DNA of 64,000 nt from assembly GCA_016165875.1 (NCBI GenBank), contig JABBOT010000009.1, positions 19,234,783 to 19,298,782 on the forward strand, in the 5' to 3' direction. A program made the translations under genes and the position numbers. Positions within the stretch are counted from its first letter, which is position 1. Each line of letters opens with the position of its first letter. Shown here piece by piece: positions 1 through 64,000 of this stretch. Below the pieces are notes generated by a model that saw only the letters and a list, made by a program, of their open reading frames with translations, was not told the DNA's origin and did not search any database. Origin of the DNA: Acanthopleura granulata. Taxonomy: Eukaryota; Mollusca; Polyplacophora; Chitonida; Chitonidae.

Positions 1-239
1 TGGCTTGCCTTCAACTGGTACATAACGATCATTTTAGTAAAGGACGCACAAAACACGTGTACGTGTATCTTCCCCGAATCTTTCATAATAAGTATTTTGT
101 CAATGAAAATAAACACTGATGTTAATAATTATGAACGGAACATATAAAATATACAACAGTATTTGTCATTTATTTATTTCTCTACCATCATTATATTAAA
201 CCCCTTAGTTTGGATATTTTCACTGACATATAACGGTAG

Positions 240-430
240 TAAGGTTGTTGGTTTGAGGAAACCAAAGTACGCGGAGTAAATCACCGCCTTCGCCGATAAC
301 CTGGCAAAACTCCTGTCTTAGTCGATTAATCAAGAGCAAGATTCGAACACCTGATCTCACTGGTGACGGACTTGATCTTCAGCGAGTGTCACATGTGGCG
401 GTTTTGCCGTCCGAGCCGGAGAATGCCCAT
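240..430 (-). mobile_element. tRNA-like SINE fragment, second family
   Basis: The stretch contains 'gaggaaacc', 'accgccttcgcc', 'acctggcaaa' and a B-box-like 'agattcgaacacctgatc'. A similar order of blocks is found around 58.5-58.77 kb and, in part, near 49.45 kb. It looks like a degraded tRNA-derived SINE lying tail-first. The family name is unknown and the ends are uncertain. Confidence 0.35.
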
Positions 431-594
431 GACATCCATGCACATGGTCAAAGTACATGGAGTTGGCCTCAGTCCTATGTACTGAGCTTTGTTTCAATGA
501 ATACTGATAGAGAATTGGATGCCAAAAATACGCACAAAATATTATTTCTGAAATGTGAAACTCGTAAACCTCCTTCCTTCCTTTAACAAAGCCG

Positions 595-778
595 TCCAAA
601 GCTAAGCACCTCTTTGCCCTTTCCTGGAGAGCGTCACACTTTTCGGTGCTTGCGTGCTCATGACAAAACTTCTAGGTACCGGTAGCACTCAAGAACCGCA
701 GAGTCACAGCAGGACATGATTCGTTTCATTGAGGATTGGGCAGCGCGTCAGAGGCTCCAGTTGTATTTTGTCAATAAA
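595..778 (+). repeat. Dispersed ~190 bp repeat, copy 1
   Basis: This block runs from 'ccaaagctaagcacc' through 'gcgtcacacttttcggtgc' and 'tcacagcaggacatga' to a 'gtcagaggctcc' region. It recurs with the same order of short blocks at 5155-5340 and 25533-25722. No coding potential or terminal repeats were seen. It is probably a non-autonomous transposon remnant, but the family was not recognised. Confidence 0.6.
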
Positions 779-1017
779 TAAACCAACCTTTGTGACAAAA
801 TACATGGAAGGAACAAAATGCTTCCCCAAATCCTGTTTATGTAACAAGTATTTTGTGAACAAATATAACAATTTGTTGCCGAGATAGAGAAAAATCGAAT
901 GAATGAATGATTGTAGCTTAACGCCACATCGGCAATATTTGTCACAGTCACGAGTTAGGAAGAGCAGTAACAAGTTACCTATATGTGGTGAGACCACCAA
1001 CCAAGTCACGGGACAAT

Positions 1018-1268
1018 TTATTTACGTATTTGGTGTTGGGGTACGATTTATGTTTACGAATATTTCACTTGTGCGACGGGGAACAGCAATATAGTGGGAC
1101 GCCTGCATGGACAGAGCCCAGTGGAAACGAGTTCGAATCCAGTTCATGCAGGCTGTGGTCTGCCAGCAACGTGCGGATGGTCGTCGTTTTCCCCGGGGCT
1201 CTGCTGGTCGACGTAGTTTAAGTGAAATATTCTTGAGTGTAAAACACCAATGAAGTAAACAAATAAAT
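1018..1268. mobile_element. Head-to-head pair of SINE fragments
   Basis: The left part (about 1018-1100) carries the SINE tail in reverse ('tttggtgttggggtacga', 'gaatatttcacttgtgcgac'). The right part (about 1118-1268) carries the body forwards ('gttcgaatccagttcatgc', 'ctgccagcaacgtgcggat', 'aaacaccaatgaagtaaac'). The two form an inverted pair, either two nested insertions or an inverted duplication. Confidence 0.55.
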
Positions 1269-2489
1269 AATCTCGGTGGTGAGATTTTGAACCGTCATCT
1301 CACCTAACCTTGCAGTGTACAGAATCCTTTTACACTTCATAGCTGTTTGCATATAAAATGTTTCCTCAGAACAATTACGTTACCTCGCTTGTGTTATCGC
1401 TGATTTGTCAAGACCTCTATTCTATTTCCGGTGGAGTTTTTTTTTTAGAAGTCCGTCAAAATGGCCATATATCACCATTAAAGATCATTTTAAACTGTTT
1501 ATATTGTCGGCATCTAACATTGATCGATTACAATTCGTCTTCATATACATTATAAATTTAGGCGTGGTTATTCTTTCCTGAATGACATATTGCTATATGA
1601 TGTCTAATTGTAATAATTATCCCATTACGTCAAATTATGACAGAAGAGAGGAAACAATGATTTTTCAGGCAGCTGAGGCAATGCCCTCGTCTCCGTCGAT
1701 CGGCGCCTGGCCTGTGTGGACGCTGGTGCGAATAAAGTTATCGCCATCTGTTCAGACAAGTCAGAGGGATTTTAAAGGCGGTGTTTTTCTCCTGTCATGA
1801 AGCAAGTGAACCGTTCTCGGGAATGAGTGTCAAGCACCTTTCAAATAAATATATGCACTGTGCGTGTTAATCTTTGTTTCTATGTATCTAATAGATATCA
1901 GTAAATATTGATAATAATTAATAAATATTAAGTACTCTATTAGATATAAAGCTTTATTGAAATATTTATTCCTGGTTCGTACCAGATGTTGGACTAGCAT
2001 ATATTTGGGGCCTGGATAATAGTGAACAAAGGAAGAATCATACTTAATACGCAATTTAAAGCCGTTGGAATCTACAAGATATGATGGAGTATCTCTGTGA
2101 GAACATAGCATACTGCAGAGATGAAGTCCGAACAGCGAGCTATCAGTGAAGCGGTTAAGCAAAAGCTGGAATCAAAAACTTTCAGGACAGTATAAATATA
2201 TGGAAACCGTTAGACACACAGACAATTAATCGATTAGTTAACAATCAATGACTCTGATTTGGAGACGATTTGTATTGTCAGTGCCTTCGTTCGTGCTGTT
2301 TATTTGGAAGGAAAACAAAACCAGATCGTTCTTCTTTGTCTGTCGTTGTGTAAAAATTATGTAAACAATCCTCCTGGGGACCAAAGTGCGAAAAGGAGAA
2401 ATATTGATGTCTGAATTGTTAGTCGATCACCAGTTGAATGCCCACTATTTGGATATTTCCTTTGGTAATACAGCTACAGCAGCACTAAG

Positions 2490-4025
2490 CATTGGCGCTT
2501 CCAGGTTGTTTTTGCTAACAGCCTCTCTTTCTCGCGTCCTAACCACGCTCCATCAAATCATCTCTCTTTTGACCGTTGAATTAATTGTATTCAATAAATG
2601 TATTTTTCGGCCAATGCACTGCCTTTATACATCCCAGCGACGTTCTGTAGAATCATCCCTGGTCTGATCGGTGCATTCTGGGTAGTCCATGCATCAATAC
2701 GTGCCTGTTTGGCCAATGGACTGTCTTTATCCCGCCCTGAGACGTTCTGCAGAATCATCACTGACTTGACCGATTCATTATGGGTTGTCCATCACTACGT
2801 GCCTTTTTGGCCAATAGGTTGCCTTTATTCCGTCCTAATGGCGCTCTACAGAATGATTGCTCGCTTGACCGGTGCATGGTGGGTAGTCCTTACGTGTAGT
2901 TTTCGGCCAATGTGCTGTCGTTGTCCCGCCCTAAGGGCCAGTAAAGGCTGCTCTGAGGTTGGGATTTGTATTAGAAATGACGCCGTCGCTCAAATGCCCA
3001 CGCCAGACACCGCTAGTCACAGAGACGTGGTGACTTACACTTGGCACTCCGAAAAAGCACTCCACATACCTCTAGCTGGTCAAATCTTCATCGTAACATC
3101 GTTCTGGAGAATCTCGCTTGACCGGTGCATTATGGGTTATCATTACCTGTATTTTTCTTGCCAAAGGACTGTTTTTGTCCCTCCCTAATGAAGTTCTGGA
3201 GAATCATTTCTCATTTGACCATCAATCATTACGAGTATTTTTCGGCCAATAAGATGTCGTTGTCTAGTTTTAGGAATGGTCAAGATGAAATTGCTAATCA
3301 GTCATTAACGCTGTTCCGTAGATAATTGTTAAACATGGACTTGCGCCGCTTGTGTTTGTTTCTAGAGAACCATTGGTCTCTCGTTTAACTCTGCAGTTAA
3401 CACGGTGGCTGAATGTATTTTTCCGCGAATTGCGGAAGTCTTGCCTTTTCTCAGTGAAGTTATGGGGGAATCACTGTTGTCTCGCTTGACGCTGTTGTGT
3501 AGTCGTTGCATGTGTTTCTGAGCGAATCAGATGTCTTGCCCTAGTTCTGGGGGGTTATGCGGAATCGGCATTCTCTCGCTTAACGTTGTACTGTACATAT
3601 AGGTAGTCGCTGCATGTGTTTCTAGGCGAATCGGATGCCTTGTCATAGTTGTGTGATCTTATGGGTGATCAGTCCTCTCTCGTGTGACGTTGTAATGTAT
3701 ATATAGGTAGTCGCTACATGTGTTCCTAGGAGAATCGGATGTCTCGTTCTCGTAGTGTAAGGGTTTGGGGGAATCTGTATTCCCTCCCTTGACGTAGTGT
3801 GTATATACAGGCAGTCGCTACATGTGTTCCTAGGCAAATTTATGCCCTGTCCTAGTTGCGTAAGGTTATGGGGGAAATAAGTATTCTCTCACTTGACGTT
3901 GTGTGTATATATATAGGTAGTCGCTACATGTGCTTGTAGGTGAATTGGATATCTTGTACTACAATTGCGTGAGGTTATGGGGGAATCAGCATTCTCTCGT
4001 GTCATTATTTCATACATTTTTCTGA
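2490..4025. repeat. Degenerate tandem array, ~96-107 bp unit
   Basis: The first section repeats 'ttttcggccaat' at about 2605, 2711, 2809, 2900 and 3240, with 'gttctgcagaatcat' and 'cttgaccggtgcat' in each unit. The second section repeats 'aggtagtcgctacatgtg' near 3601, 3706, 3809 and 3916, with 'gttatgggggaatcagtat' and 'ctctcgcttgacgtt'. The sections share the 'tctcgcttgac' block, so they are probably two subfamilies of one satellite. About 140 bp of unrelated sequence interrupts it near 2950-3090. No gene was recognised. Confidence 0.7.
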
Positions 4026-4455
4026 GAGCTCCTTTTCCTAAAGCTGAGTTCGCACCATTCGATTTGGCTCATCCAGACCAAGCCGATTCCACCTGTTCAG
4101 CGAAAACAGGGTAAGGTTTGTTGCGTATGTTGCGTTCACAGGATCAGATTGATCAACTTGCACAAGATCTACGGAATAGGGTCTACCTTGATAGACTGGT
4201 CCAACTCTACCCGTGTGAATACGATATAAATATTAGTCCCCTATTGTCCAACATTATGTACCTTCAATAAGATCTTCCGTTATATCCGTTTTCTGAGGGG
4301 ATAGCGGATTGCCTGTCCGTTCATTTAACGGATTAATGCCTTCCTCATTTCATTATTAGGAATGGACTGATTCGTTACCAGGAACGGAAAAATCCGTTCG
4401 ATCAACGGAAAGTCAATCTGTTATCCGGAAATTTTTTTGAGAGTAGGAATATTTA

Positions 4456-4695
4456 TATATGGATTGGTGTTTTACGTCGTATCATAAGTCAAGAATATTT
4501 CATTCGACGGCCGCCAGCATCATGGTGGGAGGAAACCAAGCAGAGCCAGGGAGAAACACACGACCATCCGCAGATTGCTGATGGGCCATCCAGCGTACGG
4601 CCTGAGAGGAAGCCAACCCGAGCTCACCGCACCGTTGACAGGCTCCTGCATGCGTGGGTCATTGCTCCGCGTTTGCGGGCTAATCCTCAAGGACG
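4456..4695 (-). mobile_element. tRNA-derived SINE, reverse orientation
   Basis: It reads tail-first: 'attggtgttttacgtcg', 'caagaatatttcattcgac', 'catcatggtgggaggaaacc', 'cgaccatccgcagattgct', then a degraded tRNA-like head near 4640-4695. This is the main SINE family of the window, full length but diverged. Confidence 0.75.
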
Positions 4696-5154
4696 CTTTG
4701 GAGTAACTTCCTCCCTATGTTAGAATGTTAGAAATACAAGATCAATAATCACAATAAAGAAATAGAGACATTTCGAAGCAATGTTAACTATTTACAATGC
4801 TTTTCGATTCCCAAAAATCCAAGGATGAGTATCGAGAGCTAATGTAAAGAGTTCAAATTGCAATAAAAGGCCAATATTGCTGCTTTATCAACTAATTTGT
4901 TTATTGAATCAGGAAACTGTTACCCATTTATAATGTTCGATATAAAGACCACAGCATAGAGAATGAAACCAGAGTGGCGACTATAGTGCGACAGTTGGCA
5001 AAAGGTCACACCTAACAGATGAAATCTTGAAAATTTATACCTCAGGGTTTTGTTTCAAACTTACAACCCCATACGGTACCACGGAGTAAGCCAGAATTGG
5101 GTAAAAAAAAACACAGTGTTTTAATGGGGCACGCGTAAACATCGTTCCATCTTT

Positions 5155-5340
5155 CAACAAAGTGGCTCAAAACTGTGCACCCTTTTGTTCTTTAGTAGAG
5201 TACGTCACACTTTTCAGTGCATGTGTGCTCATAAAAAACTTACGTCGTACACAAACACTGCGGCGTCATAGCAGGAAATGACGCGTTTCACTGCGATCTG
5301 GATTTTTGTGTAGTCCGTCAGTCTCCCATTGCAATTTATC
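5155..5340 (+). repeat. Dispersed ~190 bp repeat, copy 2
   Basis: Same block order as copies at 595 and 25533: 'tgtgcacccttttg', 'acgtcacacttttcagtgc', 'cgtcatagcaggaaatga', 'tttcactgcgatctgg', 'gtagtccgtcagtctcc'. Identity to the 25.5 kb copy is higher than to the 0.6 kb copy by eye. Confidence 0.6.
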
Positions 5341-8300
5341 AGGCGTCACTGGACTAAACTTACTCGAAATGCGGTGTTAATACACAATTACGAGAAAACA
5401 ACACAAAGCCCTCGAGGACGCCCAGTCCAGCTGCAGAGTTCCGGTTAATGTATGCAATACGTAAGACCATAGCCTGCATATTGAAACAAGAACAGCGGCG
5501 ACAGAGTGGTAGTTGACAAGTGGTCCAACGGTTCATTTTAATGTGTAAAAAAAAATAGTACCATAGACGCCATGTTCTCGACTTCGTTCTGTGTGTATCA
5601 AACCCCTCGTATTCGGAGCTTTGAAACCGTAAGCTCTGGTATGGAGTGCCTTCACTAAATTTATTGTAGGAAAGAAAAAACACACCAAAGCCGTAACTGC
5701 CTTCTATTCTAAATGTTTGGTTATCGTTTTCTCTGCATCCGGCTTGTGTGAATAAACCAAGTGTGAATCTATAAATTTGGGATCCGTTTTGGTATGTATG
5801 CTTGATGTTTTTCAACGTCCAACTGTATCGCTTTTGGCGAGGTGTTATAGTGAGCAAACGTAACCGACTGTCCAGATAGGGACTGTGTGTTCTTTTCATA
5901 CATTGGCCAAATCTATCAATGATCATGGAGTCAGTTGCCCTTTGAAACCTCTGGAATATTCAAAGCGTTATGTGTACACAGTTGCTTGAAACATTCTCTG
6001 TTCAATCAAATTCACCCAGAATGAATAATCTTAGTTGAGTGTTTATATCAGGGGTTCTTGACTTAAGCCTAAACCTTTAAATTCTATTTTACAGCCTATT
6101 TGATAATTACTGATTTTGAAATATGTGTCTTCGGTATGATACATATGCACCATGTATACCCTTATTTTAAAATTTAAACAACATTTAATTTTAGTTAATT
6201 TTTAAGCCTTATACTTAAGCACAAAATTGCTTGTGGAATTGGCCTAACCCTCAGGATCACGAAGCTGTCTTCAACTTACTTCAGGCTTAGTCTTACCTTC
6301 AAAACAATTTACCGCGCTAAAATTGTGACTTACCTTAAGAATTTTTATTTCGTTACTAGGGGTTTATTTTGGTACTTGGCTTTCTTAGCAAAATTGTAAA
6401 ATCATGTTTACATACAAATCTAAGTTCAAGAAAACTAACGCGACAAGTAAAGGCAAAACCTTTATAGAGCCAGGAATGCAGGTCTCTTTAACATACCATA
6501 CATGGTCAGCTGTACTTGGAAAGCTCAGAATAGACAGTTACGTGTATACAGTTGTTTCAGTCGTCCTTTCCACAGGAAAATGCAAAATTCCTTTACAAAT
6601 TCACCTTGATGCATGGTAATGGCGTCTTTGTACTTTTAACGTAATGCACGTGCCGGTGGAAAATCTCTCCCTACAAAATATAGAGAGCTCGAGCTATGGT
6701 CGACATGATAGTCTGCTGCCTACCTAATCAGTGATGGCCAAAGACACATAAACCGCTCATCTGTGAAAGGTGTTTTGCTCATCACTCAAGATATATTATG
6801 TACCGTATGTACTGTCACTCCTCGTTTTTCTTAAGCTTTTGTTGAGGTCATTAAGCAAATGGCTTTATAGTTATTGATGGAGTGTCATTCAGGACTTGCT
6901 AGGCCTGTATTTTTGTTTGATTGCAGAGGCACGCCATCAGAAGCGGCACTGGTCACCAGTGTATATTAGTCCAATTAGAGGCGACTTCGTTTGGAGGAGA
7001 AGCCTAGAGCTGCCCGCTCAGTACGGTGAAAGATTCTTCTTACATAAGCATTGTGTTTTAACCGTGGCTGCTTGGGATAAAAATATGAAGAGTGAAAGTC
7101 TTTATACTGTCATTAAAAACAAGCGTGCTGGGAAAGGTCATGCACGGTGGTCAGGCGGGGTCGGTAAAGCATGCTAATTAGAGACTCAAAATACGAGTCT
7201 GGAAAATGGCCGTCAGGAAAATGGCCGCACTCACCAATGAGTCCCAGAACACATCTGATTGGCTGTTGTAGACGTGCGCAGCGGAGCCAATCAAAGCTGG
7301 ATGCATGCTAACTCAATGTGATTGGTTCTATAGAGCGTGTCTTTTAGCAAGAACACAATCCGTCGAATGTTCATACATGAAAAAAAACCTTGAATATTTA
7401 TATGACTGAATGTTTGGTATGTACGAATATACATGTATACAAAAAGTTCCTACTGATCATGCGTACGTATCTGAACGATTTGTGGTGTTAAACATGTAAA
7501 AAATGAATTTCAAATTATGTAAGGATAACGACTTCTTTGCTTTTAACATTTCTTTTTAAGCTATTACTTTACACAAAAACACTCGCTCTGTCAGCTTTAC
7601 ACCATAACATTAACACTATACACATCCACATTTGTCTCGTCAATATTACAGACTTTGATTAACACTAGTATACACAACCATATTGCACTATTTGATTAGA
7701 ACTGCACACAACCACATTCGTCCTGTATTACACTCTATGATTAACACTATTTGCAACCTCTGTTAGCGTTACAATAAAATCAGTCGTTGTTTTGCTCTCC
7801 TGTCGTAAAATTACTACCTCAAATCCTGAATAAATTTCTCTTGTGTCTTATTTCTCGCCAAGCTATCACTGAACTCTAAACGCCCTGCAGTGTCTTTGGT
7901 ATTTTTTTGTGGACATATATAATCGCTGGTCCCTTTCGAACTGTGAAGTGTGAAATGTAATATCGTTAGTCTGATACACCTGTAAAAACGGATGTTTACG
8001 TAATGCCTGCTTCAAGTAAAATTCAAAAACTTCATAACTATGCCAGGAACAAATGAAAATCGACTAATACATACAGCATTCCGTGTCAGGTTGACGTGCT
8101 GAAAAGATATCTGTTTCTGAATATATTACATCATGGAGCTGAACCCCATAACACCTATGTACTTCATCTCAGTAAAGTGTTTCGGCATCCATACCATGTT
8201 CGAAAACATCCTAAATGCAACTCCAAAGGGCCTATTACGCGTGTCTCACTTGGCATTGGTTTCATACTACTATGTAGAGGTAGTAAAAGTCATGACAATA

Positions 8301-10629
8301 TGGCATCTTGAGTGATACTTTTTTTAACCCAATCCTCTTTCAGCCATGGTGCTATACGCGGCGTGTAAATTGTTACTTCTTAAACACATACATGGATAGT
8401 TAGATTAAAACTGAGATAAGTTGACAAGGGGCTGGATTATACTGGTAAGGCGTGACCATCTGGCAGCGGTTACATTGTTGTTGCTGCTCTGGTTTTACTC
8501 TGTGTGCTCTATACAGTCTTTCACATATATATCTCGATTACAATATAGCGAAGTACTAGCCCAGTATGCTGCTGATCTATTCTCACAATCACAGGGGAAG
8601 AAAGCATCATTCCTTCCTCGGTTGAGGGGCATTCTCACTGCAAGAAACAATAGGGGAGTTTCGAGTTCGAAGTCTTTTGTAGCAGCAGGTAAAAAGAGTT
8701 CAACTGCGTCATGTGACTTAAATTAAAAAAACTTCCAGCTCCTTCATTCTCCCTATCGTACGTTTAAATATCTATTTTTGAAACTTTTGTTAGACGCCCA
8801 TGGTATAGTGAATGTAATCAGAAATGGTTGCCTAACATTTTTGACAGATCACAGGGTACAGTAGGGCTTTTCTTGCCTTTAGCCATAAAAGAATTCGAAC
8901 TCGAAACTCCTCTATTCCTTAGCCAATGAAGTGCCTTTCTGGAATCCAACTCGATCTGCACTCCTGTCGGTTTCAGTTTTGCATATGGGTTCACAAACCT
9001 AAGAAGGAGTGGTGGTTTGAATTCGTCGTCCGGTCTGCCAACTTTGACAGCTTTCTCTCATCCGAATCAAACGAACATCGCCTAAAAAAGCTAATTAGTG
9101 AAGAACTAATTTTTGCCATCTGGCCACTAAACAATTGCAGGTAATTTAGACTAGAGAGGAAAAGGCGCACAAGATATTCCATATAGCCTGTCAGTCTTCA
9201 CCAAGTTTAGCGATCCGTATATATAAAGTGCCCATGTTAAGTTTCACATGTTTCGGATATGCGAGTTCCCTCTGTTTCTCCGATGCTTGCTATACATGAA
9301 TGTTGCTCCTACCACTTATAATGGTTATTTGGTTTAAGAGATGCTTGCTTGGCAGACCTTTTCCCGCCTTTTTAAATGCTTCTTTACCGGTCCCGATAGG
9401 CCTACGTAATATATGATTCCTGTGATAGGCCTACTGCACACCTGCAAATTGAAGTTCTTATTTCAAATCCATTCCATTTGGAGTTTTCCCTTTAAAGGTA
9501 ATTCCCACAGAGGGTTTTACACAGCGTACCTTCCCAGTACGTACCTGGCAACCCAGGCAGCCGGAAAAGCCAGAGCTGGAATCGAACTCGAGCTTACTGC
9601 CCATAGGCCCGAAAGTGTAGTTTGATCAGAAATCCGTACAGACACGAACATCTAAGGCCCGAAATAATACTTAGCTGAATTGAATCAGACAACACAGCAC
9701 TAACGTTCAAAGTTTATTTGTCAGGCAAACTACTATAAACACTTCGCTGCGGGAAAAAGGTCAATAAATATATTATAAAAATATTTTCAATCAAGTGTAA
9801 AATGCATTTTGAACCATATCTAAAACCAAAATGTTGAGGGGAAAACGGTGTTGTCGTGGCTATAGTGTCGTGATTGAGGCGTCTAATCATTTTTATATTC
9901 AGTGGTGTCATACACGAAGACATATGACGACACTGAATGGTTTTATTCTTGTGATAAAAATAAATTTAAAACACACACATACACACATTCACCCGCACAC
10001 GCACGCAACACATGTATTTATCGTTAAAATAAATAAAGGCCTACCAGTACATTGGAACTTCTTCCTTTTTTTCCTGAATTTAAATTCTGTGATCGTATGA
10101 GTTACCACTGCCCTACACAGCTAATACATGTACTTGGCTATCTCACAGCTAAACGTTGTCTGTTGTTGATAAATAGGATAGAAATTAACATACCAGTATA
10201 TAGCTGATGTCAGCATTATGCCACATACCGAAAACACTACTGCAGTTGAGATTCATGACATTTTGGCAATACCTGTAGCTTAACTGGCCTGTTTAGTATA
10301 TGTTTGTGGTAGTGGTACAGCTCAGAGAGGGAGAGATTGAAATTTCTACAAATTTACACATAGTGCAACAACAAATATTTTAGACCATCTTATATAACAG
10401 AGTGTATCAAACATACATTCTAATTAAAATGAGAACAATTTAAGCATCCTAGAAAATGTTTTCATTAGGACGCACATTTAAGCAGATTTAACCTGTAGTT
10501 TAAAAAAAGTACGTAGCTACCAGAAGACGAATTTAGAAAATTCGGTAAAGGGAGATAATCGTGATATTATTTTCAACCAATGACAATTGAGGAAACTCTC
10601 GCCTGCTTCAGTTTTTCGGAAATAGAAAA
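5341..10629. other. Intergenic DNA with little recognisable content
   Basis: This is AT-rich, non-coding-looking sequence 5' of MED19. One 188-codon open frame on the - strand (5360-5926) has no recognisable domain. A fold-back element lies at 8640-8925 and a short CA-rich tract near 9970-10010. A tRNA-like block with 'tggaatcgaactcgag' near 9575-9600 may be a SINE relic. A CCAAT box ('caaccaatgac') lies about 55 bp before the MED19 ATG; no TATA box was seen there. Confidence 0.5.
8640..8925. mobile_element. Short inverted-repeat (fold-back/MITE-like) element
   Basis: The left arm has 'ggggagtttcgagttcgaa' near 8653. The right arm has the reverse complement 'ttcgaactcgaaactcctc' near 8894. 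Similarity continues inwards ('tcttttgtagc' against 'gccataaaagaa'). About 285 bp total, no coding capacity. The family is unknown. Confidence 0.5.
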
Positions 10630-10810
10630 ATGAACGAAGTGATTCGAAGACCTGATCAAACGTCACCGAAATCTAGCCCCCGTGGGGGCTCCAGGTCCCC
10701 GGCCTACCCACGGACGGACACGACCGGCACCCTGAGAACCACCATAAGCTTGGGCAAGGTCCCGTCCGTCATTCCAAGGGGTCCCTTCTACCTGATGAAA
10801 GATCCTCCTG
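10630..10810 (+). CDS. MED19: MED19 exon 1
   Basis: It starts at the ATG at 10630 and ends CCTCCTG|gtaagt in phase 1. It encodes the conserved MED19 N-terminal block, with SPAYPRTDTTGTL, TISLGK and GPFYLMKDPP, which is close to the arthropod version of the protein. Confidence 0.93.
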
Positions 10811-13800
10811 GTAAGTGCCCTGCTTGTGAGCCGGCTCCGAACAATGAGGATTATAGAGGGTTCGGTCTTCGTCGGCATTGCTGAGTTCACTAAACATAAT
10901 GCTCTTAAGCGAAAACATTTATCCAAGATTCCATGTTTTGTTCCATCTTATTAGTGGTTCGACTTCGATTTCTCGACTTGATGCTTTTTTGGATGGAACC
11001 TGTGAAACATTGCGCAGTAAACATCGTCTTTTACTTTTAGTCCATCCAGATTGACTCCGTGCGTTTTTCTAACATTCTGACATTCATCGCAACACTGAGT
11101 CTGTCATGTGAAATCGCCTCAGATTTCCAAACTCATAGTCGATGAACACAAGGTACTGTCCAGCTCACCTGTTTTGCCCATTTCTGTCATTTTCCTTGTG
11201 AATAGGTAATACGGTCCATTCCCGAAACCTTGGGTATTTTCCTATCCAAGACGCTGCCTAGCCTCTAAAATAAGTATATTTCTCAGTCAGCTATGATTAC
11301 CTGAGGGGATCACACAGTGCAGGAGTTTTTAAACCCGTCTGTTAAGGCCACACCGCTTGTATTAGGCAGCGGTTCCATTATTAATTACTTGCTGATTGCT
11401 AGACAGTTTTGATTATCCTAAATTCTTTGCACTATGGTAGTCTAAGGCTTTTGAGCTGCCCTGTGTAACAGTGTGAATACTGTATCGAAAAACTCTACAT
11501 CACAGAAATTACCAGATTCTCTTGATGGTAGACTAAACCATGGCAGACTGCTGGAATTTTTGACCCTGGCAATGGTCTAAAACAGCCAATATGGCCGTAA
11601 CACAAGTCTTTTAAAACCCCTGCACTGTGCGATCCCCTCGGCTGATCATTGCTGATTGAGGAACATAAAACTTTTCGCTATGCAGCATCTACTTACGCAT
11701 AGAAAAGTACCCCTGATTTTTCAAATGGGCTTATGATTTTATCCTTAGCATACAACATCTAATTCATAAGGCTGTCCTTTAGCGATGAAACTAATAAGCC
11801 AAATCGTATTCAGCGGTTGACCATGTAAAATCAAATGTGAGGAACAAAAGCTTTTTTGGTCTCTACCAATCTGCGCAAATAAATTTTACCTACTTCTATC
11901 GTTCAAGATAGTTCTGTTTTTGACTTTACTGGAGCAAGACTGACTGCGGGTGCACGCAGTATGGCTGGTTTCTTCCCCCTGGCACCAGGTGGCGCTACCA
12001 GCTTCAGCAACTTTCAGTGCACACATCCTGCTCTCATAGTTTGCAATTTCATTGGCAGATTTCATTTTTTGATCATGTGAACTTTGATAGATGACATAGA
12101 GCAGTAAAATAAATCAGGGCTTTAAGTTAATGACTAACTGGTTGCATAGGCGTCTAAAAGTTTAGTTCTGTGAACATGAACAAATCAAGAAAGGTCAAGT
12201 CAGCTCTTATAACCACAAAGGAAACCATTCTTACCTGTAGATGAATGCACAGGAGCTCGATTTATTTCCTAGTTTGCCCGCTGCATGTGGCTGGCTGCTT
12301 TGTGGCTTTTAAACCTCCGTTGTCATAGTGCGTGTCTGGCAACAATCATCTAGGCATAAAGAGAGCTAAATCCTCAAAATTACTTGGGAAAGCTTTTCAT
12401 GGATAAAAGGATTTTTTCGGGAATTTATCTCTAGTTATGGGTGCGCCACTTACATCAATGCACCACTTAAGGGCACGAATACAAAACATTTTTCGCCACC
12501 TCTGTTTGTTTTAAATGCATGTTTTCATTTTCCTCATGGCCATAAAATTGTCTGCCAGATAGGCCTTGAAGCCGTTGAGATCCTGCGGTAATGGTTATCA
12601 AACAAATGACAATGACAATGTCATTGATACATATCATGGAATTGCACTTAATCTCTCTAAATCTGTAGCCTCTCGATGTTAAGATACCGGTAATTCTAAA
12701 AATGAAATTCCATCATCCGGGGTAGACAGTCTCTATATTTTCAGATTTACTGGCATTGATTAGCAGGGTAAATTTTGTGTGCCCTATAACTTGTCAATAA
12801 GGGTTTCTAGTACTTTCACACTATTATCAGAAATCAGAAAGTTTTAAACTGTTGCTTTGAACTGGAATGTTTATTTTCAAAAGTAAGGATAATTCTTCAA
12901 GAAAATTTAGATAGTTAAGAGAACATTCAACTACATCCATTATTATTTTCATATGAGATGTTTCATGGTTATTTATTACCTATACTCTGTCTCAACTGTT
13001 GTTTGTATGTTATTGTGTTTCTGTGCTTTTCCCCCAACCTTCAAGCCCATCTTCTTTCACATGCCTTTTTACTGTCTGAGAATTAAAGCCACAGTTTCCT
13101 GAATCCATTATGATACAAACACAGTATCATGATTCAAGACTAAAGTATTGTTGAGAGTGATGTCAGCTGCATATAGTTTTTGTCCAGATTATCTTGGTTG
13201 TATGCTTCTGGGCAGGTCTTCACGGACCTAAACAATTTTCGCGTCTGGGAGCTTGAAATAGCAACAACTGCAAATCATGCCTGTTATCAATTATTAATAT
13301 CCTATAGATCGAAGACCAGCTCAAGTTCATGGGCACCTATAATTACTTCAATTAAAGAGAAATGGTTAAGTACAAAAATATTCAATTTCGGTACATTAAA
13401 AGGCTGGTCGAAACGAAAAAATATTCAATTTCAACGGAAAGAGAAACTCCATTTCCTCGTGAGAGTAGTGGTAGGTTGATGGAAAAAAGGCTTCCATGAA
13501 CCCTTGTCTAGGTAGACAGATGATCTTAAGCATTGAATCATGTTCATTAATGCTGTCATTATTTATGGCTTAGTCCTATATAATATCACCCTGTGTTTTA
13601 TAGTTTGAACTTAACAAAAGAGTTCCATCGCCAGGCTTCAGTTTCTGGTCAAAAAGTACTTACCTCGCAACAACACCAGGATATCACCTAAGCCGTCATA
13701 ACCTTGGTCCTGGAGTAAAGCCAGGTAGCTTAGAAATCAGCCCTCATCAGACTTTTGTTCTATCATCACAAACACTGCTGTTTCAAGTGTATGTTTTGGA

Positions 13801-16800
13801 AAAGCCAAATCTGCGACCTGACACAGATTGCACACTTCTTCTGTCGCTCAGGGAGCATCAATTCACCATACCAATCCCGAAAGTTGCAAGACTGCTGATA
13901 ATTCGTCAGGTAAATGGAATAGCGCAACAATTTAATGTTAACACACTATTTTCAAGATGTGTTATGGCAACGTTATGGCAAACCGCTGAGCGTGTTCACC
14001 TACCAGTTTCGTACAATCGGCTTTAGGCGACCTGTAATCAGTTACCATAAAAAAACTAAAATATTTTTAAACATAAATTTTTATGATGTTAAAGAAAAAC
14101 AAAGGGAGCATCGCAGTGGGTGGCGTGGTGGTATTTCTGTGATTTTTGTTTATTTGTGCTTACAGCAGATGTAGGTAAACTGGCACGTGTCAAGTGAAAA
14201 CAGTACCCATTATAATGACTTTCACCGCCAAAAATATGCAAATATCAAGGACAAGCTTATTTTGTGGACGAAAGTGTTTGAGAATGAGGTAGCCGACTTG
14301 AGGGAAATTCGTCTACTTCTAGGAATTAGCCTGTCAATGGCAGCTACTCAAGGCCTGGTGAAAGAGGGTGTTGAGTTTTACCAGAAGTCTTATGACAGAT
14401 GTAAGAACACGTTTGAAAAATCACACATGTTTATATTACAGTTAGACATTCCCATTTTTGTCAAATTGGAGCGCCCGATTTCCTCCCACCATAATGCTGG
14501 CCGCCGTCGTAGAAGTGAAATTTTCTTGAGTACGGCGTAAAACACCAATCAAATAAATAAATGAATAAATCAAGTTGGAGCCAAGTGATGAGGATCTGAT
14601 AACGAAATGTGTGGAAACCTGCTTGACAAAGCGAAGGAGCCAGGCACAACTATCTCATTCAAGAGAAAACCTCCTCTACAGTGACAAAGCTCGAAACAAA
14701 AACTGCCATACAGGTTACCTTAGGTTTCCATAATTGTGATTTGAGCAGCTGAAAACATCATGCCTTTTCACCTTAAATTTCTGAAACCTATTTTAGCTTA
14801 GCATAAAATATATTACATAGCACCTAAGGAAGCCATGGTGATAGGACCCTGTGCCAAGCCAAGCCTGCAAAACACCAAACCAGTACAGTATGGGACTATT
14901 CCTGGCCCGGGCCTTCGGAGTTAAAACAGTCTGAGAGAGTCTGTCTTCTGGGCTGATGTAAACACAAGGTTTATGTCTTTGTGGGTCGCTATCCCACTTT
15001 CAGATGTTTATTATGAAAAGCAGATAAATATTTTATTGTTCAACCAGCAGAATGTCTTCCCTCCTTGTTTATTAATTTTCCTATTTACAGGTACCTGATC
15101 ACGTATAAGAAAGAATAAAGTATCAACATTTAACTCCTTAAACTACATAAATTGAGGTCATTCTGCCATGTGACAGCAACTGAAACCTTACAAATCACCA
15201 TGTAACCCCAGCCTGTTTTCGATTACAGATCATGCAGAGATAACAGGAAGCACTAATCTGATGTCTGTGTATGGGATGGAGCACGCCTATAACAAATTCT
15301 GTGGCAGGAAGGTGAAGGAGGAGTTGAGCGCCTTTCTGCCTCACCTGCCGGGCTACATCGACACACCGGGCCTGCAGGATAACAGGTAGCCTCATAGTTC
15401 TCCGCCTTGTGCATAAGGAACGCATATGTTGAATTGTTGTTTTATGCTAATGGCGTGGATGCTATTTTAATATCATTTTTACCAGACAATGACGTAACGA
15501 ATTGGACACAAACTTTTCTCCACCAGGGCCTGAATGCATTCACACCTAGAAACCTATTAGAGATGTACACAAACAAGGATCTCATCGTTTTATACACATT
15601 ACCTACATCTGGCCATGATGAATAACATATTAGTCGGACATTTCCAAAAAAGCACCCTACTTTAAAGGGAAAGACTTCGTAAAATTGAACTTATTGTGAG
15701 TAAAAAGATCATTAAAAATTGAATCTGAAAATACCTTCTACGAATTTTTTAGATTTTATTTTCACCGAAATAAAAATGTTTTGATTGTATGGTGGGTTTT
15801 ATGGACCACCATTTCAGCAGTGATGTCAGAACTTTTTCTACGTCTTTTATGTTCAGGTCTGAATAATGTTCTTTTGAAGAGTAATCCTCTAGTGTTTGTC
15901 TTTGTATGAAAACGCTAATATGTCATTAAATTTCTGCTTTACAGCCATGGAACAGTGGCATGATGTCACTTGTGAACCACATTATCAGTATGATTGGTAA
16001 AACCCACTATACAATCAAAACATTTGACCCCGTTTATTTTGGCGAAAAAAAAAGAAATCTATAAAAATCACTGAAGGCATTGTCAGATACAGTTTTTAAT
16101 GGTTTTTTCACTCACCAGAAGTTCATTTTTACGAGGCCATTCCCTGTGAAAGTTTTATTGAGATTTTCAATTTCTCGAAATTCGTGAACTTTGGTTTCTA
16201 ATCATTTACACGATGTGATTCATGTGTTCACATTTGTTATTTGTTTTGCGTTGATTTATTTTCAGTGCTTTACGATCTGTTGTGGACAAGCCTCCAATAA
16301 CTGGGAAAGAGTTAGTTCCCTTGTCTGGTTCTGCGCTGACAGGATTTCGGCTGCATCCTGGCCCAGTAAGTGTTGCCATATAAGATTATAGTTTAATGCA
16401 GCAGTGTCTCTTATTCCCTGTTACAAATAGAAAGTTTAACTTCAAGAATTTAACTTGAATAGGTTTATTGGCTTCTAAATATCCAAATTGGGGCATCCAT
16501 GGCTGAGGGGATTAGCAGGCTAGTGCAGCGAAATGACCTAGGTACCTCTCACCAATGCAGTTGCTCTGAGTTCAAGCCCAACTCACACTAGCTTCCTCTC
16601 CCGTTGTGGGAAGGTCCACAAGCAACCTGCGGATGGTCATTGGTTACCCTCAGGCTCTGCCCGGTTTCCTCCCACCATAATGCTGACCACAGTCGTATAA
16701 GTGAAATGTTCTTGAGTACGGCGTAAAACAGCAATCAAATAAATAAATAGAATAAATATTTTCTTGTGTTTTTTGTCTCAGTTACCTGAACAATATAGAC

Positions 16801-19064
16801 TGATGAACCAAATGCCACAGAAGAAGAAACACAAGCATAAAAAACACACCAAGAAGGAGACACCAAAAGAGGAGGCTTTGCTCGAAACACAACGTAAGTT
16901 CAAACAGCATCGAATCGCTTAGTCTTTCTTACAATCACAATAACTGTATAGTTTTTGAAAGTTTTCAGGGCACTGGCAGACTCATATGCAACCTTTTGTG
17001 GAGAAAGTGTGGCTCACTTGCTGATTTCCATGTGGCTTTTACCGTAATTCATCAACCTTTTCAATCATTAAGTGTGCCTGACAGTTAATTTTGTCATTTT
17101 TAGGGGCATTAGTGTGGTGGATAACTTTTTTCTGAACTCAACCGATGGTCAAACAAACATTTGAGAGCCATCAACCACCTGCAGTGCACTGTTAAACTTC
17201 TATGATCGAGTTAACCCACAACCCCTCACCCTGTCTCACCAACTTCTCCTGGAGCATTCCGACCATGAGAGCTGCTCAGGTGATCAAAAGGGTAGACGAA
17301 TTGGGGTATGTGCGGAAAGCTTGTGAACGCTTTCGGCGTTTATGTGAGGAAAGTGTTATGTTACGTTTGTAATGATTATTGTGTGGCCTTAAGAAGGATA
17401 GTTTCAGGCATTTGCTGCTTTCTGTGGTCAGACAGTGAGACCTTGATATAGATTGTATGCAGTATTCAGTTTATACCAGTTGTCATGGTGACGTGGATTA
17501 GTGTCCTGTCTGGCATTTGTTACCATGATTTTTTGTCATGCAGCAAATCAGCCACATGTGGGGACGCAACAAAGGAGACATTATCTTGATGTGAAAAAGA
17601 AAAAAAAAAACCCAAATTCTTGGCAATGTTGAAGACCATAACCATTTCAAATGTAGATGTTCTCTTTGCAGCTGATAAACCAAACGATGCTGGTCATGAT
17701 CGAAGGAAAAAGCAAGATAAGAAAGAGGAAAAGGACAAAAAGAAGAAGAGAAAAAAGAAGAGAAAAGTAAGAAGTATTATTTATGTTTGTGCATGAATAA
17801 ACTAGTCTTACTGTAATGATTTCAGTTATGCCCCTGGTAGTACATGTGTTTTGATGAGATAATTCAGAAAAATCTTTCTTATGAAGTGCTAATTTTGAAG
17901 TAAAATGAGTGAATAACTTTAATGGTTCTTGTGTGACTTCATGTCAAGAGGCACTTTGCTGAAACAGTTTGTTTTTTAAAGTACAAATTTGCTGCTCTGG
18001 GTGGCAGCCCTTGTGGGTATCTGAAATAAAATGAATCAAACTATTCCAAAATTGGAATGGTCATGATTAATGAATCACAGAATGTGTGTTTGTACATTGT
18101 TCTGGGCCGTCTGGCTCAAAACCGATTAATGAATCACAGAATGTGTGTTTGTACATTGTTCTGGGCCGTCTGGCTCAAAACTGATTGTGTCATTTTGGAT
18201 TTCTGGTTGGAAACAATTTCCAGTTATGAAAAAAAAAGCCAGATAAGGGATCGGTATGGTCTACTTACCCTAAACAGTGTGTGTTAGTTTAGATCATTTG
18301 GCTTGAATATATGTGGGACTCAGAAATCCAGAGATTTTTTGTTGGACATGAGCCTTGAATTATTTTCAGATATCCTTTTCTCATCAAAGAAAAATGAAAA
18401 AAAGAAATATTGGAAGACCAAGTTATCACATGATTGCATCTCAAGTTTACAGTCCCATTTTCACTGTGTCGACAACTACAAGTGCAACCGCAACTGCAAC
18501 ATCGATAAATTAGAACATTATTTAGTCTGTAGTGCCGTCCCCACTACTGACACCATGTTGCGACAACATTAGGACGACATCCATGTTGCCGAGCAGAGAT
18601 AGAGCTGGTTCTGTTTTCTCAGGGACTGTTTTCGTGTCACCGACAGTGGGGACGTCGTGATAGTTGCAGTTATAGTTGAAGTTGTGGTTGTCGTGGGGAT
18701 GGGCCTTTCTTCTCTTTGAACACATCTGTGTATGTTGTCAGAAGCACAGTCCAGGACATAAATCTTCAGCAGCATCCGACTGCACACCTTTAAGTAAAGG
18801 GTTTAATTACCCTAAATGACCAAAAATTTCGTCCATGCCTAAGTTTTGTGAGAGTAGGAAGGTGTTTTGATCTCAACATCAAAAGGGTAAGAAGTATTTC
18901 TTCATGGCATTTAATGGCTGCTAAAACTCTCCTTTTCTTAGCGAAATTTTAGGATCATTCACAGTATTTCACGGTTATAAAGACCATTGTGTTAATGTGT
19001 GTCTTTGTGTTTTCAGAAGCACAGCCCAGAACATGTGTCAGCTGCTGCAGAGACTGGATCTTAA
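10630..19064 (+). CDS. MED19: Mediator complex subunit 19 (MED19), 6 exons
   Basis: MED19 is a subunit of Mediator, which links transcription factors to RNA polymerase II in the nucleus. Coding exons: 10630-10810, 15229-15385, 16266-16365, 16782-16893, 17672-17766 and 19017-19064. Splice phases 1,2,0,1,0 agree at every junction and give 693 nt, or 230 aa. Family hallmarks seen: RSPAYPRTDTTGTL and TTISLGK (residues ~20-45), NLMSVYGMEHAYNKF and KEELSAFLPHLPGYID (exon 2), SVVDKPPITGKELVPL and GFRLHPGPLPEQYRLM (exons 3-4), then a very lysine-rich tail (residues ~155-220) ending KHSPEH as in other MED19 proteins. Intron 1 (4.4 kb) holds a MITE-like element and a SINE fragment; intron 2 holds a large fold-back element; intron 3 holds a full SINE. 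The ATG is preceded by an A-rich leader and a CCAAT box. A second candidate terminal exon lies at 18742. Confidence 0.95.
11280..11660. mobile_element. MITE-like element with ~40 bp terminal inverted repeats (MED19 intron 1)
   Basis: The left end reads 'gaggggatcacacagtgca' near 11312. The right end carries its reverse complement, 'tgcactgtgcgatcccctc', near 11622. The arms continue inwards ('ggagtttttaaac' against 'ttttaaaacccc'). The element is about 370 bp with no coding sequence. A related end ('aaacccctgcacagtg' followed by 'cccgagg') lies at about 50374-50400. Confidence 0.65.
11982..11995 (+). promoter_or_regulatory. CTCF-like motif in MED19 intron 1
   Basis: 'gcaccaggtggcgc' matches the published animal CTCF core (CCASYAGRKGGCRS) at 13 of 14 positions by eye. 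Binding is not shown, and a single motif occurs by chance in long DNA. Confidence 0.3.
14468..14570 (+). mobile_element. SINE 3' fragment (MED19 intron 1)
   Basis: This is a 5'-truncated copy of the main SINE: 'tttcctcccaccataatgct', 'gccgccgtcgtagaagtg', 'ttcttgagtacggcgtaaaa', ending in an (aaat)n tail. Confidence 0.8.
15229..15385 (+). CDS. MED19: MED19 exon 2
   Basis: Acceptor 'gattacag', donor 'AACAG|gtagcc', phase 1 to 2. It encodes the central MED19 domain with STNLMSVYGMEHAYNKF and VKEELSAFLPHLPGYID. Confidence 0.95.
15650..16175. mobile_element. Large fold-back element (MED19 intron 2)
   Basis: Two arms of roughly 160-170 bp are inverted copies. The left (about 15655-15820) has 'gtgagtaaaaagatcatt' and 'tgttttgattgtatggtggg'. 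The right (about 15985-16165) has 'acccactatacaatcaaaac' and 'aatggttttttcactcac'. The loop is about 150 bp. No open frame, so it is probably a non-autonomous DNA transposon. A related half-copy lies at about 53640-53800 in RMND1. Confidence 0.7.
16266..16365 (+). CDS. MED19: MED19 exon 3
   Basis: Acceptor 'ttattttcag', donor 'GGCCCA|gtaagt', phase 2 to 0. It encodes LRSVVDKPPITGKELVPL and LTGFRLHPGP, the most conserved MED19 block. Confidence 0.95.
16488..16756 (+). mobile_element. Full-length tRNA-derived SINE (MED19 intron 3)
   Basis: The tRNA-like head has an A-box-like 'tggctgaggggattagc' and a B-box-like 'gagttcaagccc'. The body has 'gcaacctgcggatggtca', 'cggtttcctcccaccataat', 'ttcttgagtacggcgtaaaa' and an (aaat)n tail. 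It lies 25 bp before exon 4, so its tail sits next to the acceptor region. Confidence 0.85.
16782..16893 (+). CDS. MED19: MED19 exon 4
   Basis: Acceptor 'tttttgtctcag', donor 'ACACAAC|gtaagt', phase 0 to 1. It encodes LPEQYRLMNQ followed by the first basic run KKKHKHKKHTKK. Confidence 0.95.
17672..17766 (+). CDS. MED19: MED19 exon 5 (lysine-rich tail)
   Basis: Acceptor 'ctctttgcag', donor 'AGAAAA|gtaaga', phase 1 to 0. It encodes DKPNDAGHDRRKKQ and then almost only K, R, E and D, as in the MED19 C-terminal tail. Confidence 0.9.
18065..18182 (+). repeat. 59-bp tandem duplication (MED19 intron 5)
   Basis: Two nearly identical copies begin 'gattaatgaatcacagaatg' at 18065 and 18124 and end 'gtctggctcaaaac'. 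Confidence 0.85.
18468..18705. mobile_element. Inverted-repeat element (MED19 intron 5)
   Basis: The left arm has 'gcaaccgcaactgcaac' and 'gtccccactactgacac'. The right arm has the inverted forms 'gtgtcaccgacagtgggga' and 'gatagttgcagttatagtt'. The loop carries 'catgttgcgacaacat', itself nearly palindromic. No coding sequence. Confidence 0.5.
18742..18819 (+). CDS. MED19: Candidate alternative terminal exon of MED19
   Basis: After the acceptor 'tatgttgtcag', a phase-0 exon would encode KHSPGHKSSAASDCTPL plus eight more residues and stop at TGA 18817-18819. It begins like the 19017 exon (AAGCACAG.CCAG.ACAT). A copy of the exon-5 donor ('gtaagaagtattt') sits at about 18887 between the two. The pattern fits a tandem duplication running from the end of exon 5 to exon 6. 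Either terminal exon completes a plausible MED19 tail; transcripts are needed to say which is used. Confidence 0.5.
   Translation, partial: KHSPGHKSSAASDCTPLSKGFNYPK
19017..19064 (+). CDS. MED19: MED19 exon 6 (terminal)
   Basis: Acceptor 'gtgttttcag'. Phase 0, encodes KHSPEHVSAAAETGS and stop TAA at 19062-19064. The final codons are already homologous to the 63-bp repeat unit that follows ('cagagactgg' against 'cagagatggg'). Confidence 0.8.
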   Translation, partial: KHSPEHVSAAAETGS

Positions 19065-20255
19065 CCCCAGCTGAGGTTCTCAGTGCTGTGTCTTACCAGT
19101 GACAGACATAAGGTCTAAACCGTAGCTGAGATTGTCAGTACTGTGTATAAAGTTATTACCAGTGACAGAGATGGGGTCTAAACCCTAGCCATGCCCGCTG
19201 AGGTTCTCAGCGTTGTGTGTGAACTACTCGCCAGTGACAGAGATGGGGTCCATACTCCAGCTGAGGTTTTCAGCATTGTGTATAACTTTTATATCAGTGA
19301 CAGAGATGGGGTACAAACGGTGTATAAACTACTTATCAGTGACAGAGATGAGTGACAGCTGATATTCTCAGTGCTGTGTGCACGCCTTTTACCTGTAACA
19401 GAGTTGGGTTCCAAACTCCAGCTGAGGCTTTTAGTACAGAGATGGAATACAAACCACAGCTAAGATTCTCAGTGCAGTGTGCATAGCTCTTACCAGTGAC
19501 AGAGATGGGTTCCAAACTCCAGCCAAGATTCTCAATGCTGTGTGCACGCCTTTTACCTGTAACAGAGATGGAATCCAAACCACAGCTGAGATTCTCAGTG
19601 CAGTGTGCATAGCTCTTACCAGTGACAGAGATGGGTTCCAAACTCCAGCCGAGATTCTCAATGCTGTGTGCACACCTTTTACCTGTAACAGATATGGAAT
19701 CCAAACCACAGCTGAGATTCTCTGTGCTGTGTGCACACCTTTTATCACTAACAGAGATGGGGTCCAAACTCCAGCTGAGATTCTCAGTGCTGTGTTCACA
19801 CTTCACTCCAGTGACAGAGATGGGTCCCTAACTCCAGCTGAGGCTTTCAGTGCTGTGTGAACACCTTTTGCTAGTAATAGAGATGGGGTCTGAACCTTAG
19901 ATGAGGTTCTCAGCATTGTGTATAAACCACTTACCAATGACAGGGATGAGGTCCAAACCCCAGCTGAGATTCTCAATGCTGTGTGCACACCTTTTACCAG
20001 TAACAGAGATGGGGTCCAAACCACAGCTGAGGTTCAGTGCTGTGTGCATACCTCTTACCAGTGGCAGAGTTGGGGTCCAAACTCCAGCTGAGGTTCTCAG
20101 AGCTGTGTGTAAACTACTTACCAGTGACAAGGATGGGGTCCAAATCGCAGATGGGGTTCTCTGGGCTGTGTGTAAACTGCTTACTAGTGACAGAGATGGG
20201 GTCCAAATAGCAGATGAGGTTCTTAATGGTGTGTATAAACTAATTACCAGTGGCT
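19045..20255 (+). repeat. 63-bp tandem array from the MED19 terminal exon into its 3' UTR
   Basis: About 19 copies of a 63-bp unit containing 'ccagctgagattctcagtgc', 'tgtgtgcacaccttttacc' and 'agtaacagagatggggtcc'. The first unit overlaps the last MED19 codons and stop. Because 63 is a multiple of 3 and most units lack stops, long open frames appear on both strands; they follow the MED19 stop and are not evidence of a second gene. If the AATAAA at 20894 is used, the array lies in the mature 3' UTR. Confidence 0.85.
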
Positions 20256-20599
20256 GGTGTGTGTGCCTCTGCACCACTGCAAGGTGGCCCTGCCCAGGGC
20301 ACACTTTACATGGTGACCCATATCCCCAGAAACTCCAGTGTAGTGGAGCTTGGACTGTGTGAATGTACATATGTTTGTCTTTTCTGTCATGTCTGGATTG
20401 ATATGTTTGTCTGCACAGTGGATTGATTTATTTGTTGACACCTTGGATTTGGCAATTGTGTTTAATCAGAAGAAATGCCTGCACAGTGGACTTGTGCCAC
20501 CAGCTAAATGTCTTGTTTGTCAACCCAGTGGATTCAGGCGATTCTCTGCATTGTGGATTTACATATAGATGTTTGTGTACACTGTGGACGTACAGAATC

Positions 20600-21480
20600 T
20601 ATGTGACATGAAAATCCGAATGACTACATCAGTGGCTTTTGCCACCAGAGAAATGACTTGGAATGTCTATGCCTTGTCCATCGTAGATTCAGGAATGTTT
20701 ACAGTGTGGAACAAAGGGTTGTGCTTAAGGTGAAAAAATGTCTATGCCATCAGGTACTGTAAGTGTCATGAAATGTCTACGTTGTGGATTTTTGAAGTGT
20801 GCGAATGAAATATACATGTACACAGTAGTTACACAGGCAGCATTGTAAATATCATGAAATGTCTACCCCCCGAGATTGTGGTAAAGTAAATGTAATAAAA
20901 TGTCTACACTGTGACATCTCTGTACATATAAAGGGAATGAAATGCCCGTACAATTTCTTCACAACCTCAGGCGATGTCTGCATGTAAACCCGGAAATGAT
21001 CTAGTAAACGTGAAACTGTCTAATCTTCTGTATGAATTAAAGGCGTGGTTGAAACGTCATGAAGTGTCTGTACACAGTACTGGTAAAAACAAATGTCTGA
21101 ACACTGTTCCTGAAAAACGTGGTTAAAGTTATGAAATGCCACCATTGCATGATTGTAGAGCTCTTCTTCATTTATAAAATGTATAGGGAAAATCCTGTAT
21201 TGTCTGTTACACTATGGTTTTAGTGTAGGAAGTGTCAGGCAATGTCTACACTGTTCATGAGAAATATGGGTAAAATCTAGAAATATCAGTACACTGTTCA
21301 TGTAAATTGTGGTACAAAATCATGTATTGTCTGTTACACTGTGGTTTTAGTGTAGGAATTGTCAGGCAATGTCTACTCTGTTTATGAGAAATGTGGGTAA
21401 AGTCTAGAAATATCAGTACACTGTTCATGTAAATTGTGGTACAAAATCATGTATTGTCTGTCCACTTCTCGCGTAAAACA
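20600..21480 (+). repeat. Degenerate repeats downstream of MED19
   Basis: Many copies of 'gaaatgtctacactgt'-like blocks at irregular spacing. A clear ~134-bp tandem duplication lies at about 21199-21465 ('tgtctgttacactgtggttt', 'tgtcaggcaatgtctac', 'aatatcagtacactgttcat'). Non-coding. Confidence 0.65.
20894..20899 (+). terminator. Possible poly(A) signal of MED19
   Basis: AATAAA within 'tgtaataaaatg' is the first canonical signal found by eye downstream of the MED19 stop. It lies about 1.8 kb after the stop, beyond the 63-bp array. Usage is inferred only. Confidence 0.3.
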
Positions 21481-22043
21481 TGGACGAAACCATGAGACGT
21501 CTTTAGTTTGTGTTGAATTATCATAGGAACAGAAGTGTGTTAAAAGGCAGGCATTGATTTCTGTGTTTGAGCAGGAGTGTGATTATCACACCCTTGGCAG
21601 AAGACCAAGTGTGTAATTAGCACACCTACAATGTAGATTCACACTTCCCAAATTCGTCATTGTTTCAGCTATGTGTTACTGGCACACCTAGATTTTGTTT
21701 AAGGAGTATGCTAGGCGTGAGATAGGTGATAATGAAGGCCTCAAATATGAAGGCGTGGGAATAACGAAATACTGCTCGTGTGTGTGTGCATCTGTGTGTG
21801 CGTGTACGCGCTCGCTCAGTGGACGTGTGTTATGAGAATTTGAACTGAGCAGAAGCCATGTGTAATGCAATTACACCACGGAGCTTCACACCACAGATTT
21901 ACAGTTATACTTACCATAAGTCACCTAAATCCTTTGCCCAAAATAGTGCCTTTCTAGAGGCATATAAATGTCATAAAGAATTACTTTTTGTGCTGAAAAT
22001 TGCATGATCTTACCTTCAAAACCAACCTATCAACACCTTATTA

Positions 22044-22138
22044 ATTCATTGTGGGAGGAAACCGGGCACTGCTAGCTGCCGCCCCGTAAGTGAAATATTC
22101 CTGAGTTCGACGTAAAATACCAAGCAAATAAATAAATA
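22044..22138 (+). mobile_element. SINE 3' fragment
   Basis: 'gtgggaggaaaccgggcact' is followed by 'agtgaaatattcctgagttc' and an (aaat)n tail. The body is partly rearranged, since the first piece is in reverse sense relative to the tail. A reverse fragment follows at 22163. Confidence 0.6.
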
Positions 22139-22162
22139 CGCCCTACTCAAGGTGAGGAATAT

Positions 22163-22245
22163 TATGGCAACCATAATGGTGGGAGGAAACGGGGCAGAGC
22201 CACGACCATCCGATGATCGCTGGCAGACCTTCCCCCAGAAGTTGT
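22163..22245 (-). mobile_element. SINE body fragment, reverse
   Basis: 'ccataatggtgggaggaaac', 'cacgaccatccgatgatcgc' and 'tggcagaccttccc' match the reverse complement of the main SINE body. Tail and head are missing. Confidence 0.65.
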
Positions 22246-23639
22246 CGTACCTAGAGGCGTAACATGCATATTAAATGGTATGACCCTTTGAGTACTGAAC
22301 ATTGCAGCTCAGAACTTGAGCAAGACTACATGTAGACATGCCAGAGGTTAGCTGCAGGTAGCTCCAAAGCTCTTACACTCATGACGTTGATAGCAAGAGC
22401 TTCGGGGCAACCTGGAGCTATCCAGAGGTCTCGTAAAAATTGTATAACTCTTCCAAGGATTTGGAATTTGGTTGGCCTTAAACTGGACACTTTCCACACA
22501 CTTCAGTGGAGATATGTGTTGCAGTAATGACAGAAACCTTCCTGATGCGTAAAGCTTCAAATGAGTCTGATATTTTCAACATCGATATTAGCATACCGTA
22601 ATTCTTCTAATTATTGGGACGTTGATTTGCTCTTTTCGCACATGTCTAATTTATAATACTATTTACGGTATGGGAGCCCACACATGGGTAAAATATTTGA
22701 TGGGTAAATGTTTTTGTGGGATATGCTTTATGTTGATGGGCTCCATGTAACCGAACCCCTTACCCTCTTACCCCCACAGAAAACCCCCATGGTATACCTG
22801 TACATATGTATGTGTAAACTACATTGTTAGTTATTAATATAAATAGGACATTCAATATCATTAATACACATATCCCACAGGGTTTTGTTATATAAGAACA
22901 ACATGCACCGTTCAGTTAATTTGTGTTACCAGCGTATTAAAGGAATCTGTACCCATTGTTTTTTTGTTTTTGTTTTTTTTTTTTTGTTTCTTTGTTTTTT
23001 TTTTTAAAGAAAATTACAGGTAGCCTAGGCAAAAGAGATTTGTTAAGAAATGTACTCATAGTAAGGTCTGTCTTCATCTTCATTCCCGTGTTTATATCAG
23101 GTTAAAAGTAAAGCTAATGGCAAACACAGATCTTTATATACACTGTTGACCAAGTGACTCCCGGATTCTGTTTACAAATGTTCTAGGTGTACATATGGCA
23201 ATATTTCTTACAGTTTTGTAAATAAAGACAAAACATATGCCCAATAAATGTTTTCCTTCTTGACTTATACATTGGACTGATGGTGTGTGTGGTTGGGTAG
23301 CATATCTGGAATTGTCAGCCCAGGGAAGTGAGAAATGCACCGGGCTTGTCTCATTGTCAACTTTTTAGAGTGCTGCCTTACAAGAACGCCGCCCCAAAGA
23401 CATTATTCTTGACACTTAAATTCTCGGACTGCTCTTTCCTGCCGGAAACAAACCGAAGGAGGCACCAAAATACCGGACTTTAATACCTTTGGCATTGAAC
23501 CCAGGATACACAAGATTGAACCCAGGATCTGGTTACGAAGCGAACAACCTACTCAGTCATAACAACGCAGAGTCCTACATTCGTATTCGTATGCTAGTGG
23601 GAAGTTTTGCTTTAAAGGCTCAGAATACCTGATAATCAC

Positions 23640-24060
23640 TTACCGCCACATCGGTTATATTTCAGCCGTATCTTGGCGGTAAAGGATGAGAATGAACAAT
23701 TATGGTTCGAGACCCCATCGGCAATATTTCAGCCATATCTGTTGTAAAAGATAAGAAAGAGCAATTATAGGATACCGAATAGTCCGTGAAGGAACATAGA
23801 ATGAACAGTTTTGGCTTAATTGCACATCGTAATATAATAAAATGAACGATTCGAATAAGTGTTTAAGTCTTCACCACAAATCGCAAACATTTAAGGCGTA
23901 TCTTGGCCGTAAACAATTCAAGCGTTTCGTGACGGAAAACATTTCAGGCATATCGTGGCGATAAGCATTTCAGGTGTAGCATGGTAGCAAACATTTCAGG
24001 CGTATTATGGCGATAATGACCTCATCGGCAGTACTTCAGACATAACGTGACGATGAACGT
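23640..24060. repeat. Cluster of short degenerate repeats ('aatatttcagccatat' type)
   Basis: At least eight imperfect copies of a ~25-35 bp block of the form 'catttcaggcgtatcgtggc' or 'cggcaatatttcagccatat'. Single copies of the same motif occur at about 920, 42190, 48770 and 56150, so it is also dispersed. Confidence 0.6.
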
Positions 24061-25245
24061 ATACGATTCAAGTAAACGATTAATGCATTACAAGTGCACA
24101 TGGGTATGATTTGAACCATGCATGTCGTGGCGCCAAAGTATCAACTGGATTGTCTGAACAATTAAGCATGTATTAAATTCAATAGCTGAGTCAGTCAGAG
24201 CTATCAGTGTCACGCGTGGTTTTCAAAGCGGTGTGCCAATGGTTCAAATCGATACAGCAGTACATGCACACGTAGGCCTATATATTTGTTGTTGTATCGC
24301 TAGAATCGTTCAGGATATTAACCAAGTACGTAAATCTGAATGTGAATCCTTGACAAAAAAATGATCCTCATGGCTGGTTCAGATACATTGACTGAGCGTT
24401 CCCTGGATGTTTACAGTGAAGAAAGTGACGTGTTAGGTCTTTCTTCATTGTGTCTCTCTATTTTGTTGCCAAATGGAAAGGCTGCGCGGGGAGTTGTTAA
24501 CAATAAGGCAGTTGGAAGATTGTGTGGCCAAAAATTGAGGTTTTGATGTAGGCCTATAATAGTAGGCATTTAACTGAGCTATATAATTTCCGTTGCCTAC
24601 AAAGTAGAATCTATAGAGGCCGCATCTAAAGTCTTCTGTATGTAATTGGAATTATATATACATGTATACATAGGAAAATACATAGTTGAACTTTCTGATG
24701 TAGAGAACAGAGATAACAAACAAAATCTTCTCAATTTTCTACGTGATTGTATTTTAGATCAGCAGTTCCGAGTTGTCATTCTCACTAGGGTTACTGTAAG
24801 TACAAGCCGAGTAAAGTCATGGTTTTATATACAAAACTGTAAGTGTTCACTTGACAACAGCGAGCGTGTTAGGAGATGAATCAAAAAGCTGCGAGAATAT
24901 ACAGATTTAACGCACTGAAAAAATCAAATAGGATAATCCTAGTAAATAAGCACAGTAACTCCGAAGAAATTCATTTTTACGCTCTCAATATTCGGACTTT
25001 AATTAAGTCCTCCTCAGGAGAAGCGTGCCATTTTTGTTTATTTATCATGTTAGGCTTTTCGGTGGATCAACTAAATAAACCTAGTACATGATCATACGTA
25101 AGGACAGTTGTTTACCCTTGGTTATCCTGTTAATGACGAGGTCTAGTTCGCAGCTGTTGGCCTTAAATATATGAACGAATGATAACTGATTGTTATTTAA
25201 TACGGGTTGCGTTTTGCAATAAATAATACTCCTTTAACTTCCACC

Positions 25246-25470
25246 AGTTGTTGGGGGCCTCCTCGACCGAGGGGGGTTAGCGCGCTGGCGCAGCTTAGCG
25301 ACCCAGGCGCCTCTCACCAGTGCGGTCGCTGTGTTCAAGTCCAGCTCATGCGTGCTGCCTCCCTGTCCAGTCATATGTGGGAAGGCCCGCCAGCAACCTG
25401 CGGATGGTCGTGAGTTGCCCCCCGCTCCCCGCCCGGTTCCTTCCACCGCAACGCTGTCCGCTGTCGTTAG
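25246..25470 (+). mobile_element. tRNA-derived SINE, 3'-truncated
   Basis: Clear tRNA-like head 'ggggttagcgcgctggcgca', B-box-like 'gtgttcaagtccagc', then 'gcaacctgcggatggtcgt' and 'cgcccggttccttccacc'. It stops before the usual tail. Confidence 0.85.
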
Positions 25471-25532
25471 TAATATATATCGTCTCATTTACATTTGTCT
25501 TCTATAGACGAAAATTTTTAGGAAAGGAAAAA

Positions 25533-25722
25533 GAGGTCCAAAGCTATGCACCCTTTTGGCCTTTCTTGTAGTAAGTCACACTTCTCGGTGCAGGGGTGGT
25601 CATAAAACATTTAGATATAGTACACAAGCACTGCAGCCTCACAGCAGTAAAGGATGCATTTCACTGCGATTTGGAGTCTTTTGTGTAGCTCGTTAGTCTC
25701 TCAGTGCATGGCATGCAGCATT
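25533..25722 (+). repeat. Dispersed ~190 bp repeat, copy 3
   Basis: 'gtccaaagctatgcaccctt', 'agtcacacttctcggtgca', 'cctcacagcagtaaagga', 'tttcactgcgatttggag' and 'gtctctcagtgcatgg' match copies at 595 and 5155 in the same order. Confidence 0.65.
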
Positions 25723-26361
25723 TGTCCCCACAGGATCTATGTTTTTCTAAGTTTTGAATTGTTATAGGAGACCAGTATTGCTCTAGTCAGTATTGTTTTA
25801 AACATCACTGATTGATATATGAATTGCTCATTGTTGCATAAAATATCAATGAATAATTGAATAATTCTGATAATCTCTTCCTTTGCACTTTATCTATAAT
25901 TTCGCAAATCTGTCTGGCGAAAGGTGATTGGAATTTGCCTTGTTTCCTTTGGCGGGGCAGGATTATTACAGTCGAAGTATTGTTTGTCTCTTGGTTTCTG
26001 AAATATATATGTTGTAATAATAATGTTTGGCCTATTCACCGACATATATTTGTATATCTGTCGAAAAGAAGATGAATGGATGTGCATGCAGCCCGCTCAA
26101 TGCATTTGTCATTGTCTTGAACTGGTGTATATTCTCGTCGTTTCCTGTAGAAATTCGAAGAAACCTTCATAGAGCCGACAACGACTCCGTAGATCACAAA
26201 ATTACCCATATTTGTATAATTGTTTTAATATAACTACCAACAGATAATGAAATGTGTGCTCAAATACAATCTTCACTGAAGTAAATGGAGTCAGGCAGGG
26301 AGTAATCCACGCTTTGTTAAATTGTGATTAGGTTATTTGTGATTGCTGTCTGCCTTTATTT

Positions 26362-26836
26362 GTGTCCGTGGTGCATGTTTAGATTCTAGAATACTGGACG
26401 CTCCATTTCTCTTCCACGAATCATGATGCGAGAGCAGAATTAAGGGACTTAACGTATAAATGTATTTATTTATTTATTTGATTGGCGTTTTACGCTGTAC
26501 TCAAGAATATTTCACTTATACAACGGCGGCCACCATCATGGTGGGAGAAAACCGGGCAGAGCCCGGAGGAAACTCACGACCATCCGCAGGTTGCTGGCAG
26601 ATCTTCCCACGTAGGGCCGGAGAGAAAGCCAGTACGAGCTGGACGAGCTCACAGCGGCCGTATTGGTAGAAGGCTTCTGATTCATTGGGCTGCGTTAGCG
26701 CGCTAACCGACTGAGCCACGAAGGCCTCTCGTTTAAAGTGCTCGTGATGCATGTTTATGTTCTAGAATATTGGACGCTCCATTTCTGTTCCACGAATCGT
26801 GATGCGAGAGCACAATTAAGGGGCTTAACGTATAAA
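26362..26836. repeat. ~100 bp direct duplication bracketing a SINE
   Basis: The blocks at about 26362-26459 and 26737-26836 share 'ctggacgctccatttct', 'ttccacgaatc' and 'gatgcgagagca', ending 'cttaacgtataaa', at roughly 90% identity by eye. The 270-bp SINE lies exactly between them. A duplication of 100 bp is far longer than a SINE target-site duplication. Confidence 0.8.
26459..26732 (-). mobile_element. Full-length tRNA-derived SINE, reverse
   Basis: Tail-first: (ttta)n, 'gattggcgttttacgctgta', 'catcatggtgggagaaaacc', 'cgaccatccgcaggttgctg', and a well kept head 'gttagcgcgctaaccgactg' followed by 'agccacgaaggcctc'. It lies between two copies of a 100-bp duplication. Confidence 0.9.
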
Positions 26837-27324
26837 AGAGTGGAGACAAAGGGGAAACTTTGTATATTCAAGCAGATATATCTATGTAGGCCAGTCATTA
26901 AATATTTTGCGTCAAATATCGCCTTATTCATAACGTTCTTGAAGCACGTGGATTCTTTACATGCCAAACGTTTTATACAGAGTCGTAATATGATCATGCT
27001 GTCTAAGAAACAAAAAAGAATAGAAGGGAGAAGACGCTTGCGTTAAAACAATATATCTTCAGAATGTCATATAGAATGGTCGTATTGATCTACAGAGATG
27101 ACGCGAAACACACATTCCAAGCATGCACAATGGTGAACAATAACTGACAGGAGCTGTGACAAACTTGACTGACATCGTTAATAGGTCCTACTATGACGTC
27201 AGTAAGCTGAATTTATTATTTATGGCGTTAAAAAGGCAATTGTAAAGTTGTGTACTTGCCTTGTTGCTAAGTGATACAAGACCAGACAAATCGGCATACC
27301 ACTGATTATGAAAGCCGAAATGAT

Positions 27325-27550
27325 CTCCATGGCCGAGGGGGTTAGTGGATTGGCGCGTTAGCGCAGCGCGATGAACCAGGAGTCTGACACCAATGTGGTC
27401 AAGCCCATGTAGTTCAGTCCGGCTTCCTTTCCGCTCGCACGTGGGAAGGTCTGCCAGCAACCGGCTCTGCCCGGTTTCCTCCCACCTTCGTATGAAAGAA
27501 ATATTCTTGAATACGGCGTGAAATACAAATCAATTAATGAAATAAATGAA
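27325..27550 (+). mobile_element. tRNA-derived SINE with internal deletion
   Basis: Head 'catggccgagggggttagtg', 'cgcgttagcgcagcgcg', body 'gtgggaaggtctgccagcaa', then directly 'ccggctctgcccggtttcct' (part of the body missing), tail 'ttcttgaatacggcgtgaaa'. Confidence 0.85.
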
Positions 27551-28367
27551 AGCCGAATGTGGCCATTCACGCTTTAGTAGCAGTTCCTCTGTTACCAATA
27601 TAAGGTCAAAAGACCGAAAGTGCGAAGCACTGAGATGAGAGCGACAACCGTTAACCTAACACTTTCCGAAACCTCTTTACAGTTTTCTGGGCCCAAGGTT
27701 ATCTCCTTGTATTCAGGGTTTTCGCGATGCATAATCAAGGTTACAGTCGTCCATTCATTGGCAATTCAAGACAATACGCAATACTGAAATGTGAAGGAGC
27801 GAGGTTACAACTCCTCGTTTTTTGTTGCTTTTTTTTTTTTTGACCTTTGTGATAATGTCGTTTTCGTTTCGTTTCATCTGGTTTTCTCTTCACGTTGAAT
27901 ATGTCATTTCTCAGTTACGGGTTTTAATCCCCAAATCACTTCAATGCTTTCGCTTTATGGTCTTTGCGACGTTATATTTTCGACATCAAAACTAGGAAAA
28001 TGTGTGAGGTCACATCAGACTTGCATGTACAGTGTTTCAAAAATTAAAAATAAATGTTCGCAAAATTACCGGTAAACAGCCTGGCAACAAGGCGTTTACA
28101 CTGTAAACTAACGGTCATAATGGGCGTAATATCATCACGGAGTTAGTATGGTAAAACACTTTTCTAACAGTGTATGTAAGTGATATTTTGTTAATAGAAA
28201 ACTGTCGATTGTGGTCAGCGAATGTTAACAGAATATTGCATCACTTTCTAGACAGAGCAACACTGTTTCGGCGACGGCTTCAGGTAAGGAGATTTGTGAG
28301 GTATCTGGTGAAAGTCGGTATGTTTAGTCTTGGCACTCCGGTGTCTTTCACCCATGAACTCTATAGG

Positions 28368-28450
28368 TGAAAAAATTCTTGAGTACGGCGTTAAATATCT
28401 ACCAATCAAATTAACAAATATATACATAAATTGATACGTAAATAAATCAT
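28368..28450 (+). mobile_element. SINE tail fragment
   Basis: 'attcttgagtacggcgttaa' followed by 'accaatcaaattaac' and an AT-rich tail; only the 3' end is present. Confidence 0.7.
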
Positions 28451-28668
28451 CTATTCACCTGAATATCCTATCTTGACCTACACAGTGGACGAACAGTAAA
28501 GCTGTACCTATGTTTCCCAGCTTTTAAAGGGAGAGAAAGCAAGCGAAAGTAGTTAGGACATCCGAACAACAAGGGAAAGCGCTATCTAAATTAAATTTGT
28601 ACATACACTGATTTGAAAACATAACGTTGCAGCCTAATGTTCAGATTGTAAGGTGGAATTTATGGACA

Positions 28669-28728
28669 TGATGTGATGTGATGTGATGTGATGTGATGTG
28701 ATGTGATGTGATGTGATGTGATGTGATG
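28669..28728 (+). repeat. (ATGTG)n microsatellite
   Basis: Twelve uninterrupted copies of the 5-bp unit ATGTG. Confidence 0.97.
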
Positions 28729-29048
28729 GCATTATTTCACCAAACACAACAAGCATTTTGGTGAAATCTATTGACGTATTAGCAATGTATATAGGTGACT
28801 ATAGAGTTCTTGATAATACCTTTCAACCTGAACATTATACTCCAAGTTAAATATTTTAGGTACAGTTTTGTTTCCATGCTCTTGTTTCTTAATCGCCTTT
28901 CTCTTCGGCTTTGGCAGGAAACCGACGTTACAAAAACTAACAAAAGTATAAAACTAAGCCCAACCCGTGAATTAAGACGGTTTGTTGTAAAACTCATCGC
29001 ATAGTCACACATGCATGTTCGGTGTGCATTAAGTTAGTTAATCTTAGC

Positions 29049-29358
29049 TGGGGGCCTCCGTGGCCGAAGGGGTTAGCGCGCCATCGCGGCGTTGTAATCC
29101 CGTACCTCTCAACAATGCGGTCGCTGTGAGCTTCATCTCCGACCGTATGTGGGAAGGTCCGCCAGCAATCTGCGGATGGTCGTGGGTTTCCCCCGGGTTC
29201 TACCCGGTTTCTTCCCACCTGGCTACCGTCGTATAAGTAAAATATTCTTGACTACGGCGCAAAACACCAATCAAATATATACATAAATAAGTAAATAAAT
29301 AAATAACAAATGTTCTTGAGTACGGCGCAAAACACAAATCAAATAAATAAATAAATCT
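29049..29358 (+). mobile_element. Full-length SINE with duplicated tail
   Basis: Head 'cctccgtggccgaaggggtt', body 'ccagcaatctgcggatggtc', tail 'ttcttgactacggcgcaaaa'. The tail block 'ttcttgagtacggcgcaaaa' and its (aaat)n run occur a second time at 29310-29358. Confidence 0.88.
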
Positions 29359-31240
29359 TAGCCAGACATCTATTAAAGCGGTTCATAGCAACGCCTTACC
29401 TGAAGTAGTCTACGGTGGACATGTACTTAGGTGGCAGGATCTGTATTGTTTAATTATTTACAAGTGGAAATACGAAGTGTAGCTTGATCATACCCCTCCT
29501 CTTAAATTGCCTCATACTATCATGACTGAGACCAAGATACATGTTCAAGGACAAGAAAACTTTAGAGAAGTCATTTATAAATAAGATCTTCAGTATAGTT
29601 TCTTCCAGGAGAAACTAACATCTGAAAATAATTTAGGGCCCGTACACCCAAAACCCTCTGCAAACTGAGTTTCTCCCAAACTAATATTTGAGCCAAAACA
29701 CTTATAATAATATGCAAGTACACTTTTTAGGGTAAGTCGAAGTTGTCTTAATCCTTTGTCTACACCCCCATGATTTGTTGTTAACAAGTGACGTTGGGTC
29801 GTCCATGTTATCGGCAATGTATGTAGGCCGACTCCTGTTTCAGCGCAACCTCTACTAGTAAACCAGTACTCGAGAATTTGGAGTCTAAAGTCCAACGACT
29901 TCGCGTTTTCATTTGATAACAGTTTACCCTCAGTGAAGTGACGCCGCCCAAATTAACATGAAGGCCCAATTCTCAAGTTCCCCTGCACTGATGTTATATG
30001 TAAATTTGTAAACTTCAAGTCTGAAAATTAAAATCATTAATCACTGGCCTATAAAATTGTGTGACACCACACTGAAATGTATGACTTGTTCTATGAGATA
30101 TCCTAGAACACGTAATAAAAAGTCCATGAACTATTGCAACGGGGCTAGGACAGTTGCAGCTGATTGTCACGACAAGACGACCTGGACGTAGGGAATAATG
30201 CCAATACCAAGCCGCAAACACGAGACTATTGCTAAACACCGGTAATTATCATTATAATGTATTCAATTTTATAACAAATGGATTGTCACACTTTGGACTG
30301 TATCATACTTCTAATTAAGCATATGTAATTAGCCTATCTATTTTTCCATAAATAAAATCAGTTTTAACTTTATTAGGTATAATTTTCACACATGCAAATG
30401 TGTATAGTTTTTACAGTAATATGTGTACTGAAGTCCCAATTGGATGCAGTTTTATAGAAAAAAAAGAAATTTTTACACAAATATGTGCAATATTTAAATG
30501 AAAAGGTTCACTGTTCAAAAATACAATTTTCAAATATATAGGCACAACTTTTAAATAGATAAGTACAATTTTCGAACAAACAGATGCAATTTTCAAAAAA
30601 AAATTTTAATTTTCTTGCGAATGTTTACAATTTGTACTGCCCTGTCCGATCGGTCAGGTGATTACATACTGTGTCCTGCTGGGACGTCATTTATGGTAAA
30701 TTTAGTATCATGTAGCAAATATAGGTACAAAAAGACCAATCTGTTACAAAAGACACTAACCTGCTACATAAATGGCTTTTCGGCCACACAAAGACCAATC
30801 TGCTACGAACAGGACAAATCTGCTACAAAAAGGGTTAATCTGCTACTATAAAAGACAAATCTGCTACAAATAAGTGTTAATCTGTTACAAAAAGCTGATC
30901 ATCTGCTATAAAAAAGGCTAACCGGCTACTAAAGGCTATTCTCCTACAAAAAGACTACAACCTGCTTTATTGACTGAGGCACCTGGTTGGACGCCGAGTT
31001 AACACCCACACATTAAACTAAGAAGAGTTATGAGAAATATCCGTTCTGTATGAGATGTTACTTATATACTTCCGTGTATTTCTTTTTCAAACCTTTTATG
31101 TCCGCTCATAACTTGTTTTTACCGCGATTCATGGTCAATGTGGAGCGCTGTTAGTTGTTCTAGCGTCAGTTGATTTTGAGGGGGAAAGTTTTACAGAAGT
31201 TCACGGTATTGTGCTCGGTCAAAAGGCCTGCTGGGTGATG
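29359..31240. other. Intergenic DNA 5' of the glucan-binding gene
   Basis: No gene recognised. The sequence is AT-rich up to 30.4 kb, followed by two degenerate short-repeat tracts (30400-30620 and 30690-30960). Confidence 0.5.
30400..30960. repeat. Two degenerate ~20-30 bp repeat tracts
   Basis: 30400-30620 repeats 'gtacaatttt', 'gcaattttca' and 'aaaatacaattttcaaat' blocks at ~30 bp. 30690-30960 repeats 'aatctgctacaaaaag' at ~20-22 bp. Any open frames in them reflect the repeat. Confidence 0.65.
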
Positions 31241-31244
31241 CACG

Positions 31245-31252
31245 TATATAAA
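31245..31252 (+). promoter_or_regulatory. TATA box of the glucan-binding gene
   Basis: 'tatataaa' in 'gcacgtatataaaggg'. About 120 bp downstream 'tacttcataag|gtaagg' forms a good donor, so a non-coding first exon of about 31275-31371 would splice to the acceptor at 32507. The TATA box is inferred from sequence and position. Confidence 0.55.
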
Positions 31253-31274
31253 GGGTATAGTCTTCTGGAGACAT

Positions 31275-31371
31275 AACTGAGTGTCCTGGTAACTCGTCAG
31301 GTTGACAGGCTACCGAGTGTCACAGGTATCTGCTCAGGGCCTGTATATTCAGAGTTCACATACTTCATAAG
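31275..31371 (+). other. Probable 5' UTR exon of the glucan-binding gene
   Basis: This is the segment between the expected start (about 30 bp after the TATA box) and the donor AAG|gtaagg at 31371/31372. It has no ATG-led frame of note. The start is approximate. Confidence 0.4.
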
Positions 31372-31629
31372 GTAAGGTAATTTAAATGACTACCAGACAT
31401 ATTTCACATTTGGTTTCTGAAGTAACATATAGGCCTTTGTGCGTTCTACAATTTCCGCTGTTATATTAATCTCTTACAAGTATCCGGCAAGTACTCTTAT
31501 TTTCAGATGTAACAAAAAGTAAAAACACCTGTTAAGGAACCATCAGAATTATCTGGATGTCCTTGGTGAGTGTGTAAGCTTGTACTTCAGTATAGTACAG
31601 TCCAATTCTAGTCTAAAGAGTACATGTTG

Positions 31630-31915
31630 TTCAGTACACTGCATTCTGTTCTGTAGAGTATGTTAGGTTCTGTAGAGTTTTGTATTCTGTAGAGTATGTT
31701 AGGTTATGTAGAGAGTTTTGTGTTCTGTAGAGAATGTTAGGTTCTGTACAGTTTTGTGTTCTGTAGAGTATGTTAGGTTCTGTACAGTTTTGTGTTGTGT
31801 AGAGTATGTTAGGTTATGAAGAGGGTTTTGTGTGTTCTGTAGAGTATGTTAGGTTGTGTAGAGAGTTTTGGGCTTTGTAGAGTATGTTAGGTTCTGTAGA
31901 GAGTTTTGTGCATCA
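31630..31915 (+). repeat. Degenerate ~38-43 bp array (5' UTR intron)
   Basis: About seven copies of 'gtagagtatgttaggttctg' plus 'tagagagttttgtg', with base changes and small indels. Confidence 0.8.
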
Positions 31916-32507
31916 TTCTGCACATTGTGCTATGTTCAGTTCAGTGCATTTTCTTCCCTGTCGTGAGAGCACTCTGTTCTGCATAGTGTGTTCTGTTTTG
32001 TCAGGTGTGTTCTATTCTGCAGAGTGTACTCTTCTGTATGGTGCACTCCGTTCTGTGGAGTGTATTTCCGGGTGTTTTAGTTGTGGGTTTGGGTCAGGAG
32101 CACTTATGTACCTAGATATGTGAGGCATTTTCCTCCGGGCCTTGTTTCCTCCAATTATAAACCCGAATGCTGACAATAATTTCAGCAGAATACCGTAGCC
32201 TACAGTTGACCTCGATGTATATCACCAAGTCAACAAGTACACAGAAATGAAAAGGTGAAGCGTTAGTTTTTGTCTATTTTTTCTCCCACACTTCTGACAT
32301 AGTGGAAATATTCTTGTGTATGGCATAAAACAACAGCAAAACTAATACCTAACAAAAGACTTCGCAGTTTCTCTAGAATATATTTTCCCAATCCAATTGT
32401 ATACATATCTTCTGAAGTACCATCCTGACAGAAAAGCATAAATCCCGACACTACTATACCCTAAAGTATAACCGCCATCTTTGTATATGGAAGCTTTAAA
32501 TCTTCAG

Positions 32508-32625
32508 GCTAACGATATGATTGGTCTGACCTTGCTCCTCGTCTGCTGCGTGAGCGTGGCACACGGTGCTATCCGGACATCAGTCAACCATCTACAACCC
32601 AATGGAATCCGCTTTACAGTCGAAG
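32508..32625 (+). CDS. Glucan-binding gene exon with start codon and signal peptide
   Basis: Acceptor 'tttaaatcttcag' at 32507; ATG 32517; donor 'GTCGAAG|gtaaaa', phase 1. It encodes MIGLTLLLVCCVSVAHG and the first residues of the CBM39 domain. Confidence 0.85.
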
Positions 32626-35600
32626 GTAAAAGTTCTAAATTTCTGTAAATCTGCAGTTTCTGTTAAATAAGTAATTCTTATATATCTGTAACTTCCAGTA
32701 CCTGAACCTGTAAAACACAGTTATAAGACAGTAATGTGACAAACAGGATTCATTCAACTCATGTACATATGGAGATATAGCCTAGCAACACATTGTAATT
32801 GTTTGCCACTGGTATACAAATGTTCAGGTAAAGCACTGATTTGAAGGGCCACGATAACCCCGCCTGGGAAGTGGCCATCAATCCAATATTTAAACAGTCT
32901 TTAAACCTTTCGGAAAGTAGATGAAAAACTTATGAAAAAGGTTTTACCCGTGCTTGTCTGTTCGTATAAGATTTACTTTTACGCTCTGAAAGAAACGTCT
33001 CCTCAGCAACCAGTCAAATGTATCCCCAGCAACCAATAAACTGTACTCCCATGACAAATCAAATGTGTCCTCAGCAACACCTCAACAGTATCCTCAGCAC
33101 CACATCAAATGTATTCCCAGCAACAAATCAAATGTATCCTCAGCAACACCTCAAATGAATCCTCAGCACCATATCAAATGTATTCCCAGCAACAAATCAA
33201 ATGTATTCCCAGCACCATGTCAAATGTATTCCCAGCAACAAATCAAATGTATCCTCAGTGGCATGTCAGATGTATCCTCAGCAACAAATCCATTGTGTCC
33301 TCAGCGCCATGTCAAATATGTCCTCAGCACCATATCAAATGTATAGATTGATTCAATAATTATTTCATCTTAGTAATCATAATTATAATTCATTACACGT
33401 CACAGGCCTAGGATTACTCACATGCTCCTCTAATGTGATGTAAATAAATTATTTTGATGTTGGTTCACGCTCGAAAACTGAGATAGCCATCTATGATCTG
33501 CAACCTGAAGTGCTGAGATAAAATTTGTACCGGTATATCAGCGAAAAGTTACATGTATACACCGAACAATTTACACATGGGATAAAACAAGGTTCTTGGG
33601 GTTTTCATCCTGCCAGTGTAAGTCTATATACTTGTATAACACTATTCAGTATTGTGTAACCCCTTGTTTCTACTTGTGAATGCAAAGAAGTGAAATGAAA
33701 TGAAAATAATGACGATGTGTTGTTGTTGCTGCTGTTTTGTACGCAGATGAAACCGGTGTGTCCCTGGTCGGTGTGCATTACAGCATCAACAAGCCCATCC
33801 TGAATGTGGCAGCGGGGAAGTACAACTATGACATTAACACCAAGACAGGTTAGCATCTGAGTTGTTCAAAGGATGACATTTATCTTTTTACGAAATGTGC
33901 AATGCAGCTGGTTACTTGTCGGGCCATCACTCATTTCCAGATTCACACTGAAAAGTCTTATGCATCATCACTGTTAAAGAAAAGAAAGAGCCGACGTTAA
34001 ACAGAGGGTGAATTAAAAAAGAAAAGATCAACAACGGTAATTACAGCAAGCAGGCTTAAGTCAAAATCGACATCGTCGTTTTCTTATCTTTTAGAGCGGA
34101 TACTTACAAAAGTAATTTTCCAAGTGGGAATTGTCTGCACAAATAACTAACCGTTAAATAAGAGAAATATAACTCTACTGATATAATACAGGCAAAGAAG
34201 TCGGGCACGGAATCGTAAGTTTCTTCTTTTTCAGTGTGAAAATTTTTAATCGACCGATGATTTATCCCAGTAGGATTTTTGTTCAACGCGCATTATTACA
34301 GCGCAGTAATAAAGCCATAAATATGACGACATGCATGCAGTGAAAAAAGTAAGAAAGAAAACATGACGAGGAATTTCATACAGTAAAAAAGTCATACTTG
34401 ACTTTGTCGTTCTCTTCTCATCCATTTGACAGGAGGCAAATGGGTGCACGAGAACTCTCAAGTGCACTTATCCCCAGGAGACAAAGTCTACTACTGGGTG
34501 TACTGGGTGAAGGAAGGGAGAGGTGAACAGTTACTGGGGCAGGTGTGGACAGGTGAGGTCATCTCCAGGAGACAAAGTCTACTACTGGGTGTACTGGGTG
34601 AGGGAAGGGAGAGATGAACAGATACTGGGGTAGGTGTGGGCAGGCGAGCTTATCTCCAGGAGACAAAGCCTACTACTGGGTGTACTGGGTGAGGGAAGAG
34701 GTGAACAGTTACTGGGGTAGGTGTGGACAGGTGAGGTCATCTCCAGGAGACGAAGTCTTCTACTGGGTGTACTGAGTAAGGGAAGGGAGAGGTGAACAGA
34801 TACCGGGCCAGGTGTGGACAGATGAGGTCATCTCCAGGAGACGAAGTCTACTACTGGGTGTACTGGGTGAGGGAAGGGAGAGGTGAACAGATACCGGGCC
34901 AGGTGTGGACAGGTGAGGGCATCTCCAGGAGACAAAGTCTTCTACTGGGTGTACTGGGTGAAGGAAGGGAGAGGTGAACAGTTACTGGGGTAGGTGTGGA
35001 CAGGTGAGGTCATCTCCAGGAGACAAAGTCTACTACTGGGTGTACTGGGTGAGGCAAGGAAAAGGTGAACAGATACCGGGGTAGGTGTGGACAGGTGAGG
35101 TCATCTCCAGGAGACAAAGTCTACTACTGGGTGTACTGGGTGAGGGAAGGGAGAGATGAACAGATACCGAGCAAGGTGTGGACAGGTGAGGTCATCTCCA
35201 GGAGACAAAGTCTACTACTGGGTGTACTGGGTGAGGGAAGGGAGAGGTGAACAGATACCGAGCCAGGTGTCGACAGGCGAGCTTATCTCCAGGAGACAAA
35301 GTCTACTACTGGGTGTACTGGGTGAGGGAAGGGAGAGGTGAACAGTTACTGGGGCAGGTGTGGACAGGTGAGGTCATCTCCAGGAGACAAAGTCTTCTAC
35401 TGGGTGTACTGGGTGAGGGAAGAGAGAGGTGAACAGTTACTGGGGTAGGTGTGGACAGGTGAGGTCATCTCCAGGAGACAAAGTATACTACTGGGTGTAC
35501 TGGGTGAGGCAAGGAAAAGGTGAACAGATACCGGGGTAGGTGTGGACAGGTGAGGTCATCTCCAGGAGACAAAGTCTACTACTGGGTGTACTGGGTGAGG

Positions 35601-38600
35601 GAAGGGAGAGGTGAACAGATACCGAGCAAGGTGTGGACAGGTGAGGTCATCTCCAGGAGACAAAGTCTACTACTGGGTGTACTGGGTGAGGGAAGGGAGA
35701 GGTGAATAGATACCGGGCCAGGTGTGGACAGGTGAGGTCATCTCCAGGAGACGAAGTCTACTACTGGGTGTACTGGGTGAGGGAAGGGAGAGGTGAACAG
35801 ATACCGAGCCAGGTGTCGACAGGCGAGCTTATCTCCAGGAGACAAAGTCTACTACTGGGTGTACTGGGTGAGGGAAGGGAGAGGTGAACAGATACCGAGC
35901 AAGGTGTGGACAGGTGAGGTCATCTCCAGGAGACGAAGTCTACTACTGGGTGTACTGGGTGAGGGAAGGGAGAGGTGAACAGATACCGAGCCAGGTGTCG
36001 ACAGGCGAGCTTATCTCCAGGAGACAAAGTCTACTACTGGGTGTACTGGGTGAGGGAAGGGAGAGGTGAACAGATACCGAGCAAGGTGTGGACAGGTGAG
36101 GTCATCTCCAGGAGACAAAGTCTACTACTGGGTGTACTGGGTGAGGGAAGGGAGAGGTGAATAGATACCGGGCCAGGTGTGGACAGGTGAGGTCATCTCC
36201 AGGAGACGAAGTATACTACTGGGTGTACTGGGTGAGGGAAGGGAGAGGTGAACAGATACCGAGCCAGGTGTCGACAGGCGAGCTTATCTCCAGGAGACAA
36301 AGTCTACTACTGGGTGTACTGGGTGAGGGAAGGGAGAGGTGAATAGATACCGGGCCAGGTGTGGACAGGCAAGCTTTTGTCGCGAGGACAAAATAGGGTA
36401 ATGAATTTTTGAGACGAGGTGTTCAAATCTTTTTAAGTGTTTAAGTATTCAAGATAAAATGGAGGAAACAAATTAACAAGTTGATAAACTTTGCATCAGT
36501 ATTTGATTGCAAACTTTCGTTTTTTCATAGTTCCTTCTGCAGTCACCCAAAAGCCAAAAACTGTGACGTCATCGGGATCGGGATCTAACAAGATTCCGGA
36601 AGTAGTACACGTGAGCCAGTCAAATGCAGGTATGTGCTAAAAATAGCATAATTATGTGAAACTGTAAATCCCAACGGTTGGCTCGTATTAAGAATAAAGT
36701 TAATGTGTTACAAATAAAAGAAAATAATGGCAAAGTATTTTCAGTTAACAATACAATTTATGCTTCATTAATTCCTTAACCCTGCACTTGACTTAAGGCA
36801 GTAGGAAGCAGAGGACGACGTGAAAGATAACATTGGAAGGTATAGAGAAAGGACAAGAATAGACAATGTTCGGAGAACTAATAACCGGAAATTGTAGCAT
36901 GCTAAACATGCCATAAAAGATAACATTTCGACACGTCCACATAACACGTAAGTTGTGAGTGTCAAGACCTAAGAAGGTCGCCGGAAAGTGGATTTCTGTA
37001 TTAACTGCTAGGTTGTTTTTCCCTCCATGCCTGTGCAAATAAAGGCTGGAATTTGAGAGTGAAGCCGCAATCGCCCGGATGTCCGTGGTCTCGAATGCGT
37101 GTAAGCTGTTCACATTCAGTTTAGACTTACGAAGCCTGATAACCAATGGAACAGTTGTGCTCTACTTTCCTGTTTGCTGTAGCCTCATTTAGCCCCTCTG
37201 ATTCTGATCCTGGCACAGCCACGCACTGCACCTCTTACCCCTGCGTCATCTTCCGAGACGACTTTGACACCTTGAACCTGAGCACCTGGCAACACGAGAT
37301 CACTGCGGGAGGCGGCGGGGTAAGTTGATATAGCGAACACAAGATCACTGGGGGAGGTAGCGGGGTAAATTAATGTAGGCAACACGAAATCACTGCGGGA
37401 GGTGGCGGGGTAAGTTAGCGTAGCGAACATGAGATCACTGCGAGGGGCGGCGGGGATAGTTCATTTTTACTGATGAAGTTGATATAGGCAACATAAGATA
37501 ACTGTAACAGGCGACGGAGTTAGGCAACCTGAGATTACTGCATTGGCTACGAGTAAGTTAATTCATGCAACGCGTGATTATTCCGGGATATGGCGAAAAA
37601 AGTTTTTATATGCAATTTGATCAATGTATGCAATTTGATCGGTTGTGTATTTATCGTTCCTCAGATTTACCCCAATTTGTGTATTTACAGCTCCCCCAGT
37701 TTAACTCCAATTTGAATTTTTGTGGTTTCTTGTTCCCTATGCTAGTCTGTGCCTGATACCCTATTGATACAGCCTTCATACATGTTCGGTTTTCATTTAT
37801 ACTTATGTGTGAGTGTCGAATTTACATGAAATCCCGGATTATAGTTTCGTTTTATGACAGTCCTCACTCCGCATCATTTCTCCACACGTATATTGTTTTT
37901 TCTTCCGACCAATGCTTAACTGGATGCGTGGCTTTATACGGTCTTGTCAGTATTACAGTTTTTAAATTTCTCTAATTTATAGCTCTGTGTGTGTCATCTG
38001 TATATGAAATCGCCGCTAGCTCCTCGTCATTGCAATCCTTTTCTTGCCTACAGAACTGGGAGTTCGAGTATTACACAAACAACAGAAGCAACAGTTATGT
38101 GCGCGATGGGATGCTCTTCATAAAACCCGTGAGTCCCGTTATATTTATTTATTATATTATATTATTATTATTGTAGTTATGTATGTATGTAGGTAGGTAG
38201 GTAGGTATATAGGTATGTATGTAGGTATGTATGTATCGCCATACTTAAGAATTATACACTTGCGCGAGAGGTTAGTACTCTAGGTGGAGGAATCCCGGTG
38301 TGCCTGGGTTAGGCCTAAACCAACAAGCTTTGGCAAGTTACTGTCGAACTTTCCCTCGGGTCACGCACAGATATGCACACTGATTTGGTTGAAGGCAAGT
38401 TGTCATCCATGAACTTTACGCTGTGCCAACGGTCACACGAGAGCCAGAGACCGCTTACTGTCACCAAGGACCTCACGTGCAGTGAGAGCGAGGTAACCAA
38501 TGAGTTCCCAGTGAGTTCTGAATCCTAACATCCTGTCCCAGTATTTGAAGGACAAGCATGTTTGACCACTAGACGACCGCACACTCATTCCCGGCCAGAA

Positions 38601-41600
38601 AAATGTCATAAAATATCAGTGTAATACACATTGTAAGCATCAATGGTACCGGGTTTGCCAGTAACCTGCAGATGGTCAGCCGGCTTTCCCCCCACCTTAA
38701 AGCTGGCCTCCATCGTATAAGTGAAATATTCTTGAGCACGGCGTAAAACGCCAATCGAATAAGTAAACAAATAAGTCAATGATACCTTATCAACATATCT
38801 GAAGCACAAGTGGAAACAAATATTGAGAGGTTGTATGCTGCGGTATGGTGAACAGAAATCATCGCAAGATAGTCTCATAGGCTTTTTGTTATCAAACACT
38901 TTGTAAATAAATATATGATATGTAAAGTGTAATTTTTACTTTGAACGTTTACGGATGCAGTTTACTGTATACCAGTAGCAGTCCATACATGAGACAACCG
39001 CCTCAGTTGTTTGCGACATATTACTTGTGCTTCTCCCAGTGGTATTACGGGATCGAATCAGTCTCTTGTTGGGATCAGGAGGTTAAGAAGTCAGTAGGTT
39101 AGTAGGTCAGAATGAGGTCAAGAGGGCAAGATATTGGGAGGTCAGAAGGTCAAGAGGCTATAGAAAGTTCACCATATTCCTGGTGAAGGGCGATATGGTA
39201 CACTCCTGGTCATCTAACTTTCTACAGCCATAAAAATGAATAATTCTTCAAATAAATTCATAAGTAAATAAACTTTGCTTCCCCAGACTCTGACGGCCGA
39301 CAAGTTTGGAGAGGCTTTCCTATCATCCGGAACGCTTAGTCTTTGGGGTAAGCTTCCGCTGTTCATCTGTATTGTAACTTCTCTTGCTGCCATATTTCAG
39401 ATGCAGTGTTTATACTACTCTTTACATTTTCCTTTATTCGTACGCAGAGTGAGAAATAGAATGATATATGAAACGGGAGCAAAAGAATCGTCAATTACAA
39501 CCACTACCTAGATAAATCTATAAATGAATCTACAAACAATTGATTCTTTCATCAAGGTAGCTGTACGAATAACCAGTTTTACGGCTGTGAAAGACGAGGT
39601 ACAGCCGAGCACTACATCAACCCGATTCAATCGGCGCGCCTGCGTACCAAGTACAGCTTCAGCTTCCGGTACGGCAGACTAGAGGCCGAGGCCAAGATGC
39701 CGACCGGGGATTGGATATGGCCTGGTGAGTGTTTGTTGTAAAAATGAGGACAGTTACAAAGCCCACAAGGTATGTATTTTTAAACTTTCGGCGCATGGAC
39801 CCTTATGAGCTGTCAGTCAAGAAGGCGCATCTGACCAATCATAAGCAGTATTGTTGCAAATAGATCAACCGGGTAACCCACACATTGGTTACAAATGCTC
39901 AGTTTTTCTGGGTGTGACATGAAGTCACAACTGCTTTCACCGGGAATGTAATGAAAAATAACGTTGTCACCTGAGAAGGGGTGAAGGGTGGGACATCGGA
40001 TGCGGTAGATCTATCCATTTTGAGATTCCCGTTCTCATTATCCATGGGGCCTTAATTCATGACGATAACCGATCGACGGGGCTGGCGTGGCCGTTTGCGC
40101 AGTCTTAGTTGTAGACCACTAGTCTTTCACCAATATAGTGTGTCTATCGGTACGTCAACATATGGGTAAGTTCACCAGTAACTTGCCAAAAGTCTGTGGT
40201 TTGCTCTGGACACTATAAAATTCCTAATACTACACCCGTAAAATTGACCGACCGCCGCGATCGTATAAGGAGAAATTTTTGAGTGTGGCATTAAAATAGA
40301 AATGAAATAGCTAAATAAAAGGAAAAGGTATGATACGGCGAGAAATCTGACCCTTGTGGGTACCATGAATTGATTATGAATAAAAATATCCTACATTATC
40401 TTTTCCTTTAAAATATTATATAATATATGAGTTTATATGATTTTGTAAAAAAAAAAAGTATAAATTTTGGAATCAGCAAAAATGCTATAGTCAACAAAAA
40501 ATGCCCCATTGTTCAATTTGATCAAATTCGTGAAGTTTTGGACCTATTCAAGCTCCGATTTAGGCATGAAGGAAGCGGAGCCCCAGAACAAAATTGCACA
40601 GGACTGGTATTTCAGTGAGCTTGAGCTTCATGCAAGATATCTTTTTGGAGCACCACTTCCTTTATGGTTAAAACAATAACTTTGTCTTTTGATTTGCACC
40701 ACCTATCTTTACCTTAGTGTGTGCCGAATAAATGTCGCTGTATTTATATTTATTTGTTGAGTTAAGGGTAGTGGTTAGCGAATCAAGGTTTGGACTAGGG
40801 GATTGGGGGTTCGAGCCTGTGTTGTCATTTCCATGAAAATGTGTTTTTATTTTAAATACAATTTTTGTAATAATATTACATAATTAAAGATTTTAAAGAT
40901 TAAACGGTTGATGAAAATACTCATCGATCTTACATGTAGCACATGTTTCACCTTGGTAGCTTGGTCTAGCTGACCTTGTAGTGCGGACTGTATGATCGCC
41001 ATTATGACACTGCACACTAAACCTGGAGTTGTTGAGATGCAAACATATGCAAGCGTTTGAAACTGTATGTTACGATTTCTACAAGGTTGATAGTTTCTAC
41101 TACCGAAAATCATCGGTATAGCGGTATATTAAATGTTGAAAACGAAAGAAGTCTATATGTGGCCTTCTGTTCGGATAACTCGAATGCCGGTGACCCACTT
41201 TGCGGTTTGAGGTTAACAGGACTGCGATTGCGATTGCGATTGGAAGTCATCACAGACAAATTTATACCCCCATCATACCTGTTAGATATGAAGATATGAA
41301 GGATGGACAATGGATCATGCGTCTGAGATAGACATTTTATTCTGCACACGGCCAGACACAAGGAAATGTGACGTCATGCAAATCACGTGACAGGCTTGCC
41401 ATAGATCATTGAATATACAAGTACAGTGCACTGACTGACATTAAACATTACAACCTGCAAACACAACACCACCAATCTAGTTCTCACCACGTTCTTGAAA
41501 ATGCTGCTATAAACCCGGCTTAAACTGTGTGAGAACGGCGTGGACGTTGTAGCAACTTTTTAAGGTCTTTATACGAAATTCATTGACGGGCTCGGACAGG

Positions 41601-44600
41601 AAGGGTGTTCCAGGACTTCGAGCCTACTTAAAGTTTTCTGGCGATTGTCCCGTTGTGCCTTTACATAGACTTCGGAAGGTGTCGTGACCCGGGGGAAGTC
41701 GGGGTGGAGAGCAGATCGACTGTCACTGTCAAATGTGGGAGAGGGTCCCGCCGTCTAAGCCCCGGAAGCCCCGCTCGGCCCGATGCCTGGATACGCATTC
41801 TGATCAATATTAAGCCACTTTGGTGAAGAGCTGAAAATGTCTTGCATTGTTGATCAATTTTTAGCTGGTTCCTTTATGATAACCTGCTCAAACTTTTGAC
41901 TGTCAAGTATCATGCTATGTTAGCAGATATATATTCTGAAATATTGACTCATATTGGTTGTGGTAGTATGATACATAACAATTATAAATGTCAGAATATC
42001 TCTTTATCTTAAGTTCTATCATTAGACTATCATTAGAAATAATTTATGTGGATGGGAGGAGAAATATTCTTGTACACTGATCACAGATATGAACTCTGAA
42101 TGCAGAGAAAAAAAACGCCATGATAATTTAAATAGATAAACATCATCGCGATTTTAAGGCTACTGGATGCTGTAATACTTGGGGTTTAACGTCAACAATA
42201 TTTCAGTTATATGACGGCGAAGATTCATTTGTAAGTCTATCTATATACTGCACCGTTCTTTTGTTAAGTACTGCCTAAACTACAGAAATTGTTGAATACA
42301 CCCAGGCCATTATACTCATAACGGGTGACCAGTCATTGATATTTCCCCACAACGATGAGCGAGGAAGCAGTAACTTCCACGTTCTTTGGTCTTGGTTCTT
42401 ACAGTGATTGCATACGGATCACTGTAGCCTCTCACCAGTGAGGTCACGGGCTCGAATTCGGTTCACGCCGTCAGTTCGGTTCACGCTCATGCAATGGGCA
42501 GCCGCAACATAAATGACACAGTCACCTGGCTGGTCAGATAACTTTCCTTGGCGGAATATTTATTCGGTCAATTACTTTCAAAGACGGGTTAATTAGTTAG
42601 TGCACTAGACCTTCGAATGATAGGTCTAATATTTGTTCATCATTTAGCCCCGTCTTCCTGGATCTACTCCTCTTTGGAGGCATACTGGTTGAAAATGGTC
42701 AGAAATGTCGTTGACTTGATGTGCTGATGTCTACGCGGATAAGGATTGGCAACAACGCGCAGGATATTTACAGCAGTTAGGTCAGGACGCGGTTGTAATC
42801 ACGTTCCTCATGCACTGGGGACGAGGTGAGGACGCTGTGAAAACGGGTTGAACTCCCTGGGAAAGAGGTGGTCGAGTTAAGAACTAGTTATAGCGGGCTT
42901 GGACATATTTGGAACTTGGCAAAACTACTGCAGAACGGGTTTAAACTGATTGCGGACGGGTTTAGACTGCTTGGAACGTTGTCCGTATGATGTTAACGGG
43001 CAATTGTATCCGATCTGAACGATACCAGCGTACTACACACCGGATAAAGACGAGATGGACGTATTGAGGACTGTTTATGAGCGAACTAGCAGCGTGTGTT
43101 AGACATTATTTGTCCAAAGTTACACGTTCTACCCTGACCACAGCCCGTTTTACGATTTATTTTAGGACGGGGCAGGACGTCTTGAGAACTACTTTGGTGT
43201 GTCAATAGCCTGATTTCTATCTGGTCATGGGTACTTTCAGCGCCTCATCATAAATCGTCCTTTGCTGATCATGTATTAGATAAGTGAAAGCTGTAAACGT
43301 GTTAACACAAAATACTGTCTAGGGACTGGGGATATTGCGTGGCGAATGAGTGCTGAAAACGTTTTAGCACAAAACACTGTCTGGGGATTTGGGATATGGC
43401 CTGACGGTTGAGAGCTATAAACGTGTTAACATAATATACTGTCTGAGGGTTGGGGATATGCTCTGTTGAGTGATGTAAACGTGTAAGCACAAAATACTGT
43501 GTGAGGATTGGGGATATTCTACTGGTGAGTGAGTGCTGTAAGCACTGTAACTCATATCACTTAAAGGAAGATAGACATGCCTTTGTGAAAGAGTTTGCAT
43601 ACTAAAAAATCTAACCCAAATCGTCGGAAGACAGGAAAATCTTGTAATGAATACGTTGGTCTCTATTTCAGCTATTTGGATGTTGCCAACGGACAATGCT
43701 TATGGCGACTGGCCCGCGTCTGGAGAAATCGACTTGGTGGAGAGCAGAGGTATAACCAGGCTAGAAGATTTCTCGTCATAAACGCATTACAAAATTCTAA
43801 CTGTCCTTTTATAAACCAACCAATCAAAAATGTCATGTAGTTTGCAAGCGTTAAGAAAATCAGTAGGCTATATTTCTAAAGGCAAAAGAGCGGAAGCCGA
43901 TGTCAACAGTTTTGTGCAAATTAAGAATTTAACCGATTACAATAGTTAGATACACATATGCTTGCATCCTAGAGTTTAGATGAAAACATGTGGAACGGCA
44001 TCTTGTCGAACGGCATCTTGACAGCTATCTTGTGAAACCGTGAAATAAATCATCATGTATATTTCTATTTCTATCACTTTAGAACTTTCAGAGAATATAA
44101 CTAAAACAAGCTATTGGGATGATCAACCGTACATGTTCACTGTTCACTGCTATATCTGTTATGAACACAATTATCTACCCGGTTCGTCATGCACTGCCAT
44201 TTTGATTTGTAACATTTTATCGTATGATTTACATGGATTTATAGGTTGTTTTCTTTTTCTTGTTTTTGTTTGTTTTTTTCTTTCTTTTTTGTTTGTCAGA
44301 ATGCATCGTTAAGAACAGATAACACCATATCATATGTCTACTAAAGCAAATTACAAATTACGAAAGCAAGACCGACAAACTTGCAGCTACCGGTATACAA
44401 ACTTCGAAAAACATCGAAATACATGTATGTTTTCACCGCGGTAAATTGGTTTTCTCTGCAGTATAAACGTTTTGTTGGGGATGGAAAGGTTTTCTCTGCG
44501 ATGAAAAATGTTTTTTCCGCGGTGAAAACGTTTTCTCTGCGGTACAGCGGTCTACTCCATGTACATGTAATAAAGGTTTTCTTTGAGGTGTAAATAGTAT

Positions 44601-47600
44601 TTTTCACAATTTAAAGATTTACTCCGGGGATTGATGGTTTGCTCCGCGATTAAAAGATTTAAAACCCACGAATCGTTGATAAGTATACCATTAAAAATGG
44701 CAAATATTTTGAATGGTGCTGAGTGGCCACCACAATTGACAAGTGAACACATTTAGTTCACAAGTAAGCCCACTTACATTAACAACCAAAATTTGTGTTA
44801 TACACGTATTGTTTTTGACCGTTTTGACACACAGGTAACTTACAGCTGAGAGACGTTTCGGGTAAATCCCTCGGCGTGGACACGATGGCCTCTACACTCC
44901 ATTTCGGTCCATTCTGGCCTCTTGACCCCTACACCAAGGCCCATGTGGAAAAGTAAGCTCATGGCAGAAAAAATAGTCAATTGGCCTTTTCCAGGTTGAG
45001 CGGGGCTACTATATGTAATGTTTTAAACTGCTTTGGGGGCCTCTGCGGCCAAGGGGTCAACGAGCTAGCGCTGTACAATAAGTTGGGAGCCTCTCACTAA
45101 CACGACCAATGGGGTCGCTGTGAGTTCAAGCCTAGCTCTTGCTGGCTTCCTGTGTGGTCGTACATAGAAATATCTGCCAGCCATGTGCAGATGGTAGTGG
45201 GTTTATCTCGGGCTGTGTTCGACTTCCTGACATCATATTGCTAGCGGCCGTGGTATATAAGAAAAATATTGTTTAGTATGTGGCAAAATACAAATGAAAT
45301 AAATAAGCAACTAAATTATCATATGGCTAAAGCGCTGTTGACGTGCGACGTCTTTTCTCAGCTTGTATAGAGAAAGAATTTTAAATAGCGAAAATACTAG
45401 ACCTACATCTAAAAGTAGGCACAAAACATTCATGCTAAGAAGCTTTCAGCATAACAGTTTATATGACAGCCCGCGCACAAAACGTGCCATGCAGGAGACG
45501 CTTGTTCTGTCTCCCTTTCGTACGGTAAATGTACTCCAAGTCATCTGTGGAAGAGCCGAGGAAGCGCGAGGCGGCCATCTTGAATCACCCTCTCAAGTCC
45601 ACCACATGACGAGTAATACATGTGTTTATTACATTTTCTGACAAATATCACCGATCCACATGAATGAAACTCTCAACATGGGTGGGTGACACTCTGCTCT
45701 GGTTCAAGGGCGAAAACAGCTCCTCGTTCTTAATTTATCTTAAACATGTATATTTTTTCCCTGTCAGGCGTGAGAGCCGTAAAGTAAAATCAGTAAAGCC
45801 TGAAGGGATGTCTTATTAAGCAACTATAAGCGAGTACCAATGAGTAATTCAGGCTCTAGAATGTTATTATACACATACCTTACGCAGGTAAATGTAATCA
45901 GGGTAATCTACTGCGTCAGATCACGTTTTTGCGAGCGCGCAATATGAGCCGTTGTAAAGTATGTACCGGTGGCATGTTTTCTTGCATGTGCACTCGAAAG
46001 AAATGCGGGTATACAATAGAAAACAACTACCATCATGAATTCTCGTGTGTACAAAAGAAAACAAGATGTCCGCTAATCTCTTGGGCTCGCGAAAACAACG
46101 CACGCAAGTATGCAACGTTCGCATATGCACGTGCTAAAACGCGCGCGAAAGGTACATACTTGCACGAAATTTGGCAGGTTCCCGGTTTTTTTCGCGTTTC
46201 ACCGTTCGCGTAGTACAGTATGGCAACCTTGAATGGTTCATGAAGGCCTACAGCAGTCGTTCACGACTCTCCATGGCAACACATGGCGTTGTGAACGCCA
46301 TAATATGCTTTAATTGTGTTTTAATTTTCTTTATTAGAACTCTCCCCAGCGGAACGTTTGGCGACAATTTTCACAAGTACGCCGTAGAATGGGACGAAAA
46401 CTCTATACGGTAAGAACCCCACTTGCATGATGATACCCATAACTAGGAGGTTAACGCTGGCTGAATCAGAACCGCAACTGGGACCGATTCCATAAAACAA
46501 TTCTGTGCTTCAGTCAACCGTTTAAAACTTAACCAGTAAAACTAAACATTCTAGAGATTTTAAGATGAAGGCATATTCAGAAACAGTCAGTATCAAATAA
46601 TCCATAAAAGTGAGTTTAAAGGTTTTGATTTAAGTCAAAAATTGCTTTGTGGAATCGGCACCAGTGCCCTTAATATGAGAATGTGCGAATGACTTACAAA
46701 GGGAGATAAATCCCGTGTAAAAACCTTACCACGTTTGTATAAATAAGTCGAACATTTTAATCATGCATGACAATGTATATATATATGCTTAGGTTTTGCG
46801 TCATACAGTACTTAACATTTTTCAGTCATAGTCTCAGGCAAGGAGCTTTTAATGTGTCTTCTTGTGGCAGAGTGAGTCCATGCCGCCATTGTCGGCTCAT
46901 AATTACATAATAAATACAAAAACGACTTGCCATACTCAAAGCCCTGAGTGACCAGATCGTCACATTCACTTTGGTCACTTCTGTCCGGGCCATCGAGCAT
47001 GAACCATGGTACAACATAACAGTATTCTGTGAATCTGCGCAATCTAGGTTCTACCTGGACAATCAACTGATCAAGACCATCGATCCCGGTCCTCGAGGGT
47101 TCTGGGGGCTGGGCGAGTTCCCTCAAGTCGACAACCCGTGGAAGGGACGAGGCAAAATGGCGCCCTTTGACCAGAAGGTTAGCGTGAATGTTCTCGCTAT
47201 TCTTCTGTACACATTCTCAGTGTTCACATTAATATACAACAAGAGTAAACAATGGTGAACACAAGCGATAGTCATACACCTTCATCAGTTATCCTTGGTT
47301 GTTAAACGCTGGTAAACCTCCGGACATCACTGGATGATGGTACCGGTACCGTATAACTGTCCAATGCCGCGAGTTCAGTCGTGTTGATCTCACATCTCGG
47401 AGATATTTCATTTGGGATTGCATTAAAACATGTCATTATCTAGCCCCAGGTGGGTATTTCTACTTCTCTATTTATGCTTAACTGACGTAAAAGCATAATA
47501 GCAAATACCTGAATTTCCGATACAGTTAAAGCTGTAATGTTAAATACGAGTAAGTACCGGTGGCATGGTGACCATGGAAACAGACAATGGAAACAAATAA

Positions 47601-47871
47601 ATATCTGAACGACAAAATGATTTCTCCGTCCTGTTAACCACAGTTCCACATCATCGTGAACGTGGCCGTTGGAGCCTCAAACGGGTACTTCCCGGACAAC
47701 GCCCAGAACGCCGGCTACCCTAAACCCTGGAGAGATGGCACGGAAACCGCAATGAGGGACTTCTGGAACGCCAAGGCCCGCTGGTACCCCACTTGGAAGC
47801 CTCACGTGAACAACGGCGAGAGCGCCGCCATGCAGATTAAGTACATCCAAGTGAGCAAACTGAAGCCCTAG
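32508..47871 (+). CDS. Beta-1,3-glucan-binding protein / endo-beta-1,3-glucanase (CBM39 + GH16), 13 coding exons
   Basis: A secreted protein that binds, and may cut, beta-1,3-glucan (laminarin, fungal walls); the family serves innate immunity and digestion in invertebrates. Thirteen coding exons give 488 aa from the ATG at 32517, normal for the family, with agreeing splice phases (1,1,1,1,0,0,1,1,1,2,2,0). Seen: a signal peptide (residues 1-17, hydrophobic, ending AHG), a CBM39-type domain (~18-100, with GVHYSINKP and PGDKVYYWVYWV), an S/T/G-rich linker (~101-145), and a GH16 domain with FRDDFDTLNLSTWQHEI, RLRTKYSFSFRYGRLEAEAK and GEIDLVES. The catalytic residues E299, D301 and E304 are all present, which favours an active enzyme over a purely binding one. 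An ATG at 32487 is in frame but upstream of the likely acceptor (32507). Exon 3 and exon 5 are each followed by tandem arrays built from their own ends. Confidence 0.95.
33000..33352 (+). repeat. 23-bp tandem array (intron after the signal-peptide exon)
   Basis: About 15 copies of 'caaatgtattcccagcaac' plus 'aaat' spacer, alternating 'tattcccag', 'tcctcag' and 'caccat' variants. Each unit ends in an acceptor-like CCCAG or CTCAG, but no exon sequence is included. Confidence 0.88.
33747..33848 (+). CDS. Glucan-binding gene exon 2 (CBM39)
   Basis: Acceptor 'tgtacgcag', donor 'AAGACAG|gttagc', phase 1 to 1. It encodes GVSLVGVHYSINKPILNVAA and KYNYDINTKTG. Confidence 0.93.
34433..34522 (+). CDS. 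Glucan-binding gene exon 3 (CBM39 end)
   Basis: Acceptor 'catttgacag', donor 'GGGAGAG|gtgaac', 90 nt, phase 1 to 1. It encodes GKWVHENSQVHLSPGDKVYY and WVYWVKEGR. The last 45 nt and the donor are the seed of the 91-bp array that follows. Confidence 0.92.
34474..36370 (+). repeat. 91-bp tandem array copying the exon 3 end and its splice donor
   Basis: The first unit begins inside exon 3. About 20 further copies follow at an exact 91-bp step, except for one 4-bp deletion near 34697. Each unit holds the last 45 nt of exon 3 (from GGAGAC to GAGAG), the donor 'gtgaac', and about 46 nt of intron ending 'tcatctccag' or 'cttatctccag'. Two unit types ('tgtggacaggtgaggtc' and 'tgtcgacaggcgagctt') alternate, and a five-unit block is itself repeated 455 bp apart, so the array has higher-order structure. 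Confidence 0.95.
36531..36629 (+). CDS. Glucan-binding gene exon 4 (linker)
   Basis: Acceptor 'tttttcatag', donor 'AATGCAG|gtatgt', phase 1 to 1. It encodes an S/T/G/K-rich linker (PSAVTQKPKTVTSSGSGSNK and on) between the CBM39 and GH16 domains. Confidence 0.85.
37183..37319 (+). CDS. Glucan-binding gene exon 5 (start of GH16)
   Basis: Acceptor 'tttgctgtag', donor 'GGCGGG|gtaagt', phase 1 to 0. It encodes CTSYPCVIFRDDFDTLNL and STWQHEITAGGGG. Confidence 0.95.
37288..37560 (+). repeat. 45-bp decaying array copying the exon 5 end and donor
   Basis: 'aacacgagatcactgcggga' plus 'ggcggcggggtaagtt' of the exon 5 edge recurs at 45-bp steps (37291, 37336, 37381, 37426), with weaker copies near 37480 and 37525. 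Two of the copies keep a GGGGTAAG/A donor; others have lost it. Confidence 0.88.
38054..38128 (+). CDS. Glucan-binding gene exon 6
   Basis: Acceptor 'ttgcctacag', donor 'AAACCC|gtgagt', phase 0 to 0. It encodes NWEFEYYTNNRSNSYVRDG and MLFIKP, a GH16 core block. Confidence 0.95.
38135..38240 (+). repeat. Compound (TAT)n/(GTAG)n/(GTAT)n microsatellite
   Basis: Just downstream of exon 6: 'ttattatattatattatt', then 'tatgtatgtaggtaggtagg' and further GTAT/GTAG units. Confidence 0.9.
38645..38775 (+). mobile_element. SINE 3' half (intron 6 of the glucan-binding gene)
   Basis: 'ccagtaacctgcagatggtc', 'ttccccccaccttaaagctg', 'attcttgagcacggcgtaaa' and an AT-rich tail; the tRNA head is missing. Confidence 0.8.
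39287..39347 (+). CDS. Glucan-binding gene exon 7
   Basis: Acceptor 'gcttccccag', donor 'CTTTGGG|gtaagc', phase 0 to 1. It encodes TLTADKFGEAFLSSGTLSLW. Confidence 0.95.
39557..39724 (+). CDS. Glucan-binding gene exon 8
   Basis: Acceptor 'tttcatcaag', donor 'TGGCCTG|gtgagt', phase 1 to 1. It encodes SCTNNQFYGCERRGTAEHY and then YGRLEAEAKMPTGDWIWP, strongly conserved in GH16 glucan-binding proteins. Confidence 0.95.
40078..40320 (+). mobile_element. Degenerate SINE (intron 8)
   Basis: Head 'ggggctggcgtggccg', later 'caccagtaacttgccaaaag', 'gaccgccgcgatcgtataag', 'atttttgagtgtggcatta'. Strongly diverged but in the right order. Confidence 0.6.
40330..43290. other. Intron 8 interior, nothing recognised
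   Basis: This is most of the 3.9-kb intron 8. It holds a 'taacgtcaacaatatttcag' dispersed motif near 42188 and GC-richer stretches around 41640-41790 and 42720-43020 with no reading frame of note. No gene or complete mobile element was recognised. Confidence 0.45.
43290..43545 (+). repeat. ~62-bp degenerate array upstream of exon 9
   Basis: Four copies of 'gtaaacgtgttaacacaaaa' plus 'tactgtctggggattgggga'. No exon sequence in the unit. Confidence 0.8.
43672..43749 (+). CDS. Glucan-binding gene exon 9 (GH16 active site)
   Basis: Acceptor 'ctctatttcag', donor 'AGCAGAG|gtataa', phase 1 to 1. It encodes IWMLPTDNAYGDWPASG and then EIDLVESR with the E-x-D-x-x-E catalytic residues intact. Confidence 0.96.
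44425..44660 (+). repeat. ~25-bp degenerate repeats (intron 9)
   Basis: Repeated 'ttttctctgcggtgaaaacg'-like blocks ('ttttcaccgcggtaaa', 'tttctctgcgatgaaa', 'tttgctccgcgattaaa'). Confidence 0.7.
44835..44952 (+). CDS. Glucan-binding gene exon 10
   Basis: Acceptor 'ttgacacacag', donor 'GTGGAAAA|gtaagc', phase 1 to 2. It encodes NLQLRDVSGKSLGVDTMAST and then LHFGPFWPLDPYTKAHVE. Confidence 0.93.
45033..45310 (+). mobile_element. Degenerate full-length SINE (intron 10)
   Basis: Head 'ggggcctctgcggccaaggg', B-box-like 'gagttcaagcctagctc', later 'gccatgtgcagatggtagtg', 'tgcggccgtgg'-like block and AT-rich tail. Confidence 0.75.
46338..46409 (+). CDS. Glucan-binding gene exon 11
   Basis: Acceptor 'tttctttattag', donor 'CTATACG|gtaaga', phase 2 to 2. 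It encodes TLPSGTFGDNFHKYAVEWDE and NSI. Confidence 0.93.
46485..46662. mobile_element. Small fold-back element (intron 11)
   Basis: Ends 'ccgattccataaaacaatt' and 'aattgctttgtggaatcggc' are inverted copies. A related end ('gcttgtggaattggcc') lies near 6230. About 175 bp, non-coding. Confidence 0.55.
47048..47177 (+). CDS. Glucan-binding gene exon 12
   Basis: Acceptor 'tgcgcaatctag', donor 'CAGAAG|gttagc', phase 2 to 0. It encodes FYLDNQLIKTIDPGPRGFWG and NPWKGRGKMAPFDQK. Confidence 0.95.
47644..47871 (+). CDS. Glucan-binding gene exon 13 (terminal)
   Basis: Acceptor 'tgttaaccacag'. It encodes FHIIVNVAVGASNGYFPDNA to IKYIQVSKLKP and stop TAG (47869-47871). This is the typical C-terminal end of the family. 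Confidence 0.96.
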   Translation, partial: FHIIVNVAVGASNGYFPDNAQNAGYPKPWRDGTETAMRDFWNAKARWYPTWKPHVNNGESAAMQIKYIQVSKLKP

Positions 47872-47955
47872 CCTTGAAGAAGTCAAACTTGAATGTTCGT
47901 GTATATTTTAAGCAAGAAACACTTTTATATAAAGGCGGTGCCATGTTCCGTGCAT

Positions 47956-47961
47956 AATAAA
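47956..47961 (+). terminator. Poly(A) signal of the glucan-binding gene
   Basis: AATAAA in 'tgcataataaaacatg', 85 bp after the stop codon. Confidence 0.75.
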
Positions 47962-48329
47962 ACATGTATTTGCATATTACAATGCGCCCTTCTTTGTACT
48001 TTTGTCCAAAATTCTTATTACAATTTATTATCACCATTTTCTCACTCAGCATATCATAAAGAAAGTAAACACATCATGTATACGTTCTGAACTGTTTATA
48101 AACCATACGCCAAACAGCTTAATACTCTTTGACTCCAGTGCAGTCATCATGATCATAGCGAACGTTTTTATTTGTGTGAGGACCTTAAACTCGAACAAAA
48201 ATGTCTGGAATCCACGACACCTATTAACAAATATGCAACATACATTCACTCAGACATCACTCAGCTGGTCAAGAGGAGATATTCACATTGTAGGGTAATG
48301 GAAAGGGTGCTTTGTCTGCTGTCTTTGCT

Positions 48330-48560
48330 TTGGTTATTTATTTGATTGGTGTTTTACGCTCTGCTCAAGAATATTTCACTTATACGACGACGGCCAGCTT
48401 GATGGTGGGAGGAAACCGGACAGAGCCTTGAGGAAACCCACGACCATTTGCAGGTGGGCTGGCAGAAGTTTTCACTTACGACTGAAGAGGAGGCCAGCAT
48501 GAGCTGGACTTGAACTCACAACCACTGTGCTGTCTTTGACATCGCGTTCCAGTGAGGCGG
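48330..48560 (-). mobile_element. tRNA-derived SINE, reverse
   Basis: 'gattggtgttttacgctctg', 'caagaatatttcacttatac', 'ttgatggtgggaggaaaccg', 'gagctggacttgaactcaca'. The head is partly degraded. Confidence 0.85.
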
Positions 48561-48884
48561 TACTATAACCATGACGGCATTTGGTTCCACACTGTTTTTA
48601 TGTGACTGAAATATTGAACTTGAGAAAACAAATCATGCGGTGGGCCGACTTCCTTTCAGACATAGGACGACGACTTGACTCAACATGTGGAAGAGTTCAT
48701 GCCCAAGAATGTTTTTCTCACGTTGCCCAGACGAGTGGGAAGGGATGATTACAGCTTGATGCCACTTAAGCAATATTACAGCCATATCTTAAATGGCGAC
48801 CCCAAATGAATTAGCAGCATATCAATGGCGGCTGGCACAATTATATCGCTGAATGAGCCCATTATTGACAAGTTTAACTGTCAA

Positions 48885-49165
48885 TGATTGGTTGGTGTTT
48901 AAAACTCCACCTTAAAATATTTCACTTGTACAAAAGGCCATTATTAACTATGGGTGGATGAAATCTGAGAAACTTGACACACTTTGCGTATGGCAAATTC
49001 AATTTGTACTGCCAAAGATGCAAAGTCTGCAAAACCTTCATGTAAAACCACCTAAACAGCCAGAAAACTGCTGTGGACTCCTTATAACCAACAGTGGAAG
49101 GAAGAAAATTTCAAGAATTCCCAGTCCAAGGCTGGGATTGAACCAAAAATTCGTGTGGTGAAGTG
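48885..49165 (-). mobile_element. Strongly diverged SINE-like element, reverse
   Basis: 'gattggttggtgtttaaaac', 'aaaatatttcacttgtacaa' and a B-box-like 'aggctgggattgaaccaa' near 49128. The middle is not clearly alignable by eye. Confidence 0.45.
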
Positions 49166-50469
49166 ACTGAATTATATCGGCAAATATAATGAGGAACACT
49201 GACATGAAATTCAGAAAATTAAAGAAACTTTTAATACCGTACAGTTTTTCTAACAGTATATACATAAGCACACATATATAATTTATGATCAAGACTGAGA
49301 CCTGGAAACCATTTTGTGCTCTTGCTATTTGAATAGTTCATATCTCAGAAAAAGTATTTCACTGAATTGTTTCTTACATTCGTATATGAAGGTTGAATAA
49401 AATGAAAGATTATTAGGGAAAAGCCACAAATTAGTCTGGAGAAACCCTCAGGACATCTGCAGGTACCTGGCAAACCTTCTGACATATACCAGCAGCTGAG
49501 CGATAAAAAGCTACATTCATTAATAGGATTTAAGGGGGACATAAGAGTCATTTTTCCATTTACCAACAACTATCCTCAGGCAGAAACTCAGTTTTCTCTC
49601 AATCAAAATTGAATATATTTTGTTTCCACAGGTCCTTTAAGGTACCGAAATGAAATATTTTGGTACTTAGCCACCCCTCATTAATTGAAGTAATTATAAC
49701 TGCTCAGATATGAACTCTCAAGCAGGCCTTCAAGTGGTAGAATAATACATGTTGATAACAGGCGTGAATTGCAGTTGTCGTTATTTCAGTTCTTCCAGAA
49801 ATGAACAGTATAGAGGGCCGGGAAAACTTGCCCAGACGCTTACAACCATCACAATCTGGAGTCAAAAGCTATGCAGTTGGTGTTTCACTTTTAACAATAT
49901 TTCATCATGCTCAATACTAAATCTACACAGTTGGTCAAGGAGATTTCCGCAAAAGGGAGAGAGCTCATTACGTGCACAGATTGCTCCTTCAGGATTTTGG
50001 AAATATTTACTTTGAGTTGAGTAAAATTCTAATTACTTCTTTCCAAAAACAACATAAACTGAATAAACATAACCAGAAATTGAGTTTGTTCAATCGACCA
50101 ACCAAATACCAGTCTGTCCAGGTCTGTTTTACTTCATTGTACAATGGTGGTCAGTCTTCTTGGTGCTTGGATTAAACCATCAGCCTTTGGTAAGTTAATG
50201 AACACTTTTCCACATGTTATGGCATGTACATGTACATACAGATGAACAACCCATATTGGCAGGAGACAAGTGGGGTTCAACAAAAGTCTGACAGTGGAAA
50301 CAGTGACAATGGGGAAATCTATAAATTCCATGTCCAAGGGATAGCCCTGGTAACGGACAGTTTTAATAGTTCTAAACCCCTGCACAGTGTTCCCGAGGTA
50401 AGTTTCCTGGCTCAGGCTAGCTGTACAGCATAACACAAGGCTTACAGACCAGTTCTCTCCCCTTGATCA

Positions 50470-50479
50470 TAGATGGCGC
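50470..50479 (+). promoter_or_regulatory. CTCF-like core near the RMND1 3' end
   Basis: 'tagatggcgct' matches the core recognised by insect and vertebrate CTCF, but the flanking positions fit poorly (about 10 of 14). Weak. Confidence 0.2.
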
Positions 50480-50831
50480 TACACAAGCTAGGGGAACATG
50501 CACCTACCACAAATGTTCTGGTCGTGCTATTTTCAGTGGATCACTGAGTGTCAACTAGAAAAGCAGGGAGGCCTGCAAGTCAGCATAACAGCTCATGATT
50601 GTATGTCAGATGCACTCATTGCATGGTGGGTTACATGCAGCTCATCATGAACAGCTGTGTGTCCACGGTGTCTTCTTATGTGATCAAAGAGGAACACTCT
50701 TTTAGGAACAGACATAAACACTCAGCATGTCAAACAAGACACACCAGCAGCATTTGGTTTTGTTTATGTTCCAGACGCAAATCCATGAACAGTACATTAC
50801 ATGATTTCTTATCACACAGTTTCTCAATCCA

Positions 50832-50924
50832 TCACCTTTCGCTACTGTTTGCAGCCTGTGGCGTCACTGAGAACTCCTCCTGAACTCTGTACTTCTCAAT
50901 ATAGTGAACAATCTCAAAGAAAAC
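50832..50924 (-). CDS. RMND1: RMND1 exon 10 (terminal)
   Basis: Acceptor 'gtttttttcag' on the - strand; encodes [18 protein letters not shown] and on to ANSSER, stop TGA at 50834-50832. It includes the end of the membrane helix. Confidence 0.9.
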   Translation of the reverse strand, partial: VFFEIVHYIEKYRVQEEFSVTPQAANSSER

Positions 50925-53900
50925 CTGAAAAAAACAAAGTCAAAGTTTGTGACTGAAGGAAACCTTGCAGAGCTCTGAGGAGCACTGCCATTTGTGAGTG
51001 ACGGAAGCCTGGCAGATCTCTGGGGAAGCGTGCTGTTTGTGAGTCTGGGAAACCTGGCAGATTTCTGGGGAACCGTGCCATTTATGAGTCTAGGAAATCT
51101 GGCAGAGTTCCAGGGAACACTGCCGCTTGTGAGAGGAGGAAACCCGGTAGATCTCTGGGGACCTCTGTCATTTGTGAGTCTGAGAAACCTGGCAGAGCTC
51201 TGAGAAAACTGCTGTTTGTGAGAGGCGGAAACCTGGCAGATCTCTGGGGAAAAACTACTGTTTGTGAGAGGAAGAAAGCTGGCAGATCTCCAGGGAAAAT
51301 CGCTGTGTGTGAGTGGAGGAAACCTTGCAGAGCTCTATGGAACACAGCTGTCCATGTAGAAGAAACCTGGCAGATCTCGGGAACACTACTCTTTGCGAGT
51401 GAAGGAAACCTGACAGAGCTCTGGGGAGCACAGATGTGAGTGAATGAGGGAAACATGACAGAGCACTGGGGAACCCTGATGTCTGTAAGTGGATGAAACC
51501 TGGTCGATGTCTGGGAAACAAGGCTTTTGTGAGTTAAGGAAGCTTGGCAGAGCTCTGGAGAACACTGCTGTGTGTGAGTGGAGGAAACCTGTGAGAGGTC
51601 TGCCTTACCTCCACCATAATCAACAGTATGATCATCCACTCCAGCCTGATGTGATGGTTGTCATTGAGGTGGGAGATCAACAGTTCTGTCAGTTCACAGC
51701 AATGGTTCAACTTCTCGTTCATCACCTGTAACAGAAGCACACTCGGTAGAGATAAGCACTTTTGTCAGTTCACAGCAATGGTTTAACTTCTCGTTCATCA
51801 CCTGTAACAGAAGCACAGTCGGTAGAGATAAGCACTTCTTTCAGTTCACAACAATAGCTTAACTGCTGGTTCATCTTTAGAATACAAATTTACCTATCTG
51901 CAACAACTTTACTGTAGAAACAACCAATTAGAAGGCATTGAACAATGGCAACTAAGCAAGCAGATGAGAGTGGTTTGCCAGTTGGCCATGTTGGTGAGCA
52001 CTGAACTTGATCCGCTGTTGTCGTAGCAGAAGAGTTAAGAGGCAAAAAACAATGTCATAAAATACAATTTCTGGTGCTATTACTTAGATTTTCCCCTAGC
52101 AGGATATCACCCTACCTTCCCGAAACCTTCAAAACACCTTTCTCATATCAAGAGACCCCAGAAACAAAATGTCTGTCATTTGTATACCGTACTCACCTTT
52201 GTCCTCTTGGGAATATTGAGGTAGACAAACGCCTGCTGATACAAAGTCTCCAGTTGTTCTCTGTCCCAGTAAAAGTCTGGAGGGTCCAGTAAATCTGAGC
52301 TCAGGTTGATCAAATGTCTGTGGAAAATGAGCAATGGACTTTCAACATGGTGATCAACTGTCAATAAGGACAAGGTCTATAAGTGTCTCAAGAACATAAC
52401 CAATGAATTTGGCTCAATACTGTATCAAAGTCTAAGCTCAGGTTGTTCTAGTGTCTGAAGAACATGATTCAATGAGCTTGGCTCAATACATCCTTAAAGT
52501 CTGAGCTCAGGTTGATCAAGTGTCTGAAGAACATGATCAATGACCTTGGCTCAATACAGCCTTAATGTCTGAGCTCAGGTTGATGAAGTGGCTGAAGAAC
52601 ATGATCAATGAACTTGGCTCAATACAGCCTTAATGTCTGAGCTCAGGTTGATGAAGTGTCTGAAGAACATGATCAATGAGCTTGGCTCAATACAGCCTTA
52701 AAGTCTGAGCTCAGGTTGATGAAGTGGCTGAAGAACATGATCAATGAGCTTGGCTCAATACAGCCTTAATGTCTGAGCTTAGGTTGATCAAGTGTCTGAA
52801 GAACATGATCAACGAGCTTGGCTCAATACAGCCTTAAAGTCAGAGCTTAGGTTGATCAAGAGCCCACAGAACATGATCAATGATCTTGGCTCAATACAGC
52901 CTTAAAGTCAGAGCTTAGGTTGATCAAGTGCCCACAGAACATGATCAATGAGCTTGGCTCAATACAGCCTTAAAGCCTGAGCTTAGGTTGATCAAGTACC
53001 CACAGAACATGAGCTCCTTGTATTTACTTATGTCTGAAGTGTATGTATTATTTACTTGATAGGTGTTTTATGACATACTCTACAGTACTTCACTTTTGCG
53101 ACAGCAGCCAGCATTATGATGGGAGGAAAGCCGGCCAAGTCGAGCCCAGGGGAAATCCACAACCTTCCGCAGGTTGCTGGCAGACTTTCCCACATATGGC
53201 CGGAGAGGAAGCCAGCACAACCTGGACTTGAACTCACAGCGACCACAATTAGTTACTTGTATGAACTTCAAGGGTGCTCAAGTGTCCTTTAAAGGAAAAA
53301 CATCTCCACAGCAGAAGATACTAATACACAAGATATTGAGATGCATGTACTGAAGTCTAAATTAAGATTGATCAAATGCCTCCAGAAAATAAACTCTGAG
53401 TTGGGTACATAGTACTGACTGATTGTCTACAAAAACTATTCAAGTCTTGGCGGCATAAAAAGAGAAGAACAACCAAGTCTGAGATACGTGTAAGTTTGAT
53501 CAAATTTCTGTAGCATGGAGAAATTCTTCAATCTTATCACACACAGCAATGTTAGAGCTGTGCAAAAGTTGTCAATGTTTGTAGCTAAAGCATTTAAGTT
53601 AACATGGTTAAGAACAGTTAAGAGAAAAGAGCAGACTTTAATATGGTGAGTAAAATGACCATCAAAAACGAAATGTATCTGAAAATGCCTACTCTGATTT
53701 TTTTCAGATTTTCTTTTCAAATGTTTTGATTGTATGATATGGACTTTTTGGACCACACTGAACATCTGCGTCGTCAGATTATCCACATACAATCTGTAAA
53801 TATGACTGTCAATGATCATATAAACACTTAACAATGTGCTAAAAAATAATCAACATATATAACAATGATCATGAGCCATTTTCACAAAACTTAAAAAGTC

Positions 53901-56900
53901 ACACTTTCCATAACTTTAAATAACGAGAAATGTTATGAAAAATTCATTTATGAAGTTTTGTGAAAGTTGACTCGGGTTTATACCATTTTTGAAGTCTTTG
54001 GTATGACCCGACCTGGGTTTGACCCTGAAGACAAGGTGAACAAATATTTGTACACCAACCTCAAAGTGAAGAGTTCTCCAGTTTTCTGAAGCACCTCTTG
54101 TTTAGTCATCCTGATTTTTCTGCCCACCTTCATATCCTGTAACGATGGAATATGAATATTCTTGCATATTTGGTAGCTTATTAAAGGCGGATAGACCAAT
54201 CAGAAGCCTACGATTTCCTCTGCATTGTGAAAAATGTGTGTATTATGAAGAATGTTTTGTATCCCTTAATAATCTCTGTATTTTATGCATATTTTCCATC
54301 TATAGAGAGACATTTTTGTAAATGACATCATTGATGCACTTACGGAAATGCGTGCTAAAGCATTTAATGTATCATTAACTTACCTCTAGAACAGGTTCTA
54401 TTGACTCCACAAATTTGTCCAAGGACGCTTCCCAGATTCCTAACTTGACAGAGAGGGAGAGAGCATTAGAGAACGCAAATTTGATGAGGGTGGTCTGAGT
54501 AGAGCCGTCTTCTGTTTCCATGTCTTGATGCTCCTGGATGTGAATAGTGCCAGATGTGAGGTTGGGAGACTTTCTGTAACAAGACAAACACGAACGTGAG
54601 GCTGGGAGGCTATCTGTAACCAAACACACACAGATGTGAGGCTGGGAGACTTTCTGTAACCAAACACACACAAATATGAGGCTTTGAGACTTTCTGTAAC
54701 CAAACACACACAAATGTGAGGCTGGGAGACTTTTTGTAACCAAACACACACACATGTGAGACTGGGAGACTTTCTGTAACCAAACACACACAAATGTGAG
54801 GCTGGGAGACTTTCTGTAACCAAACACACACAGATGTGAGGTGGGGAGACTATCTGTAATCAAACACATACAGATGTGAGGCGGGGAGACTTTCTGTAAC
54901 CAAACACACACAGATGTGTGGTTGGGAGACTTTCTGTAAACAAACACATACAGACATGAGGCTGAGAGATTTTATGTAAACAAACACATACAGACGTGAG
55001 GCTGGGAGACTTTCTGTAACCAAACACACACAGATGTGAGGCTGGGAGACTTTCTGTAAACAAACACACACAAATATGAGGCTGGGAGACTTTCTGTAAC
55101 CAAACACACAAATGTGAGGCTGGGAGACTTTTTGTAACCAAACACACACAGATGTGAGGCGGGGAGACTTTCTGTAACCAAACACACACAGATGTGAGGC
55201 TGGGAGACTTTCTGTAACCAAACACACACAGATGTGTGGCTCAGAGAACTTTTGTAACCAAACACACACAAATGTGAGGCTGGGAGACTTTCTGTAACCA
55301 AACACATACAGATGTGAGGCGGGGAGACTTTCTGTAACCAAACACATACAGATGTGAGGCTGGGAGACTTTCTGTAACCAAACACACACAGATGTGAGGC
55401 TGGGAGACTTTCCCTAACCAAAACACACACAGATGTGAGGCTGGGAGGCTTTCTGAAACCAAACACATACAGATGTGAGGTTGGGAGACTATCTGTAACC
55501 AAACACACACAGAAGTGAGGCTGTGAGACTTTCTGTAACCAAACACACACAGATGTGAGGCTGGGAGACTTTCTGTAACCAAACACACACAGAAAAGAGG
55601 CTGGGAGGCTATCAGTAACCAAACACATACAGATGTGAGGTTGGGAGACATTCTGTAACCAAACACACACAGATGTGAGGTTGGGAGACATTCTGTAACC
55701 AAACACACACAGAATTGAGGCTGTAAGACTTTCTGTAACCAAACACACACAGAAAAGAGGCTGGGAGACTTTCTGTAACCAAACACAGACAGAGGTGAGG
55801 TTGACAGGCTATCTGTAACCAAACACACAGAGTCAAACTGACGTGAATAGTGCCAGATGTGAGACTGGAAGACTTTCTGTAACCAGTTCCTGTTTCTCTA
55901 ATAAGACACAGCCCATGGCTTCATAAGAATTGATTCCAGATCAAAAGTTGATGTATTCAGTTATCACATACATTACAAAAAATGGCTGTCACCAGTTATT
56001 TTCTGAAATACCTAAAGTCATATTATTTGTTGCTCGTTTCTCTTAAAAATGCAGACAGGCTCAAGTATGAAAGTAGTGTTCCGAGACATATACTCTTAAA
56101 CAACACTCCTTTGCTCAATCAAACTGACCAATTTCACCCTGTAAATTGCCACGATATGGCTGAAATATTGCCGATGTGGCCTTAAGCCATAGTCATTCAT
56201 TTATTCATTCACCATGTGAATACTTCACATTCTTCCTCATACTACAAACATCAACAGTGGAAATGTCACTCACTGTGTACAGACATCATACTACAAACAT
56301 CAACAGTGGAAATGTCACTCACTGTGTACAGACATCATACTACAAACATCACAGTTGGGAATTTCACTCAATGTGTACAGACATCATACTACAAACATCA
56401 ACCGTGGAAATGTCACTCACTGTGTACAGACATCATACTACAACCATCACAGTTGGGAATGTCACTCAATGTGTACAGACATCATAATACAAACATCAAC
56501 AGTGGAAATGTCACTCAATGTGTACAGACATCATACTACAAACATCAACCGTGGAAATGTCACTCACTGTGTACAGACATCATCCTACAAACATCACAGT
56601 TGGGAATGTCACTCACCGTGTACAGACATCATAATACAAACATCACAGCTGGGAATGTCACTCACTATGTACAGACATCATAATACAAACATCAACCGTG
56701 GAAATGTCACTCACTGTGTACAGACATCATACTACAAACATCACAGTTGGGAATGTCACTCACTGTGTGCAGACATCATAATACAAACATCACAGTTGGG
56801 AATGTCACTCACTGTGTGCAGACATCATAATACAAACATCACAGTTGGGAATGTCACTCACCGTGTACAGACATCATAATACAAACATCACAGCTGGGAA

Positions 56901-59900
56901 TGTCACTCACTATGTACAGACATCATAATACAAACATCAACCGTGGAAATGTCACTCACTGTGTACAGACATCATACTACAAACATCACAGTTGGGAATG
57001 TCACTCACTGTGTGCAGACATCATAATACAAACATCACAGTTGGGAATGTCACTCACTATGTACAGACATCATAATACAAACATCACAGCTGGGAATGTC
57101 ACTCACTGTGTACAGACATCATACTACAAACATCACCGCTGGGAATGTCACTCACTGTGTATAGACAAAGTCCATCTTCTCCAGCTCATGTTCTATCAGG
57201 CTGGCACTGTACCCATTCTCAGAGAACTTCTCCACAAATTTCAGCACCTCAACTCTCTGTCAAACCAAAATCCTGATCATTAGGGACCAATAGTGAAAAA
57301 CAATGTGAACATAAGCTGGATGAGCAAACAGACAGACGGACAAACAATGATTGAAATTGAAAATCAATACTAAAAATTATACATCTTAACGTAGTCTTTA
57401 CCTGTTTTGATATCATGTTTCGATGAACAAAAACTGTTCGAGAGGCATTTTGAAAGAAAGGTTAAACACCAGACGGGCAGGTGGACAACAGGACAATTTG
57501 CCAATACAGTCTTTGATGAGTAGAGCTAACAATCATACAGTTTACAGTTTTCTGTGAGACCTTGCTGGGTCTCACCTCGAAAACCTCTTTTCAACGAATT
57601 CTTTATTTCACCTATTCTTTAGCCTGTAGAAATGAACTTTAAGAAGCACACGAAGGCCTTAAAATGGCACTTGTCATGCCAACACTTAAGTTTTTCTCGT
57701 AAGGACTTAATCAAATTTCACAAAAAACTCTTAATTTATAAATCAATCAAAATTAATCAAGCAAACTATGTCACTTGAAAAAGCTCAACTTTAGATGAAA
57801 TACGGTAGTATGCAAACTGACAGAACTTATTTATGCAAATATTGTTTAAGAGTTTGTGTAACCAGATACCGCTGAAATGTTGTTTTATACCGAGTCAAAT
57901 TCGAGAATGCGCAGGGATTTGACGAGGTATGACAGGAGGTTCAGCAGTATCGGGTTACACAACAAATACCAAGACGAACGTGCTAAGGCCTATTCTACCC
58001 CCAAAACTGAAGAAAATATGGAAAAAAACGCATATTTTATGCTGCCGATGTCTTTTACTGCCTCCAAAGAGGTCATGAATTTTACACCAATCAATGGCAA
58101 GCTTCATCCACTGCAGCTGACCTAGTTATTTCAAATGACATTGTGTCCTACTGTTGCATGGCCTAGGAAGGTAAAAGTTTGCTATACGTGTATTGTGACG
58201 TCACACCTCTGAGCTCAGATTGGAATGTCATGAAACATAACGGGTTTTTTTCGTTGTCATGACGTTTGGGTTTGAAGCAGGAAAAATGTAATCACAAATG
58301 TATTAAGCATAAATTATGTGAAATAACATTTTCATCACTGAAGACAATTCTGAAATTTCACTTCTATATACATAATATAAACTGTAAATGCAAATCTATC
58401 AAGTATACAAGTTCAAATCCTTTCATTTGCAAAAATAAACAGCACAAAAGAATATTGTTCACGGAGGTAAACGTACCAGGGTAGACTATTTATTTTACGA
58501 CTGTTTCTTCACAATTATTTCACCTATGTGAAGAAGGTCAGGTTTATGGGTGGAGACAGATGGAGTGCATGGGGTAAACCAATGACCATCAGTACGTATC
58601 TGAAAAACCTCATGATTAGTGCATGGAGGAAATCGCTCTCTTTTGCCAGATACCTGTGCTTTACTAAAAGTCACAGACATACCGAGGACACCTAGATTTG
58701 AACCAGTGACCAAAAGTAGTCTTGGCCAGTGCAATACTATAGCCGAATGAGCCAGTGGTACTTCACTCTACGATACCAAAAGACCCAACCTCTGATAATA
58801 TCTGATAATAAGGCATCAAAAACTCCTACTTCTGTCTCTGGCATGTTCCAAAACACAGCACAGCCCTCCCTAAAACAAAACATCAAAGACTAAGGTGAGA
58901 AAGATGGGATACAATGCATCACAGAACAAAGAGGTTTAGAGTCATCTCCCCTTTCAAAACTTCAAAACTGGAGGTAACAAAGGTACAAAAAGAGTGCTTT
59001 GCCTCAGAGACACCAGATGGCACTAGTCTAACATACAAAAGGTGACACATACCCTTAGCGCCATCTAGTGGCTGAAGGGGAAAAGACGCAAAGTGACAGG
59101 GCTTGTTATTTGTATTTGATAAGTTCTGGGTTAAATTACACCAATGTCTGGTTAAATGGCCAGATCTACCAGCAGTGCAGAAGTCACTATTTAGTTTTAA
59201 TACCTATAGCTTTCTTCAGACAGGTTTCAATTATTTCTGTCCACATTTTTGATTTTCTGTCATTTAAATCACATGTAAATGTGGCAAGTTGGAACTCAGC
59301 AGTATGGATAAAATTTTCCAACACTGACACAATTATCTCAAGACGGCCAGAAATACTGGTTCAATTAATACTTTAACTCACTACTCTTAGACTTACACCT
59401 ATCTTGAATGTGCATATGTCGCAATTATGCCAGGTTTCTTTGCAAGCTTGGTTTTTGTCAACGCTACATTTGTATATTTCTCCAAAAGCACAGCCGGTTG
59501 GCACAGGTACACATGAGGGAATTACCTCACTAATGAGAATTACCAACTGTGAATACACACGCCTCTGCATTTACATAGTGTTTATTAGCTTGTCGCTAAT
59601 ATTTGTCTGACACGTATACCATTTCTTGTGCAGACCTGCAATAGCAACATTGTGGTGTACTATTGTGAGAGGGCTATCAGCTTTGGTGCATCGAAATACA
59701 ATGTTGACAAATCCAACTAACTGAAAAGAAAATCATCCATGCTTAAAACACCACATGGAACAACATCGCCATACACGTTGTATATGAACGAATCAAACTT
59801 TATTAAGCTCAAATCGCTAACTGGTGATGAGGCAATGAAAATAAACACATGTATAAGATGGCAGTACAAGAATTTACACAGGAGTAGTAAAACAGCTTAC

Positions 59901-62900
59901 CATTTATTGATTTATTTCACTGGTGTTTAACACTGTACTGAAGAATATTTCAACTATACAACGGCAGCATGTGTACCTCATAAGCAGGAATATACTGTTT
60001 TCTTCCAGGAAAAAATGGACAGCTTATCATTTATTGATTTATTTCATTGGTGTTTTACACCATGCTGAAGAAAATTTCAACTCTACAATGGCAGCATGTG
60101 TACCTTATATCCAGGAATACACTGTTTTCTGTCACAAAAAAAAGGACATATCAATAAATAACGGAATTCATCCCCTAGCAGATGTAGGCTTCATAAATTA
60201 CATGTACTTACCCTGTCTATTTTATCAATATTCGCTCAACCAAGTATCTCAATGGTTAAGTGATGATTTGAGGTTCTAAAGTTAGCCAAACACTTTCTCA
60301 ACTTTAAGAGGACAGAAATGAGGTATCTTTCTAAGTGGTGATTATTTTTTGCACGAAGAGTAAATGACCACTTTAGGGTACATAGTTATTTGAGCATTCC
60401 AGGTTTGAAGGTAATGATCAATTGATATTTGAGTTGCTGCAGATTTAATGTTATGAAAATTTTTGAAGTTCTGTTGCAGCCAAACATCATTCATGCCTAA
60501 ATTTTGGAAAATATCTCGCATATACTATCCATTGGTGTTCATGAAACCCTGAGATAGTATCTGATAGCATGATTTTATAAAATAAGTAATTGAGTTTACA
60601 TATATATTTTATTCACCTAGTAATAACCGCCCTCGACAGGCAACAATACCCTCTTTAATAGCAACACTCATTTTTTTTTCCTCGTTGCTACAACAGAATC
60701 AAGAAGGTCTGACATGTATTCTGTCTGTCTTAATTATTGGGCACCTAAACAAAGGGGCCTCTGAGCGATGCGTGGCTGGGTGCTGAGTACCTTTCACAAC
60801 ACTTGTCAATAGCCATTCATCTCGATGGCGCAAGCATAATGACCTTACCACAGGCCAGACATGTTAAAGCTTGAATCCTGCTGTGTCAGTATCTGACACT
60901 GAACAATTTGAAGAGCCTGTGTATTGAATCCTTCTACATAACCTCCATGCTTTCACACAAACTGGTTCAGTTTATTTCATAATTTACATGAAATTATACA
61001 GGCAAGTTTTCATGAAGTTGTTCTATTTGTACGACAATACCTGAAGAAGAAAACCTCTCGTTGTGCTTCATCCACTTTGTATTTCGCACACACATGCAGG
61101 GCATTCTCAGCATCTGAGGGATAATAAGGTATAAACTTTTTATATTGATATCACTCCACTTATAAAACAGCAAACATACACATACACAATTATAGGTTAT
61201 TGAATGACTATGAACTGATGTACAGACATTCTGCTTTTGCATGGAATTGAAGAATGGAAAAGCTTCCGAGATTACGCTTCTGCCACGCAAAAACAGAATG
61301 ACTCCACATCCCCTGGTATTCATTTAATAATCTATTTATTATACACCAAACTTCAATCAATTTAACCAGGGATCAAAATTTTGTTGCCGAAAATGAAAAT
61401 TTGACACAAAAATTAATACAGTAAAACTCGTAATTCTTTTCATATGAATGGTGCAAGAATAATGTCTGAGAGAAAACATGTGGTGTCACTGAGTGACATC
61501 ACGGTAACGCCACGTTGCTAATGCCAACATGCCAACTATGAACTATGCTGCAGGATCGTCAGAACGTTGAATGATAGGCACGCATGGAAGTTGTATAATA
61601 AAGGTGAGTATCTGAGCATCTGAACGTGACTGTTTACTCCATACTCCAGGCTTGTCTCTCTAATGAAAGAACAGTCAGCTTGAACAGAGCAGAAAACATG
61701 GAAGGGTCTGGGAGTAAACCAAGTTAACTTGCCAACTATAGTATGTAAAGTAAATGACTAAGTTAAACTTGTTGTCTAATAGTGACAGTTTTACTGATCA
61801 TACAAAGATATTTTGGGCTTTATTTCGACGAATGTAGGATGATATCCCACTTGAAATATGCAAGCACAAAGAGTAATATTTGGTTCTAAAACTGCACTTT
61901 GTTTGGGACAACTTTAGGTCATTTAACATGTAAAATGTGCATCATACTTAACTATAAACTCCGTCGAAATTCAATATGGCAGGCCTAAACTCCATGGACA
62001 TATTAATTGCAAACAACACTTCAACCTATTAAACATTTCACACCCAAATTTTGATCACATGACAATGTCAGCCTCCTCTTCTGAGATTATCCCTTTGCCA
62101 GTAATTTTTATTCAGCAACATTTTTTCGGAAGAGAGAAAACTTATCAAATGTTGTATCTGAACAATTTAAACCTTTCTGATCTTGGTGGGATATAAATGA
62201 AGTTATCCATATATCAAAAGTAATGGTTGTCTGGAAATTTTACAATTCATTCTGTTTATTTATTTATTTCTTCAGGTTGATTGGTGTTTAACGCCGTACC
62301 CTTGAAAATCTGCATGTTGCTGGTGGACTTTTCCACGTACGATTGGAGAGGAAGCCAGAGTGAGCTGGGCTTCAGTTCACAGCGACTGCATTGATGAGAG
62401 GCACCTGGGTTATCACGCTGCAATAACAAGCTAAACCACTTAGCCACGGTGGCCCCCTCACCATTCAGTCTCACATAAATACTTACGACACAACACATCT
62501 TTGCACTCCTAAAAATTAGCGGATATATTTTCGACGACCCACCTTCCGGCAGGCTGGAGACCAGATAGAGGCCCTGCTGTTCTAATGCTGCGCTCAAATC
62601 CTCCAGGCGGTATTCTTCTGATGTTGCGTAGGCAGTCACTTCATACACTTCATCCTACCACAACAAACAAAGTTCAACATTTCTGTCCAGACTCAGTTTA
62701 CTCAATAATCACACCAAGCACAACCTCAATATCAAAAAGTGAAAAGGATATTAAATGCAATTTCTAAATTTTCAATGCAAAGAACAAACATGTACCATGT
62801 CACAATAGCCCAGAACAAAAGGCGGCCTCTCCAGGAAGCATACAGCATAAAGACAATTTTGAAAAATATTAAAAGGTGGAAAGAATTTGAAAACAGAAAC

Positions 62901-63433
62901 AGATAACAAAACATTTTAATACAATCCTCACTAAGTATTTACTGTGACAAATTTCAGTAGCAAGCCTTTACACATCACCATGACAATAATTATCATTTCA
63001 ATCCAGAATCCCTTAGTTCCACCAATAAGTCTTTACATCTCTTCAGAAGCAGAATCTGTAACACGCATATTCATTTACATGCATCAGACTTCTACCGACA
63101 AAATTTGACAACACTCACCTTTTCCCTAGATTGCGACAAAGCCACTTTCTTCTTAGCAGGTCTCTTGGCTATCAAAGCTTGTACATTTTTCTGTATGCTG
63201 TTGGCTACAGGAGGGGCAAATAACTCTCTCCCAGAATTGAAAAATCGAACGCACCCAACAGAATACCAGCTTGACAGAACTGGTCCAGCACCTCTAACTA
63301 AACAGTTTCCAGCATTTTGAGTCAGTGTGTGACAAGATAATTTCAGCTTTACGTTGGTATGCAAGGGTCGACAATATAAACAGGTCTTCAGCCACAGAGT
63401 TGCTGGCTTTGCCAACTTGTGAAGTGCTTTCAT
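50832..63433 (-). CDS. RMND1: RMND1 (required for meiotic nuclear division 1 homologue), mitochondrial DUF155 protein, 10 exons
   Basis: RMND1 is a mitochondrial inner-membrane protein needed for mitochondrial translation in animals. Coding exons on the - strand: 63433-63119, 62654-62543, 61113-61041, 58869-58790, 57252-57156, 54573-54384, 54136-54060, 52317-52197, 51725-51609, 50924-50832. Phases 0,1,2,1,2,0,2,0,0 agree and give 1275 nt, or 424 aa (human protein about 449 aa). Seen: a basic, hydrophobic N-terminus fitting a mitochondrial presequence; the DUF155 region with [72 protein letters not shown] and [19 protein letters not shown]; and a hydrophobic segment ([17 protein letters not shown], ~385-400) as the membrane anchor. 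Exons 4 and 7 have weak GTTGG donors. Four introns carry tandem arrays, three of them copying splice junctions. Confidence 0.95.
50948..51600. repeat. 45-bp tandem array filling RMND1 intron 9
   Basis: About 14 copies of a 45-bp unit: 'gaaacctggcagagctctgg' plus 'ggaacactgctgtttgtgag'. It begins about 10 bp inside the intron from the exon 9 donor and ends about 25 bp before the exon 10 acceptor. No exon codons are included, unlike its neighbours. Long open frames on both strands come from the 45-bp period. Confidence 0.88.
51609..51725 (-). CDS. RMND1: RMND1 exon 9
   Basis: Acceptor 'gcttctgttacag', donor 'GTGGAG|gtaagg', 117 nt, phase 0 to 0. It encodes [20 protein letters not shown] and then [16 protein letters not shown]. 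Confidence 0.95.
51690..51875 (-). repeat. 76-bp duplication of the exon 9 acceptor and exon start
   Basis: Read on the - strand, 'tctgttacag|GTGATGAACG' plus about 35 nt of exon 9 occurs at the true exon and again 76 bp upstream (exon-like start at 51801). A third, weaker piece is near 51870. Inside the intron the copy runs 'GTGATGAACGAGAAGTTAAA' and then diverges after 'GAACTGACA'. Confidence 0.9.
52197..52317 (-). CDS. RMND1: RMND1 exon 8
   Basis: Acceptor 'attttccacag', donor 'GACAAAG|gtgagt', phase 2 to 0. It encodes [20 protein letters not shown] and [20 protein letters not shown]. Confidence 0.95.
52290..53012 (-). repeat. 68-bp array copying the exon 8 acceptor and exon start
   Basis: About 9-10 copies at 68-bp steps. 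On the - strand each reads 'gttcttcag|ACACTTGATC' and 'AACCTGAGCTCAGAC', against the true 'ttccacag|ACATTTGATC' and 'AACCTGAGCTCAGAT'. The copies farthest from the exon have lost the AG ('gttctgtgggcacttgatca'). The rest of the unit ('aaggctgtattgagccaagc') is not exon sequence. Confidence 0.92.
53040..53258 (-). mobile_element. tRNA-derived SINE, reverse (RMND1 intron 7)
   Basis: 'gataggtgttttatgacata', 'cagcattatgatgggaggaa', 'ccgcaggttgctggcagact', 'ggacttgaactcacagcgac'. It abuts the end of the 68-bp array; the head is truncated. Confidence 0.85.
53640..53800 (+). mobile_element. Half-copy of the MED19 intron 2 fold-back family
   Basis: 'aaatgttttgattgtatgat' followed by 'ggactttttggaccacac' matches the left arm of the element at 15650-16175 ('tgttttgattgtatggtggg', 'ttatggaccacc'). 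Confidence 0.6.
54060..54136 (-). CDS. RMND1: RMND1 exon 7
   Basis: Acceptor 'ccatcgttacag', donor 'CTTTGAG|gttggt' (weak), phase 0 to 2. It encodes [20 protein letters not shown] and ELFTL. Confidence 0.93.
54384..54573 (-). CDS. RMND1: RMND1 exon 6
   Basis: Acceptor 'gtcttgttacag', donor 'CTAGAG|gtaagt', phase 2 to 0. It encodes [20 protein letters not shown] and [20 protein letters not shown]. The first ~20 nt are the seed of the 40-bp array directly upstream. Confidence 0.92.
54552..55885 (-). repeat. 40-bp array copying the exon 6 acceptor and exon start
   Basis: About 33 copies at 40-bp steps. On the - strand each reads 'tgtttggttacag|AAAGTC' and 'TCCCAGCCTCACAT', the same as the true exon 6 edge. 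The outermost copy (about 55841-55880) also carries 'CTGGCACTATTCAC', which is exon 6 sequence absent from the other units, showing that the exon was the source. The unit has no stop in any minus-strand frame, so open frames of up to about 258 codons run through it. Confidence 0.95.
56222..57160 (-). repeat. 49-bp array copying the exon 5 donor
   Basis: About 19 copies at 49-bp steps. On the - strand each holds 'TGTCTGTACACA|gtgagt' and 'gacattcccaactgtgatg', matching the true exon 5 end 'TGTCTATACACA|gtgagt' and 'gacattcccagcggtgatg'. A five-unit (245 bp) block is repeated (about 56640-56885 and 56885-57130). All three plus-strand frames are open because the unit lacks stops; this is not a gene. 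Confidence 0.94.
57156..57252 (-). CDS. RMND1: RMND1 exon 5
   Basis: Acceptor region 'gtttgacagagag'; only the third AG keeps the frame with exon 4. Donor 'ATACACA|gtgagt', phase 1 to 2. It encodes [20 protein letters not shown] and [12 protein letters not shown]. Confidence 0.88.
57300..58780. other. RMND1 intron 4
   Basis: AT-rich. Holds a second-family SINE remnant at 58540-58770 and a fold-back-like stretch near 57660-57760 ('tttcacaaaaaactc'). No other gene seen. Confidence 0.5.
58540..58770 (-). mobile_element. tRNA-like SINE, second family, reverse
   Basis: 'ggtaaaccaatgaccatcag', 'gccagatacctgtgctttac', B-box-like 'tagatttgaaccagtgacc' and an A-box-like end 'agccgaatgagccagtggt'. 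It sits next to the weak donor of exon 4. Confidence 0.55.
58790..58869 (-). CDS. RMND1: RMND1 exon 4
   Basis: Acceptor 'ttttgttttag', donor 'ATCAGAG|gttggg' (weak), phase 2 to 1. It encodes [20 protein letters not shown] and LSDIIR. Confidence 0.88.
59010..59071. promoter_or_regulatory. Convergent pair of CTCF-like motifs (RMND1 intron 3)
   Basis: The plus-strand 'acaccagatggcac' (59010-59023) fits the CTCF core at 13 of 14 positions. The minus-strand 'ccactagatggcgc' (59071-59058) fits 14 of 14. They face each other 34 bp apart. Function is inferred only from motif match. Confidence 0.4.
59905..60110 (-). mobile_element. Tandemly duplicated SINE tail fragment (RMND1 intron 3)
   Basis: 'tttatttcactggtgtttaa' with 'tgaagaatatttcaactata' at about 59907, and again about 119 bp later as 'tttatttcattggtgtttta' with 'tgaagaaaatttcaactcta'. 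Each is followed by 'ggcagcatgtgtacc'. Confidence 0.7.
61041..61113 (-). CDS. RMND1: RMND1 exon 3
   Basis: Acceptor 'attatccctcag', donor 'TTCTTCAG|gtattg', phase 1 to 2. It encodes [20 protein letters not shown] and FFF. Confidence 0.9.
62252..62462 (-). mobile_element. tRNA-derived SINE with internal deletion, reverse (RMND1 intron 2)
   Basis: (ttta)n tail, 'gattggtgtttaacgccgta', then a jump to 'atctgcatgttgctggtgga', 'gattggagaggaagccagag', and head 'ctaaaccacttagccacggt'. It lies about 80 bp from the exon 2 donor. Confidence 0.85.
62543..62654 (-). CDS. RMND1: RMND1 exon 2
   Basis: Acceptor 'ttgttgtggtag', donor 'CCGGAAG|gtgggt', phase 0 to 1. It encodes [20 protein letters not shown] and then LYLVSSLPE. 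Confidence 0.92.
63119..63433 (-). CDS. RMND1: RMND1 exon 1 (mitochondrial presequence)
   Basis: ATG at 63433-63431, donor 'GGGAAAAG|gtgagt', 315 nt, phase 0. It encodes [20 protein letters not shown] and a basic, weakly conserved region ending [12 protein letters not shown]. The lack of acidic residues in the first ~40 codons fits mitochondrial import. Confidence 0.85.
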
Positions 63434-64000
63434 CTCCACAGTACAGGTTAACTCACAGAAAAGGATACATTACTCTGGTAAAGAAAAAAACACCACCAAC
63501 ACAATAAACGGCAATTTTCAGGATTGAGATTCTGACAAGTCCCTGACACTTCCACAGTGTGAGATCTCTTCAGTTTAGGATAAGTGACAAAATGAGAACT
63601 AGTAGGGAAAATACATAATTTGTTCTTTAAAAAGGCAAATCATTATGATGCAATATCTGCAACTGATCTAGTTTATAGCCTGTGCAGCGGGCAAAACAGT
63701 ATGAGATGTGGACAAATCTGTCAGTGAATTCTGATTACTGTCTCGAAAAATGAAGTGGTCAACTTTTGACTGACAACTGAAAAGTCATTCCCCAGTCACA
63801 TATAAAATGTCAAATATAACAATTTTATGCACGGTGATTGTCGACTATCTGCTGCGCAGGCTTAGTGGGAGCACCACATTTCATATTAGCTTATAAATAT
63901 GTATATTTAATTGATTTTTATAGTGCAAACGCTGAGTATCAACAACAAACATGATGGTATATATGCAATATGAATACGCACTCTGGCAAATAAGTATGTC
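63434..64000. other. RMND1 5' flank
   Basis: AT-rich, no TATA box in a convincing position and no further gene. The 5' UTR and promoter of RMND1 should lie here, but no start site can be fixed from sequence. Confidence 0.4.

Follow-up and report, generated by a model that had tools for sequence, protein, structure and literature searches.

Why do tandem arrays in adjacent genes of a chiton contain the exon edges of those genes? The question is raised by a 64,000-nucleotide stretch of the Acanthopleura granulata genome, hereafter the window, for which an initial annotation listed seven arrays or duplications at exon edges of GNBP, MED19 and RMND1. Tandem Repeats Finder (TRF) recovered all seven at the listed places. 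The units of six span a splice junction of the host gene, whereas the seventh, in MED19, is a 3'UTR array.

Tandem arrays at exon borders in the window

In GNBP, two donor sites lie within tandem arrays:

34433..34552, + strand, GNBP (CBM39) exon 3, real donor at 34552/34553 (CBM39 match, splice model, chiton orthologue)
34470..36369, + strand, 91-bp x 20.9 array at the exon 3 donor (TRF)
37183..37319, + strand, GNBP exon 5, real donor at 37319/37320 (splice model, chiton orthologue)
37288..37455, + strand, 45-bp x 3.7 array of the exon 5 end and donor (TRF interval 37291..37455)

The unit at exon 3 consists of about 83 bp of the exon end and 8 bp of intron. Boundary copies, defined throughout as copies with at most 9 mismatches in the 28 bases around the junction, carry GT in 14 of the 21 found at exon 3 and in 3 of the 4 found at exon 5; in both arrays the first copy is the real donor. 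The GNBP model, from exon 3 onward, is phase consistent with an open spliced frame. Its product is identical to the Liolophura sinensis protein at 302 of 360 positions, in an alignment that crosses both array junctions (...EQLLxQVWTV and ITAGGGG/NWEF).

RMND1 contains one donor and three acceptor arrays, together with an array inside intron 9:

57156..57256, - strand, RMND1 exon 5, real donor after 57156, frame into exon 6 VYTQ/KSPN
56237..57167, - strand, 49-bp x 19.0 array at the exon 5 donor (TRF)
54384..54573, - strand, RMND1 exon 6, real acceptor before 54573 (splice model)
54551..55829, - strand, 40-bp x 32.0 array at the exon 6 acceptor (TRF)
52197..52317, - strand, RMND1 exon 8, real acceptor before 52317 (splice model, octopus alignment)
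52381..52997, - strand, 68-bp x 9.1 array at the exon 8 acceptor (TRF)
51609..51725, - strand, RMND1 exon 9, real acceptor before 51725 (splice model, octopus alignment)
51673..51875, - strand, 76-bp x 2.7 duplication at the exon 9 acceptor (TRF)
50945..51591, - strand, 45-bp array in intron 9 (TRF)

The exon 5 unit joins 12 bp of exon to 37 bp of intron, and 16 of 19 boundary copies found carry GT, the first being the real donor. Each unit at exon 6 contains the AG and about 23 bp of exon, plus a branch-like CTCAC and a pyrimidine stretch (both recognised by eye); AG is present in 27 of 33 boundary copies found, the last of which is the real acceptor. At exon 8 the unit (about 26 bp of exon, 42 bp of intron) retains AG in 7 of 10 boundary copies found, again with the real acceptor last; the TRF array ends 63 bp before the exon and a diverged unit fills the gap. 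The exon 9 unit comprises about 51 bp of exon and 25 bp of intron, and both of its boundary copies keep AG. From exon 5 onward the RMND1 model is phase consistent and its spliced frame is open. Alignment to the octopus protein is gapless at the exon 8 and exon 9 junctions and gapped at the exon 5/6 junction, a poorly conserved region. Intron 9 is almost wholly made up of its 45-bp array, in whose unit no junction was seen; 17 bp separate the array from the donor and 20 bp separate it from the acceptor.

The MED19 array differs from these:

19017..19064, + strand, MED19 terminal coding exon, ending in TAA (splice model)
19436..20207, + strand, 63-bp x 12.3 array in the MED19 3'UTR (TRF)

The model is phase consistent and its spliced frame open. 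MED19 was identified by eye on the + strand, and a Pfam scan of the - strand returned two weak sub-cut-off matches. Degenerate copies, seen by eye, extend the array to about 19045..20207, and the first degenerate unit covers the last codons and the TAA. No splice junction lies within the 63-bp array.

Arrays elsewhere in the genome and the copy probably used for splicing

Loci sampled from other parts of the 606.5-Mb genome yielded four further border-spanning arrays:

L002:434-1695, AP3B1-like acceptor array (exon recognition, alignment to the solved AP3B1 chain)
L003:302-1274, ACADSB-like donor array (exon recognition, alignment to the solved ACADSB chain)
L025:3345-7072, KAT7/KAT6-like donor array, 79 bp x 47 (match to the KAT exon end)
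within L036, PKN-like donor array (L036 matches PKN)

Loci L001-L021 are a roughly evenly spaced sample of 210 kb. The other two sets are non-random: L022-L025 were chosen as flanks of positive loci, and L034-L041 for kinase exons, these eight being picked by eye, in no strict order, among multi-exon-looking rows. Exons were recognised by Pfam (9 families), solved structures and eye, with 103 of the 150 top-scoring open frames aligned and scanned (those omitted were mostly overlapping); L017, with transposon-like frames, was excluded before the list was made. Ends of arrays with no recognised exon were checked by eye for 16 arrays in L001-L021.

Together with the six in the window, these four bring the number of border-spanning arrays to ten and that of genes to six, within about 360 kb of assembly on three contigs (C9, C1, C45), which bears out the suggestion that the pattern extends to more than one gene. 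Six are donor and four acceptor arrays, so that 5' and 3' exon boundaries are both duplicated. The largest, in the KAT gene, reaches 47 copies and 3.7 kb.

The real junction is the first copy (donors) or the last (acceptors) in all nine arrays compared, and it is also first in the PKN array. As judged from gene models and alignments, the exon-proximal copy is the one predicted to give the conserved protein in all ten arrays, and the genes seem to use only this exon-adjacent copy. The joined exons of ACADSB and AP3B1 align without gaps to solved chains over the array junction. In each of the five donor arrays tested (PKN was outside this test), a reading frame extended beyond the real donor runs into a stop before it reaches another donor copy, a result that speaks against protein diversification through distal donors. 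Among acceptor arrays, the upstream copies examined add stops in three of four; only RMND1 exon 6 allows an open in-frame extension, at every third of the six copies examined. The human IFI6 (6-16/G1P3) minisatellite likewise repeats splice donors at one exon, in short units. Its alternative donors are used, whereas distal donors in the chiton run into stops.

Origin and growth of the arrays

The units were said to be unrelated and their amplification independent. In agreement with this, none of 45 unit pairs reached z > 4 over shuffles, which rules out the spread of one satellite family. Eight arrays have four or more intronic copies. In seven of them the exonic copy resembles the intronic ones roughly as closely as the latter resemble one another, RMND1 exon 8 being the outlier (0.721 versus 0.865). 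Similarity declines away from the exon, by sign, in seven of eight arrays (P < 0.05 in three); RMND1 exon 6 is flat (-0.06) and ACADSB opposes the gradient (rho +0.29). Therefore, the exonic copy seems to be part of the exchanging set.

We consider it probable that these arrays are mirage minisatellites, a class known from lancelets, and that they arose by a straddling duplication, use the exon-proximal copy, grew as arrays and are anchored by a selected exonic copy. The first step would be an unremarkable tandem duplication, 40-100 bp long, that by chance takes in a splice site. In the exon-proximal copy both exon and site would stay as they were, and the remaining copies would turn into intron; since the mRNA would be unchanged, we propose that the duplication is tolerated as added intron. 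Unequal exchange or slippage would then enlarge and homogenise the array, with the exonic copy, under purifying selection, as a permanent, undecayed member.

A different origin, put forward as one of two readings in the initial annotation, is amplification set off at the exon edge itself. Candidate triggers would be broken DNA at splice sites, R-loops and the re-integration of splicing products, and arrays would then arise there preferentially. Overlap with junctions above chance would favour such an origin. If each array started as one unit placed at random, 0.97 of the 24 arrays in the window would be expected to contain one of its 42 modelled junctions; 6 do (RMND1 exon 8 counted), with a P of 0.0005 that is inflated because this pattern was the reason for choosing the window. 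Assuming 50 junctions gives P 0.0012, strict TRF intervals give 5 against 0.81 (P 0.0004), and treating the whole array as the placed object gives 5 against 3.6 (P 0.28). Outside the window, 4 of 52 arrays bear a junction against 0.8-1.9 expected (P 0.01-0.13, according to an assumed junction density of 0.3-0.7 per kb), as do four of the eight arrays of at least 600 bp. In the evenly spaced 210 kb, 2 of 37 arrays have a recognised junction against 0.6-1.4 expected under the assumed density. The proposed enrichment over random seeding is thus strong in the chosen window, borderline outside it and not significant in the even sample. Moreover, the fixed junction register that such a process predicts is absent: the exonic share of the unit ranges from 0.14 to 0.91 (KS against uniform, P 0.37, n = 10). 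Donors and acceptors are both affected, and folding of nine units as DNA (PKN excluded) turned up no excess of hairpins (z from -0.92 to 1.52), leaving hairpin-driven expansion unsupported. Initiation at exon edges is, in our judgement, improbable.

In its strict form, the other reading is that arrays arise anywhere in genes, yet only those with a functional splice site in each unit persist; a variant is that the copies are spare or regulatory sites. GT or AG is indeed kept in 147 of the 172 boundary copies found, a proportion biased upward because the search by boundary similarity favours copies with intact sites. The clearest cases are KAT and ACADSB, with GT in 45/45 and 9/9 copies found and splice-core identities of 0.990 and 1.000; among the seven arrays in the core test, which omitted GNBP exon 5 and RMND1 exon 9 (too few copies) and PKN, only these two show a trend towards extra conservation. 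In the other five (GNBP exon 3, RMND1 exons 5, 6 and 8, and AP3B) the core is no better conserved than other windows of the unit, of which 43 to 100% do as well. Furthermore, 64 of 73 arrays have no recognised junction, although some of these are not intronic, and the stops met from distal donors argue against their use. We find this reading hard to credit. Least likely of all is that copies were collapsed or invented in assembly. A lancelet mirage was aberrantly assembled in a draft genome, according to the account in PMC3087553, but re-sequencing of lancelet PGBD5, as given in PMC3902484, speaks against assembly error. In the chiton, divergence between intronic copies amounts to roughly 6-16% of positions (27% for GNBP exon 5), some arrays show gradients, and the cases are distributed over separate contigs.

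Returning to mirage formation, the association with array length is the only aspect for which a process is still needed. Junction-bearing arrays are longer than the others (9 of 73 arrays; median 973 versus 146.5 bp, P 0.00013), and the difference holds outside the window (P 0.0036), where the 3 of 49 arrays bearing a junction are a lower bound, since arrays beside unrecognised exons are missed. We infer that the exonic copy may anchor the array and so account for this difference, an idea that arose after the lengths were seen. Long arrays without a recognised junction also occur (L022:480-5037, 4558 bp; L024:7200-8180 and L024:4831-5443, both in an intron interior of the AP3B1-like gene), and junction units are richer in GC (0.465 versus 0.405 for others), which could account for length without anchoring. 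It is a tentative possibility that exon edges are selected anchors, such that junction-capturing arrays are continually re-seeded, outlive and outgrow others and are a leading cause of intron lengthening here.

Relation to known systems and significance

The initial annotation knew of no named system of this kind, yet the phenomenon has a name: mirage minisatellites have been described in the lancelet genes Adh3, troponin C and PGBD5 and in the globins BflGb6 and BflGb9 (PMC3087553, PMC3902484). We class the chiton arrays as mirages, now in a mollusc. As far as the lancelet accounts go, the two share units that span the host exon-intron boundary, duplication of both 5' and 3' boundaries, and AG/GT in many but not all units. 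Regular splicing, a further mirage trait when undisturbed, may be undisturbed in the chiton too, to judge from the protein alignments. Copy numbers differ, BflGb6 having 3 and 6 units of 150-160 bp against up to 47 in the chiton; Adh3 units are 10-72 bp, and somatic length instability is reported for Adh3, whereas the chiton arrays are known from one assembly.

Variable internal tandem repeats in human segmental duplications are also minisatellites at exon-intron boundaries (PMC2812944); as presented there, they form new introns or alter coding in recent paralogues, while the chiton repeats stay intronic in conserved genes. Models of intron gain by AG/GT tandem duplication (Rogers 1989; Zhuo 2007; Gao and Lynch 2009, cited in PMC3087553) share the duplication of splice signals, although in the chiton it is existing introns that become longer. 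No mollusc mirage was found among the open-licence papers listed, in a search directed only partly at chitons and molluscs; a cone-snail paper (PMC3862624) was set aside as a precedent, the repeats it describes in the relevant part being simple repeats in introns and not border repeats.

Lancelet mirages were described gene by gene in these sources, and ten chiton cases suggest that mirages can be a common genome feature. The arrays are natural tests of how the spliceosome chooses one among dozens of near-identical sites, and they may mislead gene prediction and short-read assembly. They are raw material for intron growth, perhaps for intron gain. The length association, if upheld, would tie exon constraint to repeat growth; were anchoring true, purifying selection on exons would drive the growth of adjacent non-coding repeats.

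Array anatomy in the window

The window (C9:19234783-19298782, within a 606.5-Mb assembly of 87 contigs) contains three gene models, MED19 (+ strand), GNBP/LGBP (+ strand, from exon 3) and RMND1 (- strand, from exon 5), with open spliced frames in all three and 42 modelled splice junctions in total. The first-listed relative of GNBP, with 84% identity across 360 aligned residues, is a protein of the chiton Liolophura sinensis. Judged from this one protein, the DNA most likely comes from a chiton. TRF recovered each array named in the initial annotation. The accompanying claim that every unit includes an exon edge held for six of the seven, in which exon edge, splice site and some intron are combined (donors of GNBP exons 3 and 5 and RMND1 exon 5; acceptors of RMND1 exons 6, 8 and 9), and failed for the MED19 array, which lies in the 3'UTR with its first degenerate unit spanning the stop codon. 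At RMND1 exon 8, a 63-bp gap containing a diverged unit separates the array from the exon. RMND1 intron 9 is nearly all taken up by a separate array that includes no junction; its 45-bp units (window 50945-51591) look by eye like part of a SINE-like sequence recurring across the genome sample. Close to the upstream end of the RMND1 exon 6 array sits an older copy (window 55840-55890, boundary at 55876) that includes about 14 bp more exon sequence than the 40-bp units, as if a longer initial duplication had preceded the 40-bp array. The window also holds a perfect (TGATG)12 pentamer repeat at 28669-28728.

Frequency and length of junction-bearing arrays

We found 37 arrays with a period of at least 20 in 21 stretches of 10 kb, spaced roughly evenly along contig C1, or 11.3 per 64 kb versus 24 in the window, whose array density is about twice that of these stretches of the same genome. 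A host-gene splice junction was recognised within the unit in two of the 37 (a lower bound, as are all counts outside the window, where exons were recognised only via Pfam, solved structures or by eye). Flanks of these two loci (40 kb) held 12 arrays, one of them junction-bearing, and eight kinase exons (15.2 kb) held three array regions, again with one junction-bearing; eight long kinase loci (29.8 kb) held no arrays. Border-spanning arrays occur across the genome, on three contigs.

Junction-bearing arrays outside the window (boundary copy, unit copy of the junction)
AP3B1-like acceptor; evenly spaced sample; 63 bp x 20
ACADSB-like donor; evenly spaced sample; unit about 98 bp, 9 boundary copies
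KAT donor; flanking loci; 79 bp x 47, GT kept in all 45 boundary copies detected
PKN-like donor; kinase-exon loci; 81 bp x 9.7

The AP3B1-like gene has five further arrays in the flanking locus L024, clear of recognised exon edges. Downstream of this gene lies the largest array seen (L022:480-5037; 59 bp x 79, 4.6 kb); neither end showed a coding exon when open frames were inspected by eye. One sampled stretch, L017, was excluded from the exon survey; it has many long overlapping open frames and by eye is mobile-element-like.

When the original unit was placed at random in the window, six junction-bearing arrays were observed versus 0.97 expected (P = 0.0005, a value affected by the window having been selected for the pattern), and with the whole array as the randomly placed object the excess was not significant (P = 0.28). 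In all DNA outside the window, 4 of 52 arrays, partly collected around exons or beside positives, were junction-bearing versus 0.8-1.9 expected if junction density is assumed to be 0.3-0.7 per kb (P = 0.01-0.13); at the same assumed density, the evenly spaced sample (2 of 37 versus 0.6-1.4) showed no significant excess. Length gave a different picture. Across the window, evenly spaced and flanking loci, median length was 973 bp for nine junction-bearing arrays versus 146.5 bp for 64 others (P = 0.00013), and the difference held outside the window (3 versus 46 arrays, P = 0.0036). Arrays of at least 600 bp, a cut set post hoc, were junction-bearing in two of three cases in the evenly spaced set and in four of eight, non-random loci included, across all loci outside the window, versus 3-5% expected per array (P = 0.00005-0.0004 for the latter). 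An alternative reason for the greater length would be the higher GC content of junction-bearing units (0.465 versus 0.405 in others).

Apparent use of the exon-adjacent copy

The conserved protein results from the exon-adjacent junction copy in 9 of 9 arrays (the first copy at donors, the last at acceptors), and the PKN donor array is consistent with the same use. Judged at the protein level, this copy appears to be the one used in all ten. Alignment of the GNBP model with its chiton orthologue continues across both array junctions, the spliced ACADSB and AP3B1 pieces show no gap against solved chains at the array junction, and KAT7 and KAT6A match the end of the KAT exon with equal scores. 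Against an octopus protein, the RMND1 model is gap-free at the exon 8 and 9 joins, the exon 5/6 join being uninformative. Distal donor copies would lead into stops in all five donor arrays tested, and for three of the four acceptor arrays upstream copies would introduce stops (at most six copies shown per array). The exception is RMND1 exon 6, whose upstream acceptor copies (window 54551-55829) are open in frame; among the first six examined, one copy in every three would extend the reading frame by a multiple of 40 codons with no stop.

Probable origin and upkeep of the arrays

The position of the junction within the unit varies (exonic share 0.14-0.91, KS P = 0.37), DNA folding of nine units revealed nothing special, and the units, as the initial annotation stated, have no sequence in common. 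Together, these results fit tandem duplications straddling junctions by chance: ordinary duplications would span a splice site by coincidence and would be tolerated because an intact copy stays beside the exon. In 5 of 7 arrays, intronic copies were no more conserved at the splice core than elsewhere in the unit, which fits neutral intronic copies; the KAT and ACADSB arrays showed a trend to better-conserved cores. Eight arrays had more than three intronic copies, and RMND1 exon 8 was the one among them with an outlying exonic copy (0.721 versus 0.865); the other seven showed none. By sign, nearer copies resembled the exonic copy more in seven of eight arrays, significantly in three (P < 0.05); this gradient was flat in RMND1 exon 6 and reversed in ACADSB.

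We file the present arrays as mirages, minisatellites whose unit spans an exon-intron border, of which troponin C and PGBD5 are further lancelet cases according to PMC3902484; human duplicated genes carry repeats at exon-intron boundaries, as described in PMC2812944. No report of mollusc mirages was found among the open-licence papers listed, PMC3862624 included. Relative to known mirages, the new elements are taxon, copy number and density. We infer that the exonic copy joins exchange within the array while selection holds it intact, and that arrays with such a selected copy would thereby persist and grow.
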